Below, one piece after another: positions 1 to 64,000 of a stretch of 64,000 nt of DNA. The stretch is from a bacterium (GTDB lineage: Bacteria; Campylobacterota; Campylobacteria; Campylobacterales; Sulfurimonadaceae): NCBI GenBank assembly GCA_018825665.1, contig JAHJEG010000017.1:62001-126000 (forward strand). The letters are read 5' to 3'. Position numbers and translations under genes: made by a program. Numbering within the stretch: the first letter of the stretch is position 1; each line of letters begins with the position of its first letter. Under the pieces are notes generated by a model that was not told where the DNA came from, ran no database searches, and saw only the letters and a list, made by a program, of their open reading frames with translations.

Positions 1-747
1 CTTTACACTATTGATGTTTTCTGTTAATGATATAATTAAAAATCCGCCGACTTTTAAATTTGAAATCACATTTTTAACAACAATTTCTTTTGTGTCATCG
101 CTGAAATAGAGAAGTACATTTCGCAAGAATACAATATCAAACTCACCTAGATAATTATTTTGTTCCAGCAAATTATTCTCTGTAAAGTGCATATTTGAGC
201 ATAAGCTTCTATCTATAAGAAATTGCCCCTCATATTTACCTTTGCCCTTGAGACAGTAACGATTTTTGTATTGATCTGGAATCTTCGTAATCCAAGATAT
301 GGGATATAGTCCCATTTTAGCTTTTTTTATTACTTCACTGTTTATATCACTTCCGACAATTTCCCATTTATCTTTCCCTACTGCACCATTAATCATCATA
401 GCCAAAGAGTAGGCTTCTGCTCCCACAGATGAAGCTGCACTCCAAATACGAAGTGAGGCAACACCTTTTGTAAGAAGAGATTTTACAAAATCAAAGTGTA
501 CTTCCTCTCTAAAAAAGTATGTTTCATTTGTAGTAATAAGATTAATCATCTCAATTTTTTCGGTTAAAGTTATCTGTACTATTCTCAAATACTGTGCAAA
601 AGAGTCCAACTTATAGTGGACTAATCGTTTGTTAAGTCTGCTCTGCACCATAGTCTTTTTACTATCAGCCAAGGTAATTCCAACCTCTTTAAAGATTAAC
701 TTTTGTAAGGTTGCGAACTCTTCATTACTTATTCCTGTTATCTTCAT
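1..747 (-). CDS. cheR: CheR-type chemotaxis protein methyltransferase (partial, C-terminus beyond window)
   Basis: SAM-dependent enzyme that methylates glutamates of chemoreceptors in the cytoplasm. Translation from the ATG at 747 begins MKITGISNEEF (CheR N-terminal helical domain). It continues with the family signature NETYFFRE, a SAM-binding loop around RIWSAASSVGAEAYSLAM, and DIVFLRNVLLYFS near the end of the catalytic domain. The last ~20-30 residues lie outside the window. The ATG overlaps the TGA of the upstream gene by one base (TGATG), so the two are translationally coupled. It is the last visible gene of the minus-strand chemotaxis operon. No CheB methylesterase is seen in the window. 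Identification is firm. Confidence 0.93.
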   Translation of the reverse strand, partial: MKITGISNEEFATLQKLIFKEVGITLADSKKTMVQSRLNKRLVHYKLDSFAQYLRIVQITLTEKIEMINLITTNETYFFREEVHFDFVKSLLTKGVASLRIWSAASSVGAEAYSLAMMINGAVGKDKWEIVGSDINSEVIKKAKMGLYPISWITKIPDQYKNRYCLKGKGKYEGQFLIDRSLCSNMHFTENNLLEQNNYLGEFDIVFLRNVLLYFSDDTKEIVVKNVISNLKVGGFLIISLTENINSVK

Positions 748-1682
748 CACCTTATATACTCGTTTATGGCTTCTGAGAGTTCTTGCATATTTACTTTACC
801 AATAACTTTACTGGCTCCAAGCCTTAAAAACTCTTCTTTTATAATATCATTCGCCATATTTGTATGCACAATAATATTTATATCATCAAATTTTTCCATC
901 TCTCTTATTCGTTTAATTACTTCTCTTCCGCTCATGGCCGGCATCTCAATATCTGTAATCACAAGAGCAATATCTTTGACATCTTTTTTAACTATAGCAT
1001 CTACGAGTTCCTTCCCATTTTCAAAAAGCTCATAACGAAGAGACATTTTCTCACAAAGTCTGCTAACCATTACTCTTATATATTTACTGTCATCCGCAAA
1101 AAATACAACTCTATTTGTATCTATATCATACTTTACGTTTTGAGTTTGAGCATCACTTTGTTCTTTTACATCTTCAAAGATATCTAAGAGAAGCTTATCG
1201 CTATCAAAGATACTGCACAATTGCTCTTTGCCATATAGCTTGATTCTTGCCGCAAAAGATGACTTTGAGTTTGCACTTGAATTATCTCTCATATCTTCAG
1301 ATTCTATTGTTACGATATTCTCAACACCCTTAACAACAATACCTAAACGATAACCGCCGTAAGCTGCGACTATCACTAGTTCATACTCATTCTCATCTAG
1401 TCTCTCATTACCAATCCAAGCATCAAAATTCACCAGGGTTGTCATCTCTCCTCTAATATCTCCCGTACCTATAACTGCACCGTTATCATTAGAATAAAGG
1501 ATATCTATATCTTTGTAAACGACCAGCTCTTCAATTTTTGATACATTTTTGGCATAAAGTTCGCCGTTTGAACCGTGAAAAAGCAGAAATTGACTTGCTT
1601 CATTGGCATTTGTGCTAACAAGTTTTAGAAGATCTATCTCCTCTTCTTCTGCATATAAACCTTCTTCATAGAGTTCATCCAT
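747..1682 (-). CDS. cheV: CheV-like CheW-receiver fusion protein
   Basis: Coupling protein for receptor-kinase arrays with a C-terminal response-regulator domain. The N-terminal ~150 residues are CheW-like (FLLFHGSNGELYAKNVSKIEEL, then TGDIRGEMTTLVNF). The C-terminal ~120 residues form a receiver with FFADDS acidic residues, the phospho-acceptor Asp in LVITDIEMP, the Thr in VHTN and the Lys in VIGK. I chose the ATG at 1682: it has GAGGTG five bases upstream and overlaps the end of cheW in ATGGATGA. An upstream in-frame start at 1709 would overlap cheW by 35 bases. CheV proteins are common in Campylobacterota, where they tune array adaptation. Confidence 0.85.
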   Translation of the reverse strand: MDELYEEGLYAEEEEIDLLKLVSTNANEASQFLLFHGSNGELYAKNVSKIEELVVYKDIDILYSNDNGAVIGTGDIRGEMTTLVNFDAWIGNERLDENEYELVIVAAYGGYRLGIVVKGVENIVTIESEDMRDNSSANSKSSFAARIKLYGKEQLCSIFDSDKLLLDIFEDVKEQSDAQTQNVKYDIDTNRVVFFADDSKYIRVMVSRLCEKMSLRYELFENGKELVDAIVKKDVKDIALVITDIEMPAMSGREVIKRIREMEKFDDINIIVHTNMANDIIKEEFLRLGASKVIGKVNMQELSEAINEYIR

Positions 1683-2172
1683 ATAACACCTCACAAGACA
1701 GTTCTTCAAGATTTAGCAATCTATCAAGATTTAGGATAGATATGTTTTTTCCCCTGTACTCTACGAGTTTAGATATAAAATGTGACTCGATTTTTGTTCC
1801 AAATTTTGGAGCATCCAAGAAGCTGCTATCATCAAAACCATCAACCTCATAAATCTCATCTACCAAAAGAGCAATTTTTTGTTTTTTAAAACTCAAAATA
1901 ATAAAAGCACTTTTCTTACTAATGACAGTTGAAGATATTTTACATCTATCCAAAAAGTCGATAACACTTACTATATCCCCTCTTATATTTGTGACACCTA
2001 AGACAAAACTACTTAAGTTCGGCACTTTTGTATAACTTTGATATTCAACTATCTCTACTATACATGAAGCATCAATACCGTATATATCACCATCTGAATA
2101 AAATAAAAAGTACTGATTTTCATGATTTAGCATCAGCTCATCATCTTCAAACAGACTTATTTCAGTCTCCAT
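1675..2172 (-). CDS. cheW: CheW chemotaxis coupling protein
   Basis: Cytoplasmic adaptor linking chemoreceptors to CheA. The 165-residue protein is a single CheW domain: NQYFLFYSDGDIYGIDASCIVEIVEY at the start, the conserved VTNIRGDIVSVIDF in the middle and IALLVDEIYEV after it. An acidic N-terminal tail (ETEISLFEDDELML) precedes the domain. The start has AGGAG six bases upstream, and the gene follows the receptor gene with a 9-base gap. It lies in the chemotaxis operon. A second CheW domain is present in the next gene, so the array has two coupling proteins from one operon. Confidence 0.92.
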   Translation of the reverse strand: METEISLFEDDELMLNHENQYFLFYSDGDIYGIDASCIVEIVEYQSYTKVPNLSSFVLGVTNIRGDIVSVIDFLDRCKISSTVISKKSAFIILSFKKQKIALLVDEIYEVDGFDDSSFLDAPKFGTKIESHFISKLVEYRGKNISILNLDRLLNLEELSCEVLYG

Positions 2173-2181
2173 ATCTATCTC

Positions 2182-3993
2182 CTAAAAACGCTCAAATGCT
2201 CCAAGATCCAAATTGTCATCATCCGCCCCGCTTTTTTGTTCTTCTCTTTTAAACTCTTGTGAAAATGTTGGTGTAATGATTTTATTTGAATTAGTTTTAT
2301 CAATAGAAAAAAAGTGCATAAGCTTATTGAGTGAAGCTGCTTGAGAGTCTAATTCTTCTGCCGCACCTGCCAACTCTTGCGAACTGCTTGCATTTGATTG
2401 TGTGACCTTATCTAACTCATTCATGGCTATGCTAATCTGTTCTAAGCCTATATTTTGCTCATTTGCAGCAGTCGCAATATCTTTGACTAAACTTGCAGTC
2501 TCTTGTATCTTAGGCACGATATTGCCTATTTCTGTTCCTGCTGCCTCACTTACTTTAACACTGTTTAGAGTAATTTTACTAATCTCACCCGCTGCAATTT
2601 GTGATCGTTTTGCCAGCTTTCTAACCTCAGCGGCAACAACAGCGAATCCTTTTCCATGTTCTCCTGCACGGGCTGCTTCTATAGCGGCATTAAGTGCTAA
2701 CAAGTTTGTTTGATAAACTATATCTTCAATAATCTTAATTTTTTCAGAGATAATTTGCATAGCTTCTACTGTCTTATTCACAGATTCTGCACCTCTTTGT
2801 GCCATTGCCGAAGTACTTTCTGCAATGGCATTGGTATTTTGTGCATTCTGTGCCGAAATATCAACACTGCCGCTCATCTGCTCAATAGCAGATGTTGTCT
2901 CCTCCAAAGAAGAGGCCTGCTCTTCAGCTCCGGAAGAGAGTATTTGTGATGTAGCATTTACTTCTGAGGATGCTAAACTCATCTGCTGAGCTGAGAGTGT
3001 AATCTTTTCAATGATTCCGGTTAGTGAGTCAATAAAACTATTTGTATTAGATTTTATAATATCAAAATCACCGGATAATTCAAGCTCTAGCTTTTTAGTC
3101 AAGTCACCTTCACTCATCGCGGCAAGAGATTCTCTAATAGCTCCAATAATTTGCTCCAAGGTTGATGCTAAACCGTTTGTATGAAGTTTAATCGTATTTA
3201 ACTCACCGGGCAATTCCATCTCTATTCTTTTGTTTAACCTTCCTTCACTGAGTGCACCTAAAGTTTCACCTATGGAACTGATGATATCCTCCAAAATACT
3301 ACTTAATTCATTTGTGGCATCCTTAATTATGGTCAGGTCACCGCTATATTCATTAGTTATTTTAGATTTAAAATCTCCATTTCGCATATGGACTATCGTA
3401 TTTTCTAAATCTAAAAATATATTTTGTATATTATCAAGCATAACATTTGTCGGTTCATGAATTTTTGAAAAACCTTCGTTATATTTAGAGCTGTCTACCC
3501 TGACACTTAAAGTACCTCTCTCAACTGCATTTTGAAAGAGTTTTGAATCAAACTGTATACTTTTAAGCGTCTTGGAAAGTTCGTTTACTCCTTTGGTATA
3601 TTTACCGAGTTCTCCAAAGTAACTACTTGTTATCAGTGTATCAAAATTACCTCTGCTTATACTGCCGATAGCCTCGCCTAAATCTCCTAATACACTCACT
3701 AGAAGATCCAAGCTATAATTGGAGTTGTTAATTATTTTTGCATAACTTCCGCTTAAGCCTGATGAATCAATTCTAGAGTTTAACTCCCCGTTTTCAATAT
3801 TTTGCGTTATTTCCATAGAGTTTTCTAATAGTTTATTTGACTGGTTTTTGATAGAGTTTATTAGGGTTGCCGTAGTTTGCAGACCTTCACTCTCAAACTC
3901 AATATCCTTAAAATCAAAGACACCGTCACTCAAATGTGCAAGAACATTGTTTAATCTTTTAATCTCTTTTGTTTTTATCTTCTGCTTTGACAT
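2182..3993 (-). CDS. Soluble chemoreceptor with tandem HAMP-like repeats
   Basis: Methyl-accepting chemotaxis protein, about 603 residues, with no transmembrane segment and no extracellular sensor. The N-terminal ~330 residues contain several HAMP-like units, for example [55 protein letters not shown] and [20 protein letters not shown]. The C-terminal half is the receptor signalling hairpin with the invariant tip [19 protein letters not shown]. It ends in DLGAFERF without an obvious CheR-tethering pentapeptide. The ATG at 3993 (AGGGG eight bases upstream) is preferred over a GTG at 4002. The adjacent PAS-CZB gene could provide its sensory input, which is inference. Confidence 0.88.
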
Positions 3994-4004
3994 AATTTTC
4001 ACCC

Positions 4005-4859
4005 CTATCTACTCTGATCAATAACATCATTGAGATTTTTGAATATCTCTACTGTATCACTCTCAACCATATTTAATATGTTCTGTAGCTCATTTTTACT
4101 GGCACCCATTTGAGCTTTGTGTACATAATCTCTCATATGATTATGTACAGCTTGATGTTCTTGGAGTAGCTTATTCCAGCTTGGATGCGAAGTAAACGAC
4201 TTACCTTTAAGTTTCTCCAACTCTTTACCAAAAGCACAACAGCAACTATCTGCTACTTCAACCTCTAATCCGCGTTTTACCTTGTCTATAATATTAACTT
4301 TAAAGAGAATATGGTCTGTATGAAATCTATCAGCATCTATATTTGTTGCTTCTACATTGAAAACATTTTTTTGCGTGCTAAGACGGTTAATAAACTGCTC
4401 ATAAGTTAAATTCCTCTCTCTTAAAAACTCTAAAAGCAAATTGAATGATTCTTCTACAGTATGTGTCTTTTCATACTCAACCAAAGAAGCATAAATTTGA
4501 CCTACCGTCTCTTTAGCAAAATCATCTACAGGTTTTCTATATGACACGGCATAGTCTAAAATACCATTTTTCATTATAGGTTTCACATAGGCTTTTACCC
4601 AGTAATAATCACCGTTTTTAACTCTGTTTTTAACAAAGGCATAAATAGCCTGCCCACTGTGAAGAGTATCCCATAGCAGCTTAAAAACTGCACGAGGAAC
4701 ATCTGGATGTCTTATAATATTATGGTTTTTCCCCATAAGTTCATCTCTTTTATAACCGGCAATGGAACAAAAAACATCATTTACATAAGTAATCCGCCCC
4801 CCAGCATCTGTCTGGCTAACAATCATCTGCTTATCATTAATCAAAATCTCTTTTTCCAT
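4005..4859 (-). CDS. PAS-CZB sensory protein
   Basis: Cytoplasmic sensor of about 284 residues. The N-terminal PAS domain resembles Aer-type redox PAS domains: [14 protein letters not shown], then [17 protein letters not shown], then [12 protein letters not shown]. The C-terminal ~120 residues form a CZB (chemoreceptor zinc-binding) domain with the 3-His/1-Cys pattern: His in TDHILFK, Cys in CCCAFGKEL, and paired His in EHQAVH. It lies between cheA and the soluble receptor, so it probably feeds redox/zinc or oxidant information into that receptor. Start: the ATG at 4859 has AGGGG seven bases upstream, next to the cheA stop; a GTG lies one codon earlier. Confidence 0.85.
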
Positions 4860-4862
4860 CAC

Positions 4863-6920
4863 TCAACCCCTTTCTATTTTGTTCTCTATTAAATTTACAA
4901 TATCAAAGATAAGTGCAATTTCTCCACTTCCCAAGATAGTCCCTCCGGACAATCCCTTTAGCTTAGAAAAAATATCGCCAAGTGGTTTGATTACTGCTTG
5001 AATCTCACCGTAAAGTTCATCAACTTTTAAACCTGCTATCTCGTTGGCAAACTGGACTATAACGATATTTTCTCTAAGATTTGGATAACACTTCTCTCTA
5101 AAATGCTCTTTTATATCCAAGATTGGCAAAACCTGACCTCTTATAGTGATATACGAATTCTCCTTCATTGTCTCTCTCATTCCTGGTGTTAGCTCTATAC
5201 ACTCTCGTATCATTTCTAAAGGAATTATATATTTAGTATCCCCTGCTTGGACCAAAAAACCGTCTATAATGGCAAGAGTTAAAGGAAGTCTTATGGTTAT
5301 GCAAGAACCTTTTAATTCGGTGGAATTAACTTCTATGCTCCCTCTGAGTGACTCAATGTTGCTCTTTACAACATCCATTCCAACGCCACGACCTGAGATA
5401 TCACTTATCTCACTTGCAGTTGAAAAACCAGGTTCAAAAATAAGATTATTTATCTCTTTGTCGCTTAAGTTATCTTCTGCTGATATTAAACCTTTTTCAA
5501 TAGCTTTTTTTAACACAATCTCTTTGTTGATTCCGGCACCGTCATCTTCTATCTCAATAACAATCATTCCGGCATCTGTAAAGGCTCTAAGAACTATACG
5601 ACCATCTCCACTTTTACCTCGTTTTTTTCGAACATCAGGCATCTCTATGCCGTGGTCAACAGAATTTCTGAGCATATGTACAAGAGGATCGGAAATCTTC
5701 TCTATCACTGTCTTGTCCAGTTCTGTTTCTCCACCTTCTATAATAAATTCTACCTCTTTAGAAAGCTTTTTAGCAGTATCGTTAACTATACGACGTAATT
5801 TTATAAAGCTCTCTTCAACCGGCACCATTCTGATGCCCATTATGTTGTCTCGGACATCTTCAAGAAGCAGTTTTAATTCATCCACAGACTCTATTAATTC
5901 ACTATCATCACTTTGAGACACCAATGTCTCAATCTTAGCATTGGCGATTACTACTTCACTCATTTTATTTATGAGAAAATCTATCTTAGCGGAGTCAACT
6001 CTCAGAGATTTGGCTATCTCTTTTTTTACCATTTTTGGCACTTTTAAAGTTGCCTGTATCGGTTTTTCTATTTTCTGGGTAACTTTATCCTCTTCAAGAT
6101 CTTCTTTTGCATATATACCAAACCCGAGTAAAATCTCTTCTAAACCTTCGTAGGTGTTAAAGAGTTCATCGTATGCTTTTTCATCTGTTGACTTAAAAAT
6201 AAAGAGAACTACATCATTTTCGACAAACTCAAAAATCTCCTCAATATCTTCTTTTGAAGCAGATGATTGAAACTCCAACTCAAAACCTATATAAGTTTTT
6301 AACGAATCCAAATCTTCAAGTGATGGAATATTTGAGACAATAGGGGTGTTAAAAGTTATGTAACCCAACTTGTTAAAGTAGTTAAATATTGAGAGTATAT
6401 CCATTCCCGAAGTGAAAAAATCATCTGCAAAACGAATCGAGACATGCCACATATCATGATTTTCTAAAGAAACAAGCTCGTTAAAATCCAATGATACACG
6501 CTCTTCCTTCTCATCAACACTCTGGGCAACACCACTCTTAGACATAACTAAATCCATAATGGATATTAGTGATTCTTGCTCACTAATACTCTGCTCATCT
6601 AAACCGTCTTCATTGACACTCTGTTCAATAATCTTAGAAGTATGATCTTTTACCTGTAAAAAAAGTTCCTGTATCTCATCTGTAAAAGCAATTTTATCTT
6701 GTCTGATATTGTCAAGTAAACTTTCTGCCTTATGGGTAAAGTGTACAATTTCATCAAAGCCAAACATTCCGGCAATGCCTTTGATTGTGTGCATAGCACG
6801 AAAAAGTTCACCAATACTCTCTTTCGTGATGCCGGATTGTATTATGTCTAAAAGAGCATTTTCCATATATTGGAGCTGGTCAGAGGAATCTTCATAAAAC
6901 AGTGCTAAATCTTCATCCAT
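4863..6920 (-). CDS. cheA: CheA chemotaxis histidine kinase
   Basis: Cytoplasmic kinase that autophosphorylates in response to receptors and passes phosphate to CheY. Domains in order are: an HPt with the phospho-His at residue 44 (FRAMHTIKGIAGMFGF); a linker/P2-like region to ~290; the dimerisation helices (LRVDSAKIDFLINKMSEVV); the ATPase core with N-box LVHMLRNSVDHGIE, G1 IEIEDDGAGI, F-box and G2 SGRGVGMDVV; and a C-terminal CheW-like domain. At 685 residues it is a normal CheA without a fused receiver, unlike the CheA-Y of many Campylobacterota. Its start overlaps the STAS gene in ATGGATGA. Confidence 0.94.
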   Translation of the reverse strand: MDEDLALFYEDSSDQLQYMENALLDIIQSGITKESIGELFRAMHTIKGIAGMFGFDEIVHFTHKAESLLDNIRQDKIAFTDEIQELFLQVKDHTSKIIEQSVNEDGLDEQSISEQESLISIMDLVMSKSGVAQSVDEKEERVSLDFNELVSLENHDMWHVSIRFADDFFTSGMDILSIFNYFNKLGYITFNTPIVSNIPSLEDLDSLKTYIGFELEFQSSASKEDIEEIFEFVENDVVLFIFKSTDEKAYDELFNTYEGLEEILLGFGIYAKEDLEEDKVTQKIEKPIQATLKVPKMVKKEIAKSLRVDSAKIDFLINKMSEVVIANAKIETLVSQSDDSELIESVDELKLLLEDVRDNIMGIRMVPVEESFIKLRRIVNDTAKKLSKEVEFIIEGGETELDKTVIEKISDPLVHMLRNSVDHGIEMPDVRKKRGKSGDGRIVLRAFTDAGMIVIEIEDDGAGINKEIVLKKAIEKGLISAEDNLSDKEINNLIFEPGFSTASEISDISGRGVGMDVVKSNIESLRGSIEVNSTELKGSCITIRLPLTLAIIDGFLVQAGDTKYIIPLEMIRECIELTPGMRETMKENSYITIRGQVLPILDIKEHFREKCYPNLRENIVIVQFANEIAGLKVDELYGEIQAVIKPLGDIFSKLKGLSGGTILGSGEIALIFDIVNLIENKIERG

Positions 6921-7179
6921 ACTTCAGGCCTAAAACTATATCGCATCCGCTTATTTTTAAAGCATGTAAAATATCGCTGTTCGCATTTGTTATTGAAAAA
7001 TCTTTTTCTTTTATATCCGCGCTTTGCTTTAATGAGCACAACATCTGAATAGCACACATATCTATCTTTTTCACACTGCTCATATCAACAACAACACTCT
7101 CTTCATCAAGTGTTTTTAGGAATTTATCTTTAAGTTCTTCTACTTCATATATAGTAAAATTCTCTTTTTCTATAAGCAT
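6913..7179 (-). CDS. STAS-domain protein
   Basis: Small 88-residue protein of the STAS (anti-sigma-factor antagonist-like) fold. Features are IYEVEELKDKFL, VVVDMSSVKKIDMCAIQMLCSLKQSA and a C-terminal helix DILHALKISGCDIVLGL. The usual phospho-Ser position (DxSxxxxxD-S) reads Asp-Met-Ser-Ser-Val-Lys-Lys-Ile-Asp-Met-Cys, so the classical Ser is replaced by Met/Cys and phosphoregulation may be absent. It sits between cheY and cheA. STAS proteins are sometimes embedded in chemotaxis operons, but their role there is not settled and I infer none. Confidence 0.75.
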   Translation of the reverse strand: MLIEKENFTIYEVEELKDKFLKTLDEESVVVDMSSVKKIDMCAIQMLCSLKQSADIKEKDFSITNANSDILHALKISGCDIVLGLKYG

Positions 7180-7183
7180 ACTG

Positions 7184-7546
7184 CTAGCCTAAAAGCTTCT
7201 CGCAAGCCATCAAAAATTTATCTTTATTAAAAGGTTTTAAGAGCCATGCTTTCACACCCATTTCCTTGCCTTTTGCTTTTAAATCTGCATTAGATTCTGT
7301 GGTCAGCATTACAATCGGAACATATTTATAAGCTGGTTCTTTTCTGATGTTCTCTACCATCTCCAAGCCACTCATAACAGGCATATTTATATCTGAAAAT
7401 ATAATATCAAACTGAAACTCTTTTATAGCTTCCAAACCCTTTTGTCCATCTTCTGCAACTACGACCTCATGCCCGGCTTCTAAGGCAGCTTTTTTAGCAA
7501 CTGTACGAACAAGACTTGCATCATCAACTATTAGCACTCTCCCCAT
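7184..7546 (-). CDS. cheY: CheY-type single-domain response regulator
   Basis: A 120-residue stand-alone receiver, first gene of the chemotaxis operon. The acidic pair Asp8-Asp9 (LIVDDASLVR), phospho-acceptor Asp52 (IIFSDINMPVMSG), Thr in VMLTTES and Lys in WLLKPF are all present, so it should be phosphorylatable by the CheA encoded two genes downstream. It has no output domain and could act on the flagellar switch or as a phosphate sink. Upstream is a 112-base AT-rich divergent region shared with the HDOD gene on the other strand. Confidence 0.9.
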   Translation of the reverse strand: MGRVLIVDDASLVRTVAKKAALEAGHEVVVAEDGQKGLEAIKEFQFDIIFSDINMPVMSGLEMVENIRKEPAYKYVPIVMLTTESNADLKAKGKEMGVKAWLLKPFNKDKFLMACEKLLG

Positions 7547-7658
7547 TTTGGTCTCCTGTTTAAATAATCATGGACTCATTATATGTTTTTTAAACTTTAT
7601 ACTCTTTTAAATAAAGTTTATATTATAATCTTCCTACAAACACAAGGGAGGAGGGGAT

Positions 7659-9230
7659 TTGGCTGAAGTAGATTTTGACCTGCTGGATTTATTTATAAAT
7701 CAATTTGACAATCAAATAGATGTCATTAATGTAAATGTTTCTAATCTCCAATATAAAGAAGAGTACAGCTCTAGCGTTAACCATCTCTTCAGAATATTTC
7801 ATAACTATAAATCAACTACATCCTACTTGGGTCTTGACAGCATCAGAGAGTTGGTTATAGAAGTTGAAGATGTTTTAGAAGCTGTACGAGCCGAGGAAGG
7901 TCCTGCTGAAGTTTCTATAAGAGACTGGCTCGGTGAAGTCTATAATCAGCTTATAATATGGCAAGACGAAATGAGAGAAGGATTAGTCTCCTTTTCCGAT
8001 GCACCTGAGTCTCTGTTAAAGGGAGTTAAATTGACTCCGCCGACTATAAGTATTCAAGATAGGCTTAAAACCTTAAGTATCCTATATATTGATGAGAATA
8101 AACAGAGGGCACAAAAAGTTGTCTCAGCTTTAAGCAAGATTGCTAAAGATGTAGAGTTTCAACCATCTTTTTTAAACCTTCATTCATTAAACAAACCCGA
8201 CATATGCCTGCTCAATGCCGGTAAAACAACCATAGAGACTATAAAAGCTTATCAAAACGATATTTCAGACAGTGCCATCATTGTCATCTTGGATAAGACA
8301 AGTGATAAAATTGTTAAAAAGCTTATTTTTAACGGAGTTAATCATCTTCTTTTCAATCCGCTTAGAAGTGCGGACTTAAAACGAGAATTGTACAATGTAA
8401 CAGAATCACACTTCTCTAATCGCAGAGTTTTAATAGATAATAAAAAAATACAAGAATTTATACACACATTAGAACCTCTTCCGAACTCCATCTTTCAAAT
8501 TCAACAAATTTGTGATGATGAGGAGATGGGAATAAAAGAGCTCATAAAAGTTGTAAAAAGCGACCCTATAATCACGGGAAATATTTTAAATGCCACTAAT
8601 AATCCTATATATGGATTAAAAAATATAAATACTATAGATCAAGCGGTTAGTATATTTGGTAAAAAAACACTAAAGGCACTAGTCTTGTCTGGCATATCAA
8701 AACAACTTGGTAACGTAGAATTAGGAGCATATGGTATTAATGAGGACACTTTTTCCAGAGTAGCGAACCTAAGGTTATCATTGATGATAAAGTGGTATTC
8801 AAAAGTCTCCATAGCTGCACTTGGCGTGCTATCAGTATCAGCAATATTGAGCAACCTTGGGCAACTGCTCCTAGCAAAAGAGATTAAAAGATCAGATAAA
8901 CTTGACTTGTTTATCTTTGAAGCATTGGAACATGGCTTTCAAAAAGCTGAAGAGAAAATATTTCATACTACTACTGCTTCTGTTTGTAGTGACATTCTCA
9001 AATTTTGGAAATTGAATTCTGATATTATAGATTCTATTAGGTACAGTGACAACCCACAAGAAGCACCTATTGATATTCATCAATGTGCAGTTGCCAACCA
9101 TATTGTTTTTAATATAGTTTTGCTTAATGGAACTATTCGTAGTGAGATACCAAAAGAGATACTCTCTCTAATGGAAGAAGAAAATCTAAATGTAGAACCG
9201 TTAATAAATGCAATCAAATATATAAGCTGA
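7659..9230 (+). CDS. HPt-pseudoreceiver-HDOD signalling protein
   Basis: Cytoplasmic protein of 523 residues. Residues 1-100 look like an HPt domain with a candidate phospho-His at 48 (LFRIFHNYKSTTSYLG). Residues ~140-265 have a receiver-like fold (LSILYIDENKQRAQKVVSAL) but the phosphorylation Asp position reads ICLLNAGK, so it is degenerate. Residues ~270-520 form an HDOD domain (IHTLEPLPNSIFQIQQICDD, SDPIITGNILNATNNP, TIDQAVSIFGKKTLKALVLS). The start is TTG with the strong site GGGAGGAGGGG just upstream. It is divergent from cheY and may be tied to the chemotaxis phosphorelay (inference). Confidence 0.75.
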   Translation: MAEVDFDLLDLFINQFDNQIDVINVNVSNLQYKEEYSSSVNHLFRIFHNYKSTTSYLGLDSIRELVIEVEDVLEAVRAEEGPAEVSIRDWLGEVYNQLIIWQDEMREGLVSFSDAPESLLKGVKLTPPTISIQDRLKTLSILYIDENKQRAQKVVSALSKIAKDVEFQPSFLNLHSLNKPDICLLNAGKTTIETIKAYQNDISDSAIIVILDKTSDKIVKKLIFNGVNHLLFNPLRSADLKRELYNVTESHFSNRRVLIDNKKIQEFIHTLEPLPNSIFQIQQICDDEEMGIKELIKVVKSDPIITGNILNATNNPIYGLKNINTIDQAVSIFGKKTLKALVLSGISKQLGNVELGAYGINEDTFSRVANLRLSLMIKWYSKVSIAALGVLSVSAILSNLGQLLLAKEIKRSDKLDLFIFEALEHGFQKAEEKIFHTTTASVCSDILKFWKLNSDIIDSIRYSDNPQEAPIDIHQCAVANHIVFNIVLLNGTIRSEIPKEILSLMEEENLNVEPLINAIKYIS

Positions 9231-9394
9231 TTATTCACATATTTTTGTAAAGTTTCCTGATTTGGGATAAAGATTAGACGCCCTCTTTTTAGATTTAACT
9301 TAAAAATACACTTGCATAAAATTACTATAGCTCCAGATAAAAGTTCTGGTATATAATTATCCTTAAAGTAACAATACTGCATAAAGAGGTTTGT

Positions 9395-9712
9395 ATGGAT
9401 TATCCTTCAGAGTGGACGCAAAAAGAATTTTTACAGAATAAGATCAAGCTTGAAAAAGAGGGGGTAAAAGTCCTCCTCATAGATACCATCCTCTCCCCCA
9501 TAGAAAAGGCCGATACCCGCGTCTACAACCCTTTTGAACTCAACAGCGAAGCCGAGGGGAGTGTCTTTGTATTTTACTGCGACACCGGAAAAGCCACGCT
9601 GGACAGACTCAAAGAGTATCAGACAAGATTTCCCAAGCATCATTGCATCTCACTCAAAGGCGGCCGCGGCTACTGGAGAAAAAACATGATGGTCCTAGAC
9701 AATGACGCATGA
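9395..9712 (+). CDS. Rhodanese-like small protein
   Basis: 105-residue protein. The C-terminal half resembles a rhodanese active-site region: FVFYCDTGKATLDRLKEYQ with a Cys in the loop position, followed by CISLKGGRGYWRKN, similar to the leucine-glycine-rich strand after the catalytic loop. The N-terminal half is shorter than a canonical rhodanese. AGAGG lies a few bases before the ATG. It overlaps the next gene by 11 bases, so they are coupled. A sulfur-transfer role is only suggested. Confidence 0.55.
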   Translation: MDYPSEWTQKEFLQNKIKLEKEGVKVLLIDTILSPIEKADTRVYNPFELNSEAEGSVFVFYCDTGKATLDRLKEYQTRFPKHHCISLKGGRGYWRKNMMVLDNDA

Positions 9713-10058
9713 GCGATATACCGCGCTTTTAGATGAGTTTATCCTCCGTATCGACCAACAGAGATATTATGATGCGCATGAGAGCATTGAAGCCATCTGG
9801 TTTCCAAGAAGGTTTGGGGATGACAACGAGACCAAATTACTCAAAGGGCTTATCAATGCGGCTGTCTGTTTTGAACTGATAAAAAAAGGGCGCTATGCTT
9901 CAAGCGATAAGGTGTGGAAGAACTATCTTAAATACAGACCTCTTTTATACAAGGTGCACTCACCCTACCTCAACAAATACCACTCCATAGCCCGGCATGT
10001 GGAAAATGTAAAAAATGTACTGGCGCGTAACCGGATTATGTCCCGGGATATGTCATAA
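9702..10058 (+). CDS. DUF309 family protein
   Basis: 118-residue protein with the DUF309 signature: RYYDAHESIEAIWFPR in the N-terminal half, then LLKGLINAAVCFELIKKGRYASSDKVWKNY. The family is helical and its function is not established. The gene overlaps the rhodanese-like gene and is followed 24 bases later by an mscS gene. One exact copy of the repeated 10-mer GGCATGTGGA lies inside the gene at 9994-10003, the first in the window. Confidence 0.75.
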   Translation: MTHERYTALLDEFILRIDQQRYYDAHESIEAIWFPRRFGDDNETKLLKGLINAAVCFELIKKGRYASSDKVWKNYLKYRPLLYKVHSPYLNKYHSIARHVENVKNVLARNRIMSRDMS

Positions 10059-10082
10059 TCGTAAAAATAAAAAGGAAGCTAC

Positions 10083-10943
10083 ATGGATACATCAGACATT
10101 ACAAAAGATACAGTGCAGGCGGCGACTACGACACTCTCCAAATACACCGACCTGGCAATCTCCTATTCAAGCGAATACGGATTGAAAGTTCTTGCAGCTG
10201 TTTTTATATTTATTCTGGGAAAATGGTTTAGCAGAAAAATCACCCGCCTCAGTAAAAATATGATGCAAAAGGCAAATGTAGACCAGACTCTCGTAGAGTT
10301 CGCTGAGAGCATCATCTATTTCGTGCTCTTGATCATGGTTATTCTGACTGCTTTGAGTGCTGCAGGAATCAATACCACATCCTTTTTGGCAATATTCGGT
10401 GCGGCTTCGCTGGCTGTGGGTCTTGCGCTTAAGGACTCTCTCTCGAACATAGGTGCCGCCGTTATCATCATAGTCTTTCGTCCCTTTAAAGTGGGAGATA
10501 CCATAGAAGCCGCCGGAGCTATGGGAAAAGTAGAAGATGTGAATCTTTTTTCAACCATTATCTCACCCGTAGACAACCGAACGATTATCGTTCCAAATTC
10601 GGCAATCATCAGAGGCAATATCACCAACTATTCTAACAAGCCCCAAAGACGTATCGAGCATATCATCGGTATCGGCTACGATGATGATTTGAGACTTGCC
10701 AAAGAGACTCTTATACAGATTATGCTCTCTGATGCGCGAATCCTGGCAGAACCGGCCCCTTTTGCAGCGGTAAAAGAGCTTGGAAGCTCCAGCGTGAATC
10801 TGGTTTGCAGAGCCTGGGTCGAGAGTGATATTTATTGGGATGTGTACTTTGATATGATTGAAAAAATAAAACTGACCTTTGATGAGAAAGGGATATCGAT
10901 ACCTTATCCGCAAATGGATGTCCACACCAAAAATGCGAATTAA
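10083..10943 (+). CDS. mscS: MscS-family mechanosensitive channel
   Basis: Inner-membrane tension-gated channel protecting against hypo-osmotic shock. The 286 residues give three N-terminal membrane helices. The third is the pore-lining Gly/Ala-rich helix (FGAASLAVGLALKDSLSNIGA) followed by FRPFKVGDTIEAAGAMGKVEDV and the beta/cytoplasmic vestibule (TIIVPNSAIIRGNITNYS). The length matches E. coli MscS (286). AAAGGAAG precedes the ATG. A second MscS paralogue on the other strand lies 0.9 kb away, flanking an outer-membrane protein gene. Confidence 0.93.
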   Translation: MDTSDITKDTVQAATTTLSKYTDLAISYSSEYGLKVLAAVFIFILGKWFSRKITRLSKNMMQKANVDQTLVEFAESIIYFVLLIMVILTALSAAGINTTSFLAIFGAASLAVGLALKDSLSNIGAAVIIIVFRPFKVGDTIEAAGAMGKVEDVNLFSTIISPVDNRTIIVPNSAIIRGNITNYSNKPQRRIEHIIGIGYDDDLRLAKETLIQIMLSDARILAEPAPFAAVKELGSSSVNLVCRAWVESDIYWDVYFDMIEKIKLTFDEKGISIPYPQMDVHTKNAN

Positions 10944-10959
10944 ACACTAAGGAAAAGAT

Positions 10960-11766
10960 ATGAAAAAAACAGTATTCAGCGTATTAGCAGTAAGTTCATT
11001 GCTTATGGCTGCGGAATCCCAGGAGACTCTAAAAGAGGAGATAAAGGCAGTCAAGACAAAGATAAAAGAGCTTGAACTTGACCTTAAAAAACTCAAGGCG
11101 CAATTGCCTCCCAACGAAGCGTTTGTAACGCATACGGAGTTTGGGTTTATGGACACCCAGGGAAACACGAGAACCCAGACCTTCGGTCTTGATGCAAGTG
11201 CAAAAAAGGGTTGGGGGAAAAACTCCATCAACATGACCCTGGATGCTCAATATGCGACGAATGAGGGTGTTGAGATCAAGAACAAATACACTACGGAGCT
11301 TGGATACGACTATGATATTACCGACAAACTCTCTTTTGGTTATCTAGCAGGCTTTAAACAAGATGAGTTTTCAGGTTATCAGCACCAGTTTTATACGGGT
11401 CCGAGTGCCAAATACAAGGCTGTTAAAACCCAAATGCACAAACTCAGTCTCGAAGCGAATATTTTGTATGCACAGGATAAACTTGACGGGATGGAAGATA
11501 CCGAGGACTACGCGTCCTACAGAACCAAGGCCGTGTACGGATGGCAGGTGCTGGATAATCTGAAATTTGATCAGGACCTCAGCTACAGATCAGCCTTTGA
11601 CAAATCGGACAACTATTTCGTTTTTTCAAAATCAGCCTTTACAAGCAAGATATCAAATGTCTTCTCAGCCGGTCTAAGCTACAAGGTCGATTATACAAAT
11701 CTCGTTGCCGCGGGCAAAGACTACACCGATAGAACACTTACTGCAAATCTGATTATGGACTATTAA
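10960..11766 (+). CDS. DUF481-like outer-membrane protein with coiled-coil N-terminus
   Basis: 268 residues. A signal peptide (KKTVFSVLAVSSLLMAA) is followed by a short Lys/Glu-rich coiled coil (KEEIKAVKTKIKELELDLKK). The rest is alternating amphipathic strands ending in an aromatic/hydrophobic residue pattern (LTANLIMDY), typical of outer-membrane beta-barrels of the DUF481/YdiY kind. It starts 16 bases after mscS, so they are probably co-transcribed, perhaps as part of an osmotic or salt response. Function unknown. Confidence 0.65.
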   Translation: MKKTVFSVLAVSSLLMAAESQETLKEEIKAVKTKIKELELDLKKLKAQLPPNEAFVTHTEFGFMDTQGNTRTQTFGLDASAKKGWGKNSINMTLDAQYATNEGVEIKNKYTTELGYDYDITDKLSFGYLAGFKQDEFSGYQHQFYTGPSAKYKAVKTQMHKLSLEANILYAQDKLDGMEDTEDYASYRTKAVYGWQVLDNLKFDQDLSYRSAFDKSDNYFVFSKSAFTSKISNVFSAGLSYKVDYTNLVAAGKDYTDRTLTANLIMDY

Positions 11767-11770
11767 GGTA

Positions 11771-11798
11771 CCAACAGACAGGCTTTTCTATCTGTTGG
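11771..11798. terminator. Convergent hairpin between outer-membrane and mscS genes
   Basis: Arms CCAACAGA (11771-11778) and TCTGTTGG (11791-11798) form an 8-bp stem with a 12-base loop between two convergent genes, overlapping the stop codon of the minus-strand mscS. It lacks a long T-run on either side, so it is a weak bidirectional terminator candidate. Confidence 0.4.
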
Positions 11799-12705
11799 TT
11801 ATAGGCCTCGCCTCTTCCTTTAGATGTACATCAAGCTGAGGAAAGGGGATGGAGATATTGTGCTTGTAAAGAAGCTCGTATATCTTTATCAGATAAAGCG
11901 AGGTGATGGTTCTTCTTCTTTGCATATTGATACCCTCCACCCATATAACCAGTTCAAAATCCACGCTGCTGCTGTTCATCGCAACCATCCAAAGCTTTGG
12001 TATCTGCAGAGGCTCATCCCTTTTATGCGGCAAAGACGCATCGGATAAGATCTCTTCAAGGACACACTCATGTACTTGCTTTACCGTTGTTCCATAGGCT
12101 ACGCCAAAAGGAATTCTGAGCCTGAGAACCTCATCATTGAGCGTAAGGTTCGTCACTGTGTTTTGTATAAAATTTGAATTTGGCACGATGATGTCTATCT
12201 GCTCGTTCGTAGTGATGATCGTAGCGCGTAAGCGTATCTCCCTAACAACTCCCCGCACCTCATTTTCAAGTTCCACATAATCCCCTACCGACACGGACTG
12301 CTCAAACATAAGGATGATTCCGGAGATGAAGTTCGACACAATGTTTTGAAGTCCAAAACCTATCCCTACGGATAAGGCACCCGCTACGACTGCCAAGGAG
12401 GAAAGGTTCAGTCCGGCAGAGTTCAAAGCGATTACAAAGGTGATAAAGATAATCAGGTAATAGCCTAAATTAGCCAAAATGGTTCTTGTAGGCACAGACA
12501 AACTCTTGGAGATTCTACGCGAATTTATGAGCTTGTGTTTATAGACCCATCCAAGAGCGATACCCGCCGCAATGATAAGCAGAAGCTTCAATACAAACAT
12601 CATACTCACAGACGTGCCCCCGATTGTGAGAAGGGATTTGTCCAGTATACTCTCCGCAAACAACTCTATTGCGGAGTACGCCGTAATTAGCATTATTTTT
12701 TTCAT
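11788..12705 (-). CDS. MscS-family mechanosensitive channel (second paralogue)
   Basis: 305 residues with an N-terminal signal-like helix, further membrane helices and the MscS core: SLAVVAGALSVGIGFGLQNIVSNFISG (pore helix), MFEQSVSVGDYVELENEVRGVV, then IIVPNSNFIQNTVTNL. The pore-helix sequence, with the Gln-Asn in GLQNIVSN, is that of the larger YbdG/MscK-like clade rather than E. coli MscS. It is transcribed toward the first mscS block. AAGGTGG precedes the ATG at 12705. Confidence 0.9.
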   Translation of the reverse strand: MKKIMLITAYSAIELFAESILDKSLLTIGGTSVSMMFVLKLLLIIAAGIALGWVYKHKLINSRRISKSLSVPTRTILANLGYYLIIFITFVIALNSAGLNLSSLAVVAGALSVGIGFGLQNIVSNFISGIILMFEQSVSVGDYVELENEVRGVVREIRLRATIITTNEQIDIIVPNSNFIQNTVTNLTLNDEVLRLRIPFGVAYGTTVKQVHECVLEEILSDASLPHKRDEPLQIPKLWMVAMNSSSVDFELVIWVEGINMQRRRTITSLYLIKIYELLYKHNISIPFPQLDVHLKEEARPITNR

Positions 12706-12768
12706 CTAAAACCACCTTCTAAACTCTCTGTTATCCCTCAATTATATCAAAATAGCAATTTTTTTTGT

Positions 12769-12781
12769 TATAATTTCGCCC
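12769..12781 (+). promoter_or_regulatory. Extended -10 element directly before start codon (leaderless candidate)
   Basis: TATAAT at 12769-12774 lies seven bases before the ATG at 12782. The expected transcription start coincides with the A of ATG, and no ribosome-binding site is present between them. Confidence 0.5.
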
Positions 12782-13525
12782 ATGAAACTACTACTGATAC
12801 TGCTCATTAACATAACATCCCTTATGGCTCTTATCACCATCACTCCCGTAGATATAGGTGAAAAACCGGGATTCAGCACAAAAGGCGCCGTCTCCCTTGA
12901 GACAAAAAAAGGCAATACCGAAAAAAGCAACTACAAAGGTTCGGTAAGACTCTCCTATGATGATAACCTCAGCTATGTGACATGGGCTGAGTTCTCCGGA
13001 GAATACGGTGAAACCAATACCGTAAAAGACACAAACAACCTCTATTCCCATGTCAGACACATAAGAAAACTTGAGGATTATGCCTTTAGAACCGAATATT
13101 TCGCCCAGCTCCAGAGTGACGAATTTAAGAAGATTGAAGACAGAGCTTTGGGTGGTGCAGGTTTAAGATACAAACTGCCTGAGATACTCAAAGACTCAAA
13201 AGCCTACATCGGTGTCGGCGGGTTTTATGAATACATAAACTACTCATCCATTGACCCTTATGAAAACAATATAAGGGTCAATACCTATTTTGCCTACACC
13301 ATAAAACTTGAGGCAAAGACTTCTTTATCCTATACCCTGTATTATCAGCCCAAGATTGATGATTTTTATGACTATGCCTGCTCAAACAAGGCTGAGCTGA
13401 AGATACATGTCTATAAAAAACTGTTTTTAAGTTTTAATCTTTACTATGACATCGACTCCAGACCTGCCATGGGACTCAAAACCGACGATTACGGTCAACT
13501 GACCAATTTTATCTTTGAGTTTTGA
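12782..13525 (+). CDS. DUF481 family outer-membrane protein
   Basis: 247 residues. A signal peptide (KLLLILLINITSLMA) is followed by the DUF481 pattern (KGAVSLETKKGNTEKSNYKGSVRLSY, HVRHIRKLEDYAFRTEYFAQLQ, DRALGGAGLRYKL) and a terminal barrel strand (TNFIFEF). The family (E. coli YdiY and relatives) is salt/acid-inducible in some bacteria, but its molecular role is unclear. The gene appears leaderless. Its 3' end overlaps the convergent MFS gene by 31 bases. Confidence 0.75.
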   Translation: MKLLLILLINITSLMALITITPVDIGEKPGFSTKGAVSLETKKGNTEKSNYKGSVRLSYDDNLSYVTWAEFSGEYGETNTVKDTNNLYSHVRHIRKLEDYAFRTEYFAQLQSDEFKKIEDRALGGAGLRYKLPEILKDSKAYIGVGGFYEYINYSSIDPYENNIRVNTYFAYTIKLEAKTSLSYTLYYQPKIDDFYDYACSNKAELKIHVYKKLFLSFNLYYDIDSRPAMGLKTDDYGQLTNFIFEF

Positions 13526-14607
13526 CCCCAGAGATATAAGAATCCACATGCCAAGAGTGCGATAAAGGTTGAACTGAGGAACAGATACTCAGGGTAAAAC
13601 TCATAGACATATCCTGAGAGCAAGGCTCCGCTAAACCCTCCCAGACCGTAAGTGATTCCTGAAAAGAACTGTTGCGCCAAAGACCTGTGTTTATACAGGT
13701 GATACAGATAACTGATAGCCGCGGAATGAAAAAGTGCGAAACTAAGAGCATGCAGTGTTTGCGCGAAAAACAGTATGAACAGGTTCTGCGGAAACAAAAA
13801 CAGCAAGAACCATCGCAGCGCACCCGCAAAAGTCGTGATCTGCAAAATCAAAAGCAGATTGTTTCTGAGAAGTTTTCCCTGGTAATAGAGCATGACTATC
13901 TCAGCCAAAACCCCAAAAGTCCAAAGATAAATCGTCATATCCAAACTTACGCCGTGGTCTGTCTCATAGATAGTGAAAAAATTATAAAAAGCTCCAAAAC
14001 TCACCTGCATAAGCGTGAGTCCAAGCCATAGTTTCCAATCACCGAGTATATCGATATCGTTTTTTATCTCCTGTGTCTGATTCAAAACATCCTTGGCATT
14101 TCCGGCGATGACAAAGGCAAAAACAGCCGTCACAAAAGTAAGGCACAGCAGATAGTTCAATGCTATATCGGGAGAGGACAAAAACTTCACCAAGACAAGT
14201 GCGACAAGCACAAAGCCTACGGAACCGTAAAGTCTTATCTTTCCGTATCTCTCCTTGCCTATATGGTTTAAAGATATAAGTTCGATATAAGGCAACACCA
14301 GACTAAGCCCTATACCAAGCCCTATATTCGCAACAAGAAGCATAGAAAAGCTATCCAGTGAAAAGTAAAAGAGACTAGAGCTTGCGAGCATGATAAGCAG
14401 AGCAAAATTAAAGCTCTTTACATTGAGCTTCAAGCCTCTGGTAAAAGCGAAGGGAACCATAAAGCGTACCAGCGGTCCAGCCGCAAATATTATCCCAATC
14501 TCACTCGCCGTATAACCGACCATAGACAATACTTTTGGCATAAAGATGATATACACACCGATAATTGAAAAATAAAAAAAATAAAAGACTGAAAGTAGTA
14601 CTGGCAT
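13495..14607 (-). CDS. MFS transporter, PPP/LacY-like family
   Basis: 370 residues with about 12 hydrophobic helices; a Major Facilitator carrier of the MFS_1_like/3-phenylpropionate transporter type (IGVYIIFMPKVLSMVGYTASEIG, GKIRLYGSVGFVLVAL, ALFHSAAISYLYHLY). Substrate unknown. The start codon itself lies within a copy of the repeated 10-mer (14603-14612), and another copy lies near the 3' end (13543-13552). It is followed upstream by an RDD gene 16 bases away, so the two are probably co-transcribed. Confidence 0.8.
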   Translation of the reverse strand: MPVLLSVFYFFYFSIIGVYIIFMPKVLSMVGYTASEIGIIFAAGPLVRFMVPFAFTRGLKLNVKSFNFALLIMLASSSLFYFSLDSFSMLLVANIGLGIGLSLVLPYIELISLNHIGKERYGKIRLYGSVGFVLVALVLVKFLSSPDIALNYLLCLTFVTAVFAFVIAGNAKDVLNQTQEIKNDIDILGDWKLWLGLTLMQVSFGAFYNFFTIYETDHGVSLDMTIYLWTFGVLAEIVMLYYQGKLLRNNLLLILQITTFAGALRWFLLFLFPQNLFILFFAQTLHALSFALFHSAAISYLYHLYKHRSLAQQFFSGITYGLGGFSGALLSGYVYEFYPEYLFLSSTFIALLACGFLYLWGQNSKIKLVS

Positions 14608-14623
14608 GTGGAACTGCCTTTGA

Positions 14624-15133
14624 TTATTGGGAATAAATTACAGCCGTACCACTCAGTAAGTCATGTAATGCTCTTTTGTCTTTTCTAAGAAAAATCAGAA
14701 AAAATCCGATTATGCTCAAAAATGATATGAAATACGCAATAAAACGGACAATAAGTCTCGGATACGACGCTTCCTCTAAAGTCTTGGCATCCACTACTTT
14801 GATATTGGAAAATTTTTTGCCGGGCGTCTGTCCGTCCCGTCTCCATAAGACAACATGCACTCCCATAATCAGCATTATCTGGACTATGGAAGCCGCAGGA
14901 TTCGGTTCGTGTTCCAAAGCCTGAGCATCCTGGACTATCACATCAAGCGCTCCGGCACTTTTGGTTTCTTCATAGCCAAAAACAATCATGATAACCAAGG
15001 CCACAGGCAGACCTATCATAAAGATATCAGTCACAAACGCTTTTGTTCTTTGTAAAAATCCGGCATAAGCCACATGCGCGGTTTGCGCTTTTTTCGGCTC
15101 TTTTGATTGCTTTTTTAAATCTCTAAATCTCAT
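14624..15133 (-). CDS. RDD family membrane protein
   Basis: 169 residues with the RDD-domain pattern: YAGFLQRTKAFVTDIFMIGLPVAL (Arg and Asp of the motif), RRDGQTPGKKFSNIKVVD and RKDKRALHDLLSGTAVI. Three to four membrane helices. RDD proteins are small membrane proteins of mixed or unknown function; some affect Na+/H+ balance. The start ATG at 15133 is preceded directly by a -10 box rather than by a ribosome-binding site. Confidence 0.85.
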   Translation of the reverse strand: MRFRDLKKQSKEPKKAQTAHVAYAGFLQRTKAFVTDIFMIGLPVALVIMIVFGYEETKSAGALDVIVQDAQALEHEPNPAASIVQIMLIMGVHVVLWRRDGQTPGKKFSNIKVVDAKTLEEASYPRLIVRFIAYFISFLSIIGFFLIFLRKDKRALHDLLSGTAVIYSQ

Positions 15134-15146
15134 AAGGGGGATTATA
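15134..15146 (-). promoter_or_regulatory. -10 element abutting RDD start codon (leaderless candidate)
   Basis: On the minus strand TATAAT (15146-15141) is followed by seven bases of mostly C and then ATG at 15133. The C-run is the opposite of a Shine-Dalgarno sequence, so initiation is most simply leaderless. Confidence 0.5.
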
Positions 15147-15222
15147 ACCTACTTAGATTTAAAATGTGATATACTTTTGTAAACTGATTCAATATAAATT
15201 GGTGTTTAAAGGGGGAGTTTTT

Positions 15223-15708
15223 ATGCAAAAAGATATGCAAGAAAATGATTTTATTGTCTCCAAAACAGATCTCAAAGGTCATATCACCTATGTCAATAAG
15301 ATTTTTATGACCATGGCGGAATACACCGAAGCAGAACTGTTGGGAAAACCTCACAGCCTGATCCGACATCCGGACATGCCAAAGGCGGTCTTCAAGCTTT
15401 TGTGGCAAAAAGTGCAAAACAAAGAGGAGATCTTTGCCTACGTAATCAATAAAACTAAAAATAACAATGACTACTGGGTTTTTGCAAATGTCACGGCATC
15501 CCTCGATGAGAATGGAAGAATTATCGGGTACTACTCTGTAAGAAGAAAACCAAATCCAAAGGCTCTTGAGATTATCGAGCCTGTCTATAAAAAGATGCTC
15601 GAAGTTCAAAACAGAAGCGGAGTGGATGCTTCTTTAAAAATTTTAACAGATATTTTAGATGAAAAGGGAGTATCTTATGATGAATTTATCATCTCTATTC
15701 AAGAATAA
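15223..15708 (+). CDS. Aer-like PAS sensor protein (CetB-like)
   Basis: 161-residue soluble PAS protein. The PAS core is Aer-like: [54 protein letters not shown]. It is close in pattern to the PAS-CZB protein of the first chemotaxis cluster but ends without a CZB domain. I use the ATG at 15223, which follows GGGGGAG and matches the domain start; an upstream start at 15166 would add 19 unlikely residues. The receptor gene starts inside its 3' end, 32 bases before its stop. By analogy with the bipartite CetA/CetB energy-taxis system of Campylobacter, it probably carries FAD and signals to that receptor. Confidence 0.8.
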
Positions 15709-17125
15709 TCAGGCGATTTTACTTTTTGTCGCACTTCTTGTCGTAGCCGTATACGGTCTGACTGCCTCAAATTTTGTACTCAGCGGCGCTGTTTTGCTTG
15801 TTTTGATCCTTGCTGTATTTGTAGCACCCTCTGAGACATCTTCGTCCAATAAAACACTGCACGACACCATGCAAAAAGTTCTTCAAAATGCGGCTCTTGG
15901 AAAACTTGAAGACCGCATTACAAATATCCCAAACGACGGTTCCCGTGATTCGTCCTTTGCCTGGGATGTCAATGATGTTTTGGACCAGCTTGAAGCATTT
16001 ATGCGAGATACAAAAAGCACTATAGAAAACGCCTCCAGGGGAGACACCTACAGAAGAACTTATCCCTCGGGACTAAAAGGCGTGTTTCACACGACATCGC
16101 TTGAGCTCAACAAGGCGATATCTTCCATCGCCAGCGGCTACGAGGCCAGAATCAAAGGGAATCTTTCAGCCGACCTTGGTACCTTGGGAGGAGGGATGAG
16201 TTCCGGACTTGGAATCATTCAAGAGGATATCAATATCTCCCAACGTGAAGCCCATGAGATAGTCAGCATTGCTACAAAAACGGCGGATGAAGCTTCTAAA
16301 AGTCTTGACAGCGTAGTGGAGATAGGAAGCAGGCTCAATAATCTTGTCGAACTTATATCCTCTTCACACGAGGGGATCATAGGACTGGAACACCGCTCAA
16401 AAGATATCTCCGAAGTGGTCGGGCTTATCAAGGATATTGCAGACCAGACGAACCTGCTGGCGCTTAATGCCGCTATTGAGGCAGCGCGTGCCGGAAGTCA
16501 AGGCCGCGGTTTTGCCGTAGTTGCCGATGAAGTCAGAAAACTGGCTGAGAGAACCCAAAAAGCAACGCATGAGATAGAGATAAATATCAAAACCCTTCAA
16601 CAAGAAGCAAACGATATGAGAACGAACTCTGATAATATCTCTGAGATAGCAAATGACTCAAGTCAGGTTATTCATGAGTTTGAAAACACCTTTACAGAGC
16701 TCAACTCCCTGGCAAACGCATCCTCAACCGGTGCTATTAAAATTCAAAATCGTCTTTTTACGACACTGGTAAAAGTGGACCATATCATTTTCAAATCACG
16801 TGCATATTCAAGCGTTTTAGAGGCCGATGCAACGGCTCAGTTTGCTGATCATTTTACCTGCCGTATGGGTAAATGGTACTCCACTTCCGGAAAAGAAAGG
16901 TTTGGAGATACGCAATCGTTTAAAGATATGGAAGTTCCACATGCCCTGGTTCACAATATGGTCTTTAAAAACTTGGAATATACCAAAAACGGTGCAACCC
17001 TCAAACACAATAATCCAAAACATATTATCGAGAACTTCAAGATAATGGAAGATGCTTCAAGCGATCTTTTCATAAAACTCAACAGTATGCTTGAGGAATA
17101 TGATAAAAAAAGCGGGACACATTAG
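15677..17125 (+). CDS. Membrane chemoreceptor with C-terminal CZB domain (CetA-like)
   Basis: About 482 residues. Two adjacent membrane helices near the N-terminus (residues ~12-50), with almost no periplasmic loop, are followed by a HAMP-like linker ([20 protein letters not shown]). Then comes the signalling hairpin with tip [20 protein letters not shown] and a C-terminal CZB domain (His in VDHIIFK, Cys in TCRMGKWY, paired His in PHALVH). The ATG at 15677 follows AAAGGGAG with six bases of spacing. Lack of a periplasmic sensor and overlap with the PAS gene indicate a split energy/redox taxis receptor. One repeated 10-mer copy lies at 16936-16945. Confidence 0.85.
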
Positions 17126-17224
17126 GTATTTACTGAGTATTTACTTATAATAAATATAATTCTGTTATCTCAATTATGTTTTCCCCCTTTCATAAGCGAG
17201 TGTATATACTCCTATAAACTTTTT

Positions 17225-17267
17225 AAATAGACTAAGCATTCCCCCATTTTGTTAGCTTAGTCTATTT
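17225..17267 (+). terminator. Rho-independent terminator after the receptor gene
   Basis: A perfect 13-bp inverted repeat (arms 17225-17237 and 17255-17267, AAATAGACTAAGC and its complement) with a 17-base loop ends in TATTTT. It separates the PAS/receptor operon from the radical SAM gene. The AT-rich stem end serves as the T-tract. Confidence 0.7.
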
Positions 17268-17272
17268 TATGC

Positions 17273-17285
17273 TAAAATCCTCTCT
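17273..17285 (+). promoter_or_regulatory. -10 element abutting radical SAM start codon (leaderless candidate)
   Basis: TAAAAT at 17273-17278 lies seven bases before the ATG at 17286, and the intervening CCTCTCT cannot act as a ribosome-binding site. It lies just downstream of the terminator hairpin. Confidence 0.45.
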
Positions 17286-18785
17286 ATGAAAATAATCCTT
17301 ACAACTTTAAACGCCAGATTCACCCACTCCGCGATTGGTCTGAGATATATCTATGCAAATTTAAAAGAGCTTCAAAAGAACACAAAAATCCTGGAATTCA
17401 GTATCAATGATGCCCTTCAAAGCGTGGCAGAAGAGATACTCAACGAATCACCCGATATCATAGGGATAGGCGTTTATATATGGAATGCCAAAGAATCTGC
17501 AGAGCTTATACATCTGCTCAAAAAAATCTCCCCCGATACCAAAATCGTCCTTGGCGGACCTGAGGTCTCATATCTCCCTATGCGCGTCAATTTTGATGAT
17601 GCTGATTTTATTATCCAGGGGGAAGGTGACTTGGCGTTTTATGCGCTATGCAGGGAGCTTCTCCAAGGCAAAAACACACCTGCGAAAATCATAAAGATGC
17701 ATGTACCGCCTCTTAGCGAAATAGAGCTGCCTTATCAGTACTATACGGACGAGGATATACAAAACCGCTATATCTATGTTGAAATCTCAAGAGGCTGCCC
17801 TTTTGAATGCGAGTTTTGTCTCTCTTCAATGGATGAGAAAGTGCGTGCTTTTGATTTGGACAAGGTCTTGGAAGAGTTCGAAAAACTTTGGCAGAGAGGG
17901 GCCAGAAACTTTAAATTTGTAGACAGAACCTTCAACCTGAACATGAAGGCTGCAAACAGAATCCTGGACTTCTTTTTGGCAAAAGAGGAGCAGTACTTTG
18001 CCCACTTTGAAGTTATACCCGACCATTTCCCCTTATCTCTGCGAGAAAAGATAAAAATCTTTCCACATGGAGCATTGCAGCTTGAAATCGGGATACAGAC
18101 ACTCAATACCGAAGTAGCAGACAATATCTCAAGACAACTGAAACTGGACAAGATAGAAGAGAATATACGTTTTTTGGAAGATGAGACAGAGGCGCATATC
18201 CATCTTGACCTGATTGTCGGGCTCCCGGGAGAGAGTTTGGAGAGTTTTGGTAAAAATCTGGATAAACTAGTAGCTATGAGCAGCTGTGAGATACAGATAG
18301 GGATACTTAAAAAACTCTCGGGAACCTACATAGACCGCCATGACGAAACATTTGGCATGGTTTACAGCGACATCCCCCCTTATGATATTTTAAAGAATTC
18401 CCAATTGAGCTTTAATGATATCCAAATCATGAAAAGATTTGCCAGATTTTGGGATTTGACCTACAACAGCGGAAATTTCAAAAAAAGTGTCCTTTTGCTT
18501 TGGGGTGAGCAGAGCGTGTACGAAAACTTTTATGCCTTTGGCATGTGGATCTATCAGCAAACTCACTCCACATGGAAAATATCATTACAGAGATTGGGAG
18601 AGCTTCTCTTTATCTATCTTACTCAGGAAAAAAATCTTCCAAAAGAGCAGGTGGCGTCTGCTATGCTCCAAGATATGATGAAGCTCAAAGGAAGAGCAGT
18701 TCCCGTCTATCTCAAGCCTTACGCAAAGGATTTTATTCCAAGCGCGAAGGGTGGAACGGCAGGATTTAACAAAAGACAGGTTTAG
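17286..18785 (+). CDS. B12-binding-domain radical SAM protein (DUF4080-like)
   Basis: 499 residues. The N-terminal ~150 residues form a cobalamin-binding-like Rossmann fold (IGIGVYIWNAKESAELIHLLK, KIVLGGPEVSY). The radical SAM core follows with the cluster motif in SRGCPFECEFCLSSMDEK (CxxxCxxC), then the substrate region (IGIQTLNTEVADNISR, IHLDLIVGLPGE). A C-terminal ~130-residue domain resembles the DUF4080 tail. The architecture is that of cobalamin-dependent methyltransferase-like radical SAM enzymes; the substrate is unknown. It contains one repeated 10-mer copy (18540-18549). Confidence 0.8.
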   Translation: MKIILTTLNARFTHSAIGLRYIYANLKELQKNTKILEFSINDALQSVAEEILNESPDIIGIGVYIWNAKESAELIHLLKKISPDTKIVLGGPEVSYLPMRVNFDDADFIIQGEGDLAFYALCRELLQGKNTPAKIIKMHVPPLSEIELPYQYYTDEDIQNRYIYVEISRGCPFECEFCLSSMDEKVRAFDLDKVLEEFEKLWQRGARNFKFVDRTFNLNMKAANRILDFFLAKEEQYFAHFEVIPDHFPLSLREKIKIFPHGALQLEIGIQTLNTEVADNISRQLKLDKIEENIRFLEDETEAHIHLDLIVGLPGESLESFGKNLDKLVAMSSCEIQIGILKKLSGTYIDRHDETFGMVYSDIPPYDILKNSQLSFNDIQIMKRFARFWDLTYNSGNFKKSVLLLWGEQSVYENFYAFGMWIYQQTHSTWKISLQRLGELLFIYLTQEKNLPKEQVASAMLQDMMKLKGRAVPVYLKPYAKDFIPSAKGGTAGFNKRQV

Positions 18786-18796
18786 ATGTTTTTCAG

Positions 18797-18808
18797 TATA
18801 ATCTTCCC
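18797..18808 (+). promoter_or_regulatory. -10 element abutting lapG start codon (leaderless candidate)
   Basis: TATAAT at 18797-18802 lies six bases before the ATG at 18809 with no purine-rich site in between. Confidence 0.5.
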
Positions 18809-19450
18809 ATGAAAACCTTAAAACTTTTTTTGTCTTTTATCATTTGTATTACTTGGGCTCTTGCATCAGAGCCCTACGTGGATAAAGAAACCCTTGAGAA
18901 GATTACAGACAAATACAAGATATTTGCAAAAAAAAGGTTTTTTTATCTTCAAAGTACTCTTGAGAGCGTTAAAAACGAGGATGATTTTAAAAAGCTCGAC
19001 GCGATAAACAGCTTCTTCAACGATGTCAGGTACGCATCAGACATGAAAGTTTATGGCCAAAAAGACTACTGGGCAACACCGTGGGAGTTTCTTGGCAAAG
19101 ATATGGGGGATTGCGAGGACTATGTGATTAGCAAATATTTTGCACTTATCTACCTTGGGGTGGATGCAAAAAAATTGTTTTTCACCTATGTACGCTCTAC
19201 AAAATTCAAAGAACCGCATATGGTTCTGACCTACTTTGAAACGCCGAGGTCCGAGCCTCTGATTTTGGATAACAATAATCTCAAAGTATTTCCCGCCTCA
19301 AAAAGAAAGGATCTCATGCCAATTTATAATTTTAACGGCGAATCACTCTATAAGGCTTCGGGTCCGGGAAGCGGACAAAAAGTACAAAACAAAAAATCCC
19401 ACAAAAAATGGGATGAACTTCAGCTCAACATGAAAAGGAAAAAAATATGA
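18809..19450 (+). CDS. lapG: LapG-like periplasmic transglutaminase-like cysteine protease
   Basis: 213 residues with a signal peptide (KLFLSFIICITWALA) and the bacterial transglutaminase-like Cys protease fold. The catalytic Cys lies in MGDCEDYVISKYFAL, the His in KEPHMVLTYF and the Asp in PLILDNNNLKVF. In Pseudomonas, LapG cleaves the N-terminus of the LapA adhesin, releasing biofilm cells when c-di-GMP is low. It overlaps the lapD-like gene by ATGA, the usual pairing. No large adhesin or type I secretion gene is visible in this window. Confidence 0.87.
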   Translation: MKTLKLFLSFIICITWALASEPYVDKETLEKITDKYKIFAKKRFFYLQSTLESVKNEDDFKKLDAINSFFNDVRYASDMKVYGQKDYWATPWEFLGKDMGDCEDYVISKYFALIYLGVDAKKLFFTYVRSTKFKEPHMVLTYFETPRSEPLILDNNNLKVFPASKRKDLMPIYNFNGESLYKASGPGSGQKVQNKKSHKKWDELQLNMKRKKI

Positions 19451-21372
19451 CCTTGTTTAAACAAATAGCTCTTATGCTCTCGCTCTTTTTAATAATTATA
19501 TTGGCAACCGTTCTCACACTGAATTTTAAAAGTGCAAACCAGGCTGTTCAGGACAGGCTCTACGAAGATGCGAAGAACACTGCCTCCTCGCTCAGCCTTT
19601 CTCTGGGGAGTGCCAACGGCGATGTGAGCATGATGTCTACTATGATAAATGCCAACTTCGACAGCGGAAACTACAAATATATATCTCTTGTTGATGTTGA
19701 AGATACTCTGCTTTATGAACGCAAAGCTGAGATAAAACAGATAGATGTCCCTTCCTGGTTTACAAAAACTGTAATAATAATCGCACCCGTCGCCTCTGCA
19801 AATGTTTCTGCGGGGTGGAATCAGGTGGGAATGCTCAACGTACAAAGTGATGTCGGCTATGCATATCTGCAGCTGTATACCATATTCAAAAATCTTCTTA
19901 TATCCTTTACTATCCTCAGCTTTATAGGACTTCTTATTCTCAACCTTCTTTTGCATACGATTTTAAAACCGCTGAAAAAAGTACAACTGCAGGCCGAAGC
20001 CGTTATACGCAACGAATTTATCATACAAGAGGATATCCCCTATACAAAAGAGTTTAGGGATGTTGTTCTTGGGATGAACAATATGGTTTCAAAAGTAAAA
20101 GCTATGTTTGACAAAGGAAATGAGGAGCTCAAAAGACAAAAAGAGCTGGAGTATACAGACTCTATCACCAAACTCAAAAACCGTAAATATCTGATAGACA
20201 AACTTCCCGAGTATCTAAAAATTGACGCCTCTTCCAAAGGCGGCATCAATATGATGGTAGCTCTAAGCGGCGTTATCGAAGCAAACGAAACAATTGGGCA
20301 CAGGGAAGTGGACAAGCTCTTTGTAGCGATTGCCGATATATTCAAGGCGCATGCAAGCAACTACGAAAACTCTCTCGTGTGCAGAATGAACGGTACCGAA
20401 TTTACAATCTTGCTTCCCGAATGCTCCGATAAAGAAGCGCTTGCTTTGGCAAAAGGTATCTCCCATTCGACGCGCGATGCGATCTTGGCATGTGGACTTG
20501 ATGCGGCATGCACCTATCTCTCCATCGGTCTATATGAATACAACTACAAACAAAACATAGGTCAGCTTCTTTCCCTCTCCGATAACGCCTTGGCACAGGC
20601 AAAATTCAATAAAAAACATATTCATCTGGACAAATCAGAACATGCAGTAGAGGTTATGGGAAAAGAAGCATGGAGAAAAATTATCAACGAAGCTCTCCAA
20701 AGCGATAAGTTTGGTTTTGTTTCCTACGGTGTCGTTGATACCAAGGTCAAAAAGATTGCACACCATGCGCTCAGTCTTACCATGAAGGCAGAAGATGGTA
20801 CGATTTACTCTTATGGCCAGTTTATGGCATCTGCAAATCAGGCAGGACTGAGTTCAAGTATTTATACGAATATTCTTTCCATGATGTTTAAAAAACCTGA
20901 TATGAAACTAAAGAACTCTATCTGTTCCCTCAGACTTCCTTTTGAGTTTTTAGACGATATCGGAACTTATGACAGGCTTGTCACGCTCTTTACACAGTAC
21001 GCCGCCAGATTGCCTTTCAAGCTGATTATCGAGATGCCCGACAAACTTGTCAGAAAAAATTCTCAACAGATCAAACTGTACAAATCATTGTTTCAGACCT
21101 ATAAAATAGAGATGGGGGTGTATGAGTTCATCGGCGAGAGCCCCGATTATCAGTATCTGCAAGACCTGCGACCTATTTATCTCAAAGGTGAAGCAAGCTA
21201 TTTTCTAAGCCAAAACGAACAATCGCTCTCCGCACTCAGACTTATCACCGATTCAGTCGGCATCTCTCTGATAGCCGTTGGCGTAATGGATACCAAAACA
21301 CTCTCCAAACTACAGAAAAAAGATATCCGTATTATTCAAGGGCGAGCCACAGAGATGATTGAGTTGGCATAG
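19447..21372 (+). CDS. lapD: LapD-like c-di-GMP receptor (degenerate GGDEF-EAL)
   Basis: 641-residue inner-membrane protein: TM1 (residues ~5-27), a LapD/MoxY-type periplasmic domain (~28-150), TM2 (~152-175), HAMP, GGDEF-like and EAL-like domains. The GGDEF site reads NGTEF and the EAL signature reads HHALSL, so both enzymes are probably inactive, as expected for an effector that binds c-di-GMP and sequesters LapG. It follows lapG with a 4-base overlap and AAGGA before the ATG. One repeated 10-mer copy lies at 20487-20496. Confidence 0.85.
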   Translation: MTLFKQIALMLSLFLIIILATVLTLNFKSANQAVQDRLYEDAKNTASSLSLSLGSANGDVSMMSTMINANFDSGNYKYISLVDVEDTLLYERKAEIKQIDVPSWFTKTVIIIAPVASANVSAGWNQVGMLNVQSDVGYAYLQLYTIFKNLLISFTILSFIGLLILNLLLHTILKPLKKVQLQAEAVIRNEFIIQEDIPYTKEFRDVVLGMNNMVSKVKAMFDKGNEELKRQKELEYTDSITKLKNRKYLIDKLPEYLKIDASSKGGINMMVALSGVIEANETIGHREVDKLFVAIADIFKAHASNYENSLVCRMNGTEFTILLPECSDKEALALAKGISHSTRDAILACGLDAACTYLSIGLYEYNYKQNIGQLLSLSDNALAQAKFNKKHIHLDKSEHAVEVMGKEAWRKIINEALQSDKFGFVSYGVVDTKVKKIAHHALSLTMKAEDGTIYSYGQFMASANQAGLSSSIYTNILSMMFKKPDMKLKNSICSLRLPFEFLDDIGTYDRLVTLFTQYAARLPFKLIIEMPDKLVRKNSQQIKLYKSLFQTYKIEMGVYEFIGESPDYQYLQDLRPIYLKGEASYFLSQNEQSLSALRLITDSVGISLIAVGVMDTKTLSKLQKKDIRIIQGRATEMIELA

Positions 21373-21374
21373 AC

Positions 21375-21830
21375 TCAGGCTCCTCTGGAGTTTAACCCCT
21401 TTGTGATTGCTTCATTTATATCTTTTTTATAGCTTGGATTGCGTTTTTCCAACTCCCTGTCAAACTTCAAGATGATATCCTTGTTCGTATTTGGATGGCG
21501 GCAAATCGTACACAAAATATCCTCATACACCAAAAAATCCGGATGCGGACGAACGCCCAGCTTATTATGGATAGTACCGTGATACTTCAACACAAGATCC
21601 AGTGCCTCTTTTAGTTTTGCAGAGCTTGTTTTTCTGTTTCTGATAATGAGCCTGAGTGATTCCAGATCCGTTTTTTGTTTATCCTGAAGCTGTTTTTTTG
21701 TATCTTGGTCGGTCCTGGGTTCCTTTTTGTCTGTATTTTTTTTGCCAAAGGGGATTAAAAATAATAAGACCAGAATACCCAAGACAACAAGCAGACCGAC
21801 AATGGATTTTACAAGCAGCATTACGTCCAA
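21375..21830 (-). CDS. Membrane-anchored hypothetical protein
   Basis: 151 residues. One N-terminal membrane helix (VKSIVGLLVVLGILVLLFLIP) is followed by a charged Lys/Asp/Gln-rich linker (KKNTDKKEPRTDQDTKKQ) and a helical cytoplasmic domain (RLIIRNRKTSSAKLKEALDLVLKYHG, CTICRHPNTNKDIILKFDRELEKRNP). I do not recognise the family. It is convergent with lapD, leaving only two bases between their stops, and downstream of the large diguanylate cyclase on its own strand. Confidence 0.6.
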   Translation of the reverse strand: MDVMLLVKSIVGLLVVLGILVLLFLIPFGKKNTDKKEPRTDQDTKKQLQDKQKTDLESLRLIIRNRKTSSAKLKEALDLVLKYHGTIHNKLGVRPHPDFLVYEDILCTICRHPNTNKDIILKFDRELEKRNPSYKKDINEAITKGLNSRGA

Positions 21831-21854
21831 AACAGGACCCCCTTCTTTTGTGTC

Positions 21855-24731
21855 TTATTTGACAACAATGAGATTTCTGCCATTGTTTTTTGCTTCATAG
21901 AGTCCACTATCCGCTCTTCTTACAGTCTCTTCTATGGATTCTCCAAACTTATGTATCGTGACTCCGAAACTGCATGTTATTTGCCCGATTTTTTCAAAAC
22001 GCTCATTCTCTACAGCTTCTTTGATGTGTTCGCACAGCTTGAGCAGATTAGGCAAGGATTGGGTTCTGATTAAAAGTATAAACTCCTCCCCGCCCCATCT
22101 GATAAGTATATCCTCGGCACGGATAGTCGTATGGATTGTTTTGACGAGGTGCTTGAGCACCAAATCCCCGACATTATGCCCGTAGCTGTCATTTACATTT
22201 TTAAAATGATCGATATCAAAGAGTATCATGCCGAGTTTTAAATCTTTTTTGTAACTTTCCTCTATCAAATCCGAAATGATGCTCTCAAAATATTCTCTGT
22301 TAAAAGCATTTGTGAGATTATCGTGGGTTGCTTTGTTCTCAAGCGAAAAATGCGCACTTATCGTATCGCTGATATCGGAAAATGAGAGTATATAGTTCTC
22401 CTCAAAATTATTGACCAAAATTGCAAATGAATGTGATTTTCCATTTATATCTTTCATCGATACGATGTACTCTTTGTTTGAGAGTTTCAACAGAGTCTCA
22501 ATCCAGATCTCCCCCTCAGGTACTTTTCCCAAATGAAAGAATTTGTCATTTTCTTCAAAATATTCACAAATACAATTATGCACTTGCTTAAAATCCTCTA
22601 AAGAGGAAAATCCAAAGAAATCGAGAAATTTTTTATTTGCATCTATAATCATTTTCCCGTTTGTGATTATCACAATCGATTCCTGCGCATCAAGAATTTT
22701 TTGCGTTTTTTTAGAGAGTTCCAGGAATTGATGTTTTGAACTGAACTCTTTGTAAACATAAAGAAAACCAAACAAAATACTCCCTATTCCCGCCAAAAGA
22801 AGTATGAAGTACTGGTTCTGCTGATTATTCAACTCCATATTGCCCTCTTGGACTATTGCTACGGAAACCACTTTTTTTGATATGGGATTTTTAAAAGGTA
22901 CAAATGTGAAAAGTGCATAATTATCCTTTGAGGGGATGGAAAATACCTCTCCTTTATAAATCTCTTTGGCAGCTCTTTGGATGTCGCTTTTGTCAAGCAT
23001 AGAAACATCGATGTGTGAAAATCCGTGTTCAAGTTGGGATTTTATACTTTTTTCATATAAAAACCCCTCAAAATCGCTCTGCTCGTAATTTGATTTTTCT
23101 GAGGAGAAGACCTTTTCGCTCACAACGTCTGCAGCAATCATAAAGCCCGCTTTTGCATTATGTGATTTCGTAAACTCTTCTAAGAGCGCATATGCGCTAA
23201 ATGATATCTCTACACTTCCCACATGCTCTTTATCTTTTTTCTCGGTCGGCCTGCTCAGAGGAAAGACATGACGAAAACCGTTAAATATTCTCCCCTCCTC
23301 AAAGCCTTCAATCTTGGTCAGATTTGTATTCACCCACTCTATCGTTTCGCGGACACCCGTTAGATTGTCCCCATATTTCTGCGGACGATGAAAACGTAAA
23401 AAGGACTCATTGTTTTTAAGCTGAAAATGCAGTTGTCTTAGGTCATATCCCTTAAAATACTCGTATTCGCCTATAAGAAGATGAAAAAGTTTTTCTCTTG
23501 CACTATTTTTTTGCTCATCCCCCCTGTGCGCCATAGCCATTATTCCCAATACTTCAGGCTTGTCAATAACTACCTTGAAGATACTGTCTGCGAGCTTGCT
23601 TAGATTACGACTGATTATTGTGTAATCTTTTTGAATATTATTATTGTAATTCTTGATAAAATCGTATTTTTTGTAATCAAAATACCAGGTCAGGACTAAA
23701 AAATAAATACTGCAGACGACTAAGAACAACGCGATGAAAATCATTATTTTTTTTTCAACATGCATCTCAATATCCGCTTTTTCCTTGTCCCAAAGCAGAT
23801 AAAGCATAAAGCCTATTATGAATATCGCCAGCACTATAAAAAGATTTATATTGGCTTTTATGGTATCAATCGAACTAAAATCGATATCCTGCAGGGATTT
23901 AAACATCAAAAAGTTTGCCATTGGCTTTTTATCGGTGTCAAACAGCGTGTAATTTACCACAAGACACCCCTGTTCATCGTCAACCACATAATTAAGACTT
24001 GGCGATGTGAAATATTTCAAGCCTTTTTTGTTTATATGTTCAACCAGCTTTTTATCTGCACCCTTGTTCGCAATGTAATAATCTCCTGCAAAAGTATTGG
24101 TAAAAGGGTAAATTATCTGTTCTTTATATTTCTTATCCACAAGCACAACCGGCTCAAAGCTTTTGCTTTTAACCTTTTTTGCAATTGAATTAAAATGGGT
24201 GATAACTTCAATAATACCGATAAAATCATTGTTCTGATCAAAAATCGGCACCATCGCCTTAAAGGTCATGTCAAATTTTCCGACACTGATAATCGATTTA
24301 ATCGACGGGCTTTGTATCATGGAGGCTACGTCTTTTCTGATGAGCGCCAGATTGTCACCGTTTTGAGGGGTCCAGCTTCTTGAATAGCTAATCCCCTTTT
24401 TATTTATAATCTGAATCCATACATTCTTAAAGTCGGTGGTTTCTCTTAAACTCTGTGATATTTTTTTCAAAAAAGAGGCAGACTCCCTCCCTTCTTTTAA
24501 TATATCATCAAGAACATTGCTCTGAGCCAAAGATATGGCCAAAGAAAGTATCGCATTTTTCTTTTCTTCTATTAGAGATTCAACTTCACTGTTTATTGAG
24601 TTGGCCAAAAAGCTGTACTGTTTGTAAACATACTCATCAACCTTGGAGTTTTTGTACCTGTCCCCGACATAAACAATTGCAGCAGACAAGATTAAAAAGA
24701 CAGCCAATAGCAAAAAACCCTTGCGACGCAA
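21855..24731 (-). CDS. Sensory diguanylate cyclase with two periplasmic domains, PAS and GGDEF
   Basis: About 958 residues. TM1 (GFLLLAVFLILSAAIVYVG) and a first Cache-like periplasmic domain are followed by two adjacent TM helices. A second periplasmic domain carries the pattern DLRQLHFQLKNNESFLRFHRP, seen in double-Cache sensors. Then come another TM, a PAS domain and a C-terminal GGDEF domain with an intact RWGGEEF active site and the FDIDHFKNVND metal site. It should make c-di-GMP in response to periplasmic ligands. Start: a TTG at 24731 has AAAAGGGG five bases upstream; a TTG at 24845 would add 38 residues but has no such site. Confidence 0.85.
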   Translation of the reverse strand: MRRKGFLLLAVFLILSAAIVYVGDRYKNSKVDEYVYKQYSFLANSINSEVESLIEEKKNAILSLAISLAQSNVLDDILKEGRESASFLKKISQSLRETTDFKNVWIQIINKKGISYSRSWTPQNGDNLALIRKDVASMIQSPSIKSIISVGKFDMTFKAMVPIFDQNNDFIGIIEVITHFNSIAKKVKSKSFEPVVLVDKKYKEQIIYPFTNTFAGDYYIANKGADKKLVEHINKKGLKYFTSPSLNYVVDDEQGCLVVNYTLFDTDKKPMANFLMFKSLQDIDFSSIDTIKANINLFIVLAIFIIGFMLYLLWDKEKADIEMHVEKKIMIFIALFLVVCSIYFLVLTWYFDYKKYDFIKNYNNNIQKDYTIISRNLSKLADSIFKVVIDKPEVLGIMAMAHRGDEQKNSAREKLFHLLIGEYEYFKGYDLRQLHFQLKNNESFLRFHRPQKYGDNLTGVRETIEWVNTNLTKIEGFEEGRIFNGFRHVFPLSRPTEKKDKEHVGSVEISFSAYALLEEFTKSHNAKAGFMIAADVVSEKVFSSEKSNYEQSDFEGFLYEKSIKSQLEHGFSHIDVSMLDKSDIQRAAKEIYKGEVFSIPSKDNYALFTFVPFKNPISKKVVSVAIVQEGNMELNNQQNQYFILLLAGIGSILFGFLYVYKEFSSKHQFLELSKKTQKILDAQESIVIITNGKMIIDANKKFLDFFGFSSLEDFKQVHNCICEYFEENDKFFHLGKVPEGEIWIETLLKLSNKEYIVSMKDINGKSHSFAILVNNFEENYILSFSDISDTISAHFSLENKATHDNLTNAFNREYFESIISDLIEESYKKDLKLGMILFDIDHFKNVNDSYGHNVGDLVLKHLVKTIHTTIRAEDILIRWGGEEFILLIRTQSLPNLLKLCEHIKEAVENERFEKIGQITCSFGVTIHKFGESIEETVRRADSGLYEAKNNGRNLIVVK

Positions 24732-24998
24732 CGAAACCCCTTTTGGATATAATATATTAAGTCTATAATATCTATTTGTATCTAAGATTCGCCTAAAAAA
24801 GACACTCGTGTCCCTGGAAGATTGTTCTATTTGGTGTTCATACAATTAAAAGAAAATATTCTCACACACAGAATCAAAATCTATTTTTTCACACTTCTTT
24901 GTTGTTCTGAAGTTATTTAAGTCTATTTTGGAAAATGTTGGATAGAGAAAATTGTCTCGATTTTGAATTGTGGGTAAATAGGGAGTTTCAGAGTTTAG

Positions 24999-25086
24999 TG
25001 GTGGACAGCTAGGGATTCGAACCCTAGATAGGTTGCCCTATACCCGCGTTCCAGGCGAGCGCCTTCGGCCACTCGGCCAGCTGTCC
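24999..25086 (-). tRNA. tRNA-Ser (GGA anticodon)
   Basis: Minus-strand cloverleaf with a perfectly paired 7-bp acceptor stem (GGACAGC/GCTGTCC) and anticodon stem CTCGC/GCGGG around the loop CTGGAAC, giving anticodon GGA. The long class II variable arm and T-loop GGTTCGAATCC are present. CCA is encoded (24999-25001). The discriminator base reads A, whereas E. coli tRNA-Ser has G. I saw no integrase or att-like repeat beside it. Confidence 0.95.
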
Positions 25087-25275
25087 TTATTTTAAAAGAA
25101 GAATTTTATCCATTTTCTACTTAATTTTTAGTAATATCCTGATTTTTTGTGCAATCGGGCTAAAAATCAAACAACGCCCGCTGTACTTTTCGACAATTTC
25201 TCTTTGAGTCATTTCATTTTAGTTTCAATAGATTAAGATAAAATATACTTTATATATCACCACAAGGGTAATCTA

Positions 25276-27198
25276 TTGCTTAATATAGCTACGTTCTTAA
25301 AACTTCTCAAAGAATCATTTAGAGATTTATTGCCGATTATCTTGGTCATCATGTTTTTTCAACTGGCCATCATCCAGACTGTTCCGGAAAACTGGCTAAG
25401 CACAAGTATCGGTCTTGCCATCGTCGGGGTTGGTCTTGCTGTTTTTCTTCTTGGTCTTGAGATTGGGATTTTTCCTGTTGGAGAGGGTCTTGCAAGTGAC
25501 TTTGCGCAAAAAGGCTCTGTAGGCTGGATACTTCTTTTTTCCTTTATGATAGGTTTTGGTACGACCGTAGCCGAGCCGGCACTTGTTGTTATCGCCCAAA
25601 AGGCGGCTGATATCAGCGGAGGCAGAATTGATGCCGTGACGCTTAGGATTGTTGTCGCTCTGTCTGTCGGGTTTGCAATTGTTTTGGGTGCGTGGAGGAT
25701 TATAAAGGGTATTCCTATCCATTATTTTATAATTGCCGGCTATGTCATAGTGGTTGCTTCAACGGCGCTTGCCCCTCAGGAGATAGTAGGACTTGCCTAT
25801 GACCTTGGAGGAGTTACGACATCTACCGTAACGGTTCCTCTAGTCGCGGCTATAGGGATAGGCTTAGCCTCAACCATTAAAGGACGCAATCCTGTTTTGG
25901 ACGGCTTTGGTCTTATAGCTTTTGCATCCCTGACACCTATGATATTTGTCCAGTTTTACGGAATTTTTGTTTATCAGTTCGTAGAGGTTACCGAGGTCAT
26001 TACTCCGATTGCCCAGAGTGTTGAGACGGCATCAATTTCCGAATTCAGTCTGATAGCTCTTCTCAAAGGTCTTCTTGGGGTTATAGGCGACGTAGTGCCT
26101 ATCTTGCTTGTTATACTCTTTTTTCAATATGCCGTGCTGAAAAAACATATAGACAACCTAAAAGAGGTGCTTATAGGTTTTGCCCTTGTCATCATTGGTC
26201 TTGATGCCTTTATCATTGGTCTTGAGATGGGTCTTTTCTCTTTGGGAGAGACGATGGCCTACGAGCTGACACAATATGACAACAATTTTATCATCTATTC
26301 TTTTGGTTTTCTTATAGGATTTTCAACCACCATGGCTGAGCCTTCCCTCACAGCAATCGCAAGAAAAGCCAAAGAGATAAGCGATGGAAAGATAAACGAC
26401 TTTGTTCTTAGACTGTTTGTTGCGCTTGGTGTGGCTATAGGGATCTCACTCGGTTCTTACCGTATTGTCGTAGGGGGAGAGATTGTTTATTATATTATGG
26501 CCGGATATATGTTTGTAATCGTACTTACCTTTGTCGCTCCAAAATATATAATACCTATTGCGTACGACAGCGGCGGAGTTACAACCTCGACGGTCACGGT
26601 TCCTCTTGTTGCGGCCATCGGGCTTGGTCTTGCCACAAATATACCCGGGCGTGACCCTCTAATAGACGGTTTTGGTCTTATCGCCTTCGCCTCTTTGTTT
26701 CCTATGCTCACGGTTATGCTCTACGGTGTCATAACAGAAAAAATGGGTATCAAAGGGCAGCATGAGCTTGAAGAGATACATCTGGATGAACTTCGCCATG
26801 CGCTTGAAGATGCGAACAATATGGGGCTCTCTACAGTAAATGTCCATGGAACGGGAAAGAGACACTCTTTCTTAATGGCTTTTTCAGCTGTTCATCTTAT
26901 CGTGCCCAATGATAAAAAAGATGAGGCTCTGCTCGCCGCAAAAGATGCGGGTGCGAGCGGTGTCACTATAATGAAGGCGCACGGTATGGGTCTGCATGAG
27001 ATGGATAATTTCTATAATCGGCTTGAGAGCGAGGATACGGATGTTAATCTGATGTTTATTGTTCCGAATAAAAAAGTTGATGCTATAATATACAAGGTGA
27101 TGCATGCGCTTGATATTGTCGGAGAAGGTGAAGGGATAGCGTATTCGTATCCGATAAACAACCTAAAAGGTCTAACACTAAAAAGCATTGATTTATAA
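25276..27198 (+). CDS. DUF1538 duplicated membrane protein with C-terminal PII-like domain
   Basis: 640 residues. Two homologous halves of DUF1538 membrane helices each contain the same signature ([17 protein letters not shown]) and a TT-AEP motif ([16 protein letters not shown] and [16 protein letters not shown]). The last ~110 residues form a soluble domain like PII/GlnB proteins ([48 protein letters not shown]). The likely role is an ion or small-molecule transporter gated by nucleotide binding, by analogy with the family; the substrate is unknown. The start is TTG with AAGGG seven bases upstream. Confidence 0.85.
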
Positions 27199-27208
27199 AG
27201 GGTTTGCG

Positions 27209-28492
27209 ATGAAATATGATTTTTCAAAAGTACTGGAAGAAGACACCACAATAATACTCAACGAGCTTATGGACAAGTATGTCACGTGTTTCAACAGCTA
27301 TGATGCGGACAAACTAGCCAAGATAGGGTCATATTACTCCAAAATCACTCAACTTTTCAACAAAGAGTTTGAGTCAGATGATATCTTGAAAATATATAAA
27401 AAGCTGGCCTCTTATAAAATGGCGCAGGATGTGCCGTATATAATTATGAGCAGCGAAGCTTACGGTCTAAAGAATATCCTGCTCTCCAAGATGGTCAATT
27501 GCAATGACAACTCAAACATTCTGGAGTTGATACTGCTCTTTAAAGAGATAAACAACACTATCGCTTTTATCTATCTCACAAGATATATAGAAAAACTGGT
27601 CTCCATAAATAACGTACGATTAAGCTCTCTGTCTGACATCCTTGAGAGGAATATCATCAAACATTATGAAGCCCACCTCACTTGGCTCTCCGATTTGGCC
27701 TTGCATATAAAAAACTTTCAAAAAAACAAATTTCCCGAGCTCGATGACACACTGTGTGAATTTGGAAAGTGGCTCAACAGCGACGGCAAAATAATCATAC
27801 AAAACGACTCAAAGCATGGTTCCCTCAGCCTGCTTCATAAAAATCTGCACTTCTTTGCATACAAGATATTTCTGCAGCTCGAAGACCAGGAGTATCACGT
27901 GCTTATTTCGTACCTCGAAAAATGTGAGCTTATTTCACTCTCTATCGGTACAGAGCTGGCACTTATTGATAACATCCAGATTAACAAAAGACTCTCCAAA
28001 GACGCGCTTACAGGTGCTCTGACCCGTAATGGACTCAAGCCTATATTTGAAACGCAGTATGAGCTCTCTTGCGCTACAAACAACAGTTTTATCATCGCCA
28101 TGTGCGATTTGGATTATTTTAAAAAGATAAACGACACATACGGTCACGTGGCCGGAGACAAAATGCTCAGGCTGTTTGTAGATACGGCAAAAGAGCATAT
28201 AAGGAACTCTGATATTATCATAAGATACGGGGGTGAAGAGTTTATAATTATCCTCACAGCGATAAAAAAAGCCCAGGGATTCAGAGTTTTGGAAAAAATC
28301 CGCCGCGGATTTGAGGCTAAAGTATTGACGCATAATGAAAAGACTATACAGGCAACGCTGAGTATTGGAGCCATGTCCGTGACTCCGGATAAACATTACA
28401 GAGACAAATATTTTGATGAATACATCATGATTGTCGACAAGCTTCTTTATGCCGCAAAAATCAACGGCAGAAATAAAACGGAGATGCTATAA
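27209..28492 (+). CDS. CZB-domain diguanylate cyclase (DgcZ-like)
   Basis: About 427 residues. An N-terminal helical region of ~150 residues without clear assignment is followed by a CZB domain: His in YEAHLTWL, Cys in TLCEFGKWL, paired His in LHKNLHFF. The GGDEF domain has an intact IIRYGGEEF and CDLDYFKKIND. E. coli DgcZ has the same CZB-GGDEF order and is inhibited by zinc, so this enzyme is likely to be zinc- or oxidant-controlled. I use the ATG at 27209, preceded by AAAGGG with six bases of spacing; a start at 27188 would overlap the preceding gene. Confidence 0.85.
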   Translation: MKYDFSKVLEEDTTIILNELMDKYVTCFNSYDADKLAKIGSYYSKITQLFNKEFESDDILKIYKKLASYKMAQDVPYIIMSSEAYGLKNILLSKMVNCNDNSNILELILLFKEINNTIAFIYLTRYIEKLVSINNVRLSSLSDILERNIIKHYEAHLTWLSDLALHIKNFQKNKFPELDDTLCEFGKWLNSDGKIIIQNDSKHGSLSLLHKNLHFFAYKIFLQLEDQEYHVLISYLEKCELISLSIGTELALIDNIQINKRLSKDALTGALTRNGLKPIFETQYELSCATNNSFIIAMCDLDYFKKINDTYGHVAGDKMLRLFVDTAKEHIRNSDIIIRYGGEEFIIILTAIKKAQGFRVLEKIRRGFEAKVLTHNEKTIQATLSIGAMSVTPDKHYRDKYFDEYIMIVDKLLYAAKINGRNKTEML

Positions 28493-29146
28493 ATTCAGCA
28501 GATTCGTGTAGTCATACCTCTTGGTATCAACATAATATTTGTTGCCCACTACAACGATCCGCTCATCTTTTTTGGAGTGTTTTTTAAATCTCTTTTTTAT
28601 TTTTTCTTTTTGCCTGTTGCTGTACCCGCCCTGCTTAAGATATTTTTTCAAAGATATGAGATTGGATTCAAGCTCCGTCTGCACCTCTTCATCTTCAATC
28701 TCAGCCTCTATATCATCGCTTTTAATCTCAAGGTCGGCTGTTTGGGGAGAGTGGAGCATAAACTTTGACGAAATCGCGTTTAAAATATTTTTTAGCTGTT
28801 CATCTTTTTCTTTGTAAATCTGCTCTATCTTATCTCTTTCATCTATAAGCATTTGCTCTTTTTGCTCTCGAACGGTTCTGGTTTCCACTTCAAGTTTATC
28901 GATTCTGTTTTGCAAAAATTTATTCTGTTCTTCCAAAAATGAGTAATATTTATCATCCGTCTGAACTGTAGTTCTTCGTCTTTGGGCGGCATTTGTTTTT
29001 GTGGCATGTGGATTGTCGCCAACCATCACAAATTTGACACCATCTTGCACGACACTCTGCATTGAGCCTCTTCTTATTCTGTTGTGAATAGCCTCTTTTG
29101 AAACTCCAAGATACTCAGCCGCCTCGACAATACTCATTTTTTTCAT
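28487..29146 (-). CDS. HTH/coiled-coil DNA-binding protein
   Basis: 219 residues. The N-terminal ~45 residues look like an excisionase/MerR-type winged helix (MSIVEAAEYLGVSKEAIHNRIRRG). A long charged coiled coil follows (FLEEQNKFLQNRIDKLEVETRTVREQKEQ). The C-terminal ~60 residues are basic (GGYSNRQKEKIKKRFKKH, then VVVGNKYYVDTKRYDY). Family not recognised; a chromosome-binding or regulatory role is possible. AAGGG precedes the ATG. The 3' end overlaps the convergent diguanylate cyclase by 6 bases. It carries a repeated 10-mer copy (29003-29012) and lies 10 bases after yajQ, so the two are probably co-transcribed. Confidence 0.65.
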   Translation of the reverse strand: MKKMSIVEAAEYLGVSKEAIHNRIRRGSMQSVVQDGVKFVMVGDNPHATKTNAAQRRRTTVQTDDKYYSFLEEQNKFLQNRIDKLEVETRTVREQKEQMLIDERDKIEQIYKEKDEQLKNILNAISSKFMLHSPQTADLEIKSDDIEAEIEDEEVQTELESNLISLKKYLKQGGYSNRQKEKIKKRFKKHSKKDERIVVVGNKYYVDTKRYDYTNLLNL

Positions 29147-29156
29147 AACATACCCT

Positions 29157-29654
29157 TTATCTCATGTTTTCAAAAACAAGAGGCGCTTCCCACTCCATTG
29201 CTCTTATGCCGGCTATGACTTTTTGAAGATCATCAAGCTTCTGCCCCTTTACACGTATAGAATCGCCTTCAATCTGTGCGCTCACCTTCAGCTTCATATT
29301 TTTTATTTCAGCGCTTATCTTCTTTGCCTCTTTGGACTCGATATAATCCACTATCTTAAAAGTAGCCTTTCTGTTGCCGCCTGAAGAATCTTCAACTCTC
29401 AACTCATCCAAAACCTTCGAAGAGAGACCCTGCTTCAAAAGTTTTGCGACAACCACGTCTTTGAGCGCATCAAGCTTATTGTCGCTCGAAGCTACAAGCA
29501 CCAGGGTCTTCTCCTTTTCTTTATAAGAAACTTCATACGGAGTACCCTTAAAATCATACCGGTTGGAGACTTCCCTGTCTACCAGATTGATAGCATCTTT
29601 AAAACTTTGCATATTTATTTTTGCACTAATATCAAATGAATGTTCTTTTGCCAT
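29157..29654 (-). CDS. yajQ: YajQ family nucleotide-binding protein
   Basis: 165 residues spanning the whole YajQ family: EHSFDISAKINMQSFKDAINLVDREVSNRYDFKG at the start, two ferredoxin-like subdomains, and the C-terminal KLKVSAQIEGDSIRVKGQKLDDLQ. Members bind c-di-GMP in Xanthomonas and Pseudomonas; in others only nucleic-acid or nucleotide binding is known. AAAGGG precedes the ATG. It stands upstream of the HTH gene in the same direction. Confidence 0.93.
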   Translation of the reverse strand: MAKEHSFDISAKINMQSFKDAINLVDREVSNRYDFKGTPYEVSYKEKEKTLVLVASSDNKLDALKDVVVAKLLKQGLSSKVLDELRVEDSSGGNRKATFKIVDYIESKEAKKISAEIKNMKLKVSAQIEGDSIRVKGQKLDDLQKVIAGIRAMEWEAPLVFENMR

Positions 29655-29776
29655 TGTCTAACCCTTTTATAACAAATAAATTTATTATAACATATTTAAA
29701 ATGTTGTTAGTGTTAGTGGATAGAAGGGGATTTATAAAAAGGTATAAGGGGTAAAGAGGTGCCAGCAGAGCAGTTT

Positions 29777-30010
29777 CTACTGACTTTCTCCGTTTGCAAG
29801 GGACAAACACTTGGTATACGCGGCTTCACAGGCTTGATAACACAACTCTGAACCGTCTGCCGCGTTATCGCATTTTTCCTGGCAGGAGTTATACTGCTGC
29901 TCACATTTATACTCGGGTGATACATCTTCTTCAAAAGGTGCTTGTGCATACAGTGCACCCGCAAAAACCATAGTAGCAAAAACTGTTTTTATATACTGCT
30001 GTAGTTTCAT
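29777..30010 (-). CDS. Small secreted Cys-rich protein (alpha-hairpinin-like)
   Basis: 77 residues. A signal peptide (IKTVFATMVFAGALYAQA) precedes a mature part of ~50 residues with six cysteines spaced C-x6-C-x3-C-x9-C-x3-C-x6-C, a mirror-symmetric arrangement. The central C-x3-C...C-x3-C unit is the hallmark of disulfide-linked helical hairpins. The mature protein is acidic and probably periplasmic. GGAG lies eight bases before the ATG. It lies downstream of the frdB-like gene on the same strand, about 100 bases away. Function unknown. Confidence 0.65.
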   Translation of the reverse strand: MKLQQYIKTVFATMVFAGALYAQAPFEEDVSPEYKCEQQYNSCQEKCDNAADGSELCYQACEAAYTKCLSLANGESQ

Positions 30011-30116
30011 CTGATAAGCTCCAAACCTGTTTTAAAATATACAAACACTCATGTTACGGCAATGATTATACACCCAAAAAAGTTTTTTTTCGCTAAATAT
30101 TTTCTTAACAAAATCT

Positions 30117-30857
30117 CTAAAAACTTGGGCTTCCGTCAAATCCGAATCCGCTGCCGAATGAAGTTCCCCCGAAATTGGAAAAATTTGGATCCGTATACCC
30201 TTCCATGGCAGATTTTGAACGAAGTTTTTCTATATCTGATTTGCTGGAAATCCCCTGAGGACAAACAATTGTACACTCGTTGCACAAGGTACAGTCCCAA
30301 ATACCCTTGGTTTGTACAGTCTCTATCTTGTCTACGGGATTCTCTTCTCTGACATCGGTCACATAACGCCAAATCCGAGTGAGCGAAAATGGTCCAAGAA
30401 ACTCTTCATTTACGGCATAGACCGGACAGGCACTGTAGCATGAGCCGCAAAGGATACAATCGCTCTGAATCTCGTTTCTTTTCTCGTCCTCCTGTGTGAG
30501 CTCTATCCCATGAGAAAGAGAACTTTGCCAGGCTTTTGCTTTTGCATTAAAGGCGTAGGCCTTGTCCATATCCACTACAAGGTCTCGGATTACAGGCACA
30601 TTCTTCAGCGGCTCTACCAAATCTCCCTCCTGCACCTTATATGCACATGCCAAAACCTCTTTTTGATTCACCCGCATCGAACAGCTTCCGCAAACACTGC
30701 TTCTGCATCCGCTTGCAAAGCTCAGTGATGCATCCTGTTTCGTCTTTATCTCATTGAGAGCTTCCAGAAGTGTTGGATTTTCCAAGTCTACTTCATATTC
30801 TAAAACAGCTTCTTTTGCCTGAGGCTCTGTCGTATATCTTTTTATTTGTATCTTCAT
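30117..30857 (-). CDS. Fumarate reductase/succinate dehydrogenase iron-sulfur subunit
   Basis: 246 residues. An N-terminal plant-type ferredoxin domain carries the 2Fe-2S ligands CRSSVCGSC and a later Cys. The C-terminal domain has two 4Fe-4S-type motifs, CILCGSCYSACP and CTLCNECTIVCP. In classical SdhB/FrdB the last motif lacks its second Cys and holds a 3Fe-4S cluster; here all four are present, as in type E succinate:quinone reductases and thiol:fumarate reductases. It follows the flavoprotein by three bases. The C-terminal tail is Gly/Phe/Ser-rich (FSNFGGTSFGSGFGF). No membrane anchor or CCG-domain subunit is adjacent. Confidence 0.85.
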   Translation of the reverse strand: MKIQIKRYTTEPQAKEAVLEYEVDLENPTLLEALNEIKTKQDASLSFASGCRSSVCGSCSMRVNQKEVLACAYKVQEGDLVEPLKNVPVIRDLVVDMDKAYAFNAKAKAWQSSLSHGIELTQEDEKRNEIQSDCILCGSCYSACPVYAVNEEFLGPFSLTRIWRYVTDVREENPVDKIETVQTKGIWDCTLCNECTIVCPQGISSKSDIEKLRSKSAMEGYTDPNFSNFGGTSFGSGFGFDGSPSF

Positions 30858-30860
30858 AAG

Positions 30861-32480
30861 CTACTCCATAAAGTCTGCACAAAGCACACTGTCCTCTTTC
30901 CACGTTATCGTATGCGCCTTGAATGCCATGTCGTTTTCTCTTGGTATATCGGAGCGGTAATGGGCACCGCGGCTCTCGTTTCTGCTGATTGCACATACCA
31001 GGATAATCTCGCTAAGCTCCACCATGTTTCCAAACTCTATAAATTCAACAAGATTCGTGTTATAGACTTTTGACTTGTCTTTTGGTCCCATAAACGGCAG
31101 CTCTTTTTGTATCTGGCGAATTGCACCCAAAACAGCTTTGAGTCCCATCTCATCACGTTTGATTCCTGCATTGTTATAAAATATATTTCCCATAAAAGCA
31201 TGTTTTTGGTAAAAATCTATCTGATTGGTAAAATATTTTATCCCCGTGACAAAGTTATTGGCACTTTTGGTTTGCTCTTTGGAGTCTATCTTTTTATCAA
31301 AACTTTTTGCATATTCTGCACCCTTTTCTCCTGCTTGTTTTCCAAATACTATGAGTTCCAAAAGGGAGTTTCCTCCAAGGCGGTTTGCCCCGTGGACTTT
31401 GTGGTTGGCACACTCGCCGCAGGCAAAAAGTCCTTTGAGCCTTGTTTGGGAGTTTTTATCCACCTCAATACCGCCCATCGTATAGTGTGCTACGGGTTTT
31501 ATGGGGATCAGATCATGAACAGGATCAATATTTTCATAAAGCTTTGCAAGTTTTCTCTCCTGAGGAAGCTCTTCATCAATGAATTGTTCTCCCAAATGAC
31601 GGATATCCAAAAATACCTCTTCGCCACTTTCAATCTGATCGTTTATCGCACGGGCGACTTCATCTCTTGGAGCAAGCTCGTTTGTAAAACGCTCCCCTTT
31701 TGAGTTTAAAAGATGTCCGCCTGCACCTCTGGCACTCTCAGATATTAAAATAGAGGAGTTCTTAAGCGCTGTAGGATGAAACTGGATAAACTCCATATCG
31801 CTTAGTCGTGCTCCGGCACGGATTGCAGCTGCTATCCCATCGCCGGTTGAGCCTTTTGCGTTTGTCGTATGCCTGTGATAGATTCTGCTGTAGCCGCCTG
31901 TTGCCATAATCACACAAGAGCTCTCATGGGCTTCAACTTCGCCGGTTCGTATATTTAAAAATACCGCTCCGCAGGCATAAGGCTTTTCATAATCATCCTT
32001 ATCACTCAGAAGATTAAGAAGATATCTTTCATTGAGTATTTCAATTCCACATGCCAGGACTCTGTCATAGAGCGTATGAAGTATTTTAAGTCCTGTATAA
32101 TCCTGGGCATAACAGGCTCTTGGAGCAGAAGCTCCTCCGAGTGTTCTTTGCGCTATTTTTGCATCTTTTGTTCTGCTAAAGGGCACGCCTATGCTATCTA
32201 GCCATTCTACGGCTGCGGGTGCCTGTTCGCACATAAATCTCACGGCCTCTTCATCGGCCAAACCGTGGGCAGATTTTAAAGTATTTTGTATATGCGCTTC
32301 CACGCTGTCTTGTGCGACATTCGCAAAAGCCGCATTTATACCCCCCTGAGCCATAGATGTTTGGCTTCTGGTGGGGTAGTCTTTTGTTATGATAGTAACC
32401 TTTGCGCCTGCCTCATGCGCATGCAAAGCCGCAACAAGCCCGGCTCCTCCGGCTCCAATAACTAAAACATCACTTTTCAT
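30861..32480 (-). CDS. Fumarate reductase/succinate dehydrogenase flavoprotein subunit
   Basis: 539 residues. It has an FAD dinucleotide-binding N-terminus (DVLVIGAGGAGLVAALHAHEAG), the capping-domain motif FHPTALKNSSILISE, the catalytic-region RGAGGHLLNSKGERF, and GGIEVDKNSQTRLKGLFACGECA. The residue that covalently binds FAD in classical SdhA/FrdA (His in RSHT) is Gln here (RSQTSMAQGG), so FAD is probably non-covalent. There is no Tat signal, so it is cytoplasmic. With its partner it may act as a soluble or type E-like fumarate reductase; the electron donor is not evident from the neighbours. AGAGGG precedes the start. It contains a 10-mer copy (32046-32055). Confidence 0.85.
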   Translation of the reverse strand: MKSDVLVIGAGGAGLVAALHAHEAGAKVTIITKDYPTRSQTSMAQGGINAAFANVAQDSVEAHIQNTLKSAHGLADEEAVRFMCEQAPAAVEWLDSIGVPFSRTKDAKIAQRTLGGASAPRACYAQDYTGLKILHTLYDRVLACGIEILNERYLLNLLSDKDDYEKPYACGAVFLNIRTGEVEAHESSCVIMATGGYSRIYHRHTTNAKGSTGDGIAAAIRAGARLSDMEFIQFHPTALKNSSILISESARGAGGHLLNSKGERFTNELAPRDEVARAINDQIESGEEVFLDIRHLGEQFIDEELPQERKLAKLYENIDPVHDLIPIKPVAHYTMGGIEVDKNSQTRLKGLFACGECANHKVHGANRLGGNSLLELIVFGKQAGEKGAEYAKSFDKKIDSKEQTKSANNFVTGIKYFTNQIDFYQKHAFMGNIFYNNAGIKRDEMGLKAVLGAIRQIQKELPFMGPKDKSKVYNTNLVEFIEFGNMVELSEIILVCAISRNESRGAHYRSDIPRENDMAFKAHTITWKEDSVLCADFME

Positions 32481-32523
32481 ACATTACCCTCTGAAAAAAT
32501 TTATTGATTTTACACTATTATAA

Positions 32524-32862
32524 TTAAAAAATCTGGGCTAAAAAATAATATCTTAAAACTCTTAAGCTTCCGGCTATGATAACAAACCAAACAAACTTCA
32601 GTCTAATAACACCGGCTACAAGTGTTAGCGGATCTCCAATCACGGGTAGCCATGTAAAAGGTAAAATAAAATATCCGTATTTATTTCCACATGCCAAGCT
32701 TTTTGAACCGGCTTTTGACTTTTCTAATTTTGTTTTTGTTTTTTCATAGAGCCAGTAACCAAACCAATAATTCACTACAAGTGCAAGTATGTTTCCAGAA
32801 GATGCAAAGAACAAAGCCGTATACAGGGGCATATCATTTGCCAAAGCAGCTACGAATGTCAC
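32524..32862 (-). CDS. YqaA/DedA-like small membrane protein (start uncertain)
   Basis: 112 residues from the GTG at 32862, with VTT/DedA features: GNILALVVNYWFGYWLYEK, a GYFILPFTWLPVIGDPLTLVAGVIR loop and RVLRYYFLAQ. The same frame stays open upstream and encodes the expected first helix (LALFFSAFLAATIIPLSSEVTF), so the protein really starts before 32862. No ATG, GTG or TTG is in frame before the conserved helix, up to the end of the preceding dehydrogenase gene. Initiation is therefore non-standard or the frame is damaged. One 10-mer copy lies at 32686-32695. Confidence 0.65.
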   Translation of the reverse strand: MTFVAALANDMPLYTALFFASSGNILALVVNYWFGYWLYEKTKTKLEKSKAGSKSLACGNKYGYFILPFTWLPVIGDPLTLVAGVIRLKFVWFVIIAGSLRVLRYYFLAQIF

Positions 32863-32915
32863 TTCGGAGCTCAGAGGGATAATTGTAGCGGCTAAAAAGG
32901 CGGAGAAAAAAAGTG

Positions 32916-33839
32916 CTAATTCAGCGATTGTATATTCTTTATGACCGAGGCTATCAAAGTATCTCTTGCTTCGATGGAGGCCCAGGCGATATGCGGAGTA
33001 ATGTAAAGGTTTTCTTTATTTTTCACATTTAGAAGCGGATGATTTTCCTGCATCGGCTCCTGCTTTAAAACATCCAAACCAAAAGAAAGATTTTTTTCAT
33101 CCACTATGCGGGCCACTGCTTCTTCATTTATGATACCGCCGCGTCCGAGGTTTAGTATGACAGCTCCCTCTTTACATGTTAACAGCTGTTCATAGTCTAA
33201 AAGATTGTTCGTTTGCTCATTGAGCGGAGCGTGAATCGAGATGATGTCAGAATCCTTTAAAAGCGCGTCAAGGTTTTGTCTTTGATACCCCTCAGTTCTG
33301 TTTCTTCCGCTTGTTGAGTAGTAAAACACCTCAGCACCGAAAGCCTTTGCAATATCCGCAACACCTCTTCCAATCTCGCCAAGACCGATAATGCCCCATT
33401 TTTTTCCCTTCACTTCAAAAAAAGGTTTTGAGACATCTGTAAAGATCTTGCTCTTGGCATAAGAACCCTCTTTTACATACTCGTCATAATATCTTGAGTG
33501 TCCCAAAAGGAAAAAAAGCATCGAAAATGTATGCTGGATTACCGACTGCGTAGAATACCCCGCTACATTTTTGACAGAGATACCCCTCTTTTGGGCCGCC
33601 TGCAAATCAATATTGTTCATTCCGGTGGCTGCGACACAAATGAGTTTCAGATTGTTTGCACATGCCATAAGTTCATCGGTGATAACAACCTTGTTAGTAA
33701 CAATAACATCTGCATCTGTTATACGTTTGGCGGTTTCTTCTTTTGAAGTTGTCTGAAAAACACTTACCTCGCCCAAAGAATCAAAACCGCTTAAATCTGT
33801 ATCTCCAAATGTCAAAGCATCCAATAGTACAATTTTCAT
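32916..33839 (-). CDS. D-2-hydroxyacid dehydrogenase (hydroxypyruvate reductase-like)
   Basis: 307 residues of the NAD-dependent D-isomer 2-hydroxyacid dehydrogenase family. It has a catalytic Arg region (IKLICVAATGMNNIDL), nucleotide-binding GLGEIGRGVADIAKAFG, and the catalytic Glu and His regions (LNLGRGGIINEEAVARI, YITPHIAWASIEAR). The length and motifs fit glycerate/hydroxypyruvate or lactate-type enzymes; substrate specificity cannot be read. AAAGGAG precedes the ATG. The YqaA-like frame begins within or just after its 3' end. Confidence 0.88.
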   Translation of the reverse strand: MKIVLLDALTFGDTDLSGFDSLGEVSVFQTTSKEETAKRITDADVIVTNKVVITDELMACANNLKLICVAATGMNNIDLQAAQKRGISVKNVAGYSTQSVIQHTFSMLFFLLGHSRYYDEYVKEGSYAKSKIFTDVSKPFFEVKGKKWGIIGLGEIGRGVADIAKAFGAEVFYYSTSGRNRTEGYQRQNLDALLKDSDIISIHAPLNEQTNNLLDYEQLLTCKEGAVILNLGRGGIINEEAVARIVDEKNLSFGLDVLKQEPMQENHPLLNVKNKENLYITPHIAWASIEARDTLIASVIKNIQSLN

Positions 33840-33873
33840 TTTATCTCCTTTGCTGATAAGAACAGAACCGCAC

Positions 33874-35043
33874 TTATGCGTCTTTTATCTTTTTTATCAG
33901 CTCTCTGGCCTTAGAAACAGCCTTTTCAACCTCATCAAAGACAAGAGCAACCGCAAGACGTCTGCCCTTATGTGCTTCAGGCTTTGAGAAGACTCTTACA
34001 AAACTGTTGGCACTAAAAAGGGTGTCGTCTACATCAATAACCGGAGCATAATTATGTGCCTCGGACTTAAATGCGGCACTGGCACCGTCTCCGTAAAATG
34101 TGAACCCAAGAGGCAATCCCATCACCGCTCTTAAATGAAGTGCGAATTCACTCTGGCTTTGCGTGATGAGTGTTACCATCCCCGTATCGTGCGGACGAGG
34201 TGAAACTTCTGAAAAATAAACCTCATCCCCTTTGATAAAAAGCTCAACACCAAAAAGACCGCGACCGCCAAGCCCGTCTGTGATAGTCTTTGCCATCTCC
34301 TGAGCTCTTTGTTTTGCCAAGGCACTCATCTGCATAGGCTGCCATGAGAATACATAATCACCGTCTCTTTGTTCATGCCCTATCGGCTCACAAAATACTG
34401 TCTCTTTGCCGTTTCTTGCCGTAAGCATAGTTATCTCATAATCAAAATCGACAAAGGCTTCCACGATAAGTTCACTGGCATCGCCTCTGGCCTCTTTTGC
34501 CATCTCCCAGGAGTTTTCTATATCTGCTTCACTTCTTGCTACACTTTGTCCGTGACCCGATGAACTCATTACAGGCTTGACAACACAGGGAAAACCTAAG
34601 CGTCCCATAGCTTCTCTCATCCCCTCAAGAGTAGTAACAAACTCATATGGACCGGTTTTGAGTCCCAGCTCTTCAGCCGCAAAACGGCGGATATTCTTAC
34701 GGTTCATCGTCTTGTTTACCGCTTCTGCATTTGGGATCACATTGTATCCCTCTTTTTCAGCTTCAAACAGTGCCGCTATAGATATAGCCTCTATCTCAGG
34801 CAGAATATAGTCCGGCTTTTCACGGCGGATAATCTCCAATATAGCGTCTTTATCCTGCATATTCACAACATAAGCACGGTGTGCGACATGGTGTGCTGGA
34901 GCATTCTCATATCTGTCTACTGCCACAACCTCAAGACCAAGTCTTTGAGCCTCTATGACTACTTCTTTGCCTAGTTCACCAGAACCAAGGAGCATGATTT
35001 TTTTAGAATTTGATTTTAACGGAGCGGAGAATTGCATAAACAT
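33874..35043 (-). CDS. purT: Formate-dependent GAR transformylase PurT
   Basis: 389-residue ATP-grasp enzyme that formylates glycinamide ribonucleotide with formate and ATP in purine synthesis. Features are [41 protein letters not shown], the ATP-grasp segment [19 protein letters not shown], and [26 protein letters not shown]. The length is typical of PurT. AAGG precedes the ATG. Its stop lies 34 bases upstream of the dehydrogenase start on the same strand. Confidence 0.95.
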
Positions 35044-35125
35044 ACCTTAAAAATTATTGCCGTTATTATAGCAAAATAGATTAAATTGTGCTCACTATTA
35101 ATCCTATCATAAATATTTCTTTGGT

Positions 35126-35137
35126 TATAATGTAGTC
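35126..35137 (+). promoter_or_regulatory. -10 element abutting solute-binding protein start codon (leaderless candidate)
   Basis: TATAAT at 35126-35131 is followed after six bases by the ATG at 35138, with no Shine-Dalgarno sequence in between. Confidence 0.5.
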
Positions 35138-36100
35138 ATGAAAATAGGTTTCTTTTATAGTGTATTCTTTTTGGTGTTGGTTTTGGCGTCCTTCTATGGG
35201 TGTGCTCCAAAGAGTGAACCCGTTTTGCGTTTTGGAATGATTCAGTGGATTGGCTATTCTCCGCTGTACCTTGCTGAGGCAAAGGGCAAGCTGCCTTCTT
35301 CTTTGCGTATTCTTGATTATACAGCCAATTATGACGTGATTGAAGCGCTTAAGTCAGGGGAGCTTGATGCGGCCTGTCTGACATTGGATGGGACTCTGCT
35401 GCTAGCGCAAAACGGACTCAAATTTCGAATCATACTGGTTTTGGGCACCTCCGATGGTGCGGATGCTCTGCTCGCTTCCGAATCAATTTTAAGCGTAAAG
35501 GATTTAAAGGACAAGAGAGTGGCTTATGAGCCCGGCAGCGTGCAGGAATATATTTTAAGCCGCGCATTGAAAAAACAGAATATGTCCATGAGCGATGTCG
35601 TGCCGGTTTTGTTAAAATACGATGCTCACGCCGACGGCTGGCAAGACGGTCTGTATGATGCCGTGGCTACATTTGAGCCTGAAAAACAAAAGCTTATAGG
35701 AGCCGGCATGCATTCTATTTTTGACAGCACACAAATTCCCAATGAAATTATTGATCTCCTCGTGGTTACCGACGAAGCTATCCAAACAAATCCTCTGAGT
35801 ATTCAAAAAACCGTAGATGCCTACTTTTTAGCCCTAAGTGAGATAAAAAAAGATGAAAGCACCTACCCTGTTCTAGGCGAGTATCTCAATACAACACCCA
35901 AACGTGTCAGAGAAGCTTTGTTTGGGGTAAAGATCATCAATGCAAAAGAAAATCTTCAACTGCTAGATTCTGAAGACCCCCAGATTCTAAGCAGTGCCGT
36001 GCATGTCAGCAACTATCTTAAAAGCAATAATCGATTAAAAGAAAGTATGGATATCAAAATGCTTTTATATCCCGATTTTATACAAAAGAGTCAAAAATGA
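35138..36100 (+). CDS. NMT1/THI5-like periplasmic solute-binding lipoprotein
   Basis: 320 residues. A signal sequence ends in a probable lipobox Cys at residue 22 (LASFYGC). The fold is that of ABC-type solute-binding proteins of the nitrate/sulfonate/thiamine-precursor class (FGMIQWIGYSPLYLAEAKG, SGELDAACLTLDGTLLLAQNG, LKDKRVAYEPGSVQEYILSRAL). No ABC permease or ATPase is beside it. Instead it overlaps a PAS-GGDEF-EAL gene by ATGA, so it may be the sensory input of that signalling protein (inference). Confidence 0.82.
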   Translation: MKIGFFYSVFFLVLVLASFYGCAPKSEPVLRFGMIQWIGYSPLYLAEAKGKLPSSLRILDYTANYDVIEALKSGELDAACLTLDGTLLLAQNGLKFRIILVLGTSDGADALLASESILSVKDLKDKRVAYEPGSVQEYILSRALKKQNMSMSDVVPVLLKYDAHADGWQDGLYDAVATFEPEKQKLIGAGMHSIFDSTQIPNEIIDLLVVTDEAIQTNPLSIQKTVDAYFLALSEIKKDESTYPVLGEYLNTTPKRVREALFGVKIINAKENLQLLDSEDPQILSSAVHVSNYLKSNNRLKESMDIKMLLYPDFIQKSQK

Positions 36101-38511
36101 AAAAGTTTTCAAATTCATTATTTTTTTACCCTCTCGTAGCCTTATTTGCAATGTTTTCAGCCCTATTTGGTCTTTATGTCTTTTCTTTGGACAAAGCAAG
36201 AACAACTATGATTCAGCAGTATATGCACAACTCCAAAGAGGATGTCTCTTTGCTCAAAAGCATTATCGAAGAACTCTCCTTTGATAAAAAAGACTCTCTG
36301 ATTCAAAGAGAGGTCATCCGTGCAGCGACAAGAAAAAATGTCAAGCACCTCCTTCTCCTTTCCAAAGACGGCACCGTACTTTATGGAAACCGCTTCCATT
36401 TTAGCGGCAAATCACTCGAACAAATCCTAGAACCCGGCATGGCATCCCATTATAAATACGAAATGGAGGAAAAACCGGACATCCATACACATCCGTATTT
36501 TGACGAGCTAATTGATGCGACACTTCCGATAAACTATCTGTACAACCCCATAGACAAGAGTGTAGATAGTGGTTTTTTACTTATGCTTTATGATATTTCA
36601 CTCCCCTTGAAAGAAAAAAGAGAGGAACTGCAAACAGAGTTTTTACAGATTTATCTGGGTATCAGCTTTATCATCATGATTCTTTTTTACCTCTATTACC
36701 GCAACTTTTTGACAAAGCTGCTTTATCTTGAAAAGATATCATCACAAATGCACTCCTCTCCAAAAGAAAAGAATCCTCACAAATCAAATATTTTTTCACT
36801 TGACAAAATCGTAAAGCGTCTTATACAAACAACAAAAGATTTAACGATTATGTCTCGTGTAATACACAACAGCAATGATGCCATTCTCATAACAGACAGC
36901 CAAAAAAATGTTATAAGTGTAAATCCCGCTTTTGAGAACCTCACCGGATACAAAAGCTCCGAGCTCATAGGCAAAAAACCGGAGACTCTGATAAAGTCGC
37001 ATATGATGAGTGCCAATTTTTACGAAAATATGTGGAAAAGTATCCAAAACGAGGGAAGATGGAACGGTGAGATACTAGATAGAAGAAAAGACGGCAGCAG
37101 CTATACCGCGTGGCAGAATATATTTTCACTCCATGACCCGCAAACCGGTGAACTCACAAACTATGTTGCCATGAGCAAGGATATCTCTGAACTGATGCAA
37201 AAACAAAAAGAGATTGAATATTTGGCGTACTATGACGGCCTGACCAATCTGCTCAACAGAAGCTATTTCTTAAATATGCTGAATAATCTTATCGCGCAAA
37301 ATAATCGTCATAAGCACCACTTTGCCATATTTTATGCCGACCTTGATGATTTTAAAGAGATCAATGACACCCTGGGACATGCTGCCGGGGATGAGGTACT
37401 TAAACACTTTGCCAAGCTACTCAAGTACAAATTGCGTATCGAAGACATCGTCTCGCGTCTTGGAGGAGACGAATTTGCCATTATCTCTCCCGATACGACG
37501 ACACCGGAAAATGCCCTGGAGATTGCCAATAAGATTATTGAGATATCAAAAACTCCTGTTTTCATAAACGGTAAAAACATCACTATCAATATCAGTATAG
37601 GCATCGCTCTTTATCCTGATGACGGAGAGAACGAACAGGCATTACTGGCTGCGGCAGATTTGGCCATGTATAAATCAAAAGAAAACGGCAAGAATCAGGC
37701 TACTCTTTTTCAGGACGATATGCAAAAAGAGGCCAATAAGCGTGTCCATTTACGCGAAGACCTCAAAAATGCAATCCTTAACAATGAATTTTTACTCCAG
37801 TATCAGCCAAAAGTTGATGCGAACACCAAAAAAATTTCAGGCTTTGAAGCTCTTATACGATGGAAACATCCCCAACGCGGGCTAATCCCTCCCTATGAAT
37901 TCATACCTATAGCTGAAGAAAGCGGATTGATTATACCTATGACACAATGGATCTTCAAGGAGGTAAATGATGTGTGCGGTCGTTTTAAAAAGCTTTATAA
38001 GGGTACTTTTTCCATTGCCGTAAATATTTCCGCCAAGCACTTTCAAGACCAAAGCCTTATTGAACAGATTAGATTCAATATCAGCGAAAAATGGATTCAG
38101 GAGGGATGTATCGAACTCGAAGTGACTGAGAGTGCCGTTATGGGAGATATTGAGATGGCCAAAGAGCAACTCAATGCGCTCCATAAACTTGGAGTAAAAG
38201 TATCTCTTGATGATTACGGTACCGGGCATTCCTCGCTTGCATATCTCAAACATCTGCCTATTGATACCATCAAGATAGACAAATCCTTTATCGACGGTGT
38301 GCCCCATGACAGGCAGGATTGTGCTATCACGTATTCTGTAATTCAGTTAGCGGATATGCTGGGGCTTTCTACCATAGCAGAGGGTGTGGAAAACGAGAAG
38401 CAGGCTTTGTATCTTGCCAGCCTTGGAGTTGATTATATTCAGGGGTATTTTTATTATAAACCGCTTTTAGAAAGCGATGCGATAGAGCTCTTATCGCATC
38501 AATCCCTCTAA
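36097..38511 (+). CDS. Membrane PAS-GGDEF-EAL c-di-GMP protein
   Basis: 804 residues: TM1 (FYPLVALFAMFSALFGLYVF), a periplasmic domain of ~165 residues, TM2 (IYLGISFIIMILFYLYY), PAS (NSNDAILITDSQKNVISVNPAF), then GGDEF and EAL domains. The cyclase site SRLGGDEF and phosphodiesterase site GFEALIRWKHP are intact, as are ELEVTES, DDYGTGHSS and KIDKSFI. It could therefore make or degrade c-di-GMP. Its gene overlaps the solute-binding lipoprotein gene, suggesting ligand-dependent control. Confidence 0.9.
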   Translation: MKKFSNSLFFYPLVALFAMFSALFGLYVFSLDKARTTMIQQYMHNSKEDVSLLKSIIEELSFDKKDSLIQREVIRAATRKNVKHLLLLSKDGTVLYGNRFHFSGKSLEQILEPGMASHYKYEMEEKPDIHTHPYFDELIDATLPINYLYNPIDKSVDSGFLLMLYDISLPLKEKREELQTEFLQIYLGISFIIMILFYLYYRNFLTKLLYLEKISSQMHSSPKEKNPHKSNIFSLDKIVKRLIQTTKDLTIMSRVIHNSNDAILITDSQKNVISVNPAFENLTGYKSSELIGKKPETLIKSHMMSANFYENMWKSIQNEGRWNGEILDRRKDGSSYTAWQNIFSLHDPQTGELTNYVAMSKDISELMQKQKEIEYLAYYDGLTNLLNRSYFLNMLNNLIAQNNRHKHHFAIFYADLDDFKEINDTLGHAAGDEVLKHFAKLLKYKLRIEDIVSRLGGDEFAIISPDTTTPENALEIANKIIEISKTPVFINGKNITINISIGIALYPDDGENEQALLAAADLAMYKSKENGKNQATLFQDDMQKEANKRVHLREDLKNAILNNEFLLQYQPKVDANTKKISGFEALIRWKHPQRGLIPPYEFIPIAEESGLIIPMTQWIFKEVNDVCGRFKKLYKGTFSIAVNISAKHFQDQSLIEQIRFNISEKWIQEGCIELEVTESAVMGDIEMAKEQLNALHKLGVKVSLDDYGTGHSSLAYLKHLPIDTIKIDKSFIDGVPHDRQDCAITYSVIQLADMLGLSTIAEGVENEKQALYLASLGVDYIQGYFYYKPLLESDAIELLSHQSL

Positions 38512-38518
38512 AAAGCTA

Positions 38519-40669
38519 TTATTGTTTAAGACCTATAAGAGTCTGAAGAAGCTGGTCTGAAGTGGTAATGGTCTTACCGTTTGCCTGAAAACCCCTTTGG
38601 ACGATTATAAGCTGGGTAAGCGCGCGGGAAAGGTCCACATTCGAAGCTTCGAGTGCTGCGGATTGTATAAATCCGCGACCGGCTGTCGCCGCTGTACCGA
38701 TAATCGCATCACCGGAGTTGGCAGTCTGGACAAAAACATTTCCCCCTTCGGTTGAAAGACCCTCATTATTCGTAAACTTTGCCATGGCAACCTGTGCCAG
38801 ACCGAATGAGCGTCCGTTTGAAAATGATCCGACTAAAGTACCGCTTTGATCAATTCTGATACCTACGAGGTCTCCGCCTGTGTAACCGTCTTGGCTTATA
38901 CCCGAAGTAGCAGACGCCGAATCAAAACTGGTCATACCGTCAAATGCGTTAGAGGTACCAAAACTAAGGTTTACCTGCTGGTCCGGTGCAGACCCGTTAT
39001 TTCCTGAGAATGCAATATTTGGCGGGTTATATGTAGCCAAAGAACCGTCATTGTTAAAACGCACGGAACCTGTCTTTTGGTCATACGGATAGGTTGTGTC
39101 TATGGTTGATGGGGATGGCACGGAAATGTTTATATTCCATGTGCTCCCCGTATTTGTGTCTACTGCCGTTTTTCTAAACTCCATTCTAAGCGTGTGTTTA
39201 GAACCAAGTGAATCAAAGATATCAATAGAACTCGAGTGTGTCGCCGCATTAAAGCTTTGTGAGAATGCTTTACCGCCGCTTCCCACAGGCAATACAGAAC
39301 TGAGAGCTTCCATATTTCTGGTAAAACGAGTATTTTCAGGTATCCCCGTAGCACTAAGCCCGGTAATGGCAACATTCATATCATAGTCATCATCGGCTCC
39401 TCCGGGATTTGTGATCTCAAATTTACCTTGCTCATTGATGATGATAGATATATTGCTCTCTCCGGTTATAGTATCCCCATCGGTGTCAACGGCTCTGGCT
39501 TCAAGCTCCATTGCATATCGTAAATCAGACAGGGTACTGAAGGTTTTATTTGCGCCTGTCAAATTGCTTGTTCCCGCCGGGTCATACTGATATTTATAGG
39601 CTGTTATGCTGCTTTCAGTCCCATTAAATCCGCTATTTGCATTTCCTACAGAATCTATCTGTATATTGTGCGAAGATGAAGAACTTCCGTTTGTATTTAC
39701 TAACGAGATGCTGTTTGTCACCGTGTCATAATTGGCAGAGATTCCCGTTATGGCTGATTGGGCATTGATGGCAGATGCATATCGCAAGCCATTCTCATCC
39801 TGCGTATAAACTACGGCACTGGCATTTGAAGTCGTAATCTGCTTCGTGCTTCCATCATCAAGTGCAAAGGTGATATCAAGATTACCTGTTCCGGCTGCGA
39901 CCGTACCCGTAGCCGTAGATTGGGAGCTCAAAAATGACACCCATATACCCTGATTTTTTTGAAGTGAAAAAGCTTCCCCTGCGTCGTTGAACATTACACC
40001 GACATCTCCTGATGTTATATAGTTTCCATCAGCGTCAACAGCGTCTCCCTGTCCTGGATTCAGTATGCTGTTTGGTGTTCCGCTTGCAACCTGGTATGCA
40101 GGTGAATAACTCTCGACCAAAGGTCCTGAGTTAAGATTGGCTTTTAAGACCACCTCTTGTGTCGCACTGGCGGGAGTTGTAAGTCCCGGCGGGATATTGA
40201 TATTGGTAATCGGTGCTGCCGAATCGACCTTGCCGGTAGCAGAATCCCTTAACCAGCCCTGAGCAATAAATCCGTTATTGTCTACAAAGTTCCCGCCGGC
40301 ATCAAATTTGAAATCCCCCGAACGAGTATACTTGTAAGTGTTTCCGCCGTCTGGAGAGATGATAAAGAATCCGTCACCCTGAATAGCCATGTCGGTATTT
40401 TTGTCAGAGTTTTGGACAGATCCCTGTGAGAAAATACGGGTCATTGAACTAACGGTAGAACCAAGTCCAACCTGCACAGCATTTTTACCGCCAAGTGCGC
40501 CCTGCGGTGCCGTAGCAATAGCCTGTGTCTGGGCTAAAAGATCCGAAAAGTTGGCACGGGAGTATTTAAAACCCACCGTATTAACATTCGCAATATTATT
40601 TGACTCAACATCCATCGCAATTTGATGAGACTGAAGCCCAGATACACCGGAGAAAAGTGATTTTAACAT
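38519..40669 (-). CDS. flgE: Flagellar hook protein FlgE
   Basis: 716-residue hook subunit. The conserved N-terminus LFSGVSGLQSHQIAMDVESNNIANVNTVGFK, the D1 core (MAIQGDGFFIISPDGGNTYKYTRSGDF), a large variable Ser/Thr/Asn-rich centre and the C-terminal ALTQLIIVQRGFQANGKTITTSDQLLQTLIGLKQ are present. The long variable region is typical of Campylobacterota FlgE. It is transcribed separately from the flgE2 gene upstream and has its own sigma54-type promoter candidate. Confidence 0.95.
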   Translation of the reverse strand: MLKSLFSGVSGLQSHQIAMDVESNNIANVNTVGFKYSRANFSDLLAQTQAIATAPQGALGGKNAVQVGLGSTVSSMTRIFSQGSVQNSDKNTDMAIQGDGFFIISPDGGNTYKYTRSGDFKFDAGGNFVDNNGFIAQGWLRDSATGKVDSAAPITNINIPPGLTTPASATQEVVLKANLNSGPLVESYSPAYQVASGTPNSILNPGQGDAVDADGNYITSGDVGVMFNDAGEAFSLQKNQGIWVSFLSSQSTATGTVAAGTGNLDITFALDDGSTKQITTSNASAVVYTQDENGLRYASAINAQSAITGISANYDTVTNSISLVNTNGSSSSSHNIQIDSVGNANSGFNGTESSITAYKYQYDPAGTSNLTGANKTFSTLSDLRYAMELEARAVDTDGDTITGESNISIIINEQGKFEITNPGGADDDYDMNVAITGLSATGIPENTRFTRNMEALSSVLPVGSGGKAFSQSFNAATHSSSIDIFDSLGSKHTLRMEFRKTAVDTNTGSTWNINISVPSPSTIDTTYPYDQKTGSVRFNNDGSLATYNPPNIAFSGNNGSAPDQQVNLSFGTSNAFDGMTSFDSASATSGISQDGYTGGDLVGIRIDQSGTLVGSFSNGRSFGLAQVAMAKFTNNEGLSTEGGNVFVQTANSGDAIIGTAATAGRGFIQSAALEASNVDLSRALTQLIIVQRGFQANGKTITTSDQLLQTLIGLKQ

Positions 40670-40744
40670 TTTAAATCCTTTTTGAATTCGACTCTGGAGT
40701 TACAGGAACTTTCATAAGACCGAATTTGTTTAGTAAAAGTAATA

Positions 40745-40762
40745 AAGCATTTAGTGTTCCAA
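40745..40762 (-). promoter_or_regulatory. Sigma54-type promoter upstream of flgE
   Basis: The minus strand reads TTGGAACACTAAATGCTT, with GG (40760-40759) and GC (40748-40747) separated by exactly ten bases. This is the -24/-12 geometry of RpoN promoters and close to the GGAA-N6-TTGCTT form known in Campylobacter and Helicobacter hook genes. The expected start site lies ~67 bases before the flgE ATG. The fliK promoter shares TTGGAA-N6-ATGCTT. Confidence 0.65.
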
Positions 40763-40842
40763 ATATAATATTCTTTTTCAAAGCTTGAAAATATTTAAGT
40801 GGATGTTTTTTGGGAGAGAAAGAGTGCGGAATAAAACTTACA

Positions 40843-40852
40843 GGGGGGGGGG
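40843..40852. repeat. Homopolymeric G10 tract between hook genes
   Basis: Ten consecutive G residues on the plus strand lie three bases beyond the flgE2 stop codon and about 80 bases upstream of the flgE sigma54 element. Long G/C tracts are phase-variation hot spots in Campylobacterota, but this one is not in a coding region. Confidence 0.9.
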
Positions 40853-40855
40853 TGC

Positions 40856-42115
40856 CTATGCACCCATATCTATAGCTCTTTGAAGCATATCGTCCGCTGT
40901 GGTTATGGACCTTGAATTCGCATCAAAGGATCTTTGCAGAATAATAAGCTCGGTCAATGCGACTTCCATTCTGACATTTGAATTTTCAAGCTGGAAGTTT
41001 AATACATCGGCGCCCAAAATATTGTTTCCGTTTTTATCCTGAAAAAATAAAGGCTCGCCGCTGTTTGAGCTTTCTCTGAAATTTGCACCGCTTGCACGGT
41101 CCAAACCTTGATCGTTTTGAAAGTGATACACGGCTATTTGCCCGACACTGCTTTGCTTGCCGTTTGTAAAGGTAGCTATCACTTCGGCATTTCTGTTGAT
41201 TGAATACCCCATCAGGTCACCGCCGATTGTTCCATCCGATATACTCGAACCTGTCACAACGGGTGTATTTATAGAGACCACACCCCCGTATCCTTCACCC
41301 AAATCTATAGCTACGGTAGCACCGTTATTGTCTATCGTGGTCAAAGTCGTCGATATAATGGCACCCGTCGCATCAAAATTTGCTACTCCGCTCTGGGTAT
41401 CATAAATCGTATCTCCGTCTAAGCTTTTGACATTTGCCACGACATCCCACTGCATTCCCGGAGGAGTTTGAACAGCACTTTTAGTAAATGTCAACTGCAG
41501 GTTGTTTTTAACTCCGTTTGGATCCACCACACCCGCACCTATGGTTCTGACCTCATCAATAACGCCTATGTTTGCATGAAAACTTGCATTGCTTGTTGCC
41601 TCGGGCGGATAGGTTAAAGTCTTTGGAAAACGAAGAATCTCTTGGGTGTTTACATCTCCAAGAGGAACATCATTGAGCACATTTGTTAAAACGGTGTCAT
41701 TGATGTTGTTGCCTCTGGTCCCTAAGACATAGTATCCATCGGGCGTAACCAGATTGTTGTTCTCATCAAAAGTAAAACTGCCTGCACGCGTGTACATCGT
41801 ATCACCCTTACCTGCAATCCCAAACCATCCGTCACCGTAAATAGCCAAATCGGTACTTCTCTCAGAGAGCGAGAGCACCCCGCTGTTTTGATCCATCGAC
41901 ATAGTCTGCAATGCCGAGCCAAGCCCTATACCGCCTGCTACACTTGTTTTGCTGTCCGTGTTATTGAGCATCGTCTCAAACAATGATGCAAATTCTGCCG
42001 TATAACCGCGATATCCTATCGTGCTGATATTTGCTATATTGTTTGATGTCACATCTATCGCAGCCTGAGAGCCTTTAATGCCTGATAATCCCGTATAAAA
42101 AGCCTGAGTCATCAT
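40856..42115 (-). CDS. flgE2: FlgE-like hook/basal-body protein (FlgE2)
   Basis: 419 residues with a flagellar rod/hook N-terminus (FYTGLSGIKGSQAAIDVTSNNIANISTIGYRGY), FlgE core (LAIYGDGWFGIAGKGDTMYTRAGSFTF) and C-terminus (LENSNVRMEVALTELIILQRSFDANSRSITTADDMLQ). It is shorter than the 716-residue FlgE. The order fliK-flgD-flgE2 equals the H. pylori HP0906-HP0908 block, where this gene is called flgE' or flgE2. The start is MMTQ at 42115; the second Met is equally possible. It follows flgD with 11 bases between. Confidence 0.87.
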   Translation of the reverse strand: MMTQAFYTGLSGIKGSQAAIDVTSNNIANISTIGYRGYTAEFASLFETMLNNTDSKTSVAGGIGLGSALQTMSMDQNSGVLSLSERSTDLAIYGDGWFGIAGKGDTMYTRAGSFTFDENNNLVTPDGYYVLGTRGNNINDTVLTNVLNDVPLGDVNTQEILRFPKTLTYPPEATSNASFHANIGVIDEVRTIGAGVVDPNGVKNNLQLTFTKSAVQTPPGMQWDVVANVKSLDGDTIYDTQSGVANFDATGAIISTTLTTIDNNGATVAIDLGEGYGGVVSINTPVVTGSSISDGTIGGDLMGYSINRNAEVIATFTNGKQSSVGQIAVYHFQNDQGLDRASGANFRESSNSGEPLFFQDKNGNNILGADVLNFQLENSNVRMEVALTELIILQRSFDANSRSITTADDMLQRAIDMGA

Positions 42116-42126
42116 GATTGAATCCT

Positions 42127-42792
42127 TTAGTAAACCTCTACTATATTTTCCAAGGGTACGTAACTGGAGCCTACTTTTACCAGGGTTTGACCATCTTCAA
42201 ATCTTACGGATTCTATAGGGTAGGCGCCAAGTCTCGTTTGCTGTGCCGTGCCGCTTTGATCCGTATAATCGGAACTTACGCGGTAAATCCCGCTCTCTAC
42301 AGCATTTCCTGCCGCATCTGTTCCATCCCATGTAAACTGGTATACTCCCGAGGGATTTGTCCCCACATCAAGAGATTTTATAAAATTGCCTTGGATATCG
42401 GTGATATTTACGGTTCCCTGCTGTATGTCGTTTGGAAAATACACCTCAAAAGTTGTACTGCTTCCCTCATCCAAAGAGATGGCGTCACTTCCCAAGTCTG
42501 CGGTTTTTCCTATGGCAGAAATCGTAGAAAACTGTTGTGTAGAAGACAAAGAAGCTGCCAAATCCGCCAAGGCCTTATTTGTATTTTCCGCGGATTCAAG
42601 AGTTGCCAGCTGAGACGTTTGAGTCAGAATCTTTTCACTGTCCATAGGTTCGGTAGGGTCCTGATGCTGAAGTTCGACCAATAAAAGTTTCAAAAAGTCA
42701 TCTTTGCCCAAGATCGATTTATCAACGTTTGCTGCTGCTGCCTGATAATCAGACGATGTCGCGGCATTTAAGCCTGTAGAAGTAATTGCCAT
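42127..42792 (-). CDS. flgD: Flagellar hook assembly scaffold FlgD
   Basis: 221 residues. The conserved N-terminal segment GKDDFLKLLLVELQHQDPTEPMDSEKILTQTSQLATLES caps hook polymerisation. The C-terminal half has the FlgD tudor/Ig-like region (VYFPNDIQQGTVNITDIQGNFI, YQFTWDGTDAAGNAVESGIYRV). It acts outside the cell as a temporary cap during FlgE assembly. It lies between fliK and flgE2 in one operon. Confidence 0.94.
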   Translation of the reverse strand: MAITSTGLNAATSSDYQAAAANVDKSILGKDDFLKLLLVELQHQDPTEPMDSEKILTQTSQLATLESAENTNKALADLAASLSSTQQFSTISAIGKTADLGSDAISLDEGSSTTFEVYFPNDIQQGTVNITDIQGNFIKSLDVGTNPSGVYQFTWDGTDAAGNAVESGIYRVSSDYTDQSGTAQQTRLGAYPIESVRFEDGQTLVKVGSSYVPLENIVEVY

Positions 42793-42838
42793 GCTCTTTT
42801 CCTCAATTGTATTTTATAAAAGACCCGTAAGTCCAAAC

Positions 42839-44401
42839 CTATATATATCTTGGGACAATGATCTCCAAAGAGCTTAAGATCTCTTCGTTATCCTGCTCAC
42901 CCGTAAAATAATTATACTCTTCATGCGCCTGTCTGTCATTGTGACGCTGCTGCTGTTGCCCGCCATTTTGCGAATTGCCGCTCTCTGACTGGTTATTAAA
43001 ATTTAATGTAGCATTATTTATTCCATTATTATTCAACTGCGTTCTCAGCTCATTTGCGTTCAATACAAGCGTATTTATCGCGCTGTTGTTTGAGCTGATG
43101 TTTACATGAAGGTTATTTCCTCTTTGGACAATCGTCAAATCGACTTCACCCAGTTTTTGCGGATTTAACTGCACCTTTACTCTGGTAAAAGGTGATTTAT
43201 AATCTTCTATCGCCGTTTTTACATCAGATGAGAGATACTTTATCATCTGTTTGGCTTCATTGAGTTTCACTTCAAAACTCTCGGCTTTTAGCACTCCCGC
43301 GGCATCTGTTTTGGATACGGTCGTTTCGCTTTTTGCCTCACCCTCGCCATGAAGAAGTTTTTCCAAACTGTTCTTGACCTCTGTTGCAGCACTTGGAGCT
43401 AAAACCTTGGCCGTAGCAACGGAGAAATCGGCCGTCAAAGCAGGATTTGCCTGAGATGGCTTTTCGCCACGAAGCAGCAGTTTTAAAGTTTCATCGGCTC
43501 TGTCTTTTGGTGTTTTTTCTTCCACCTTAAACTGTTTGGAGAGAACGAACTGCTCTGTTGTATGTTCCGTTTGTGACTGAGCTTTAAAAAGAGGAGTCGC
43601 CTTTATCTCTTTTTGTGTCATCAAATTTTTATCATCCACTTTTGGAGCTTGGGAACTGTTCTCTTTAAGCTTGTTCTCTTTGTCCTGAGCCGCTTGTGTT
43701 ATCGGCTTTGCCGCTTGCGTCTTATCGGCATCCGGTATAGATGATTTTACGGGGCGCTCAGTCTGCTTGGCATGTGGAAGTTCAGGTTTGTCTTTTTGCA
43801 CATGCCCGGAGAGCTCTTTCTGGGATTGGGGATTTGTACTTTTGTTTTTGCTCTGCAAATCTTCCGTTTTTAGAGCGGGTGCTTTTGGCTGAACCTCTTC
43901 TACGGTTATCTTGCTGATATCTATTCCCACTTTTTTAGCCAGTTCCGCCAAACCTTTAAGTGTACTGGGTAGCTCTTTTATCTGTGATTTTTTATACTCG
44001 TCACTCTGAAGTATTTTAGATTTCAAATACTCTTTTGCATCTGCCACCAGTGTTTTTATCTCTGCTGTGCTTAAATGCTGGCTTAACTTCGGGTTTATCT
44101 CCACATTGTCTTTTATCTTAAGAGAACTCTCTTCTTCATTGCGAAGCAAAGATAAAAGCGTACTGTTTTTTGAAGAAGCCTTGGTATTTTTTGTATCTTT
44201 CTCATCAGAGGAGAGGGAAAGGACCAAACTGCCGTTTTGGACCACTTTGTCGTTTTTTTCGACAAGCTTACCCTCTTTGGCGCTTGCAGAGCCTGCTCCT
44301 TTTAAAAGTTCGGAAAAAGAGAGTGTCGGCTTTTCATCAGGAGTCGATAAACTTAAAGGGGAAGATGCGTTTGTCTTATTTTGTACATCTGCTGAAATCA
44401 T
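42839..44401 (-). CDS. fliK: Hook-length control protein FliK
   Basis: 520 residues. A long disordered Lys/Glu/Gln/Ser-rich N-terminal ~370 residues, the ruler part, is followed by the compact Flg_hook C-terminal domain (FTRVKVQLNPQKLGEVDLTIVQRGNNLHVNISSNNS, NELRTQLNNNGI). A Gln/Asn/Gly-rich stretch follows, then an acidic end. Exported with hook subunits, it switches export specificity. First gene of the fliK-flgD-flgE2 operon. One repeated 10-mer copy lies in the disordered part (43769-43778). Confidence 0.87.
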   Translation of the reverse strand: MISADVQNKTNASSPLSLSTPDEKPTLSFSELLKGAGSASAKEGKLVEKNDKVVQNGSLVLSLSSDEKDTKNTKASSKNSTLLSLLRNEEESSLKIKDNVEINPKLSQHLSTAEIKTLVADAKEYLKSKILQSDEYKKSQIKELPSTLKGLAELAKKVGIDISKITVEEVQPKAPALKTEDLQSKNKSTNPQSQKELSGHVQKDKPELPHAKQTERPVKSSIPDADKTQAAKPITQAAQDKENKLKENSSQAPKVDDKNLMTQKEIKATPLFKAQSQTEHTTEQFVLSKQFKVEEKTPKDRADETLKLLLRGEKPSQANPALTADFSVATAKVLAPSAATEVKNSLEKLLHGEGEAKSETTVSKTDAAGVLKAESFEVKLNEAKQMIKYLSSDVKTAIEDYKSPFTRVKVQLNPQKLGEVDLTIVQRGNNLHVNISSNNSAINTLVLNANELRTQLNNNGINNATLNFNNQSESGNSQNGGQQQQRHNDRQAHEEYNYFTGEQDNEEILSSLEIIVPRYI

Positions 44402-44448
44402 CTTATACTCCTATAATCCCTCTCTGAATGAAAGGTTTTTTAGAATAT

Positions 44449-44466
44449 AAGCATAATTTATTCCAA
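44449..44466 (-). promoter_or_regulatory. Sigma54-type promoter upstream of fliK
   Basis: The minus strand reads TTGGAATAAATTATGCTT, with GG (44464-44463) and GC (44452-44451) separated by ten bases, ~47 bases before the fliK ATG. It matches the flgE element in both half-sites, consistent with RpoN control of middle flagellar genes. Confidence 0.65.
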
Positions 44467-44467
44467 T

Positions 44468-44890
44468 TTAGTATTCTCTATATACTATACTGTCCAGACA
44501 TTTGAGATCGTTATCATGCTGCATACTTACATTGTCCTGTAAATCCGTCAGCAAGGCTTTTGGTGTTTCTCCGTCTACGGGATAGCTTACAGAAAAAGAA
44601 TGTATCTCTTTTGCAAAAAAGTCCTCAAACATTTTTTTCACTATGCCTGAGCCGTACTTGTCGGTATAAGGTAAAACAAAAAAATAATTCTTTTCACAAT
44701 TCGCTATTGAATCGGAGTTTCTAAGGACCTGCTGCAAACTGCTGTCGATGAGACCTGTATCGATACCGGAAAAATCGCAATACATAAGAGTGAAGCTCTC
44801 AGCACGGTTCTCGTCCAGTCTGTCCGTCATTCCGATATGCAGACGGACCAACTGCTCAAAATCTTCAAATAAAAAATGTACACCGCTCAT
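44468..44890 (-). CDS. Hypothetical protein, possibly a degenerate GGDEF-like fold
   Basis: 140 residues with no signal or membrane segment. The order of strands and helices (FTLMYCDFSGIDTG, QQVLRNSDSIANCEKNYFFVLPYTDKYGSGIVKKMFEDFF) vaguely follows a GGDEF domain: metal-site strand, vLR..D, then ..DEFavLLP.t. The GGDEF loop is missing, so it would be inactive. I do not recognise it otherwise. It sits between fliK and the nirA-like gene, both on the same strand, with its own intergenic gap. Confidence 0.5.
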   Translation of the reverse strand: MSGVHFLFEDFEQLVRLHIGMTDRLDENRAESFTLMYCDFSGIDTGLIDSSLQQVLRNSDSIANCEKNYFFVLPYTDKYGSGIVKKMFEDFFAKEIHSFSVSYPVDGETPKALLTDLQDNVSMQHDNDLKCLDSIVYREY

Positions 44891-44945
44891 AAAATACTCC
44901 GAATTTTGTGTTTGGTGTAGTATATCGAAAAAATTGCTTAAGCCA

Positions 44946-46673
44946 TTAACGAAATACCGTTCTCTCTACGGGCGGCTTATAGATAGAATCTTTTCCCTCT
45001 ATCGTCCATAACTGCTTGCTTAGAACCGATACGGCAGAAGAAAAGCTCTCACCTATGAGGTCTGAAAAGTCAGATTTCGGAAAAGATTCTTCAAGGAGTC
45101 TTTTTTCATTTGCGAAATTATCCGCTGCATCTGCCCCCGAATTCCTATTTGCCTCCAATGCAAGGCACAGGGATGATTGCAGGTTTGCCAGATACCACAT
45201 AGCAAGAAACTCCTCAGAAAATGTGTTTAAGACCTTATGGGAATATTCTTCAAAGTCGCCGCACCCGCTTTTCTCATACATAAGGATCATAAGGCTTAAG
45301 AGCTCATGCAGATGCTCAAGCGGCACCATAGCAAAAAGCATCCTCCCTACACTCCTTCCGTAGGAATGCTCTGCGCCTACAAATACCCGGGCACCCCCTT
45401 GCGTATTGCCAAAACTGTTTGTTTTGAGACCTATGAGACCTATATCCGTGTGCTGATGTCGTCCGCAACCCTTTGCACATCCTGAAAAACCTACCTGAAT
45501 CTTATGTTCATTTATTTTAGCCAATGGCAGATAGGATGTCTCATTCTTAATATTCCAAAATGAATAGGGGCAGAGACTCCCCGCACATGCTACCACCGTT
45601 GCACTCTCTTTTGGCGAGGCAAAGGGCACACCGGTATCTTTTAATCCAAGAAGATAGATATTTTGGTCGATTCCTATACGAATCTCAGCCCCATGCTTTG
45701 TTGCATACTCTGAGAGCTGTTTTATCTCACATGTGTTTATTCTCGCAAAATCTGTCTGATAACAATAGGCATAGGTGCCGTCTTTTAATCTTTCGTTTGG
45801 CAGGAACTCTTTTTTTTCCAGCATCGGGGTTCCGCGATTTTGGAGTACATTCTTGTATCTGCTTTGGATATGCTGCTTGAGAGCATCTATCCCTATCTCT
45901 TCTATCAGATAAAATAAACGGTTTTTTGAACGTGAGGTGCGGGAGCCGTAAAGATTGAAGGTTTCGACAAATGCCTTGAAAAAATCCAAAACCTCCCCGG
46001 TTTTCAAAAAAATATCCGCATCCTGTGCGACCTCGGTGTTTTTGCCCCCCATATAAACATTAAAACCGAAGCATTCATCTTTTTTTGCCAATGCAAAATA
46101 GATATCATTTGCAAAGAAGGATGTCACATTGGCTCTGTTTCCTGATATTCCGATAGAGATTCTTCTTGGCAGCATCCCCACATACTCGGGATTTTTTAGG
46201 ATATATTCCTGCATCTGCATAATGAGCGGATACACCTCTATCTCAGAATTTGCACCGCGGCCGTCATACACATCACTCACTATATTGCGTATGTTGTCGC
46301 CGAAACTCTGCCAGGTTGTGAGTCCGAGTGTGTTTATCTGTCTAAAGATATCCAAGATATTTTCCGATTCGAGTCCATGGAGCTGAATACCGCCTCTGGC
46401 TGTGAGAATGATATGAAGATTATATCTTATTGCCATATCTGAGATATGCGAAAACTGTTCGGCGCTTATCCTTCCGCCTGGGATGCGAAGTCTCATTGTG
46501 AATTCATCTTCCAAAAAATCAGTATTGAAAATACCGAAATCCTGCAGATAAAATCTGTCTCCCTCGCTCAGACTCTCAAAATCCAGAGTTTCAAAATGTT
46601 CAAAATACTCATAAGGACGCATTCTGGCCTTGTAGCGTTCACGTTTGTTTAATTGATTATCTGTCTCTTGCAT
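44946..46673 (-). CDS. nirA: Siroheme nitrite/sulfite reductase
   Basis: 575 residues of the ferredoxin-dependent nitrite/sulfite reductase family. Duplicated ferrite-like domains are present (LRIPGGRISAEQFSHISDMAIRYNLHIILTARGGIQLHGL; ISIGISGNRANVTSFFANDIYFAL). The coupled siroheme/4Fe-4S ligands are VACAGSLCPYS and GFSGCAKGCGRHQHTDIGLIG. Assimilatory nitrite reduction to ammonium is the likeliest role given the denitrification genes nearby; sulfite as substrate cannot be excluded. It has an FNR-like box and a -10 element upstream with class II spacing. Confidence 0.85.
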   Translation of the reverse strand: MQETDNQLNKRERYKARMRPYEYFEHFETLDFESLSEGDRFYLQDFGIFNTDFLEDEFTMRLRIPGGRISAEQFSHISDMAIRYNLHIILTARGGIQLHGLESENILDIFRQINTLGLTTWQSFGDNIRNIVSDVYDGRGANSEIEVYPLIMQMQEYILKNPEYVGMLPRRISIGISGNRANVTSFFANDIYFALAKKDECFGFNVYMGGKNTEVAQDADIFLKTGEVLDFFKAFVETFNLYGSRTSRSKNRLFYLIEEIGIDALKQHIQSRYKNVLQNRGTPMLEKKEFLPNERLKDGTYAYCYQTDFARINTCEIKQLSEYATKHGAEIRIGIDQNIYLLGLKDTGVPFASPKESATVVACAGSLCPYSFWNIKNETSYLPLAKINEHKIQVGFSGCAKGCGRHQHTDIGLIGLKTNSFGNTQGGARVFVGAEHSYGRSVGRMLFAMVPLEHLHELLSLMILMYEKSGCGDFEEYSHKVLNTFSEEFLAMWYLANLQSSLCLALEANRNSGADAADNFANEKRLLEESFPKSDFSDLIGESFSSAVSVLSKQLWTIEGKDSIYKPPVERTVFR

Positions 46674-46702
46674 CTTGTATAGCTCCCGTTTTACAAAACT
46701 AA

Positions 46703-46744
46703 ATAGTACAGAAACAATACTATACAGAGCATGATGTATGTCAA
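46703..46744 (-). promoter_or_regulatory. FNR-type box and -10 for nirA
   Basis: The minus strand reads TTGACATACATCAT (46744-46731), a TTGAC-N4-ATCAA-type dyad with one mismatch. TACTAT (46708-46703) is the -10. The dyad centre is 41.5 bases from the inferred start at 46696, the class II activator position. Confidence 0.6.
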
Positions 46745-46764
46745 CGCTTTTGTCGTTACACTGC

Positions 46765-47994
46765 TTATTCTCTCAGCTGGGATTCTCTTTCATCCTTAAG
46801 TCTCAATGAGAGCAAAAAGGCAAGAAGAAGTACCAAAGAGGTGATTGCATAGAGGATCTCATAACTGCTGATATGCAAAATCAATCCCCCAGCGATAGAG
46901 AAAAACATCCCCATAGATACGATATTCATCTGGAGTGCAATATAAAGAGGACGCTTTGGAGGCGGTGCTAAAATCAGGATTAGATTTCCTGAAGCTATGC
47001 GGTTTCCATCCGCCGCCGCCCCTACGAGAAAAAAGATAAACATATATTCATAGAGCGTATCAGCTCCAAATGCCGCTGCAATAGCCAGGAGATGCATACC
47101 TATGGCCAGATTGGCAGTGCGTCTGTTTTTTCCGCTGCCGCTCAGTCTGCCCCAGATAATATTACTCAGCATCGCCCCGACCATCTGCGTGGTGATTAGT
47201 ATCCCTATGGCGGCGGCACTCAATTCGATTTTGCTTTGTGCATCGAGGATAATAAAGGGCAATGCGATCAGATAAGCGTACGCCAGCAAGAATGTACTCA
47301 CCTGAACCTGCAGCTCCTTATCCGATTTTAGGGTATCCAAAGCATTTCGGAGAAATCTTTTAAAAGAATTTTCACGTCTTGCGACCTCTGTTTTTAAGGG
47401 CTCGTCCACGCTTGAAAAAGCCAGATATCCAAAACCCATCAAAAACGCACTTATCATAAAAAGATATCCGAAACTCAAAGGAGGCTCGAATACCTCAAGA
47501 ATAAGTGCGGCAAGAGAACCGCTGATGAGTCCTCCAAAAGCGGTAAAGAACTGTCTGTATGCCATACTCTTGCCGCGAAACTTATGCGTAAATATCTTCG
47601 CTATGATCTCTTTGAAGTAGATAGCCCCAAAACCGGCGCTGAAAGAGAAGATAAAAAGTCCCAATCCTATGAAAAAAAGCGTCACATCGGGATGGGACTC
47701 CCCAAAAAGTATGATTGCGACACCGATTCCAAACCATGCAAAAAAACGTATCAGAAAAACACGCCGCAAATAAGGCAGCATCCTCTCATAGCTCTGAGCC
47801 TGAAATGCCGCGAACAGCTGTACTATAATCGCCCCGCCCCGAAGCAAGGCAGCAAAAAGACCTACAAGTATCGAACCGCCGCCAAAGGCGTGTACAATCA
47901 GAGGAAGGATTGTGGAGGGTTCCGCAATCGTCGTACCGATTGAAAGAAAAAATCCGTGAAGGATATTTTTAATATGGTCGGAACGTTTATCCAT
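46765..47994 (-). CDS. MFS transporter next to nirA
   Basis: About 409 residues with 11-12 membrane helices; a Major Facilitator (GFFLSIGTTIAEPSTILPLIVHAFGGG, FKEIIAKIFTHKFRGKSMAYRQFFTAFGGLISG, LGRLSGSGKNRRTANLAIG region). It is not of the NarK type as far as I can see; the substrate is unknown, and nitrite or nitrate is only suggested by location. The ATG at 47994 overlaps the stop of the upstream gene in ATGGATAA; an upstream GTG at 48012 is less likely. It probably forms an operon with the TrpD2-like gene. Confidence 0.75.
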   Translation of the reverse strand: MDKRSDHIKNILHGFFLSIGTTIAEPSTILPLIVHAFGGGSILVGLFAALLRGGAIIVQLFAAFQAQSYERMLPYLRRVFLIRFFAWFGIGVAIILFGESHPDVTLFFIGLGLFIFSFSAGFGAIYFKEIIAKIFTHKFRGKSMAYRQFFTAFGGLISGSLAALILEVFEPPLSFGYLFMISAFLMGFGYLAFSSVDEPLKTEVARRENSFKRFLRNALDTLKSDKELQVQVSTFLLAYAYLIALPFIILDAQSKIELSAAAIGILITTQMVGAMLSNIIWGRLSGSGKNRRTANLAIGMHLLAIAAAFGADTLYEYMFIFFLVGAAADGNRIASGNLILILAPPPKRPLYIALQMNIVSMGMFFSIAGGLILHISSYEILYAITSLVLLLAFLLSLRLKDERESQLRE

Positions 47995-48883
47995 GCAGCA
48001 TTTCAAAAGCACTGTCTATGCTTTGGGCTTTTTGTGCAACAAAAAGATAAATAGCAGCGTTTAGTTTTGCCAGTTTAAGATATTCGTTTGATGGATTGCT
48101 CAACTGTTGCAAAGACTCCTCAAGCGAGATGCTCTCCCATGATTTTTTATAATTAATCCCGTAATATTCGGGATCGATAATGAACTCTTCCACATGCCCA
48201 CCCTTGGCAATCCACAACCTGCCCTTGCTGAAGAGTTCCGGCGTTCCCTCATTTCCCTGTATCAGCGCAAAATTTTTGTAACGCTCAGAAAATATTTCAA
48301 TATATTTTTTGACATAGGGTTTGTGAAAGACACCGGTGATGGCATAATCGCTGCCGGCAATGCGGGAGAGCTTTTCTATAGTATTAAACCCCGTTCTGAG
48401 TCCAAGCCGCATACGTATATCCGTGAGTCGGTGAAGCTCTTTAAAAAAATCTTTTCGGTCAAAGAAGTGGCAATTCTCACTCAGATCAACACGCGTGCAA
48501 ATCTCTTTTGTCGTAATGCCGTTTTTTGCAGGCTGAAGTTCATCCCCTATGAGAACCAAATGGAGGGCGGCATCCTTTAAAACCTCGGCCACAAGAGGAA
48601 AGATATAAGGGTTCTTTGCTTTTCCGTCAAAAGGATAGCCAAGTTCGATAGAGTTCTCTATCTTCTTGGGAGTGATATACGAATCACATGCACTGATTGC
48701 AGCTCTGAACTCTGTTGTTGTTTCGGGTTTTAGTCTCCATCCCAGCAAAAAAGCCGCAATTTGTTCCGAATGGATACTTTGGTCCAAAATCTGGCGCATC
48801 ATATCCTCAGCCTCTTCAAAATCCAAATCCCTGTTGCCTTTTGGTCCCGTACCGACCGCATGTAAGTACTTATGAAAATTCAT
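47987..48883 (-). CDS. ybiB: TrpD2/YbiB-like phosphoribosyltransferase-family protein
   Basis: About 298 residues resembling anthranilate phosphoribosyltransferase in fold: the helical N-terminus (LDFEEAEDMMRQILDQSIHSEQIAAFLLGWRLKPET) and the MRLGLRTGFNTIEKLSRIAGSDYAITGVFH segment. The catalytic glycine loop of true TrpD is replaced, as in the TrpD2/YbiB group, whose E. coli member binds nucleic acid. The ATG at 48883 follows AAGGCAAAACG; a start at 48916 is less supported. It carries a repeated 10-mer copy (48189-48198). Confidence 0.75.
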   Translation of the reverse strand: MNFHKYLHAVGTGPKGNRDLDFEEAEDMMRQILDQSIHSEQIAAFLLGWRLKPETTTEFRAAISACDSYITPKKIENSIELGYPFDGKAKNPYIFPLVAEVLKDAALHLVLIGDELQPAKNGITTKEICTRVDLSENCHFFDRKDFFKELHRLTDIRMRLGLRTGFNTIEKLSRIAGSDYAITGVFHKPYVKKYIEIFSERYKNFALIQGNEGTPELFSKGRLWIAKGGHVEEFIIDPEYYGINYKKSWESISLEESLQQLSNPSNEYLKLAKLNAAIYLFVAQKAQSIDSAFEMLHG

Positions 48884-48932
48884 CGTTTTGCCTTGTTTTT
48901 TGAGATGATATAGCAAAGTGCCGAAGGCTTTC

Positions 48933-48974
48933 TTGACATTTGTTAATGCAATAAAAAATCTTTTGCATTAGTAT
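48933..48974 (+). promoter_or_regulatory. Possible promoter with FNR-like box and inverted repeat upstream of DUF2249 gene
   Basis: TTGACATTTGTTAA (48933-48946) is a weak FNR-like dyad, and TAGTAT (48969-48974) could be the -10 at class II spacing. The same segment holds a perfect 8-bp inverted repeat TAATGCAA/TTGCATTA (48944-48951 and 48963-48970), a candidate operator over the promoter. Confidence 0.4.
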
Positions 48975-49005
48975 TGCAAAAATTATCTTTAACTAAAGGT
49001 TTATA

Positions 49006-49353
49006 ATGAGCTTATTACCTGAGAATGCAACAAAAGTAGATGTGAGGGGAGCTACTGTCGATTTTAGCACCTACGTAAAAAACGGTGTTACATACTATCA
49101 GTTTGATACATCTGCGTGTGTGCCTCCCGAACCTATGGTCAATGCTATGTGCGGACTACAACTTATCGACTCTACCGACCATAAGCTTGTGATGATCAAT
49201 CACAAAAAACCGATGGCTCTTCTGGAAAAAGTAAGTCAGAACTATCAGATTGATATCGAATATCTTGATGATGGGCGTATAAAAATGATTTTTACGCAAA
49301 AAGTCATTCAAACAGAACCGATACACACGGATGATACGGTCTGTAAAGGCTAG
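49006..49353 (+). CDS. DUF2249 domain protein
   Basis: 115 residues. The region from CVPPEPMVNAMCGLQLIDSTDHKLVMINHKKPMALLEKVSQNYQIDIEYLDDGRIKMIF follows the DUF2249 pattern: ppepm, a helix, a strand with the ...P..L motif, then a strand pair. DUF2249 proteins often occur with NO-related genes; their function is not established. AAAGG precedes the ATG. It is followed 11 bases later by the COX1-like gene. Confidence 0.65.
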   Translation: MSLLPENATKVDVRGATVDFSTYVKNGVTYYQFDTSACVPPEPMVNAMCGLQLIDSTDHKLVMINHKKPMALLEKVSQNYQIDIEYLDDGRIKMIFTQKVIQTEPIHTDDTVCKG

Positions 49354-49364
49354 TATCTTTTACA

Positions 49365-50603
49365 ATGTTCTCAGTAAACCGTGATTTTGCACCGCCGTTC
49401 AAGCTGATTGCGCCCTATTTTATTATCGGGGTGACACTCTATCTTGTAAGCACGCTCTTTGCCTTTAGCCTGGATATATCCGCAAGCGGATATATGGATC
49501 CCTCCGTCATAGCATGGGTGCATCTATTCCTGCTTGGCTTTGTGATGATGGTTATCCTTGGAGCAATGGCACAACTTATTCCGGTTGTGCTTGAGAACGG
49601 ACATTTTGCAGTGGACCTGTATTACATCATCTGGCCTTTGCTGCTTGCAGGAGCACTGCTTATGGCATGTGGATTTATCTACTCTGCTGTTCTCCTTCCC
49701 TTTGGAGGGCTCACTGTTCTTCTGGCTATGCTTATATTTCTTTTGGATACCCTGATGACGATTAAAAAGGTAAAAGCCAAACTGAATTTTGCGATGACAA
49801 GTATTATCATTGCCAATGTTTTTTTATTATCGGGCATAATCCTGGGCATAATCCTGGCACTTGGTTATGCAGGAATCATCAGCGTCAATTTGAATGAACT
49901 TGTAAAAGGGCATCTGTATCTGCTTGTGGGTGGATATGTAATTATTACCATCTATGGGCTCTCCATGGTCCTGCTGCCGATGTTTGGCCTCTCCCACCAT
50001 TTTTCATCACGTCCTATAAAAATTGCACTTTTTTTAATGACTGCGGCAGTGGTCTGTGTCACAACGGCCTCTATTTTGGAACTCTCCCTCTTGTCCTATA
50101 TCGGCTATCTCTTAGCCGCAGTATCCCTTCTCTTCTATCTTTACCAAAACTATATCCTGTACAAAACCCGCGCACGCAAAGAACACGATATCTATATAAA
50201 ATCCCTTTATGTGTCCAATGCCTCGCTTATTGCTTCTTTGGTATTGGGTGTTGTTTATATTTTTAGTGCTGATGAGACCTTGCTTTTTGCTATAGGCTGG
50301 CTGACTTTTACGGGATTTTTCGGTTTTATAATCACGGCGCATCTCTATAAAATAGTACCGTTTCTCATCTGGTTTGAACGTTTTTCGCCTCTGGTGGGAA
50401 AACAAAAAGTGCCTATGTTGGCAGACATGCTTCCACTCAAAGGAGCTAATGCACAGCTATATTTTAGTGCCATAGGTGTTTTTTTGGCTACATACGGTCT
50501 CCTTTTTGCCAGTAATGATCTTTTTAGATCGGGGATATCGTGTTTGTGTGTCGGTAATCTTTTTTTACTGCAAAATATAATCTATATAATAAGGTTCAAA
50601 TAA
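49365..50603 (+). CDS. Heme-copper-oxidase-like/NnrS-like integral membrane protein
   Basis: 412 residues with about 12 membrane helices. Histidines sit in conserved-looking helices: AWVHLFLLGFVMMVILGAMAQLIPVVLE, KGHLYLLVGGYVIITIYGLSMVLLPMFGLSHH and ITAHLYKIVPFLIW. This resembles subunit I of heme-copper oxidases/NO reductases and the NO-related NnrS family, but it lacks a full six-His core that I can recognise. A role in NO metabolism or heme/copper binding is inferred from context. It is coupled to the next gene by TAATG. Confidence 0.55.
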   Translation: MFSVNRDFAPPFKLIAPYFIIGVTLYLVSTLFAFSLDISASGYMDPSVIAWVHLFLLGFVMMVILGAMAQLIPVVLENGHFAVDLYYIIWPLLLAGALLMACGFIYSAVLLPFGGLTVLLAMLIFLLDTLMTIKKVKAKLNFAMTSIIIANVFLLSGIILGIILALGYAGIISVNLNELVKGHLYLLVGGYVIITIYGLSMVLLPMFGLSHHFSSRPIKIALFLMTAAVVCVTTASILELSLLSYIGYLLAAVSLLFYLYQNYILYKTRARKEHDIYIKSLYVSNASLIASLVLGVVYIFSADETLLFAIGWLTFTGFFGFIITAHLYKIVPFLIWFERFSPLVGKQKVPMLADMLPLKGANAQLYFSAIGVFLATYGLLFASNDLFRSGISCLCVGNLFLLQNIIYIIRFK

Positions 50604-50902
50604 TGCTCAATGAAGAAATAATATATCAGGCAATTGCAACTGTCATAGATCCAGAGGTTGGCTTCAACCTGGTTGAGATGGGTCTCATCTACGATGTAAA
50701 AATCATAGATTCATGCGATGTGGTCGTTACGATGACACTCTCTACAAAAGCCTGTCCTCTCCACCAGATGATAGTCGAGTGGGTTAAAGAAGCCTGCCAA
50801 AGGGTCGATGAGGTCAGAGAATGTGAAGTAAACGTGGTCTGGGAGCCCCAGTGGAACATCACGATGGCGGATGAAAATGTCAAAAAGGCTCTAGGGGCTT
50901 AG
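50603..50902 (+). CDS. DUF59/MIP18-family Fe-S assembly protein (SufT-like)
   Basis: 99 residues of the MIP18/PaaD/SufT family: AIATVIDPEVGFNLVEMGLIYDVKI, the VTMTLSTKACPLHQMIVEWV segment with the conserved Cys, and VNVVWEPQWNITMADENVKKALG. Members help mature Fe-S proteins. Its ATG overlaps the TAA of the membrane gene, so it is the third member of the trio. Confidence 0.88.
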   Translation: MLNEEIIYQAIATVIDPEVGFNLVEMGLIYDVKIIDSCDVVVTMTLSTKACPLHQMIVEWVKEACQRVDEVRECEVNVVWEPQWNITMADENVKKALGA

Positions 50903-50960
50903 GGCGGTATTTTTGAATAATCAGACCTGAAAAATAAAAGTGAGGGCGAATTCATTTTTT

Positions 50961-51002
50961 TTGACTTAAATCATGTACTCAAGAATATATATCCCTTATA
51001 AT
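50961..51002 (+). promoter_or_regulatory. FNR-type box and -10 for the Crp/Fnr regulator
   Basis: TTGACTTAAATCAT (50961-50974) is centred 41.5 bases before the start site implied by TATAAT (50997-51002). This suggests auto-activation, or activation by another FNR-family factor. The resulting transcript would carry a ~210-base leader before the regulator gene. Confidence 0.6.
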
Positions 51003-51029
51003 ACTGACGATGATTTATTAGGAGTTGTA

Positions 51030-51071
51030 ATGTTTGTTTTAAGATTTGAGCGGCATAGAACAATCCAATAA
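51030..51071 (+). CDS. Possible 13-residue leader ORF upstream of regulator
   Basis: ATG with AGGAG five bases upstream encodes MFVLRFERHRTIQ and a stop. It lies within the long leader of the Crp/Fnr gene. Its TTAGGAG site is complementary to CTCCTAA about 115 bases downstream (51141-51147), so the leader could fold to hide it. It may be a leader peptide or chance. Confidence 0.3.
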   Translation: MFVLRFERHRTIQ

Positions 51072-51218
51072 AAAGACAATTTGAAACAATTTGCCTCTCC
51101 ATCAAACAGTTTTGCCCAAGCAGCAGTTAAGGTTGTAGCCTCCTAAGCATTGCAACTTTATAAATTTAGACGATTCGACTGCTGTTTGGTCAAAATATTT
51201 TTACAAAAAGGCGAGAGC

Positions 51219-51860
51219 ATGACCGACTTGAGACATTTTTATTTTTTTGAGAACTTATCCGCCGAGCAGTTGGAAACCATAAATTCTTTTGCCATTCGCA
51301 GAAAAATGTCCAAGGGTTCCATCCTTTTTTATGAAAAAGAGGATCCAAAATCGTTAACCCTTCTTACAGAAGGCGTTCTCAAAGTTTATAAGACCGATCC
51401 CAAAAACAATGAAATCGTGATGCACCGTTTTACACCCACGGCCTTAATAGCCGAGATGGTAGTTCTAGAAGGTCTTCCCTACCCTGCTTCGGCCGTGTTT
51501 GAAACAGACGGTGAGGTTATTCAGATTGATTTTGAACGCTTCAAAAACGAATTTTTGTATAACTCCGATGTTGCCTTTACTTTTTTCAAATCACTTTCCA
51601 AGAAAATACGCTATCTGGAATCCGTAATTGCGCTTAATGTTGTGCTTGATTCCACTTCAAGGCTTGCAAAATTTATTTTTGACACAAACGGAACCGCACT
51701 GACACACTATAAACACTATCAGCTTGCAGAGCATCTGCATATGACACCCGAAACACTCTCCCGTGTCTTTAAAAAACTTCTTAAGCTTGATCTTCTTGAA
51801 AAAGATGTGAATAACTATAAGATAAAAAATAAGGAAGGCTTGCAGGCGCTTTTTGAATAG
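51219..51860 (+). CDS. Crp/Fnr-family transcription regulator (DNR/NssR-like)
   Basis: About 213 residues: cyclic-nucleotide-type beta-roll (KMSKGSILFYEKEDPKSLTLLTEGVLKVYK), dimerisation helix and a C-terminal winged helix (YQLAEHLHMTPETLSRVFKKL). The recognition helix has Glu, Ser and Arg in the E-T-L-S-R arrangement of FNR, which reads TTGAT half-sites. The protein has no Cys, so it cannot hold an FNR-type Fe-S cluster and fits the heme/NO-sensing DNR or the NssR group. The ATG at 51219 follows AAGGCGAG; a start at 51150 would add 23 atypical residues. Likely regulator of the nitrogen-oxide genes around it. Confidence 0.82.
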   Translation: MTDLRHFYFFENLSAEQLETINSFAIRRKMSKGSILFYEKEDPKSLTLLTEGVLKVYKTDPKNNEIVMHRFTPTALIAEMVVLEGLPYPASAVFETDGEVIQIDFERFKNEFLYNSDVAFTFFKSLSKKIRYLESVIALNVVLDSTSRLAKFIFDTNGTALTHYKHYQLAEHLHMTPETLSRVFKKLLKLDLLEKDVNNYKIKNKEGLQALFE

Positions 51861-51866
51861 CCGTTC

Positions 51867-51880
51867 TTGATTTATATCAC
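51867..51880 (+). promoter_or_regulatory. FNR-type box upstream of cytochrome c peroxidase
   Basis: TTGATTTATATCAC, one mismatch from TTGAT-N4-ATCAA. It is centred only ~32 bases before the ATG at 51906, too close for class II activation of that start. It could be repressive or mark a downstream start. Confidence 0.45.
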
Positions 51881-51905
51881 ACTTATTGAACAAGAGGTGG
51901 TTTTG

Positions 51906-52988
51906 ATGCATATTTTTATATTTATTTTATTGGGTGGACTCACGCTCAATGCTCTGACTTCGGATACTCTACGGGAAAAGGCGTTGTCAAAAGGGCTTAA
52001 ACCCGTACCGGCTGATTATGAAAAATTGCGCAAGATGGTTGATGATCCTGAGAATCCTATGAGCCCGGCAAAGATCAGACTTGGGAAAAAGCTTTTTTTT
52101 GACAAAAATCTCTCCAAAAACAGAGATATTGCATGTGCCAAGTGTCATGACCTCGACAAAGGGGGTGAAGACTCCATACCTACGGCTATCGGCCATGAGG
52201 GGAGAGAAAACCCAAGTCACCTCAACACGCCAACCATCCTCAACACCGCTTTTTCCAAACATCTCTTTTGGGATGCAAGAAGTCCAAGTCTTCAAGACCA
52301 GGCCAAGGGTCCGATGCAGGCCAGCTTTGAAATGGCATCCACTCCGGAACTGATTGTTGAACGCGTAAGAGAAAACCCCGATTATGCGCCTCTTTTTGCA
52401 AATGCCTTTGGCGATACAATTCAAATCAATTTTGACAATATTACAAAGGCGATTGCTGCCTACGAAAAGATACTGGTGACCCGGGCAGATTTTGATACAT
52501 TTCTAGAAGGGGATAATGATGCCCTAACGCTTCAGGCGCAAAAAGGCTTGGAACTTTTTATAGACCTTGGATGCAAAGGGTGCCATTTTGGAAGTGCGGT
52601 AGGGGGTCAAAGTATCCAGCAGTTTCCGCTTAGAAACTACAACAGTATCATTGATTTGACATCTGCTTACGATGATGTAAACAAAAAACGGCATGTTACA
52701 AAGATCTCTTTAAATTTCAAACTTTACCATCCCTACCCCTTTGAAAACATCGGAGGTTTTATGGGTAAAGACGGAGCTAAAAAATTCAGAGTACCCATCC
52801 TGCGCAATATAACACAGGGCGCACCCTATTTTCATAACGGCATTATTAAAGATCTCAGGGAAGCTATTTTTATCATGGGCAGATATCAGATAGGGGTGGA
52901 TTTAAATAAAAGACAGATTGATGCGATCGAAGCTTTTTTACAGTCACTCGAAGGTGAGGTGGTAGATTATGATTTGGATGCTCTGTAA
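51906..52988 (+). CDS. ccpA: Di-heme cytochrome c peroxidase
   Basis: About 360 residues, periplasmic, with a signal peptide (MHIFIFILLGGLTLNALTS). It has two c-type heme sites: IACAKCHDLDKGG (high-potential or peroxidatic order as in CcpA) and GCKGCHFGSAVGG. Family motifs include DKNLSKNRDIAC, TPTILNTAFSKHLFWDARSPSLQDQAKGPMQ and KFRVPILRNITQGAPYFHNG. It reduces hydrogen peroxide with electrons from cytochrome c. I use the ATG at 51906 (AGAGGTGG upstream). It stands just after the Crp/Fnr gene. Confidence 0.93.
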   Translation: MHIFIFILLGGLTLNALTSDTLREKALSKGLKPVPADYEKLRKMVDDPENPMSPAKIRLGKKLFFDKNLSKNRDIACAKCHDLDKGGEDSIPTAIGHEGRENPSHLNTPTILNTAFSKHLFWDARSPSLQDQAKGPMQASFEMASTPELIVERVRENPDYAPLFANAFGDTIQINFDNITKAIAAYEKILVTRADFDTFLEGDNDALTLQAQKGLELFIDLGCKGCHFGSAVGGQSIQQFPLRNYNSIIDLTSAYDDVNKKRHVTKISLNFKLYHPYPFENIGGFMGKDGAKKFRVPILRNITQGAPYFHNGIIKDLREAIFIMGRYQIGVDLNKRQIDAIEAFLQSLEGEVVDYDLDAL

Positions 52989-53000
52989 AAAGCCGCCCTC

Positions 53001-53393
53001 TTAATGGGCAGCTTTATCCTGAAGTTCTTCACGAATCGCATCTTCCAGCTCTAGGACATGGGTCTCATATTGAGAGTCCAAAGTGGAGTTGTCTTTCATA
53101 ATGACTATACGGTCTGTACCAAACGAGATAGTAGCGCTCGCACTCTTATCCCCAAGAATCTTCTCGGCTATAATAGAGGTTGTCTTAAACTCTATCATGT
53201 TCCATCCACTGCGTTCCCCCGCCTTTGTAATGGCATCATGCAGATTTTTGTCGGAAATATGAGTTGTGATTGGTATTTCATACCCGCCGCTCATTGAATC
53301 TTCCGGTGTTCCCCCAACATTTTTTCCGCTACAGCCTGCAAATAGAAATACAGATACTGTTGCAATAAGAGATATTTGCAGAATCTTTTTCAT
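53001..53393 (-). CDS. Small lipoprotein, hypothetical
   Basis: 130 residues with a lipoprotein signal (ISLIATVSVFLFAGC). The mature part is an alternating strand/helix domain (IPITTHISDKNLHDAITKAGERSGWNMIEF, ATISFGTDRIVIMKDNS) reminiscent of small periplasmic alpha/beta lipoproteins of Campylobacterota. Not recognised further. It is divergent from the small membrane-protein gene at 53496 and convergent with ccpA. Confidence 0.6.
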   Translation of the reverse strand: MKKILQISLIATVSVFLFAGCSGKNVGGTPEDSMSGGYEIPITTHISDKNLHDAITKAGERSGWNMIEFKTTSIIAEKILGDKSASATISFGTDRIVIMKDNSTLDSQYETHVLELEDAIREELQDKAAH

Positions 53394-53407
53394 TTTTTCC
53401 CCTTTTC

Positions 53408-53448
53408 TTGATATGTGTCATACCCATAAAACCGCTGAATGATATAAT
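53408..53448 (+). promoter_or_regulatory. FNR-like box and -10 upstream of small membrane protein
   Basis: TTGATATGTGTCAT (53408-53421) lies about 40.5 bases before the start implied by TATAAT (53443-53448). A second weak dyad TTGACATATCTCAA (53467-53480) lies in the leader. Confidence 0.5.
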
Positions 53449-53495
53449 AAAAAAAGTCGAAATGCTTTGACATATCTCAATAAAAAGAGCAAATA

Positions 53496-53690
53496 ATGAC
53501 ATCTCACACTGTACTTATGATTCTTGTAATGACTTTTCCAATGTTTATCTTCGCAATCGCACCGGCTTTGAAGATCGGTGACTATCTGGAGGAGAGATAT
53601 TCAATCTCAGAAACACAAAAGCGCATCGTTATGGTGAGCGGGACACTCGTGGTATCTCTCTCGCTTTCCACATTCATCCAGCTTTATTAG
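53496..53690 (+). CDS. Small two-helix membrane protein
   Basis: 64 residues with two predicted membrane helices (VLMILVMTFPMFIFAIAPAL and IVMVSGTLVVSLSLSTFIQL) joined by a charged loop. Family not recognised. It has FNR-like promoter elements and is followed 11 bases later by a Sel1-repeat gene, so the two are probably co-transcribed. Confidence 0.6.
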   Translation: MTSHTVLMILVMTFPMFIFAIAPALKIGDYLEERYSISETQKRIVMVSGTLVVSLSLSTFIQLY

Positions 53691-53701
53691 GGGCGGGAGT
53701 T

Positions 53702-54403
53702 ATGAAAATCTTATTTTTACTGCAACTCGTCCTTGTATCGCTTTTTGCTTCCTCGCTAGAGCAGGCACTCGCAGCGTTTAAGGCGAAATCCTACACCGAG
53801 GCCTTTGCTCTTTATCAAGAAGAAGCAGTGAAAGGCAATGTCGAGGCACAAAATGCACTCAGCTATCTTTATTTTAATGGGCTTGGAACAGATACCGATA
53901 CAGAGAAAGGCAAGGAGTGGCTTACAAAAGCGGCCCTGCAGGCTGATCCCTCTGCCCAGTTTGATCTAGGGATAATGTATCTGTTTGGTGAAAATCTTGA
54001 GCAGAACTATACTGAGGCCGCTTTTTGGCTGGAACGTGCGGCAGATTTGGGACACAGCCAGGCCCAGTACAATCTTGCCCTGATGTATTATCAGGGTGAC
54101 GGCGTGGATCAGAATATCACTAAAACAGCGAAGTATCTTGAAATAAGCGCAAAAAACGGCAATAAAAAAGCGCAGAGACTCGTAGGGCGTATATTATTAC
54201 AGACCCTGGAGATGGATGGTGCCATACATTGGCTTCAGATCAACGCAGACAATGGGGACAGTGAGGCTTCTTATCTGCTGGCTGAAGTCTACTGCTCTAA
54301 CCAGCAGTATGATAAAGCCGCTCCCCTTATAGATGCAGCCATTACATCCGGGGAGGACAAGGCAAAACAGCTAAAGCTCACATGCAAGGCGGAGGAACTT
54401 TAA
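53702..54403 (+). CDS. Secreted Sel1-repeat protein
   Basis: 233 residues. A signal peptide (KILFLLQLVLVSLFASSL) is followed by four to five Sel1-type (TPR-like) repeats, such as EAQNALSYLYFNGLGTDTDTEKGKEWLTKAA, SAQFDLGIMYLFGENLEQNYTEAAFWLERAA and QAQYNLALMYYQGDGVDQNITKTAKYLE. It is probably a periplasmic protein-interaction scaffold. The gene is followed by the tandem 12-bp repeat array. Confidence 0.8.
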   Translation: MKILFLLQLVLVSLFASSLEQALAAFKAKSYTEAFALYQEEAVKGNVEAQNALSYLYFNGLGTDTDTEKGKEWLTKAALQADPSAQFDLGIMYLFGENLEQNYTEAAFWLERAADLGHSQAQYNLALMYYQGDGVDQNITKTAKYLEISAKNGNKKAQRLVGRILLQTLEMDGAIHWLQINADNGDSEASYLLAEVYCSNQQYDKAAPLIDAAITSGEDKAKQLKLTCKAEEL

Positions 54404-54428
54404 AACCTCTGCCCCTCCCTTTAAGCAG

Positions 54429-54508
54429 TTTCCACATGCCGCCACTTCCACATGCACTTCCACATGCACTTCCACATGCACTTCCACATGCCATCACTTC
54501 CACATGCC
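54429..54508. repeat. Tandem array of 12-bp units containing the repeated 10-mer
   Basis: Four perfect copies of ACTTCCACATGC (54444-54491), a fifth after CATC (54496-54507) and a divergent unit at the left (54429-54440). Exact TCCACATGCC occurs at 54431-54440, 54483-54492 and 54499-54508; TCCACATGCA at 54447, 54459 and 54471. The other exact copies in the window, on either strand, begin at 9994, 13543, 14603, 16936, 18540, 20487, 29003, 32046, 32686, 43769, 48189 and 49664. The array begins 26 bases after the Sel1 stop. Confidence 0.9.
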
Positions 54509-54535
54509 ATACAGTACAGAATCGCCTATGCGGTG

Positions 54536-54549
54536 TTGACATTAATCAA
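54536..54549 (+). promoter_or_regulatory. FNR-type box upstream of small secreted protein
   Basis: TTGACATTAATCAA, an excellent TTGAC-N4-ATCAA dyad. TATTTA at 54573-54578 could be its -10 (spacing ~42). A second -10, TATAAT, lies at 54639-54644 too far away for class II use. Confidence 0.5.
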
Positions 54550-54610
54550 TGACATCTATTAATTTTTTCTTCTATTTATTATAACTTTAAATAATGCATT
54601 AAATAAAGAA

Positions 54611-54625
54611 TGATAATTGTTATTA
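54611..54625 (+). promoter_or_regulatory. Fur-box-like dyad
   Basis: TGATAATTGTTATTA resembles the 7-1-7 Fur core TGATAAT-N-ATTATCA (left half perfect, right half 5 of 7). It sits just upstream of the TATAAT at 54639, where a repressor would block the promoter of the small gene. Iron control is only suggested. Confidence 0.35.
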
Positions 54626-54673
54626 ATACACTAAGGGATATAATTTGCCCACTTTAACAAACAAGGATAGAAT

Positions 54674-54850
54674 ATGAAAACACTACTTACGCTCTTACTT
54701 ATGATTGGTACACTTGCAGCAGCAGATACAGTTCATTATGACAAACAAAATGAAAAAAATGACACGGTACACTATGGGGATAATAAAACAGACTCTAAAA
54801 ATATAAGTAAGCCCAATCACCCATCAAACAGCCTCTACGGCAAAAAATAG
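54674..54850 (+). CDS. Small secreted peptide with DTVHY repeat
   Basis: 58 residues. A signal peptide (KTLLTLLLMIGTLAAA) is followed by a very polar mature part of ~40 residues, with DTVHY twice (ADTVHYDKQNEKN, NDTVHYGDNKTD) and ending in SLYGKK. The His/Asp/Tyr content could bind metal, but nothing is established. AAGGA lies seven bases before the ATG. It has its own promoter (TATAAT at 54639) with FNR-like and Fur-like sites upstream. A hairpin (54875-54892) follows the stop. Confidence 0.6.
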   Translation: MKTLLTLLLMIGTLAAADTVHYDKQNEKNDTVHYGDNKTDSKNISKPNHPSNSLYGKK

Positions 54851-54874
54851 GGTAGCACTTACAATATCTCGCCC

Positions 54875-54892
54875 GCCACAATAAATTGTGGC
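54875..54892. terminator. Hairpin between convergent small gene and SUMT gene
   Basis: GCCACAA and TTGTGGC pair around a 4-base loop. There is no strong T-run on either strand, so termination is possible but weak. Confidence 0.35.
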
Positions 54893-54921
54893 AGCGGCTC
54901 ACTTTAAAAACAGCACAGGGC

Positions 54922-55662
54922 TTATGAATTCCCTTCAAACCATTGCAGCTGATTACGAAGCTGTACTACCTTGCCCACAATAATAAGTGCAGGCGTAGGC
55001 ATGTCAACAGCTTTTTCTACTATATCTTCAAGTGTCCCCACGACGACCTTCTGATCTTTTGTCGTTCCTTTGGAAATCACCGCACAGGGATACTCTTTTG
55101 GCTTTCCTATCTCCATGAGTTTTTTAGAGATCTTAGGCAAATTGTGAAGCCCCATCAAAAAGATAATGGTGTCATCTGTTTTATAGTTTTCCCATGGGAT
55201 CTGGGATTCTTTTTTATTTGGAGATTCATGTGCCGTAACCACGCGAAAAGAGACAGCAACCCCTCGGTGTGTCACAGGTATTCCTGCATAAGCGGGAACG
55301 CTGATTGCAGAGGTGATACCAGGAATAACTTCAAATTTCACACCCCTTTCATAAAGGTAATCCGCTTCTTCTCCCCCTCTGCCAAAGACAAAAGGGTCAC
55401 CCCCTTTCAATCGGACTACATTCTCATGCTTGAGAGAATTCTGGTAAATCGTCTCATTAATCTCATCTTGGGGCATAATATGACGGCCGTCCTCTTTTCC
55501 CACATATACAAATTCACAACCGTTTTTTGCTTTTTCCAAAATATCCGGATTTGCCAAACGGTCATAGATAATCACATCTGCTTCTTGAACCACACGCAGT
55601 GCTTTTACTGTCAATAACTCCATATCCCCAGGACCGGCGCCTGTTAAGTATACTTTACTCAT
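54922..55662 (-). CDS. cobA: Uroporphyrinogen-III C-methyltransferase (SUMT)
   Basis: 246-residue SAM enzyme that methylates uroporphyrinogen III twice to precorrin-2, the shared precursor of siroheme and heme d1. Motifs are VYLTGAGPGDMELLTVKALRVVQEADVIIYD, VVRLKGGDPFVFGRGGEEADYL, FEVIPGITSAISVPAYAGIPVTHRG and TPALIIVGKVV. It is the last gene of the nor-nir operon; its position there is that of nirE in denitrifiers. It overlaps the nirF-like stop/start region by one base. Confidence 0.93.
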   Translation of the reverse strand: MSKVYLTGAGPGDMELLTVKALRVVQEADVIIYDRLANPDILEKAKNGCEFVYVGKEDGRHIMPQDEINETIYQNSLKHENVVRLKGGDPFVFGRGGEEADYLYERGVKFEVIPGITSAISVPAYAGIPVTHRGVAVSFRVVTAHESPNKKESQIPWENYKTDDTIIFLMGLHNLPKISKKLMEIGKPKEYPCAVISKGTTKDQKVVVGTLEDIVEKAVDMPTPALIIVGKVVQLRNQLQWFEGNS

Positions 55663-56759
55663 TATTTTGATCCTTCATAGATAAATATACCTGACGGTTT
55701 TTTTATTTGAAATATTTCTTTACTCAGATACCACTCTTTTGTATCTATTACAGCGACCTTGTTTGTATCATTTACAGAGACATAGAGCTTTGGTTTTTCA
55801 TTTGACCATCGCACATGCAGCACTTTTCCATCAAATTCAAATCGTTTGAATACCTTGAGTGTTGCAGTGTCAATAATCTCGATTACCGGAAACTTTTTGC
55901 CGCTAAATGTTACTGCCATATATTTTTTATCCGGTGACAAAGATGTGAATACGGGCAAACCCTCAGTCTCTATATTTTTTACAAATTTAAAGTCCGGGCT
56001 ATATACCAAGACCTTGTTATCGCCGACTGCCGGTATAAATACATATCCGCCCCCAATGCTCCAAAATCCGAAATGGGGTACTTTTAACACCGGTTTCCTG
56101 TCATCTAGCATGATTTTTATTTTTGAATATTTCATTGTGTCCAAATCAACTACCCCGAAATGCTCACTTTTAAAAAATCCTGTAATAAAATTATTGTCTT
56201 TTATCATCGCATCAAAAGGCATGATTCCAACATCTTCAAACTCTTTGTAAATCTCAAAATCCGGAATCTTCTTGCCCTTGTTCTTGTCGCGAAGCACGGT
56301 TATCTTGTCATTATCCATCTGGGAAAATATGAGATAGTCTTTGTAGATTTTAATCCCCACATTTTTTGAATCTGTTTTAACGGACCTGACTGGATTCAGG
56401 TCTCTATCCAAGATATCAACACTTTTATTGTCATAATTTGCGACCGCCACATAGTGTTCGTTTATCACAAAACCGATTGCACTCTTGCTCGTCTTATACT
56501 CTTTGAGTATCTTTTCACTCTCCGGGTCAAACTTGATAACATATCCGTCACGGCTGATGGCATATCCGTCTTTGTCATAAAATTTCACTACTCCGTGATT
56601 CATATTGCGCATATTCTCTATACGGGATCGCGGAAGGTCATTTTCGATGACGGCCAGAGAACTGCTCTCTCTCTCCACAACAAATATTTTTTCAGATGCG
56701 TTTACATTTGTATATAAAAACAGTGCCAATGAAGCACTCAGTAATAGTTTGCTTATCAT
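55662..56759 (-). CDS. nirF: NirF-like heme d1 biosynthesis protein
   Basis: About 365 residues. A signal peptide (LLLSASLALFLYTNVNAS) is followed by an eight-bladed beta-propeller like the d1 domain of NirS but without a cytochrome c domain (YVAVANYDNKSVDILDRDLNPVRSV, YMAVTFSGKKFPVIEIIDTATLKVF). NirF proteins dehydrogenate dihydro-heme d1 in the last step of synthesis. I use the ATG at 56759, three bases after the nirJ stop, with GAGGGAGAG upstream; a start at 56798 would overlap nirJ by ~37 bases. Confidence 0.87.
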   Translation of the reverse strand: MISKLLLSASLALFLYTNVNASEKIFVVERESSSLAVIENDLPRSRIENMRNMNHGVVKFYDKDGYAISRDGYVIKFDPESEKILKEYKTSKSAIGFVINEHYVAVANYDNKSVDILDRDLNPVRSVKTDSKNVGIKIYKDYLIFSQMDNDKITVLRDKNKGKKIPDFEIYKEFEDVGIMPFDAMIKDNNFITGFFKSEHFGVVDLDTMKYSKIKIMLDDRKPVLKVPHFGFWSIGGGYVFIPAVGDNKVLVYSPDFKFVKNIETEGLPVFTSLSPDKKYMAVTFSGKKFPVIEIIDTATLKVFKRFEFDGKVLHVRWSNEKPKLYVSVNDTNKVAVIDTKEWYLSKEIFQIKKPSGIFIYEGSK

Positions 56760-56761
56760 AA

Positions 56762-57883
56762 TTAATCTCTCCCTCTTTCGTCTTGAGTTAAATAACATGA
56801 TGGATCTTCACTCCATAAATCACCGGTAATCGCATATGCCCGTGCACGGGAGCCCCCGTTACAGATATCGATTTGTTCACATTCCGCACAAATCCCCTTT
56901 ATCTGTCTTCTTGGATGTACTCTAAGCTGATCTAAAAGTTCTCCTTCTCTCCAGATATCGCTAAAATCCTGTTCAATGATATTGCCTACCGTCAAAGGGA
57001 AGAAAGGATCGGGACGCACATCCCCTTCACTGTTTATATTCAAAAGTTTGCGTCCTGCCGAATTACCGCCCCAGGCAACAAGTCTTTGTCTCATTGTCCC
57101 TGCCAGTTCAGGGTATTCTCTGCTAAATCTGTCTAAAAACAGAATTCCGTCCTGCTCCATGTTGCCTGTTACAATCTCTATCTCCCTGCCTGTTTTGTAA
57201 TATTCGAATGCCTTGTCCAAAATAAACTCAACCGATTTTCTTCTTTGTTCTTTTGTCAAATCCATTTTCAGATTATCCAGACCGCGGCCGGAATATACCA
57301 GATGCGATATATATATCTTAGGGATATTTTCATCTTCCACCAGTTTGAAGATATACTCCAAAGAGTTGATGGTCTCTTTAGTGATAGTAAACCTGATACC
57401 CACTTTTGCCCCGGTGGCATTTGCCAGCTTTACCGCCTTCAAAGTTTCTCTAAAAGCACCTTTTAGCCCGCGAAAATGGTCATGTGTCTGCTCGTCTCCG
57501 TCTATACTGATTCCGACATAATTAAAGGTATCGACGATTCTCTGCACATTTCCCTTCGTAAAATACAGTCCGTTGCTTGAGAGATATGTGATTACCCCGT
57601 TTTCCTTGCAAAAATCAGCAATTTCAAAAAGGTCTTTTCTAGTCAGGGGCTCTCCCCCTGAAAATATGATAAATTTTATGCCGCTGGATTTCATCTGCAG
57701 AATTGTTTTTTTTATTTGCTCCGTAGTGAGGGTATCTACCTCATCCAAAGTTGATTTTGAGTAACAGTGCAGACAGGAGAGGTTGCATCTGTTTGTAAAA
57801 TTCCAAATGGCTATAGAGCCATCAAGAATACGTTCCGGTCTCTTTTCAACCACCGAAGAGATTAGGTTTGACAATCTGAACAT
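56762..57883 (-). CDS. nirJ: NirJ radical SAM heme d1 biosynthesis protein
   Basis: 373 residues. The radical SAM cluster Cys33-x3-Cys37-x2-Cys40 lies in FTNRCNLSCLHCYSKS, with the GGEP motif in FSGGEPLTRKDL. A C-terminal SPASM-like Cys set follows (GICAECEQIDICNGGSRARAY ... DPSC). NirJ removes propionate side chains to form the keto groups of heme d1. It overlaps the preceding cytochrome c gene by one base. Confidence 0.92.
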   Translation of the reverse strand: MFRLSNLISSVVEKRPERILDGSIAIWNFTNRCNLSCLHCYSKSTLDEVDTLTTEQIKKTILQMKSSGIKFIIFSGGEPLTRKDLFEIADFCKENGVITYLSSNGLYFTKGNVQRIVDTFNYVGISIDGDEQTHDHFRGLKGAFRETLKAVKLANATGAKVGIRFTITKETINSLEYIFKLVEDENIPKIYISHLVYSGRGLDNLKMDLTKEQRRKSVEFILDKAFEYYKTGREIEIVTGNMEQDGILFLDRFSREYPELAGTMRQRLVAWGGNSAGRKLLNINSEGDVRPDPFFPLTVGNIIEQDFSDIWREGELLDQLRVHPRRQIKGICAECEQIDICNGGSRARAYAITGDLWSEDPSCYLTQDERGRD

Positions 57884-58188
57884 TATTTACCCTTATAAGA
57901 GAGAATATATTTCGAAATAGCTTCCAGCTCATCATCCCTTAATTTGAGTTGGCTCATAACGGTTCGTTTATAACCAAAAGCTTTGTACATAGCTTCTGGC
58001 TCCAATACATAGGCCTGTATCTCTTGTGCGCTGCGCTTGGATGCTATCTCCGTAAAAGGTGGTCCAAAAGCCTCAGCACTCTGGTGGTGACACCCCCAGC
58101 AGTACGTTTCAAAAACTTTTTTTCCATCAATAACCTCAGCTTGCACAAGTGAACAAAAAGCAAATAGAATCACAAGATATCTTTTCAT
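57883..58188 (-). CDS. nirC: Periplasmic cytochrome c (NirC-like)
   Basis: 101 residues: signal peptide (YLVILFAFCSLVQA), a single heme c site at Cys30-x2-Cys33-His34 (YCWGCHHQSAEAFGPPF) and a candidate Met axial ligand near VMSQLKL. Small class I cytochrome c in the nirS cluster; NirC-type proteins donate electrons to NirS or take part in heme d1 maturation. It is separated from nirS by a terminator-like hairpin. Confidence 0.82.
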   Translation of the reverse strand: MKRYLVILFAFCSLVQAEVIDGKKVFETYCWGCHHQSAEAFGPPFTEIASKRSAQEIQAYVLEPEAMYKAFGYKRTVMSQLKLRDDELEAISKYILSYKGK

Positions 58189-58220
58189 AATTTTCCCTTA
58201 CCTGTAAAAGCTGCAAACTT

Positions 58221-58249
58221 TAAAAATGACTCTCCAAAAAAGGAGAGTC
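58221..58249 (-). terminator. Terminator-like hairpin after nirS
   Basis: A perfect 8-bp stem (arms 58242-58249 and 58228-58235, GACTCTCC/GGAGAGTC, loop of six T on the minus strand) is followed by ATTTTTA. It lies within the operon between nirS and nirC and may attenuate downstream genes so that NirS is made in excess. Confidence 0.75.
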
Positions 58250-58256
58250 AAAAAAC

Positions 58257-59897
58257 TTATGCACCCGGAATTGATTGTCTATGCTCGATAGAATACGTAA
58301 ACGTAGGTGTTGTCAAACCTTCTATATATTTAACAAATTTACCTGTTTTAGCTTCATAAACACCGATACGACCTGCATTCCATTCAGAGATCATAGTCCA
58401 GTGACCGTGATTTGCCGGTTCTGCGTGTAAGATACGAGGAACAACAGCGTTGCCTTTTGCATCTTTGACTGTAGGTACGTTCCATTTGTAAAGCACTTTA
58501 TGCGTTACAGGATCCGTTACAGTACCCTCTTTGGTTCCAACAGCAATAATTCTGTCAAGTTCCAAAGTCTGTTTGTTGATTAAGTGAACTTTATTCCAGT
58601 TCTCTTCACCGCCAAGAACGTTATCTGCCCAAAGGAACGGAGTATGCTCGGATGTACCGATAAACAATCCGCCGCCGCCGATTGGAATCTGACGAATAAC
58701 GTCAAAGTTTTCATCCCAAATAGTTACCTGACCCAGGTTCATATTTACCGTTGCACCAAGCTGTTTGCCCAAATGCTCGTTAAACCAGGAAGAACCTTGA
58801 CCCGGGTGCGGCTTCGCTGAAGGACCTGTGTAAATTTTAGTCACTAAAGATTTAGTTTTAAAATCCACAACACCCACAACGTCACTTCCCTGAGAAGCAA
58901 TAAACAGGTAACGACCAATCTCTTTACCCTCATTCAAGAAACCGTCATGAAGAATTTTACCGATGTTTGGAATATCTCCAACAATTGGAAAGTCCGGTTT
59001 AGAGTAATCTACAATGTAAACGTGTCCGCCATCTTTAAGTGCAAATGCAATATAAGGACCGTATGGAGTATCAAAAATACCTGCTACACGAGATGAACCG
59101 ATGTTTCCATCAGGATCGATTACACTTGAAGTCGGATATACTTTTAGCGGCTCTAATGTCATAGCATCCATTAAAACTGCACCGCCCGGTACATAGTTAC
59201 CGGCCATTAGGTATTTACCATCCGGAGAAACTGCAAGACCGCGAGATTCAGAACCAACCTGACATTCTGCAATTTTTTGTTGACCCGGAGTATTAAGGTC
59301 AAACATTGTTACCAAACCTGAACGAGAGATTGAGTATGCATAACGCGGTTGACGTTTGTTTGTTACAGTTACGTGAACAGCAAAACCTGCCGGGTGTTTA
59401 GATAAGACCTTACCGGTTGTACCGTCCAAGAAAACAACGCGCGCAGCATCTCTTTCAGTTACGAAAACGATGTCCGTATTTTTCTTAACGTCTACAGCTT
59501 GAGGATATTTGGAGAACAACTCTGCTCTGTCGTTTAAAGTCTTCCATCCCTCTTTAACCGTTTCCATTGTAAGTTGGTCTATTTTTCTGCCTTTAAAGTG
59601 TTGAAGGTAATCCACCATCTTGTCGGCATCGTCTTTAGTAAATTTTTCTTTAAACGGAGGCATGGCCGTTCCGGCTTTACCGTTTAATATAACCTCTGAA
59701 AGAGTATAAGAGTTTTTATCGGCGATTACTTTTGGACGAAGATCCGAACCGACTCCACCTTCATGATTTGGACCGTGACACCCCTGACATTCACGCTCAA
59801 ATACTTTTTCTACATCCATATTGGAAGTACCGGCAAATAGACCTGTAGACACCACCGCCAAAGCAGCAGCCGAAATAACCAATTTATTAAATTTCAT
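58257..59897 (-). CDS. nirS: Cytochrome cd1 nitrite reductase NirS
   Basis: 546-residue periplasmic enzyme reducing nitrite to NO. The signal peptide (LVISAAALAVVSTGLFA) precedes an N-terminal cytochrome c domain with heme site ECQGCHGPNHEGGVG. The eight-bladed d1 propeller follows (TTGKVLSKHPAGFAVHVTVTNKRQPRYAYSISRSG; LAVSPDGKYLMAGNY; HPGQGSSWFNEHLGKQLGATVN). Length and order are those of typical NirS. AAGGGG precedes the ATG. It is flanked by hairpins on both sides in the nor-nir operon. Confidence 0.96.
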   Translation of the reverse strand: MKFNKLVISAAALAVVSTGLFAGTSNMDVEKVFERECQGCHGPNHEGGVGSDLRPKVIADKNSYTLSEVILNGKAGTAMPPFKEKFTKDDADKMVDYLQHFKGRKIDQLTMETVKEGWKTLNDRAELFSKYPQAVDVKKNTDIVFVTERDAARVVFLDGTTGKVLSKHPAGFAVHVTVTNKRQPRYAYSISRSGLVTMFDLNTPGQQKIAECQVGSESRGLAVSPDGKYLMAGNYVPGGAVLMDAMTLEPLKVYPTSSVIDPDGNIGSSRVAGIFDTPYGPYIAFALKDGGHVYIVDYSKPDFPIVGDIPNIGKILHDGFLNEGKEIGRYLFIASQGSDVVGVVDFKTKSLVTKIYTGPSAKPHPGQGSSWFNEHLGKQLGATVNMNLGQVTIWDENFDVIRQIPIGGGGLFIGTSEHTPFLWADNVLGGEENWNKVHLINKQTLELDRIIAVGTKEGTVTDPVTHKVLYKWNVPTVKDAKGNAVVPRILHAEPANHGHWTMISEWNAGRIGVYEAKTGKFVKYIEGLTTPTFTYSIEHRQSIPGA

Positions 59898-59925
59898 TTT
59901 ATTCCCCTTTTTTCTAAAGATGAAA

Positions 59926-59941
59926 CGAACCCGAAGGTTCG
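59926..59941 (-). other. UUCG-tetraloop hairpin upstream of nirS
   Basis: The minus strand reads CGAACC-TTCG-GGTTCG, a 6-bp stem with the extra-stable UUCG tetraloop, five bases after the stop of the 50-residue ORF and 29 bases before the nirS start codon. It may stabilise the nirS mRNA 5' end or mark processing. Confidence 0.55.
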
Positions 59942-59945
59942 CTAG

Positions 59946-60098
59946 CTATTCTTCACGCTCTAAGCGCGCCTTTTCTTGTTTATAAATCCAAATCATTGGA
60001 AGTATAATAATCGTATGAAGAAAAATTGTCAGGGTCAAAGGACCCTGGTTCAGCCAACCAAAAAAACTTGGTACGACATCTACAAATGGTTCAAACAT
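59946..60098 (-). CDS. Small single-helix membrane protein between norB and nirS
   Basis: 50 residues (MFEPFVDVVPSFFGWLNQG..., ending ARLEREE): an amphipathic start, one membrane helix (LTLTIFLHTIIILPMIWIY) and a charged cytoplasmic tail. AGGAGG lies seven bases before the ATG, a very strong site, so it is clearly translated. It begins 11 bases after the norB stop. Its size and position suggest a small accessory subunit of NO reductase, in the manner of CcoQ for oxidases (inference). Confidence 0.75.
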   Translation of the reverse strand: MFEPFVDVVPSFFGWLNQGPLTLTIFLHTIIILPMIWIYKQEKARLEREE

Positions 60099-60109
60099 AA
60101 TAAGCCTCC

Positions 60110-61534
60110 TTAATGTTCATGTTGAGCATCTTTGCCGGTGCTCAAGAAATCTTTGATGAGGAATAAGAAACCTGCGAATGTAACTGCACCCATAAAAAGT
60201 CTCCAATCCATCGCCTGCGTAAACCACATACCGCTTTGACCGTCAAAGTATGCTGCCCATGTAGCACCCATCTGAGCGCGTGAGACAAGTACCTGTACGT
60301 ATCCTGCAATTGTAAGCGATACTGTCATACCGACAACACCTGAGGTAATCAAACTCACCGCCCAAATTGAGGCTTTCGTGTTTTTCATTACTTTAATGCC
60401 GTTTGAACCCTGGATACCCATATACATCATACCGATTAAGATCGTCGCATACGCACCGAAGAACGCAAGGTGACCGTGTGCCGATGTAAACTGTGTACCG
60501 TGTGTATAAAGGTTGACCTGTGGCAGTGTGTGGAAGAATCCCCAAATCCCTGCACCCAGGAAGTTACCAAACGCATTTAAAACAAACCATGTAAACGCAG
60601 GTTTATTGTTGATAACGGAAACATCTTTGCCTTGTGCATTTTGCTCCCCTTGTGTTTTACCCCAGTCATAAAGTACGTGGATAAACATAGCAACAAGAGG
60701 TAAAGGTTCCAATGCACTGAATAATGCTCCGATTTCCCACCAGTATTCAGGAGTACCGATCCAAAAGTAGTGGTGACCCATACCGAGGATACCTGAACCA
60801 AACAGCATAGATACTTCGATCCATAACCACATCTCAACTGTTTTACGGTGTGCGCCAAGCATAGTGATCAAACCATACGCAGCAATAGCTCCGACAAACA
60901 CTTCCCATGTAGCTTCAACCCATAAGTGGATTACCCACCACCACCAGTACTGATCCACACTAATATTATCTGTGAAGAACATACCCGCAAGGTAAAGACC
61001 AGAGAATGCGATCATATCTGCCATTAAAACAGTTACGATACCTGTCTGCTTGCCTTTCATCCCCGTCAGGAAAAGATTTCCGACAAAACCAAGAGCAACG
61101 ACCACGATGCCAAAGTCAGCCCAACGAGGTGCTTCGATATATTCACGACCCTCGGTAATGAACCAGATAGTTGTCTCATCTGCCGGACCGACCTGAACAA
61201 GCAGGTAGACCAGTACAACAACAACGATAGCCGCTGCAAATATCCAAAAAAGCAGCTTACCGATTTTAATGCCCACTGTCTCAATCCCTGTTTCATCAGG
61301 TAAAAGCCAGTAAACCGAACCAAACATTGCAAATACCATCCATACGACGAGTGCATTGATGTGCAAGATTCTAGCGATTGAGAAATCTATTATCTCAAAA
61401 AGAAATCCCGGCATTACATACTGAATAGCCGCAACCAAACCAAAAAGTAACTGAGCCCCAAAAAGAATAGCGGCAAAAGTAAAGTACCAAGTCGCTAACT
61501 GCTTTGATTCTGATGTTAAATGATTATTTGCCAT
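60110..61534 (-). CDS. norB: Cytochrome c-dependent nitric oxide reductase large subunit NorB
   Basis: 474-residue, 12-helix heme-copper family enzyme reducing NO to N2O in the inner membrane. Heme and Fe_B ligands lie in RILHINALVVWMVFAMFGSVYWLL, WWWVIHLWVEATWEVFVGA and MGHHYFWIGTPEYWWEIGALFSALEPLPLVAMFIHV. SAHGHLAFFGAYATILIGMMYMG supplies the last His. The conserved Glu residues of the NO site are present in these segments. It lacks the N-terminal extension of quinol-type qNOR. It overlaps norC by 11 bases. Confidence 0.95.
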   Translation of the reverse strand: MANNHLTSESKQLATWYFTFAAILFGAQLLFGLVAAIQYVMPGFLFEIIDFSIARILHINALVVWMVFAMFGSVYWLLPDETGIETVGIKIGKLLFWIFAAAIVVVVLVYLLVQVGPADETTIWFITEGREYIEAPRWADFGIVVVALGFVGNLFLTGMKGKQTGIVTVLMADMIAFSGLYLAGMFFTDNISVDQYWWWWVIHLWVEATWEVFVGAIAAYGLITMLGAHRKTVEMWLWIEVSMLFGSGILGMGHHYFWIGTPEYWWEIGALFSALEPLPLVAMFIHVLYDWGKTQGEQNAQGKDVSVINNKPAFTWFVLNAFGNFLGAGIWGFFHTLPQVNLYTHGTQFTSAHGHLAFFGAYATILIGMMYMGIQGSNGIKVMKNTKASIWAVSLITSGVVGMTVSLTIAGYVQVLVSRAQMGATWAAYFDGQSGMWFTQAMDWRLFMGAVTFAGFLFLIKDFLSTGKDAQHEH

Positions 61535-62177
61535 GAACCGCTCCTTGTATTTTTCCGAAGTTTCTTGGAAAACCGTTTGTATCGATAGATGACATATGTT
61601 TCAAGAAAGCTACCAAGCCTTTTGCTTCCTCTGCTGTAATTCCAAGATTTGGCATCATACGCTCATGAGTAGGATACTGTGACGGATGTTGTAAAAACTC
61701 TGCCATTGCTTCCTCACGTGTATTTTTCCCCGTCATAGCCTGTAATGAACCCTCTGGCCCCCAAGCCGGATCCAACCATGACTTTGTCAAATCTGGCGCA
61801 TAATACGCACCGTTACCAAGAAGTGTATGACAATCCATACAGTTTTTGGCCTGTGAGCCCAGTTTACCAAGGTGTAACAGCGCCCCCGCTTCTTCTTCAG
61901 AGTAGTCATCTCTTCCAAAAAACTTTTCTTTTCCCCCTATCACAGGTACTTCATGTCCACGTTTTGTGTCCATTTCATATGTGATTTTATAATTTATAAC
62001 CGTAGGTCCTGGAACCCTCTTGGTTACACCGTTTTTCAGATCCGCATCATTCCCCATTGAAATCTGTGCCGACGTATCAAAAGTCAGCCAAATCAATAAA
62101 ACTGATGCAAATCCTGTGACCCACGCCGCTGACCGCTGCCAGAAACGATTATCACTCCATACGGATTTATTTGCCAT
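61524..62177 (-). CDS. norC: Nitric oxide reductase cytochrome c subunit NorC
   Basis: 217 residues: N-terminal membrane anchor (SAAWVTGFASVLLIWLTF), a heme c site (KNCMDCHTLLGNGAYYAPDLTKSWL) and a probable axial Met in HERMMPNLGITAEE. Typical NorC proteins are ~150 residues. Here the segment between the helix and the heme (PGPTVINYKITYEMDTKRGHEVP, FFGRDDYSEEEAGALLHLG) is expanded. It transfers electrons from periplasmic cytochrome c to NorB. Confidence 0.92.
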   Translation of the reverse strand: MANKSVWSDNRFWQRSAAWVTGFASVLLIWLTFDTSAQISMGNDADLKNGVTKRVPGPTVINYKITYEMDTKRGHEVPVIGGKEKFFGRDDYSEEEAGALLHLGKLGSQAKNCMDCHTLLGNGAYYAPDLTKSWLDPAWGPEGSLQAMTGKNTREEAMAEFLQHPSQYPTHERMMPNLGITAEEAKGLVAFLKHMSSIDTNGFPRNFGKIQGAVHGK

Positions 62178-62218
62178 GTGTACTCCTCCTAAACCTTCAT
62201 TAAGCTATATACAATGTA

Positions 62219-62542
62219 TTAATGTTCATTTTCTTCATGAACCCGATGCTGCATGTAATATACCGCATGCGGAAGCATCAAATACCCTATCATTGCAACC
62301 ACCAACGCCTTTGCTGTAAACTCGCCTACATGCATTAAGCTACCCATTATATAAAGCATATAACAAGTCAATCCCCAAAAAAGATATGCAAAAGGCATTG
62401 TCCATTTTTTAAGTATCTCAACCTTCACAGCCGTATATATACCAACATAAAACGCTCCAAATATCAAAACAAATGCAGAAGAAACAAAAATTGGTAAGAA
62501 GTCGTTCAGTGCTATCTCCGGTCTAATTACTGTCTCAATCAT
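62219..62542 (-). CDS. Three-helix membrane protein at head of nor-nir operon
   Basis: 107 residues with three membrane helices (FLPIFVSSAFVLIFGAFYVGIY, WTMPFAYLFWGLTCYMLYIMGSL, ALVVAMIGYLMLPHAVYYM) and a His/Glu-rich C-terminus (QHRVHEENEH). Not recognised by family; position parallels NorF/NorE-like accessory genes. It is the first gene downstream of the FNR-like promoter. Confidence 0.65.
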   Translation of the reverse strand: MIETVIRPEIALNDFLPIFVSSAFVLIFGAFYVGIYTAVKVEILKKWTMPFAYLFWGLTCYMLYIMGSLMHVGEFTAKALVVAMIGYLMLPHAVYYMQHRVHEENEH

Positions 62543-62581
62543 GTAAATCTCCTAAATATATTTCAATATCAGATCGTTAGC

Positions 62582-62623
62582 AGTCTATAATATTTCAAAA
62601 GTAAACAGCTTGACATGAATCAA
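62582..62623 (-). promoter_or_regulatory. FNR-type box and -10 of the nor-nir operon
   Basis: TTGACATGAATCAA lies on the plus strand at 62610-62623; its half-sites are near-symmetrical, so it also reads on the minus strand. It is centred ~41.5 bases before a start implied by TAGACT/TATAGA (62582-62589, minus strand). It stands ~74 bases upstream of the first gene of the operon. Confidence 0.55.
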
Positions 62624-62755
62624 TAATTTTTAACTAACTTAAAATTTTAAATTATATTTTTTATTTATGTTACTCTAAGTATGTATTGCGGCTTCGCGTA
62701 AATTATATTAATGTGATAGCAGGTGTTGTATGCGGGATAATCTTTGAAAATAAGG

Positions 62756-63058
62756 CTATTTATCGGAGGAATTTGTTTTGTGCTCTTCATACATTTTTTT
62801 GATTACAAGCATTTCATAGAGTGAGATCTCCGGCTTGGAAGCTTCTATCTCGGCATCCACTTCCTGGTATTCCCCATTAATCTTATCGATAAATGTATAG
62901 CCTTTAGGCGAGATCTCGTTCAAAGCAAAACTGATTGAGCCAATCCATATAAGTGCGAGCATGACCCACACCGTTTTTTTTGCCTGAGCGTATACCCCAA
63001 CAAAGTGAAAGATAATACTTAGCACTATCCCTGCGAAAACTACTGTATATAGATTCAT
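62756..63058 (-). CDS. Two-helix membrane protein, hypothetical
   Basis: 100 residues. Two membrane helices (TVVFAGIVLSIIFHFVGVYA, VWVMLALIWIGSISFAL) and a charged soluble tail of ~50 residues (EVDAEIEASKPEISLYEMLVIKKMYEEHK). Not recognised. Its ATG overlaps the TGA of the 50-residue ORF upstream (ATGA), so the two are coupled. Confidence 0.6.
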   Translation of the reverse strand: MNLYTVVFAGIVLSIIFHFVGVYAQAKKTVWVMLALIWIGSISFALNEISPKGYTFIDKINGEYQEVDAEIEASKPEISLYEMLVIKKMYEEHKTNSSDK

Positions 63059-63207
63059 TTGTTTACCTTCTCCCCTCTTGGCTGCATAACGACATCTGTA
63101 TTTTCAAACATCTTGTCCCCGAAACTTTTAACTCCGTAAGTACCCAAAACCATCAGAGCAACAACAATAAATAAAAAGACAAAGGCCATGGAGTAGCGTT
63201 TGAGCAT
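63055..63207 (-). CDS. Small single-helix membrane protein
   Basis: 50 residues starting LKRYSMAFVFLFIVVALMV, one membrane helix then a soluble tail GVKSFGDKMFENTDVVMQPRGEKVNK. It begins one base after the stop of the 130-residue gene and overlaps the next gene by ATGA, so it belongs to a tight four-gene string starting with the nirDLGH-like gene. Function unknown. Confidence 0.6.
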   Translation of the reverse strand: MLKRYSMAFVFLFIVVALMVLGTYGVKSFGDKMFENTDVVMQPRGEKVNK

Positions 63208-63208
63208 C

Positions 63209-63601
63209 TTAGTTGTCGCTTTTTGGCGCTACTGGTTTGTAGTCTACACATCTTGATGTGTGAAAATTGCGGATATGGTTGTCTGAGACAAACAGATCCC
63301 CTTCCAGACGCCACTCAAGCTCTTTTGAGATCAAAACTGAGCGGGAGATGGTTTTTTGCATTTTGTTTTCACAGATGATGACTTCCCCTTCGTTGAAGAT
63401 CTCTTTTACTCCGTCCATACGCGTCACGGTTGTATAATAATGTGCCAAAATCATACCGCTAAAGATGGAAGCGACCCCTATCATCCCATATTTAAAAGAG
63501 CTTTTTGGGAGTGTGGATCGTGTTGTTACAATAGCCGTGATAATCAAAAAAAATATTCCTATGACAATATAGGCAATTTCAAGTTCAAAAAAAAGTCCCA
63601 T
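63209..63601 (-). CDS. Membrane protein with C-terminal soluble domain, hypothetical
   Basis: 130 residues. Two membrane helices (IAYIVIGIFFLIITAIVTT, GMIGVASIFSGMILAHYYTTV) and a ~70-residue C-terminal domain with Cys in VIICENKMQ and SRCVDYKPVAP. Not recognised. It begins directly at the stop of the siroheme-decarboxylase-like gene and probably belongs to the heme d1/denitrification operon. Confidence 0.6.
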   Translation of the reverse strand: MGLFFELEIAYIVIGIFFLIITAIVTTRSTLPKSSFKYGMIGVASIFSGMILAHYYTTVTRMDGVKEIFNEGEVIICENKMQKTISRSVLISKELEWRLEGDLFVSDNHIRNFHTSRCVDYKPVAPKSDN

Positions 63602-64000
63602 TAAATCTCCTTTGCTTTATGCATATTTTCCCAAGTTTCAAACTCGGGGGTAAAATACTCTATACGCACTTTTTTAAACTCCCGCGATGAGTAGAGCGGC
63701 ATATAGGAATCTACACCGATTTCACCCGCCATCTCCTCTATGATGCTGTTTGTCTCTTCGGTCGTCTTGCCGTGGACCATGGTAAAAAGGTTATAGGGCC
63801 AGTTATCGTATTTTGGGCGCAGATAGCAGTGGCTTACCGCAGAAAAGGCCGCGGCTTTTTCTCCGACAAGCTCCCCCTGAAGTTCGTCAACGTCCCATAC
63901 CACCATCGCATTGGCATTGAATCCCGCTTTTCTGTGATTCAAAATTGCGGCAAAGCGTCGCATGATGCCGGCTTCTTGCAACTCCTCCAAAATGGAAAAG
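63601..64000 (-). CDS. Siroheme decarboxylase-like protein (NirD/L/G/H family), partial
   Basis: Lrp/AsnC-like protein of heme d1 synthesis; members decarboxylate siroheme to didecarboxysiroheme. Visible segments are EELQEAGIMRRFAAILNHRKAGFNANAMVVWDV, CYLRPKYDNWPYNLFTMVHGKT and GVDSYMPLYSSREFKKVRIEYF. The reading frame stays open through the window edge (FSILEELQ...), so the N-terminus with its HTH lies outside. Which of NirD, L, G or H it is cannot be told from the fragment. Confidence 0.82.
   Translation of the reverse strand, partial: FSILEELQEAGIMRRFAAILNHRKAGFNANAMVVWDVDELQGELVGEKAAAFSAVSHCYLRPKYDNWPYNLFTMVHGKTTEETNSIIEEMAGEIGVDSYMPLYSSREFKKVRIEYFTPEFETWENMHKAKEI

What the first reader, a model, noticed from the sequence alone, without database searches (positions are those of the whole stretch)
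9994..54508. A heavily over-represented 10-mer, GGCATGTGGA, resembling a DNA uptake sequence
Exact copies of GGCATGTGGA/TCCACATGCC begin at 9994, 13543, 14603, 16936, 18540, 20487, 29003, 32046, 32686, 43769, 48189, 49664, 54431, 54483 and 54499: 15 in the window against about 0.12 expected for a random 10-mer on both strands. They occur about equally on both strands. They fall in several codon frames and encode different peptides (ACG, PHA, HVE, GMW, or an ATG start). Codon bias or one protein motif therefore does not explain them, and a polar Chi/KOPS signal is unlikely. A T often precedes the core (TTGGCATGTGGA). Spacing of roughly one per 3 kb is like known uptake sequences in Neisseria and Pasteurellaceae. 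I know of no such sequence described for Campylobacterota.
Basis: partly seen in the sequence, partly recalled or inferred. Interest (0 to 1): 0.85.

Follow-up and report, generated by a model that had tools for sequence, protein, structure and literature searches.

The report
Candidate DNA-uptake word in Sulfurimonas
A ten-letter DNA word is repeated about 700 times in this bacterium, and related species carry a different word built on the same core, sometimes at the same places in their genes, which is what one would expect of a species tag for taking up DNA of one's own kind.

Summary
GGCATGTGGA occurs 15 times in the window (0.09 expected) and 721 times in the 2.34 Mb genome (345/376; reversed control 0). 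In the genus (Sulfurimonas, from record titles of relatives) 11 of 135 genomes carry at least 260 copies; in the other 93 family genomes the highest count is 19. Other Sulfurimonas, four sister genera and one other family carry a palindromic relative, TACATGTA, with the same CATG centre. At orthologous codons the words can exchange: 5 of 33 sites against 0.17 expected at random positions; peptide-matched controls weaken this (2 of 69, p = 0.035; strictest 2 of 45, p = 0.13). comEC itself carries such a site. Copies use all six codon frames; inverted pairs mostly follow stop codons. I read it as a dialect of a DNA-uptake signal; the searches made found none described for Campylobacterota. A solitary Type III-like adenine methyltransferase occurs in 8 of the 11 high-copy genomes and 0 of the other 124, with one nearly complete genome lacking it. 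Uptake is untested and no receptor was found.

The parts
9994..10003 (+). GGCATGTGGA copy
13543..13552 (-). GGCATGTGGA copy
14603..14612 (+). GGCATGTGGA copy; its reverse complement overlaps the ATG start of the ORF at 13495-14607 (-)
16936..16945 (-). GGCATGTGGA copy
18540..18549 (+). GGCATGTGGA copy
20487..20496 (+). GGCATGTGGA copy
29003..29012 (+). GGCATGTGGA copy
32046..32055 (-). GGCATGTGGA copy
32686..32695 (-). GGCATGTGGA copy
43769..43778 (+). GGCATGTGGA copy
48189..48198 (-). GGCATGTGGA copy
49664..49673 (+). GGCATGTGGA copy
54431..54508 (-). Short tandem array in the gap between two convergent ORFs: three exact copies (54431, 54483, 54499) and three TGCATGTGGA variants (54447, 54459, 54471)
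30642..30651 (-). Minor variant GGCATGTGCA (20 in a 360 kb sample vs 0.5 expected; 21 in 390 kb)
33657..33666 (-). Minor variant GGCATGTGCA
43797..43806 (-). Minor variant GGCATGTGCA

Best explanation
GGCATGTGGA (extended: T/C-GGCATGTGGA-A-n-T) is the local dialect of a CATG-centred DNA-uptake signal. During natural transformation a competence-linked DNA-binding protein, most plausibly a minor pilin or another protein feeding the ComEC channel, binds double-stranded DNA carrying the word and so prefers DNA of the same kind. Recombination of preferentially imported fragments then enriches the word wherever protein or RNA can tolerate it. Related lineages changed the word (GGCATGTGGA, GGCATGTGGG, AGCATGTGGA, TCTACATGTAGA, CTTACATGTAAG) while keeping CATG, and in some slots the word was replaced in place. 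Shown: enrichment, dialects, some slot sharing, presence of comEC and pilin genes, inverted pairs after stop codons. Inferred: uptake, receptor, drive. The figure of 0.6 includes the methyl-marked form listed first among the rivals.
For: 721 copies genome-wide, reversed control 0. A sharp core: 29 of the 30 one-mismatch variants have 0-5 copies each beside 133 perfect ones, the exception being GGCATGTGCA with 20. All six strand/frame combinations; 20 sites outside or only partly inside ORFs against 9.5 expected. CATG-centred words in sister lineages. Slot exchange between this genome and G032: 5 of 33 vs 0.17 at random positions; dipeptide-matched control 6 of 381, Fisher p = 0.0008. Around comEC, own-dialect loci share a slot in 104 of 245 comparisons vs 6.0 expected, and own-dialect vs TACATGTA loci in 22 of 416 vs 4.8, the latter on 7 distinct slots. 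One comEC slot carries GGCATGTGGA in seven own-dialect genomes, GGCATGTGGG in L191, and TACATGTA in G032 and G055. Neighbouring copies within 40 bases are inverted in 10 pairs, tandem in 1; of 9 of those 10 examined, 6 begin 3-21 nt after a predicted stop codon and 3 lie inside ORFs. Copies are sparse where GC is below 0.36 (2 in 20 kb against 0.29-0.52 per kb elsewhere). comEC in 18 of 18 genomes tested.
Against: No uptake data exist. comEC and pilin genes occur in all 18 genomes tested, with or without the word. The two pilins beside comEC do not follow the dialect, judged by eye: an own-dialect and an AAACGCAG genome have nearly the same first pilin (L177, L215). Sister words are palindromic, unlike the DUS/USS I know. 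The slot test is small: positions with the same 2-3 residue peptide but no word give 2 of 69 (Fisher p = 0.035 against 5 of 33), and with a conserved middle residue 2 of 45 (p = 0.13), so conserved protein sequence may explain a good part. On the comEC tree the own dialect needs at least 3 changes on well-supported branches.
Confidence: 0.6

Rival explanations
1. Methyl-marked uptake: the solitary Type III-like adenine methyltransferase methylates the asymmetric word and the competence machinery accepts only marked DNA, in the manner of CtsM and RAATTY in Campylobacter jejuni. This is a special form of the uptake explanation and part of its 0.6.
For: A 420-aa methyltransferase (G000:C44:13705-14964) has orthologs (E <= 1e-100, 59-64% identity) in 8 of 11 genomes with at least 260 copies and in 0 of the other 124 (Fisher p = 7e-11 if genomes were independent, which they are not). 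A weaker contig-edge match (50% over 171 residues) lies in G036, a genome with the AGCATGTGGA variant. It is Type III-Mod-like but short, and no restriction subunit shows in the roughly 1 kb flanks held. Methylated RAATTY is needed for uptake in C. jejuni (PMC10046745 and PMC8468864, passages read).
Against: G182 (1302 copies, 99% complete) lacks it; so do G175 (88%) and G194 (75%). Most carriers are probably related, so shared descent could give the association. Its target sequence is unknown. Six of nine TACATGTA genomes tested have no PF01555 methyltransferase; other methyltransferase families were not searched.
Confidence: 0.2
2. HIP1-like word: an iterated motif maintained by a methylation or repair process that has nothing to do with uptake.
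For: The sister words are palindromic (CTTACATGTAAG, TCTACATGTAGA) and reach nearly 3000 hits per genome on both strands together; cyanobacterial HIP1 is an iterated palindrome linked to orphan methyltransferases (PMC4390886, start of abstract and passages seen).
Against: The word here is not palindromic and needs at least 10 bases. Inverted pairs after stop codons are known of H. influenzae uptake sequences. No one methyltransferase found here covers all carriers.
Confidence: 0.2
3. Chromosome-organising or recombination signal (KOPS, Chi, nucleoid-protein site).
For: Bias to the G-rich strand, 90 of 140.
Against: Base composition alone predicts 88 of 140; the sister words are palindromic and cannot be polar; low-GC stretches are nearly free.
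Confidence: 0.06
4. Mobile repeat or repeated protein motif.
For: One small tandem array at 54431-54508.
Against: Beyond a few flanking bases there is no conserved flank; six frames and many peptides.
Confidence: 0.01

Closest known systems
DNA uptake sequences (DUS) of Neisseriaceae
   Same: An iterated word with dialects between relatives around a constant core: CTG there (PMC3630211, abstract read), CATG here. Word length of 10-12 bases and inverted pairs in terminators are recalled for Neisseria (a title in the reference list seen names terminators).
   Different: Unrelated sequence; sister dialects here are palindromic; no ComP-type receptor identified; uptake untested.
Uptake signal sequences (USS) of Pasteurellaceae
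   Same: Iterated word; inverted pairs forming terminator stems in H. influenzae (PMC5217627, passage read). A pilin receptor was proposed in 2025 (PMC12616744, abstract read).
   Different: Different phylum and word; the AT-rich flanking tracts that I recall for H. influenzae are not evident here.
Methylated RAATTY and CtsM of Campylobacter jejuni
   Same: Same phylum; T2SS/T4P-like route plus ComEC; self-recognition of DNA (passages read).
   Different: There a short degenerate methylated site; here a 10-base iterated word, with a solitary Type III-like enzyme of unknown target.
HIP1 palindrome of cyanobacteria
   Same: Highly iterated word; the sister words here are palindromic.
   Different: The window's word is asymmetric and has another core.

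Membership tests
DUS/USS-type uptake sequence | Strong genome-wide over-representation of one word of about 9-12 bases | tested here: met
DUS/USS-type uptake sequence | Both strands, coding and non-coding, several frames | tested here: met
DUS/USS-type uptake sequence | Related dialects in relatives with a constant core | tested here: met
   slot exchange is supportive but small
DUS/USS-type uptake sequence | Inverted pairs at gene ends | tested here: met
   10 inverted vs 1 tandem pair within 40 nt; 6 of 9 examined lie 3-21 nt after a predicted stop codon
DUS/USS-type uptake sequence | Competence machinery in the same genome | tested here: met
   comEC 18 of 18, pilin-like genes 18 of 18, but also in genomes without the word
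DUS/USS-type uptake sequence | Sequence-specific pilin receptor (ComP or ComN type) | tested here: inconclusive
   pilins beside comEC do not track the dialect, by eye; other pilins not compared
DUS/USS-type uptake sequence | The word raises uptake or transformation | not testable with these tools
   needs an experiment
CtsM-type methyl-dependent uptake | Solitary adenine methyltransferase accompanying the word | tested here: inconclusive
   8 of 11 high-copy genomes, 0 of 124 others; G182 is an exception and descent is not controlled
CtsM-type methyl-dependent uptake | Methylation of the word required for uptake | not testable with these tools
   no methylome
HIP1-like iterated palindrome | Word is palindromic | tested here: not met
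   GGCATGTGGA is not; the sister words are
KOPS or Chi | Strand polarity beyond composition | tested here: not met
   90 of 140 observed, 88 expected

The most novel reading that the evidence does not exclude
Campylobacterota possess a family of uptake words whose CATG core is constant while the outer bases turn over, in place, between a palindromic and an asymmetric form; the switch to the asymmetric form came with a solitary Type III-like methyltransferase that marks it, so that self-recognition combines word and methyl mark. This would join the two known ways of recognising self DNA, DUS and methylated RAATTY.
Probability: 0.18. Interest if true: 0.92.

Novelty: new variant of a known kind. 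Interest (0 to 1): 0.82.

Why it matters
Uptake words are known to me only from Neisseriaceae and Pasteurellaceae (recalled; PMC2734928 names the same two groups in a passage seen). Searches showed no paper on one in Campylobacterota among the papers listed. A third origin with a constant core and several dialects in free-living bacteria would let one ask how a species changes its tag without losing genetic exchange, and would predict which Sulfurimonas recombine with which.

Tried and rejected
Receptor by pilin type: the pilins beside comEC do not follow the dialect. Lipoprotein signal peptides: LACG is the commonest peptide (20), but only 6 of 35 xACG sites lie within 40 residues of an ORF start, so this is not a lipobox effect. 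Replichore polarity: explained by base composition. One PF01555 methyltransferase for all CATG dialects: rejected. The slot test of AAACGCAG against the CATG words gave 2.2-2.5 times expectation on 8-14 distinct slots and is not used as evidence. De novo word search in 40 kb samples of 10 genus and 10 other-genus genomes showed no clear word in G031, G028, G105, G083, G069, G103, G107, G122 and G123; this is absence at low sensitivity only.

Literature: one search found 0 papers with 'DNA uptake sequence' and 'Campylobacterota'; one search found 1 with 'Epsilonproteobacteria' (PMC2734928; passages seen speak of Neisseria and Pasteurellaceae only). Searches matched many papers of which 8-20 were listed; none listed was on this subject by title and abstract start. 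One search looked for the word itself: 410 papers hold one of five strings, 20 were listed, by title on other subjects (two bacterial: V. cholerae primers, N. meningitidis Hfq); the places in the text were not looked up. PMC5217627 and PMC1852404 were searched for a few terms only: no 'epsilon' in either, 'Sulfur' sought in the first only and absent.
Full report
Observation. The whole genome holds 721 copies and none of the reversed control word. In a 360 kb sample of the genome the core occurs 133 times against 0.40 expected by a third-order Markov model; of the 30 one-mismatch variants 29 occur 0-5 times each, and GGCATGTGCA 20 times against 0.5. The flanks favour T or C before the core, A directly after it and T two bases further. 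Sites wholly inside predicted ORFs number 113 of 133, with 93% of the sample in ORFs, so the other 20 are about twice expectation; all six strand/frame combinations occur.

Where else. In 228 genomes of the family, in 18 genera, only the window's genus is rich: 11 of its 135 genomes carry at least 260 copies (1302 down to 260) and eight more carry 31 to 183; the highest count in the 93 genomes of other genera is 19. The genus is Sulfurimonas, judged from the record titles of comEC relatives; the window's own record was not named. Record titles of carriers point to Lake Pavin, groundwater (CG2, CG01; recalled meaning of the codes), a cave sample and a marine rock biofilm. Other loci show variants GGCATGTGGG (L191, L205) and AGCATGTGGA (L184).

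Sister words. De novo counting found TACATGTAGA in G032 (38 in 160 kb against 0.36) and G055 (14 in 80 kb), TTACATGTAA in G011, and CTTACATGTA in G072 of another genus (46 in 160 kb against 0.23). They are palindromic around ACATGT. TACATGTARR reaches at least 200 hits in 21 of 135 genus genomes, 7 of 8 of g7, 2 of 2 of g9, 4 of 4 of g11 and 2 of 2 of g12. It does not exceed 26 in g15 and g17, and in g16 (41 genomes) only G123 (62) and G124 (37) stand out. In an order-wide sample of 198 genomes at least 85% complete, one further family (f19) is rich: 15 of its 17 genomes have 200 or more, up to 2954. Hits of a palindrome can count on both strands, so sites are fewer than hits. No genome with 260 or more GGCATGTGGA has 200 or more TACATGTARR; G216 has some of both (36 and 272).

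Same slots. Between the window's genome (394 kb) and G032 (999 kb), 145 reciprocal best ORF pairs hold 33 aligned GGCATGTGGA sites. At 5 of them G032 has TACATGTA within 6 bases, against 0.17 expected from random positions in the same genes; CATG within 4 bases is found at 8 of 33 against 0.83. Controls for conserved protein: a shared dipeptide gives 6 of 381 (Fisher p = 0.0008), the word's own 2-3 residue peptide without the word gives 2 of 69 (p = 0.035), and that peptide with a conserved middle residue 2 of 45 (p = 0.13). So there is an excess, but conserved protein sequence may account for a good part of it. Around comEC, own-dialect loci share slots in 104 of 245 comparisons against 6.0 expected, and own-dialect against TACATGTA loci in 22 of 416 against 4.8, on 7 distinct slots; the comparisons are not independent. 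One slot lies in comEC itself: seven own-dialect genomes have GGCATGTGGA, L191 has GGCATGTGGG, and G032 and G055 have TTACATGTAC.

Placement. In 569 kb of own-dialect sequence with 242 sites, 10 inverted and 1 tandem neighbour pairs lie within 40 bases. Nine of the ten were looked at: 6 begin 3-21 nt after a predicted stop codon, where terminators sit, and 3 lie inside predicted ORFs. Stretches below 36% GC hold 2 copies in 20 kb, against 0.29-0.52 per kb elsewhere; the low-GC first 8 kb of the window have none.

Polarity. 90 of 140 sites lie on the G-rich strand of their contig; the contigs' GC skews predict 88 for a word with five G and one C.

Machinery. comEC is present in 18 of 18 genomes searched and pilin-like genes in 18 of 18, with or without the word. 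In 43 of 80 comEC loci (many too short to reach) at least one pilin gene was seen, typically about 8 kb away. The first pilin varies freely and does not follow the dialect.

A methyltransferase. PF01555 proteins were found in 13 of 24 genomes tested and in 3 of 9 TACATGTA genomes. One 420-residue protein recurs in own-dialect genomes. In 135 genus genomes, orthologs at E <= 1e-100 and 59-64% identity occur in 8 (G000, G056, G045, G162, G181, G156, G173, and G161 split over two contigs), all with 314 or more copies of the word. Three high-copy genomes lack it: G182 (99% complete), G175 (88%) and G194 (75%). The next best genome reaches only E = 1e-72, in a 611-residue frame; a contig-edge fragment in G036 (50% identity) might be a further relative. 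The protein is Type III-Mod-like by PADLOC profiles and PDB sequence match, shorter than those Mods, and in the flanks held no restriction subunit was seen. Shared descent may explain the association.

Tree. On a comEC tree of 77 rows the dialect labels are clustered (17 changes against 32.6 in shuffles), but the own dialect needs at least 3 changes on well-supported branches. Thirteen of 80 loci gave no usable comEC; many rows are unlabelled because their genomes were not counted, and L191 and L205 were labelled from their loci alone.

Judgement. The anatomy is that of an uptake sequence, and a constant core with exchange of the outer bases suggests that a reader protein has changed its preference. 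I put 0.6 on an uptake signal, about a third of it on the methyl-marked form, and 0.2 on a HIP-like word unrelated to uptake. Only an uptake assay can settle it.

Noticed in passing
Genus-wide; e.g. L212, L215, L220, L236, L242, L247: A different iterated 8-mer, AAACGCAG, reaches 214-2331 copies in 26 of 135 Sulfurimonas genomes, none of which has 260 GGCATGTGGA or 200 TACATGTARR; strands 95/115 in the loci with at least 5 copies. CTCACGCA (L248, L255) and AAACGCCA (L238, G009) look similar. Possibly other uptake words.
   Followed up: partly
window 1-8000: Low-GC stretch (about 0.35 against about 0.41) with stronger negative GC skew and no copy of the word; possibly acquired DNA.
   Followed up: no
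window 54431-54508: Tandem array of the word in the gap between convergent ORFs; copies 16 bases apart also occur in G041.
   Followed up: partly
G000, e.g. window 30642, 33657, 43797: GGCATGTGCA as a minor second variant, 21 copies in 390 kb, often with the same A-n-T tail.
   Followed up: partly
G041 (same counts as the genome of L183, UBA6014): Only 71 copies, several of them in tight groups (four within 2.5 kb on contig C3); perhaps imported patches or decay.
   Followed up: no
G151: AAACGCAG is strongly lopsided by strand there (111 forward, 30 reverse), unlike the other genomes.
   Followed up: no
L138 4682-14802: What looks like a type II secretion gene cluster in the window's genome (my reading of the ORFs).
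   Followed up: no
samples of G011 (L052-L053, L100-L103): Four copies of GTTTCACGTGAA in 120 kb, recalled as parS-like partition sites.
   Followed up: no

Follow-up and report, generated by a model that had tools for sequence, protein, structure and literature searches.

A head-to-tail array of a putative DNA uptake sequence in a genome of the Sulfurimonas group

What does it mean that a gap between two genes holds six head-to-tail copies of a short motif that is scattered, hundreds of times, over the same genome? The question is raised by a locus in a 64-kb window (the whole stretch of DNA that was analysed) of a 2.34-Mb genome, hereafter G000.

Structure and surroundings of the array

The motif search located six copies of TTCCACATGC on the plus strand at 54430..54507, starting at 54430, 54446, 54458, 54470, 54482 and 54498, that is with spacings of 16-12-12-12-16. 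TRF delimited within them a perfect 12-bp tandem core, CACTTCCACATG repeated 4.1 times (54443..54491, plus strand, 100 % matches), which is the top-scoring tandem array of the window. The inner units are TTCCACATGCAC, and 16-bp units make up each of the outer intervals (TTCCACATGCCGCCAC and TTCCACATGCCATCAC, with the spacers CCGCCAC and CCATCAC), so that the array holds six full motif cores; the motif positions and TRF agree with the original prediction of four perfect 12-bp copies and two flanking units. Since 16-bp units flank the 12-bp ones, the 12-bp unit may have been derived from a 16-bp unit by the loss of 4 bp. No other occurrence of the 22-mer tandem unit was found across 41 genomes.

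The coordinates place the array, as proposed at the outset, between a Sel1 gene and a small gene with an FNR-type box. On its 5' side lies the gene of a Sel1-repeat protein of 233 aa (PF08238; 53702..54403, plus strand) and on its other side an FNR-type box of the form TTGA-N6-TCAA (TTGACATTAATCAA; 54536..54549, plus strand), read from the sequence upstream of an ORF for a secreted-looking protein of 58 aa (54674..54850, plus strand), which has orthologues in the genomes G057 (52 %) and G113 (45 %) and for which no Pfam family was found. This position, between the Sel1 stop (54403) and a conserved FNR-type box, could suggest an operator of the small gene or a Sel1 terminator. We regard such a role as very improbable, because the orthologue in G057 keeps the FNR-type box without the array, the folding of the array RNA does not surpass that of shuffled sequences (z 0.27 and -1.3), there is no run of T on the 3' side of the array, and the motif is found hundreds of times within genes. 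An Rfam scan of the window returned one tRNA and nothing else. For the suggestion that the array acts as a protein-binding array, no specific support was found.

In G057 the gene order is the same and the array is missing: the Sel1 protein is 60 % identical, the neighbouring uroporphyrinogen methyltransferase-like protein 86 % identical, and the FNR-type box (TTGATAAATATCAA) is found within ~25 bp of the Sel1 stop, which indicates that the lineage of G000 carries an extra ~100 bp. Absence of the array from close relatives, put forward earlier as a result that would refute the reading, was accordingly observed in part, at this orthologous locus, but in a genome that is itself nearly motif-free. 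At the other 29 loci with Sel1 homologues in whole genomes, no motif was found in the available first 300 bp downstream.

Copy number, placement and pairing of the motif

The repeated 10-mer had been predicted to be dispersed, and this was confirmed by 560 copies of TTCCACATGC in the 2.34-Mb genome (reversed control, 1). The consensus is TTCCACATGCC (11 bp), whose core, TCCACATGCC, is present in 721 copies, 376 in one orientation and 345 in the other (reversed control, 0). Hundreds of copies far above expectation are what an uptake sequence should leave: in 396 kb of this genome the motif is the most over-represented 10-mer (140 vs 1.4 expected, z ~118), and it is by far the leading 10-mer in samples of G000, G095 and G081 (z ~60-120). 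No comparable interspersed motif, as another dialect would be, was found in samples of 100-141 kb from each of six motif-poor genomes. The sequence TACATGTAGA is mildly over-represented in G043 (contigs L121-L125; 12 vs 0.65 in 100 kb) and has ACATG in common with the motif.

Within the window, 25 matches with at most one mismatch were counted against 4.1 expected from shuffles, and none of 100 shuffles reached 25. Apart from the array, the motif search located TTCCACATGC at 16935..16944, 32045..32054, 32685..32694 and 48188..48197 on the plus strand and at 9995..10004, 14604..14613 and 43770..43779 on the minus strand. Variants in which TCCACATGCC is kept were located by the same search, namely ATCCACATGC at 13542..13551 (plus) and at 18541..18550, 29004..29013 and 49665..49674 (minus), and GTCCACATGC at 20488..20497 (minus).

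Outside the array, 127 sites were classified with a home-made gene caller as 107 coding (84 %), 18 intergenic and 2 at an edge, and noncoding DNA is enriched ~2x (p = 0.002); such a mixture of genic and intergenic copies is expected of an uptake sequence. The coding copies occur in several frames and both orientations, PHA or ACG being the commonest reading. The logo is sharp over 11 bp, with weak A/G preferences immediately outside and no conservation beyond. High copy number, together with the inverted pairs described below, could recall what is left of an interspersed mobile repeat (REP- or MITE-like), an origin that we consider extremely improbable: nothing is conserved beyond the logo, conservation ending sharply at the 11-bp motif, the copies are 84 % genic and in several frames, and orthologous sites are common across 24-25 % DNA divergence.

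Inverted pairs, often behind genes, are a further mark of uptake sequences, and in this genome the arrangement GCATGTGGA-N1-21-TCCACATGC was found 17 times, about ten times the chance level (~1.6 expected for this pair arrangement and gap range in this genome); other carriers of the motif have up to 52. Two of the pairs lie 3-12 bp behind gene ends, and one gene-end pair folds to a strong hairpin (-17.8 kcal/mol, z -6.4). Outside the array, the number of direct pairs in the same genome is close to chance (5 vs ~3.3 expected), and the original prediction was right that a head-to-tail array is unlike the usual inverted pairs.

The abundance of the motif and its conservation between carriers would also suit a site for a chromosome-organising, segregation or recombination protein (KOPS/FRS, matS, Chi or the site of a nucleoid protein), the array being then a strong cluster of such sites. 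With GC skew as a proxy for replication direction, the strand split is 57 vs 99 in this genome (p = 0.001), a moderate bias of the kind that this explanation would predict; some GC-skew bias is however expected anyway because TCCACATGCC is C-rich, and the split is balanced in both G095 (25/27) and G081 (32/32). A KOPS/FRS or Chi-type polar motif, for which strong polarity is required, was rejected on these counts, and the lack of strong polarity is in line with an uptake sequence. A chromosome-protein site of any kind appears improbable to us, since the motif is missing from most species of the genus, decays neutrally in the comEC-defective sister genomes treated in the next section, and forms many gene-end inverted pairs that suit uptake sequences better.

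Conservation among carriers and decay in comEC-defective genomes

Among 135 genomes of the genus, about 10 have ~260-1300 copies of the motif, a further group has 30-190 and the rest few or none; over the phylum (397 genomes), enrichment is confined to this genus. Most carriers group on one side of an rpoB tree, on which deep branches are weak and the carrier label needs several changes. When carriers with no known damage to comEC were compared, identity was found at 134 of the 165 sites aligned, against 24 expected from the aligned background, a count which, like the other site-conservation counts given here, pools related genome pairs that are not independent. None of 50 carrier sites is identical in motif-poor genomes, a result that is nearly true by construction.

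Competence genes, which an uptake sequence presupposes, are found in this genome, with comEC, which encodes the DNA-import channel, at G000:C50:5488-6768, ten N-methyl prepilin matches, T2SSG and T2SSF. Across the genus, 78 of 79 good genomes have comEC (PF03772), the exception being G149, where no match was obtained, even with a full-length query. G149 and G096 are sisters in the rpoB tree (100/99) and adjoin G095 and G067. In G096 comEC is broken in two, residues 1-172 forming the N part and residues 164-416 the C part, with 8.1 kb between them. The insert (L251:5229-13351; 8.1 kb, 29 % GC) is flanked by the 5-bp repeat GTCTC, has the ends TGACAATA...TATTGACA and carries genes for a TnsA-like protein, Kiwa KwaB, a radical SAM protein and a UDG-family protein as well as a pilin-like ORF; no copy of the motif was found in it. 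Its GC content, the 5-bp repeat, the ends and the TnsA-like gene point to a probable Tn7-like element, or the remnant of one. Its gene content would suit a Tn7-like element with a defence role, by which transformation is blocked.

Motif numbers differ strongly within this group of four genomes: G095 and G067 have ~1300 copies each (1298 in G067, whose comEC is cut by a contig end), G149 has 183 and G096 has 141. Copies with one mismatch are in excess in the sister pair (ratio 2.2-2.3 vs 1.1-1.25). When sites were followed from carriers of this undamaged kind into G096 and G149, 2 of 19 were identical against 3.5 expected; with G095 as sole reference, 22 of 33 were identical in other carriers against 2 of 12 in the defective pair (Fisher p = 0.006). 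These alignments indicate that motif sites in the two genomes are decaying at the neutral rate. A tie between the loss of comEC and the decay of the motif thus receives strong support, which falls short of proof, since the pooled pairs are not independent and the two sister genomes make up a single lineage. Nor would comEC loss be the sole route to decay, because five genomes (G061, G085, G129, G137 and G148) have reduced motif numbers and many one-mismatch copies together with a full-length comEC; in these, the receptor or another competence gene may have been lost, or the specificity may have changed. Motif-poor relatives also carry comEC and prepilins.

Taken together, copy number, balance of orientations, inverted pairs, conservation between carriers and decay without comEC give good support to the earlier proposal of an uptake sequence, and we consider it probable that TTCCACATGCC is a DNA uptake sequence of a Sulfurimonas-group clade, spread by uptake drive, with the array formed by duplication.

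Relation to known systems, proposed uptake drive and growth of arrays

As of 2025, the use of uptake motifs was known in Neisseriaceae and Pasteurellaceae only, the DUS and USS respectively, with the inner cores CTG in DUS and GCGG in USS (PMC12616744). Membership in either family was rejected: TTCCACATGCC has neither CTG nor GCGG on either strand, which places it outside both, though it is of the same kind. The DUS of Neisseriaceae, whose receptor is ComP, resemble it as continuous motifs of ~10-12 bp that are present in hundreds to thousands of copies in both orientations, form inverted pairs at gene ends, go together with prepilin genes and are clade-restricted (PMC12616744, PMC3630211). 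The putative uptake motif of the Sulfurimonas group differs from them by its unrelated sequence, its phylum (Campylobacterota) and its long head-to-tail arrays. The USS of Pasteurellaceae, with ComN/PpdA as candidate receptor, have the same genomic signature and inverted pairs, but consist of a 9-nt core with downstream AT-rich segments (PMC12616744), whereas the Sulfurimonas motif is without AT-rich flanks and is another motif in another phylum. HIP1 of cyanobacteria is likewise a very abundant short motif, of debated role; it is however palindromic (GCGATCGC; PMC4390886), unlike the asymmetric Sulfurimonas motif, which is restricted to one clade.

Our literature search found no report of uptake sequences in Sulfurimonas or Campylobacterota, and a text search for the letters of the motif gave unrelated papers only, among the matches listed. 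In the same phylum, Campylobacter jejuni has a methylation-dependent self recognition, by which transformation favours self DNA, the mark being a methylated short site. The preference for self DNA would be shared with the system proposed here, but it depends on a methylated site and not on an over-represented 11-mer.

The best reading is that the motif belongs to a third independent uptake-sequence system, in Campylobacterota. If this is true, a third case, in another phylum and outside the commensals of host mucosa, would mean that systems of this kind emerge time and again, and not only on mucosa. Since the clade comprises full carriers, eroding genomes, motif-free relatives and a pair with disrupted comEC, the upkeep of the motif by uptake bias would be directly testable, and the old question of whether uptake bias itself maintains a motif in a genome could be addressed.

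The mechanism that we propose would begin with a competence surface protein, most likely a minor pilin of a type II secretion/type IV pilus-like system, acting as candidate receptor and binding the motif on free DNA. A single strand would then enter via ComEC and recombine with the chromosome. If fragments that bear the motif are taken up more often, copies would be created, repaired and spread by transformation (uptake drive), until hundreds of them occupy permissive sites in genes, inverted pairs at gene ends and intergenic positions. Tandem duplication would have enlarged the array in a 3' intergenic gap free of constraint, where extra copies would be tolerated and perhaps favoured, as they would make uptake of this stretch more likely. 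The uptake function, the receptor and the selective value of the array are all inferred here from genome sequences.

Growth by slippage or tandem duplication, as first proposed, fits both the perfect 12-bp units and the analogous arrays, built of other units, at unrelated loci of other carriers, and the array is best described as a lineage-specific cluster of the motif that would fit this mode of growth. Head-to-tail clusters with 16-, 17- and 18-bp units were found in those carriers; G067 has one of 16 18-bp units (one unit with a single change) and, at another place, one of 8 units; G066, G060 and G081 have clusters of 4-6 units. Motif arrays occupy permissive places, mostly intergenic, and one in G081 lies inside a reading frame of 562 codons. 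The contigs L173, L175 and L176 (G066) and L177 (G060) end within motif arrays, so that the real arrays are probably longer than assembled.

The array could also be read as a neutral minisatellite, in which slippage duplicated one ordinary copy of the motif and neither uptake nor regulation is affected. Perfect 12-bp units, lineage specificity and an intergenic position are all consistent with such an origin, to which we give a substantial, though minority, chance. It bears on the array and not on the motif, which could still be an uptake sequence, and the likelihoods that we attach to the different explanations therefore do not sum to one. Against it, seven carriers together hold at least 15 clusters in which three or more motifs stand head to tail; given a background of one short tandem array in about 145 kb, we roughly estimate that chance would yield ~0.1-0.2 motif arrays per genome. 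This excess, given the roughness of the estimate, is a hint that arrays of the motif are favoured. The full combination of a third uptake-sequence system, a decay of the motif upon destruction of comEC by a Tn7-like element, and arrays that serve as uptake hot spots and whose growth is driven is put forward tentatively, as a whole that we hold to be rather unlikely.

Two more observations concern repeats in the carriers. One of the motif arrays of G060 lies in a prepilin gene (L181:1825-2313, PF07963), where three tandem copies of the motif encode FPHAK three times in the leader peptide. In G081, a long degenerate tandem array of 18-bp units, ~52 in number and unrelated to the motif, extends over L117:10942-11875.
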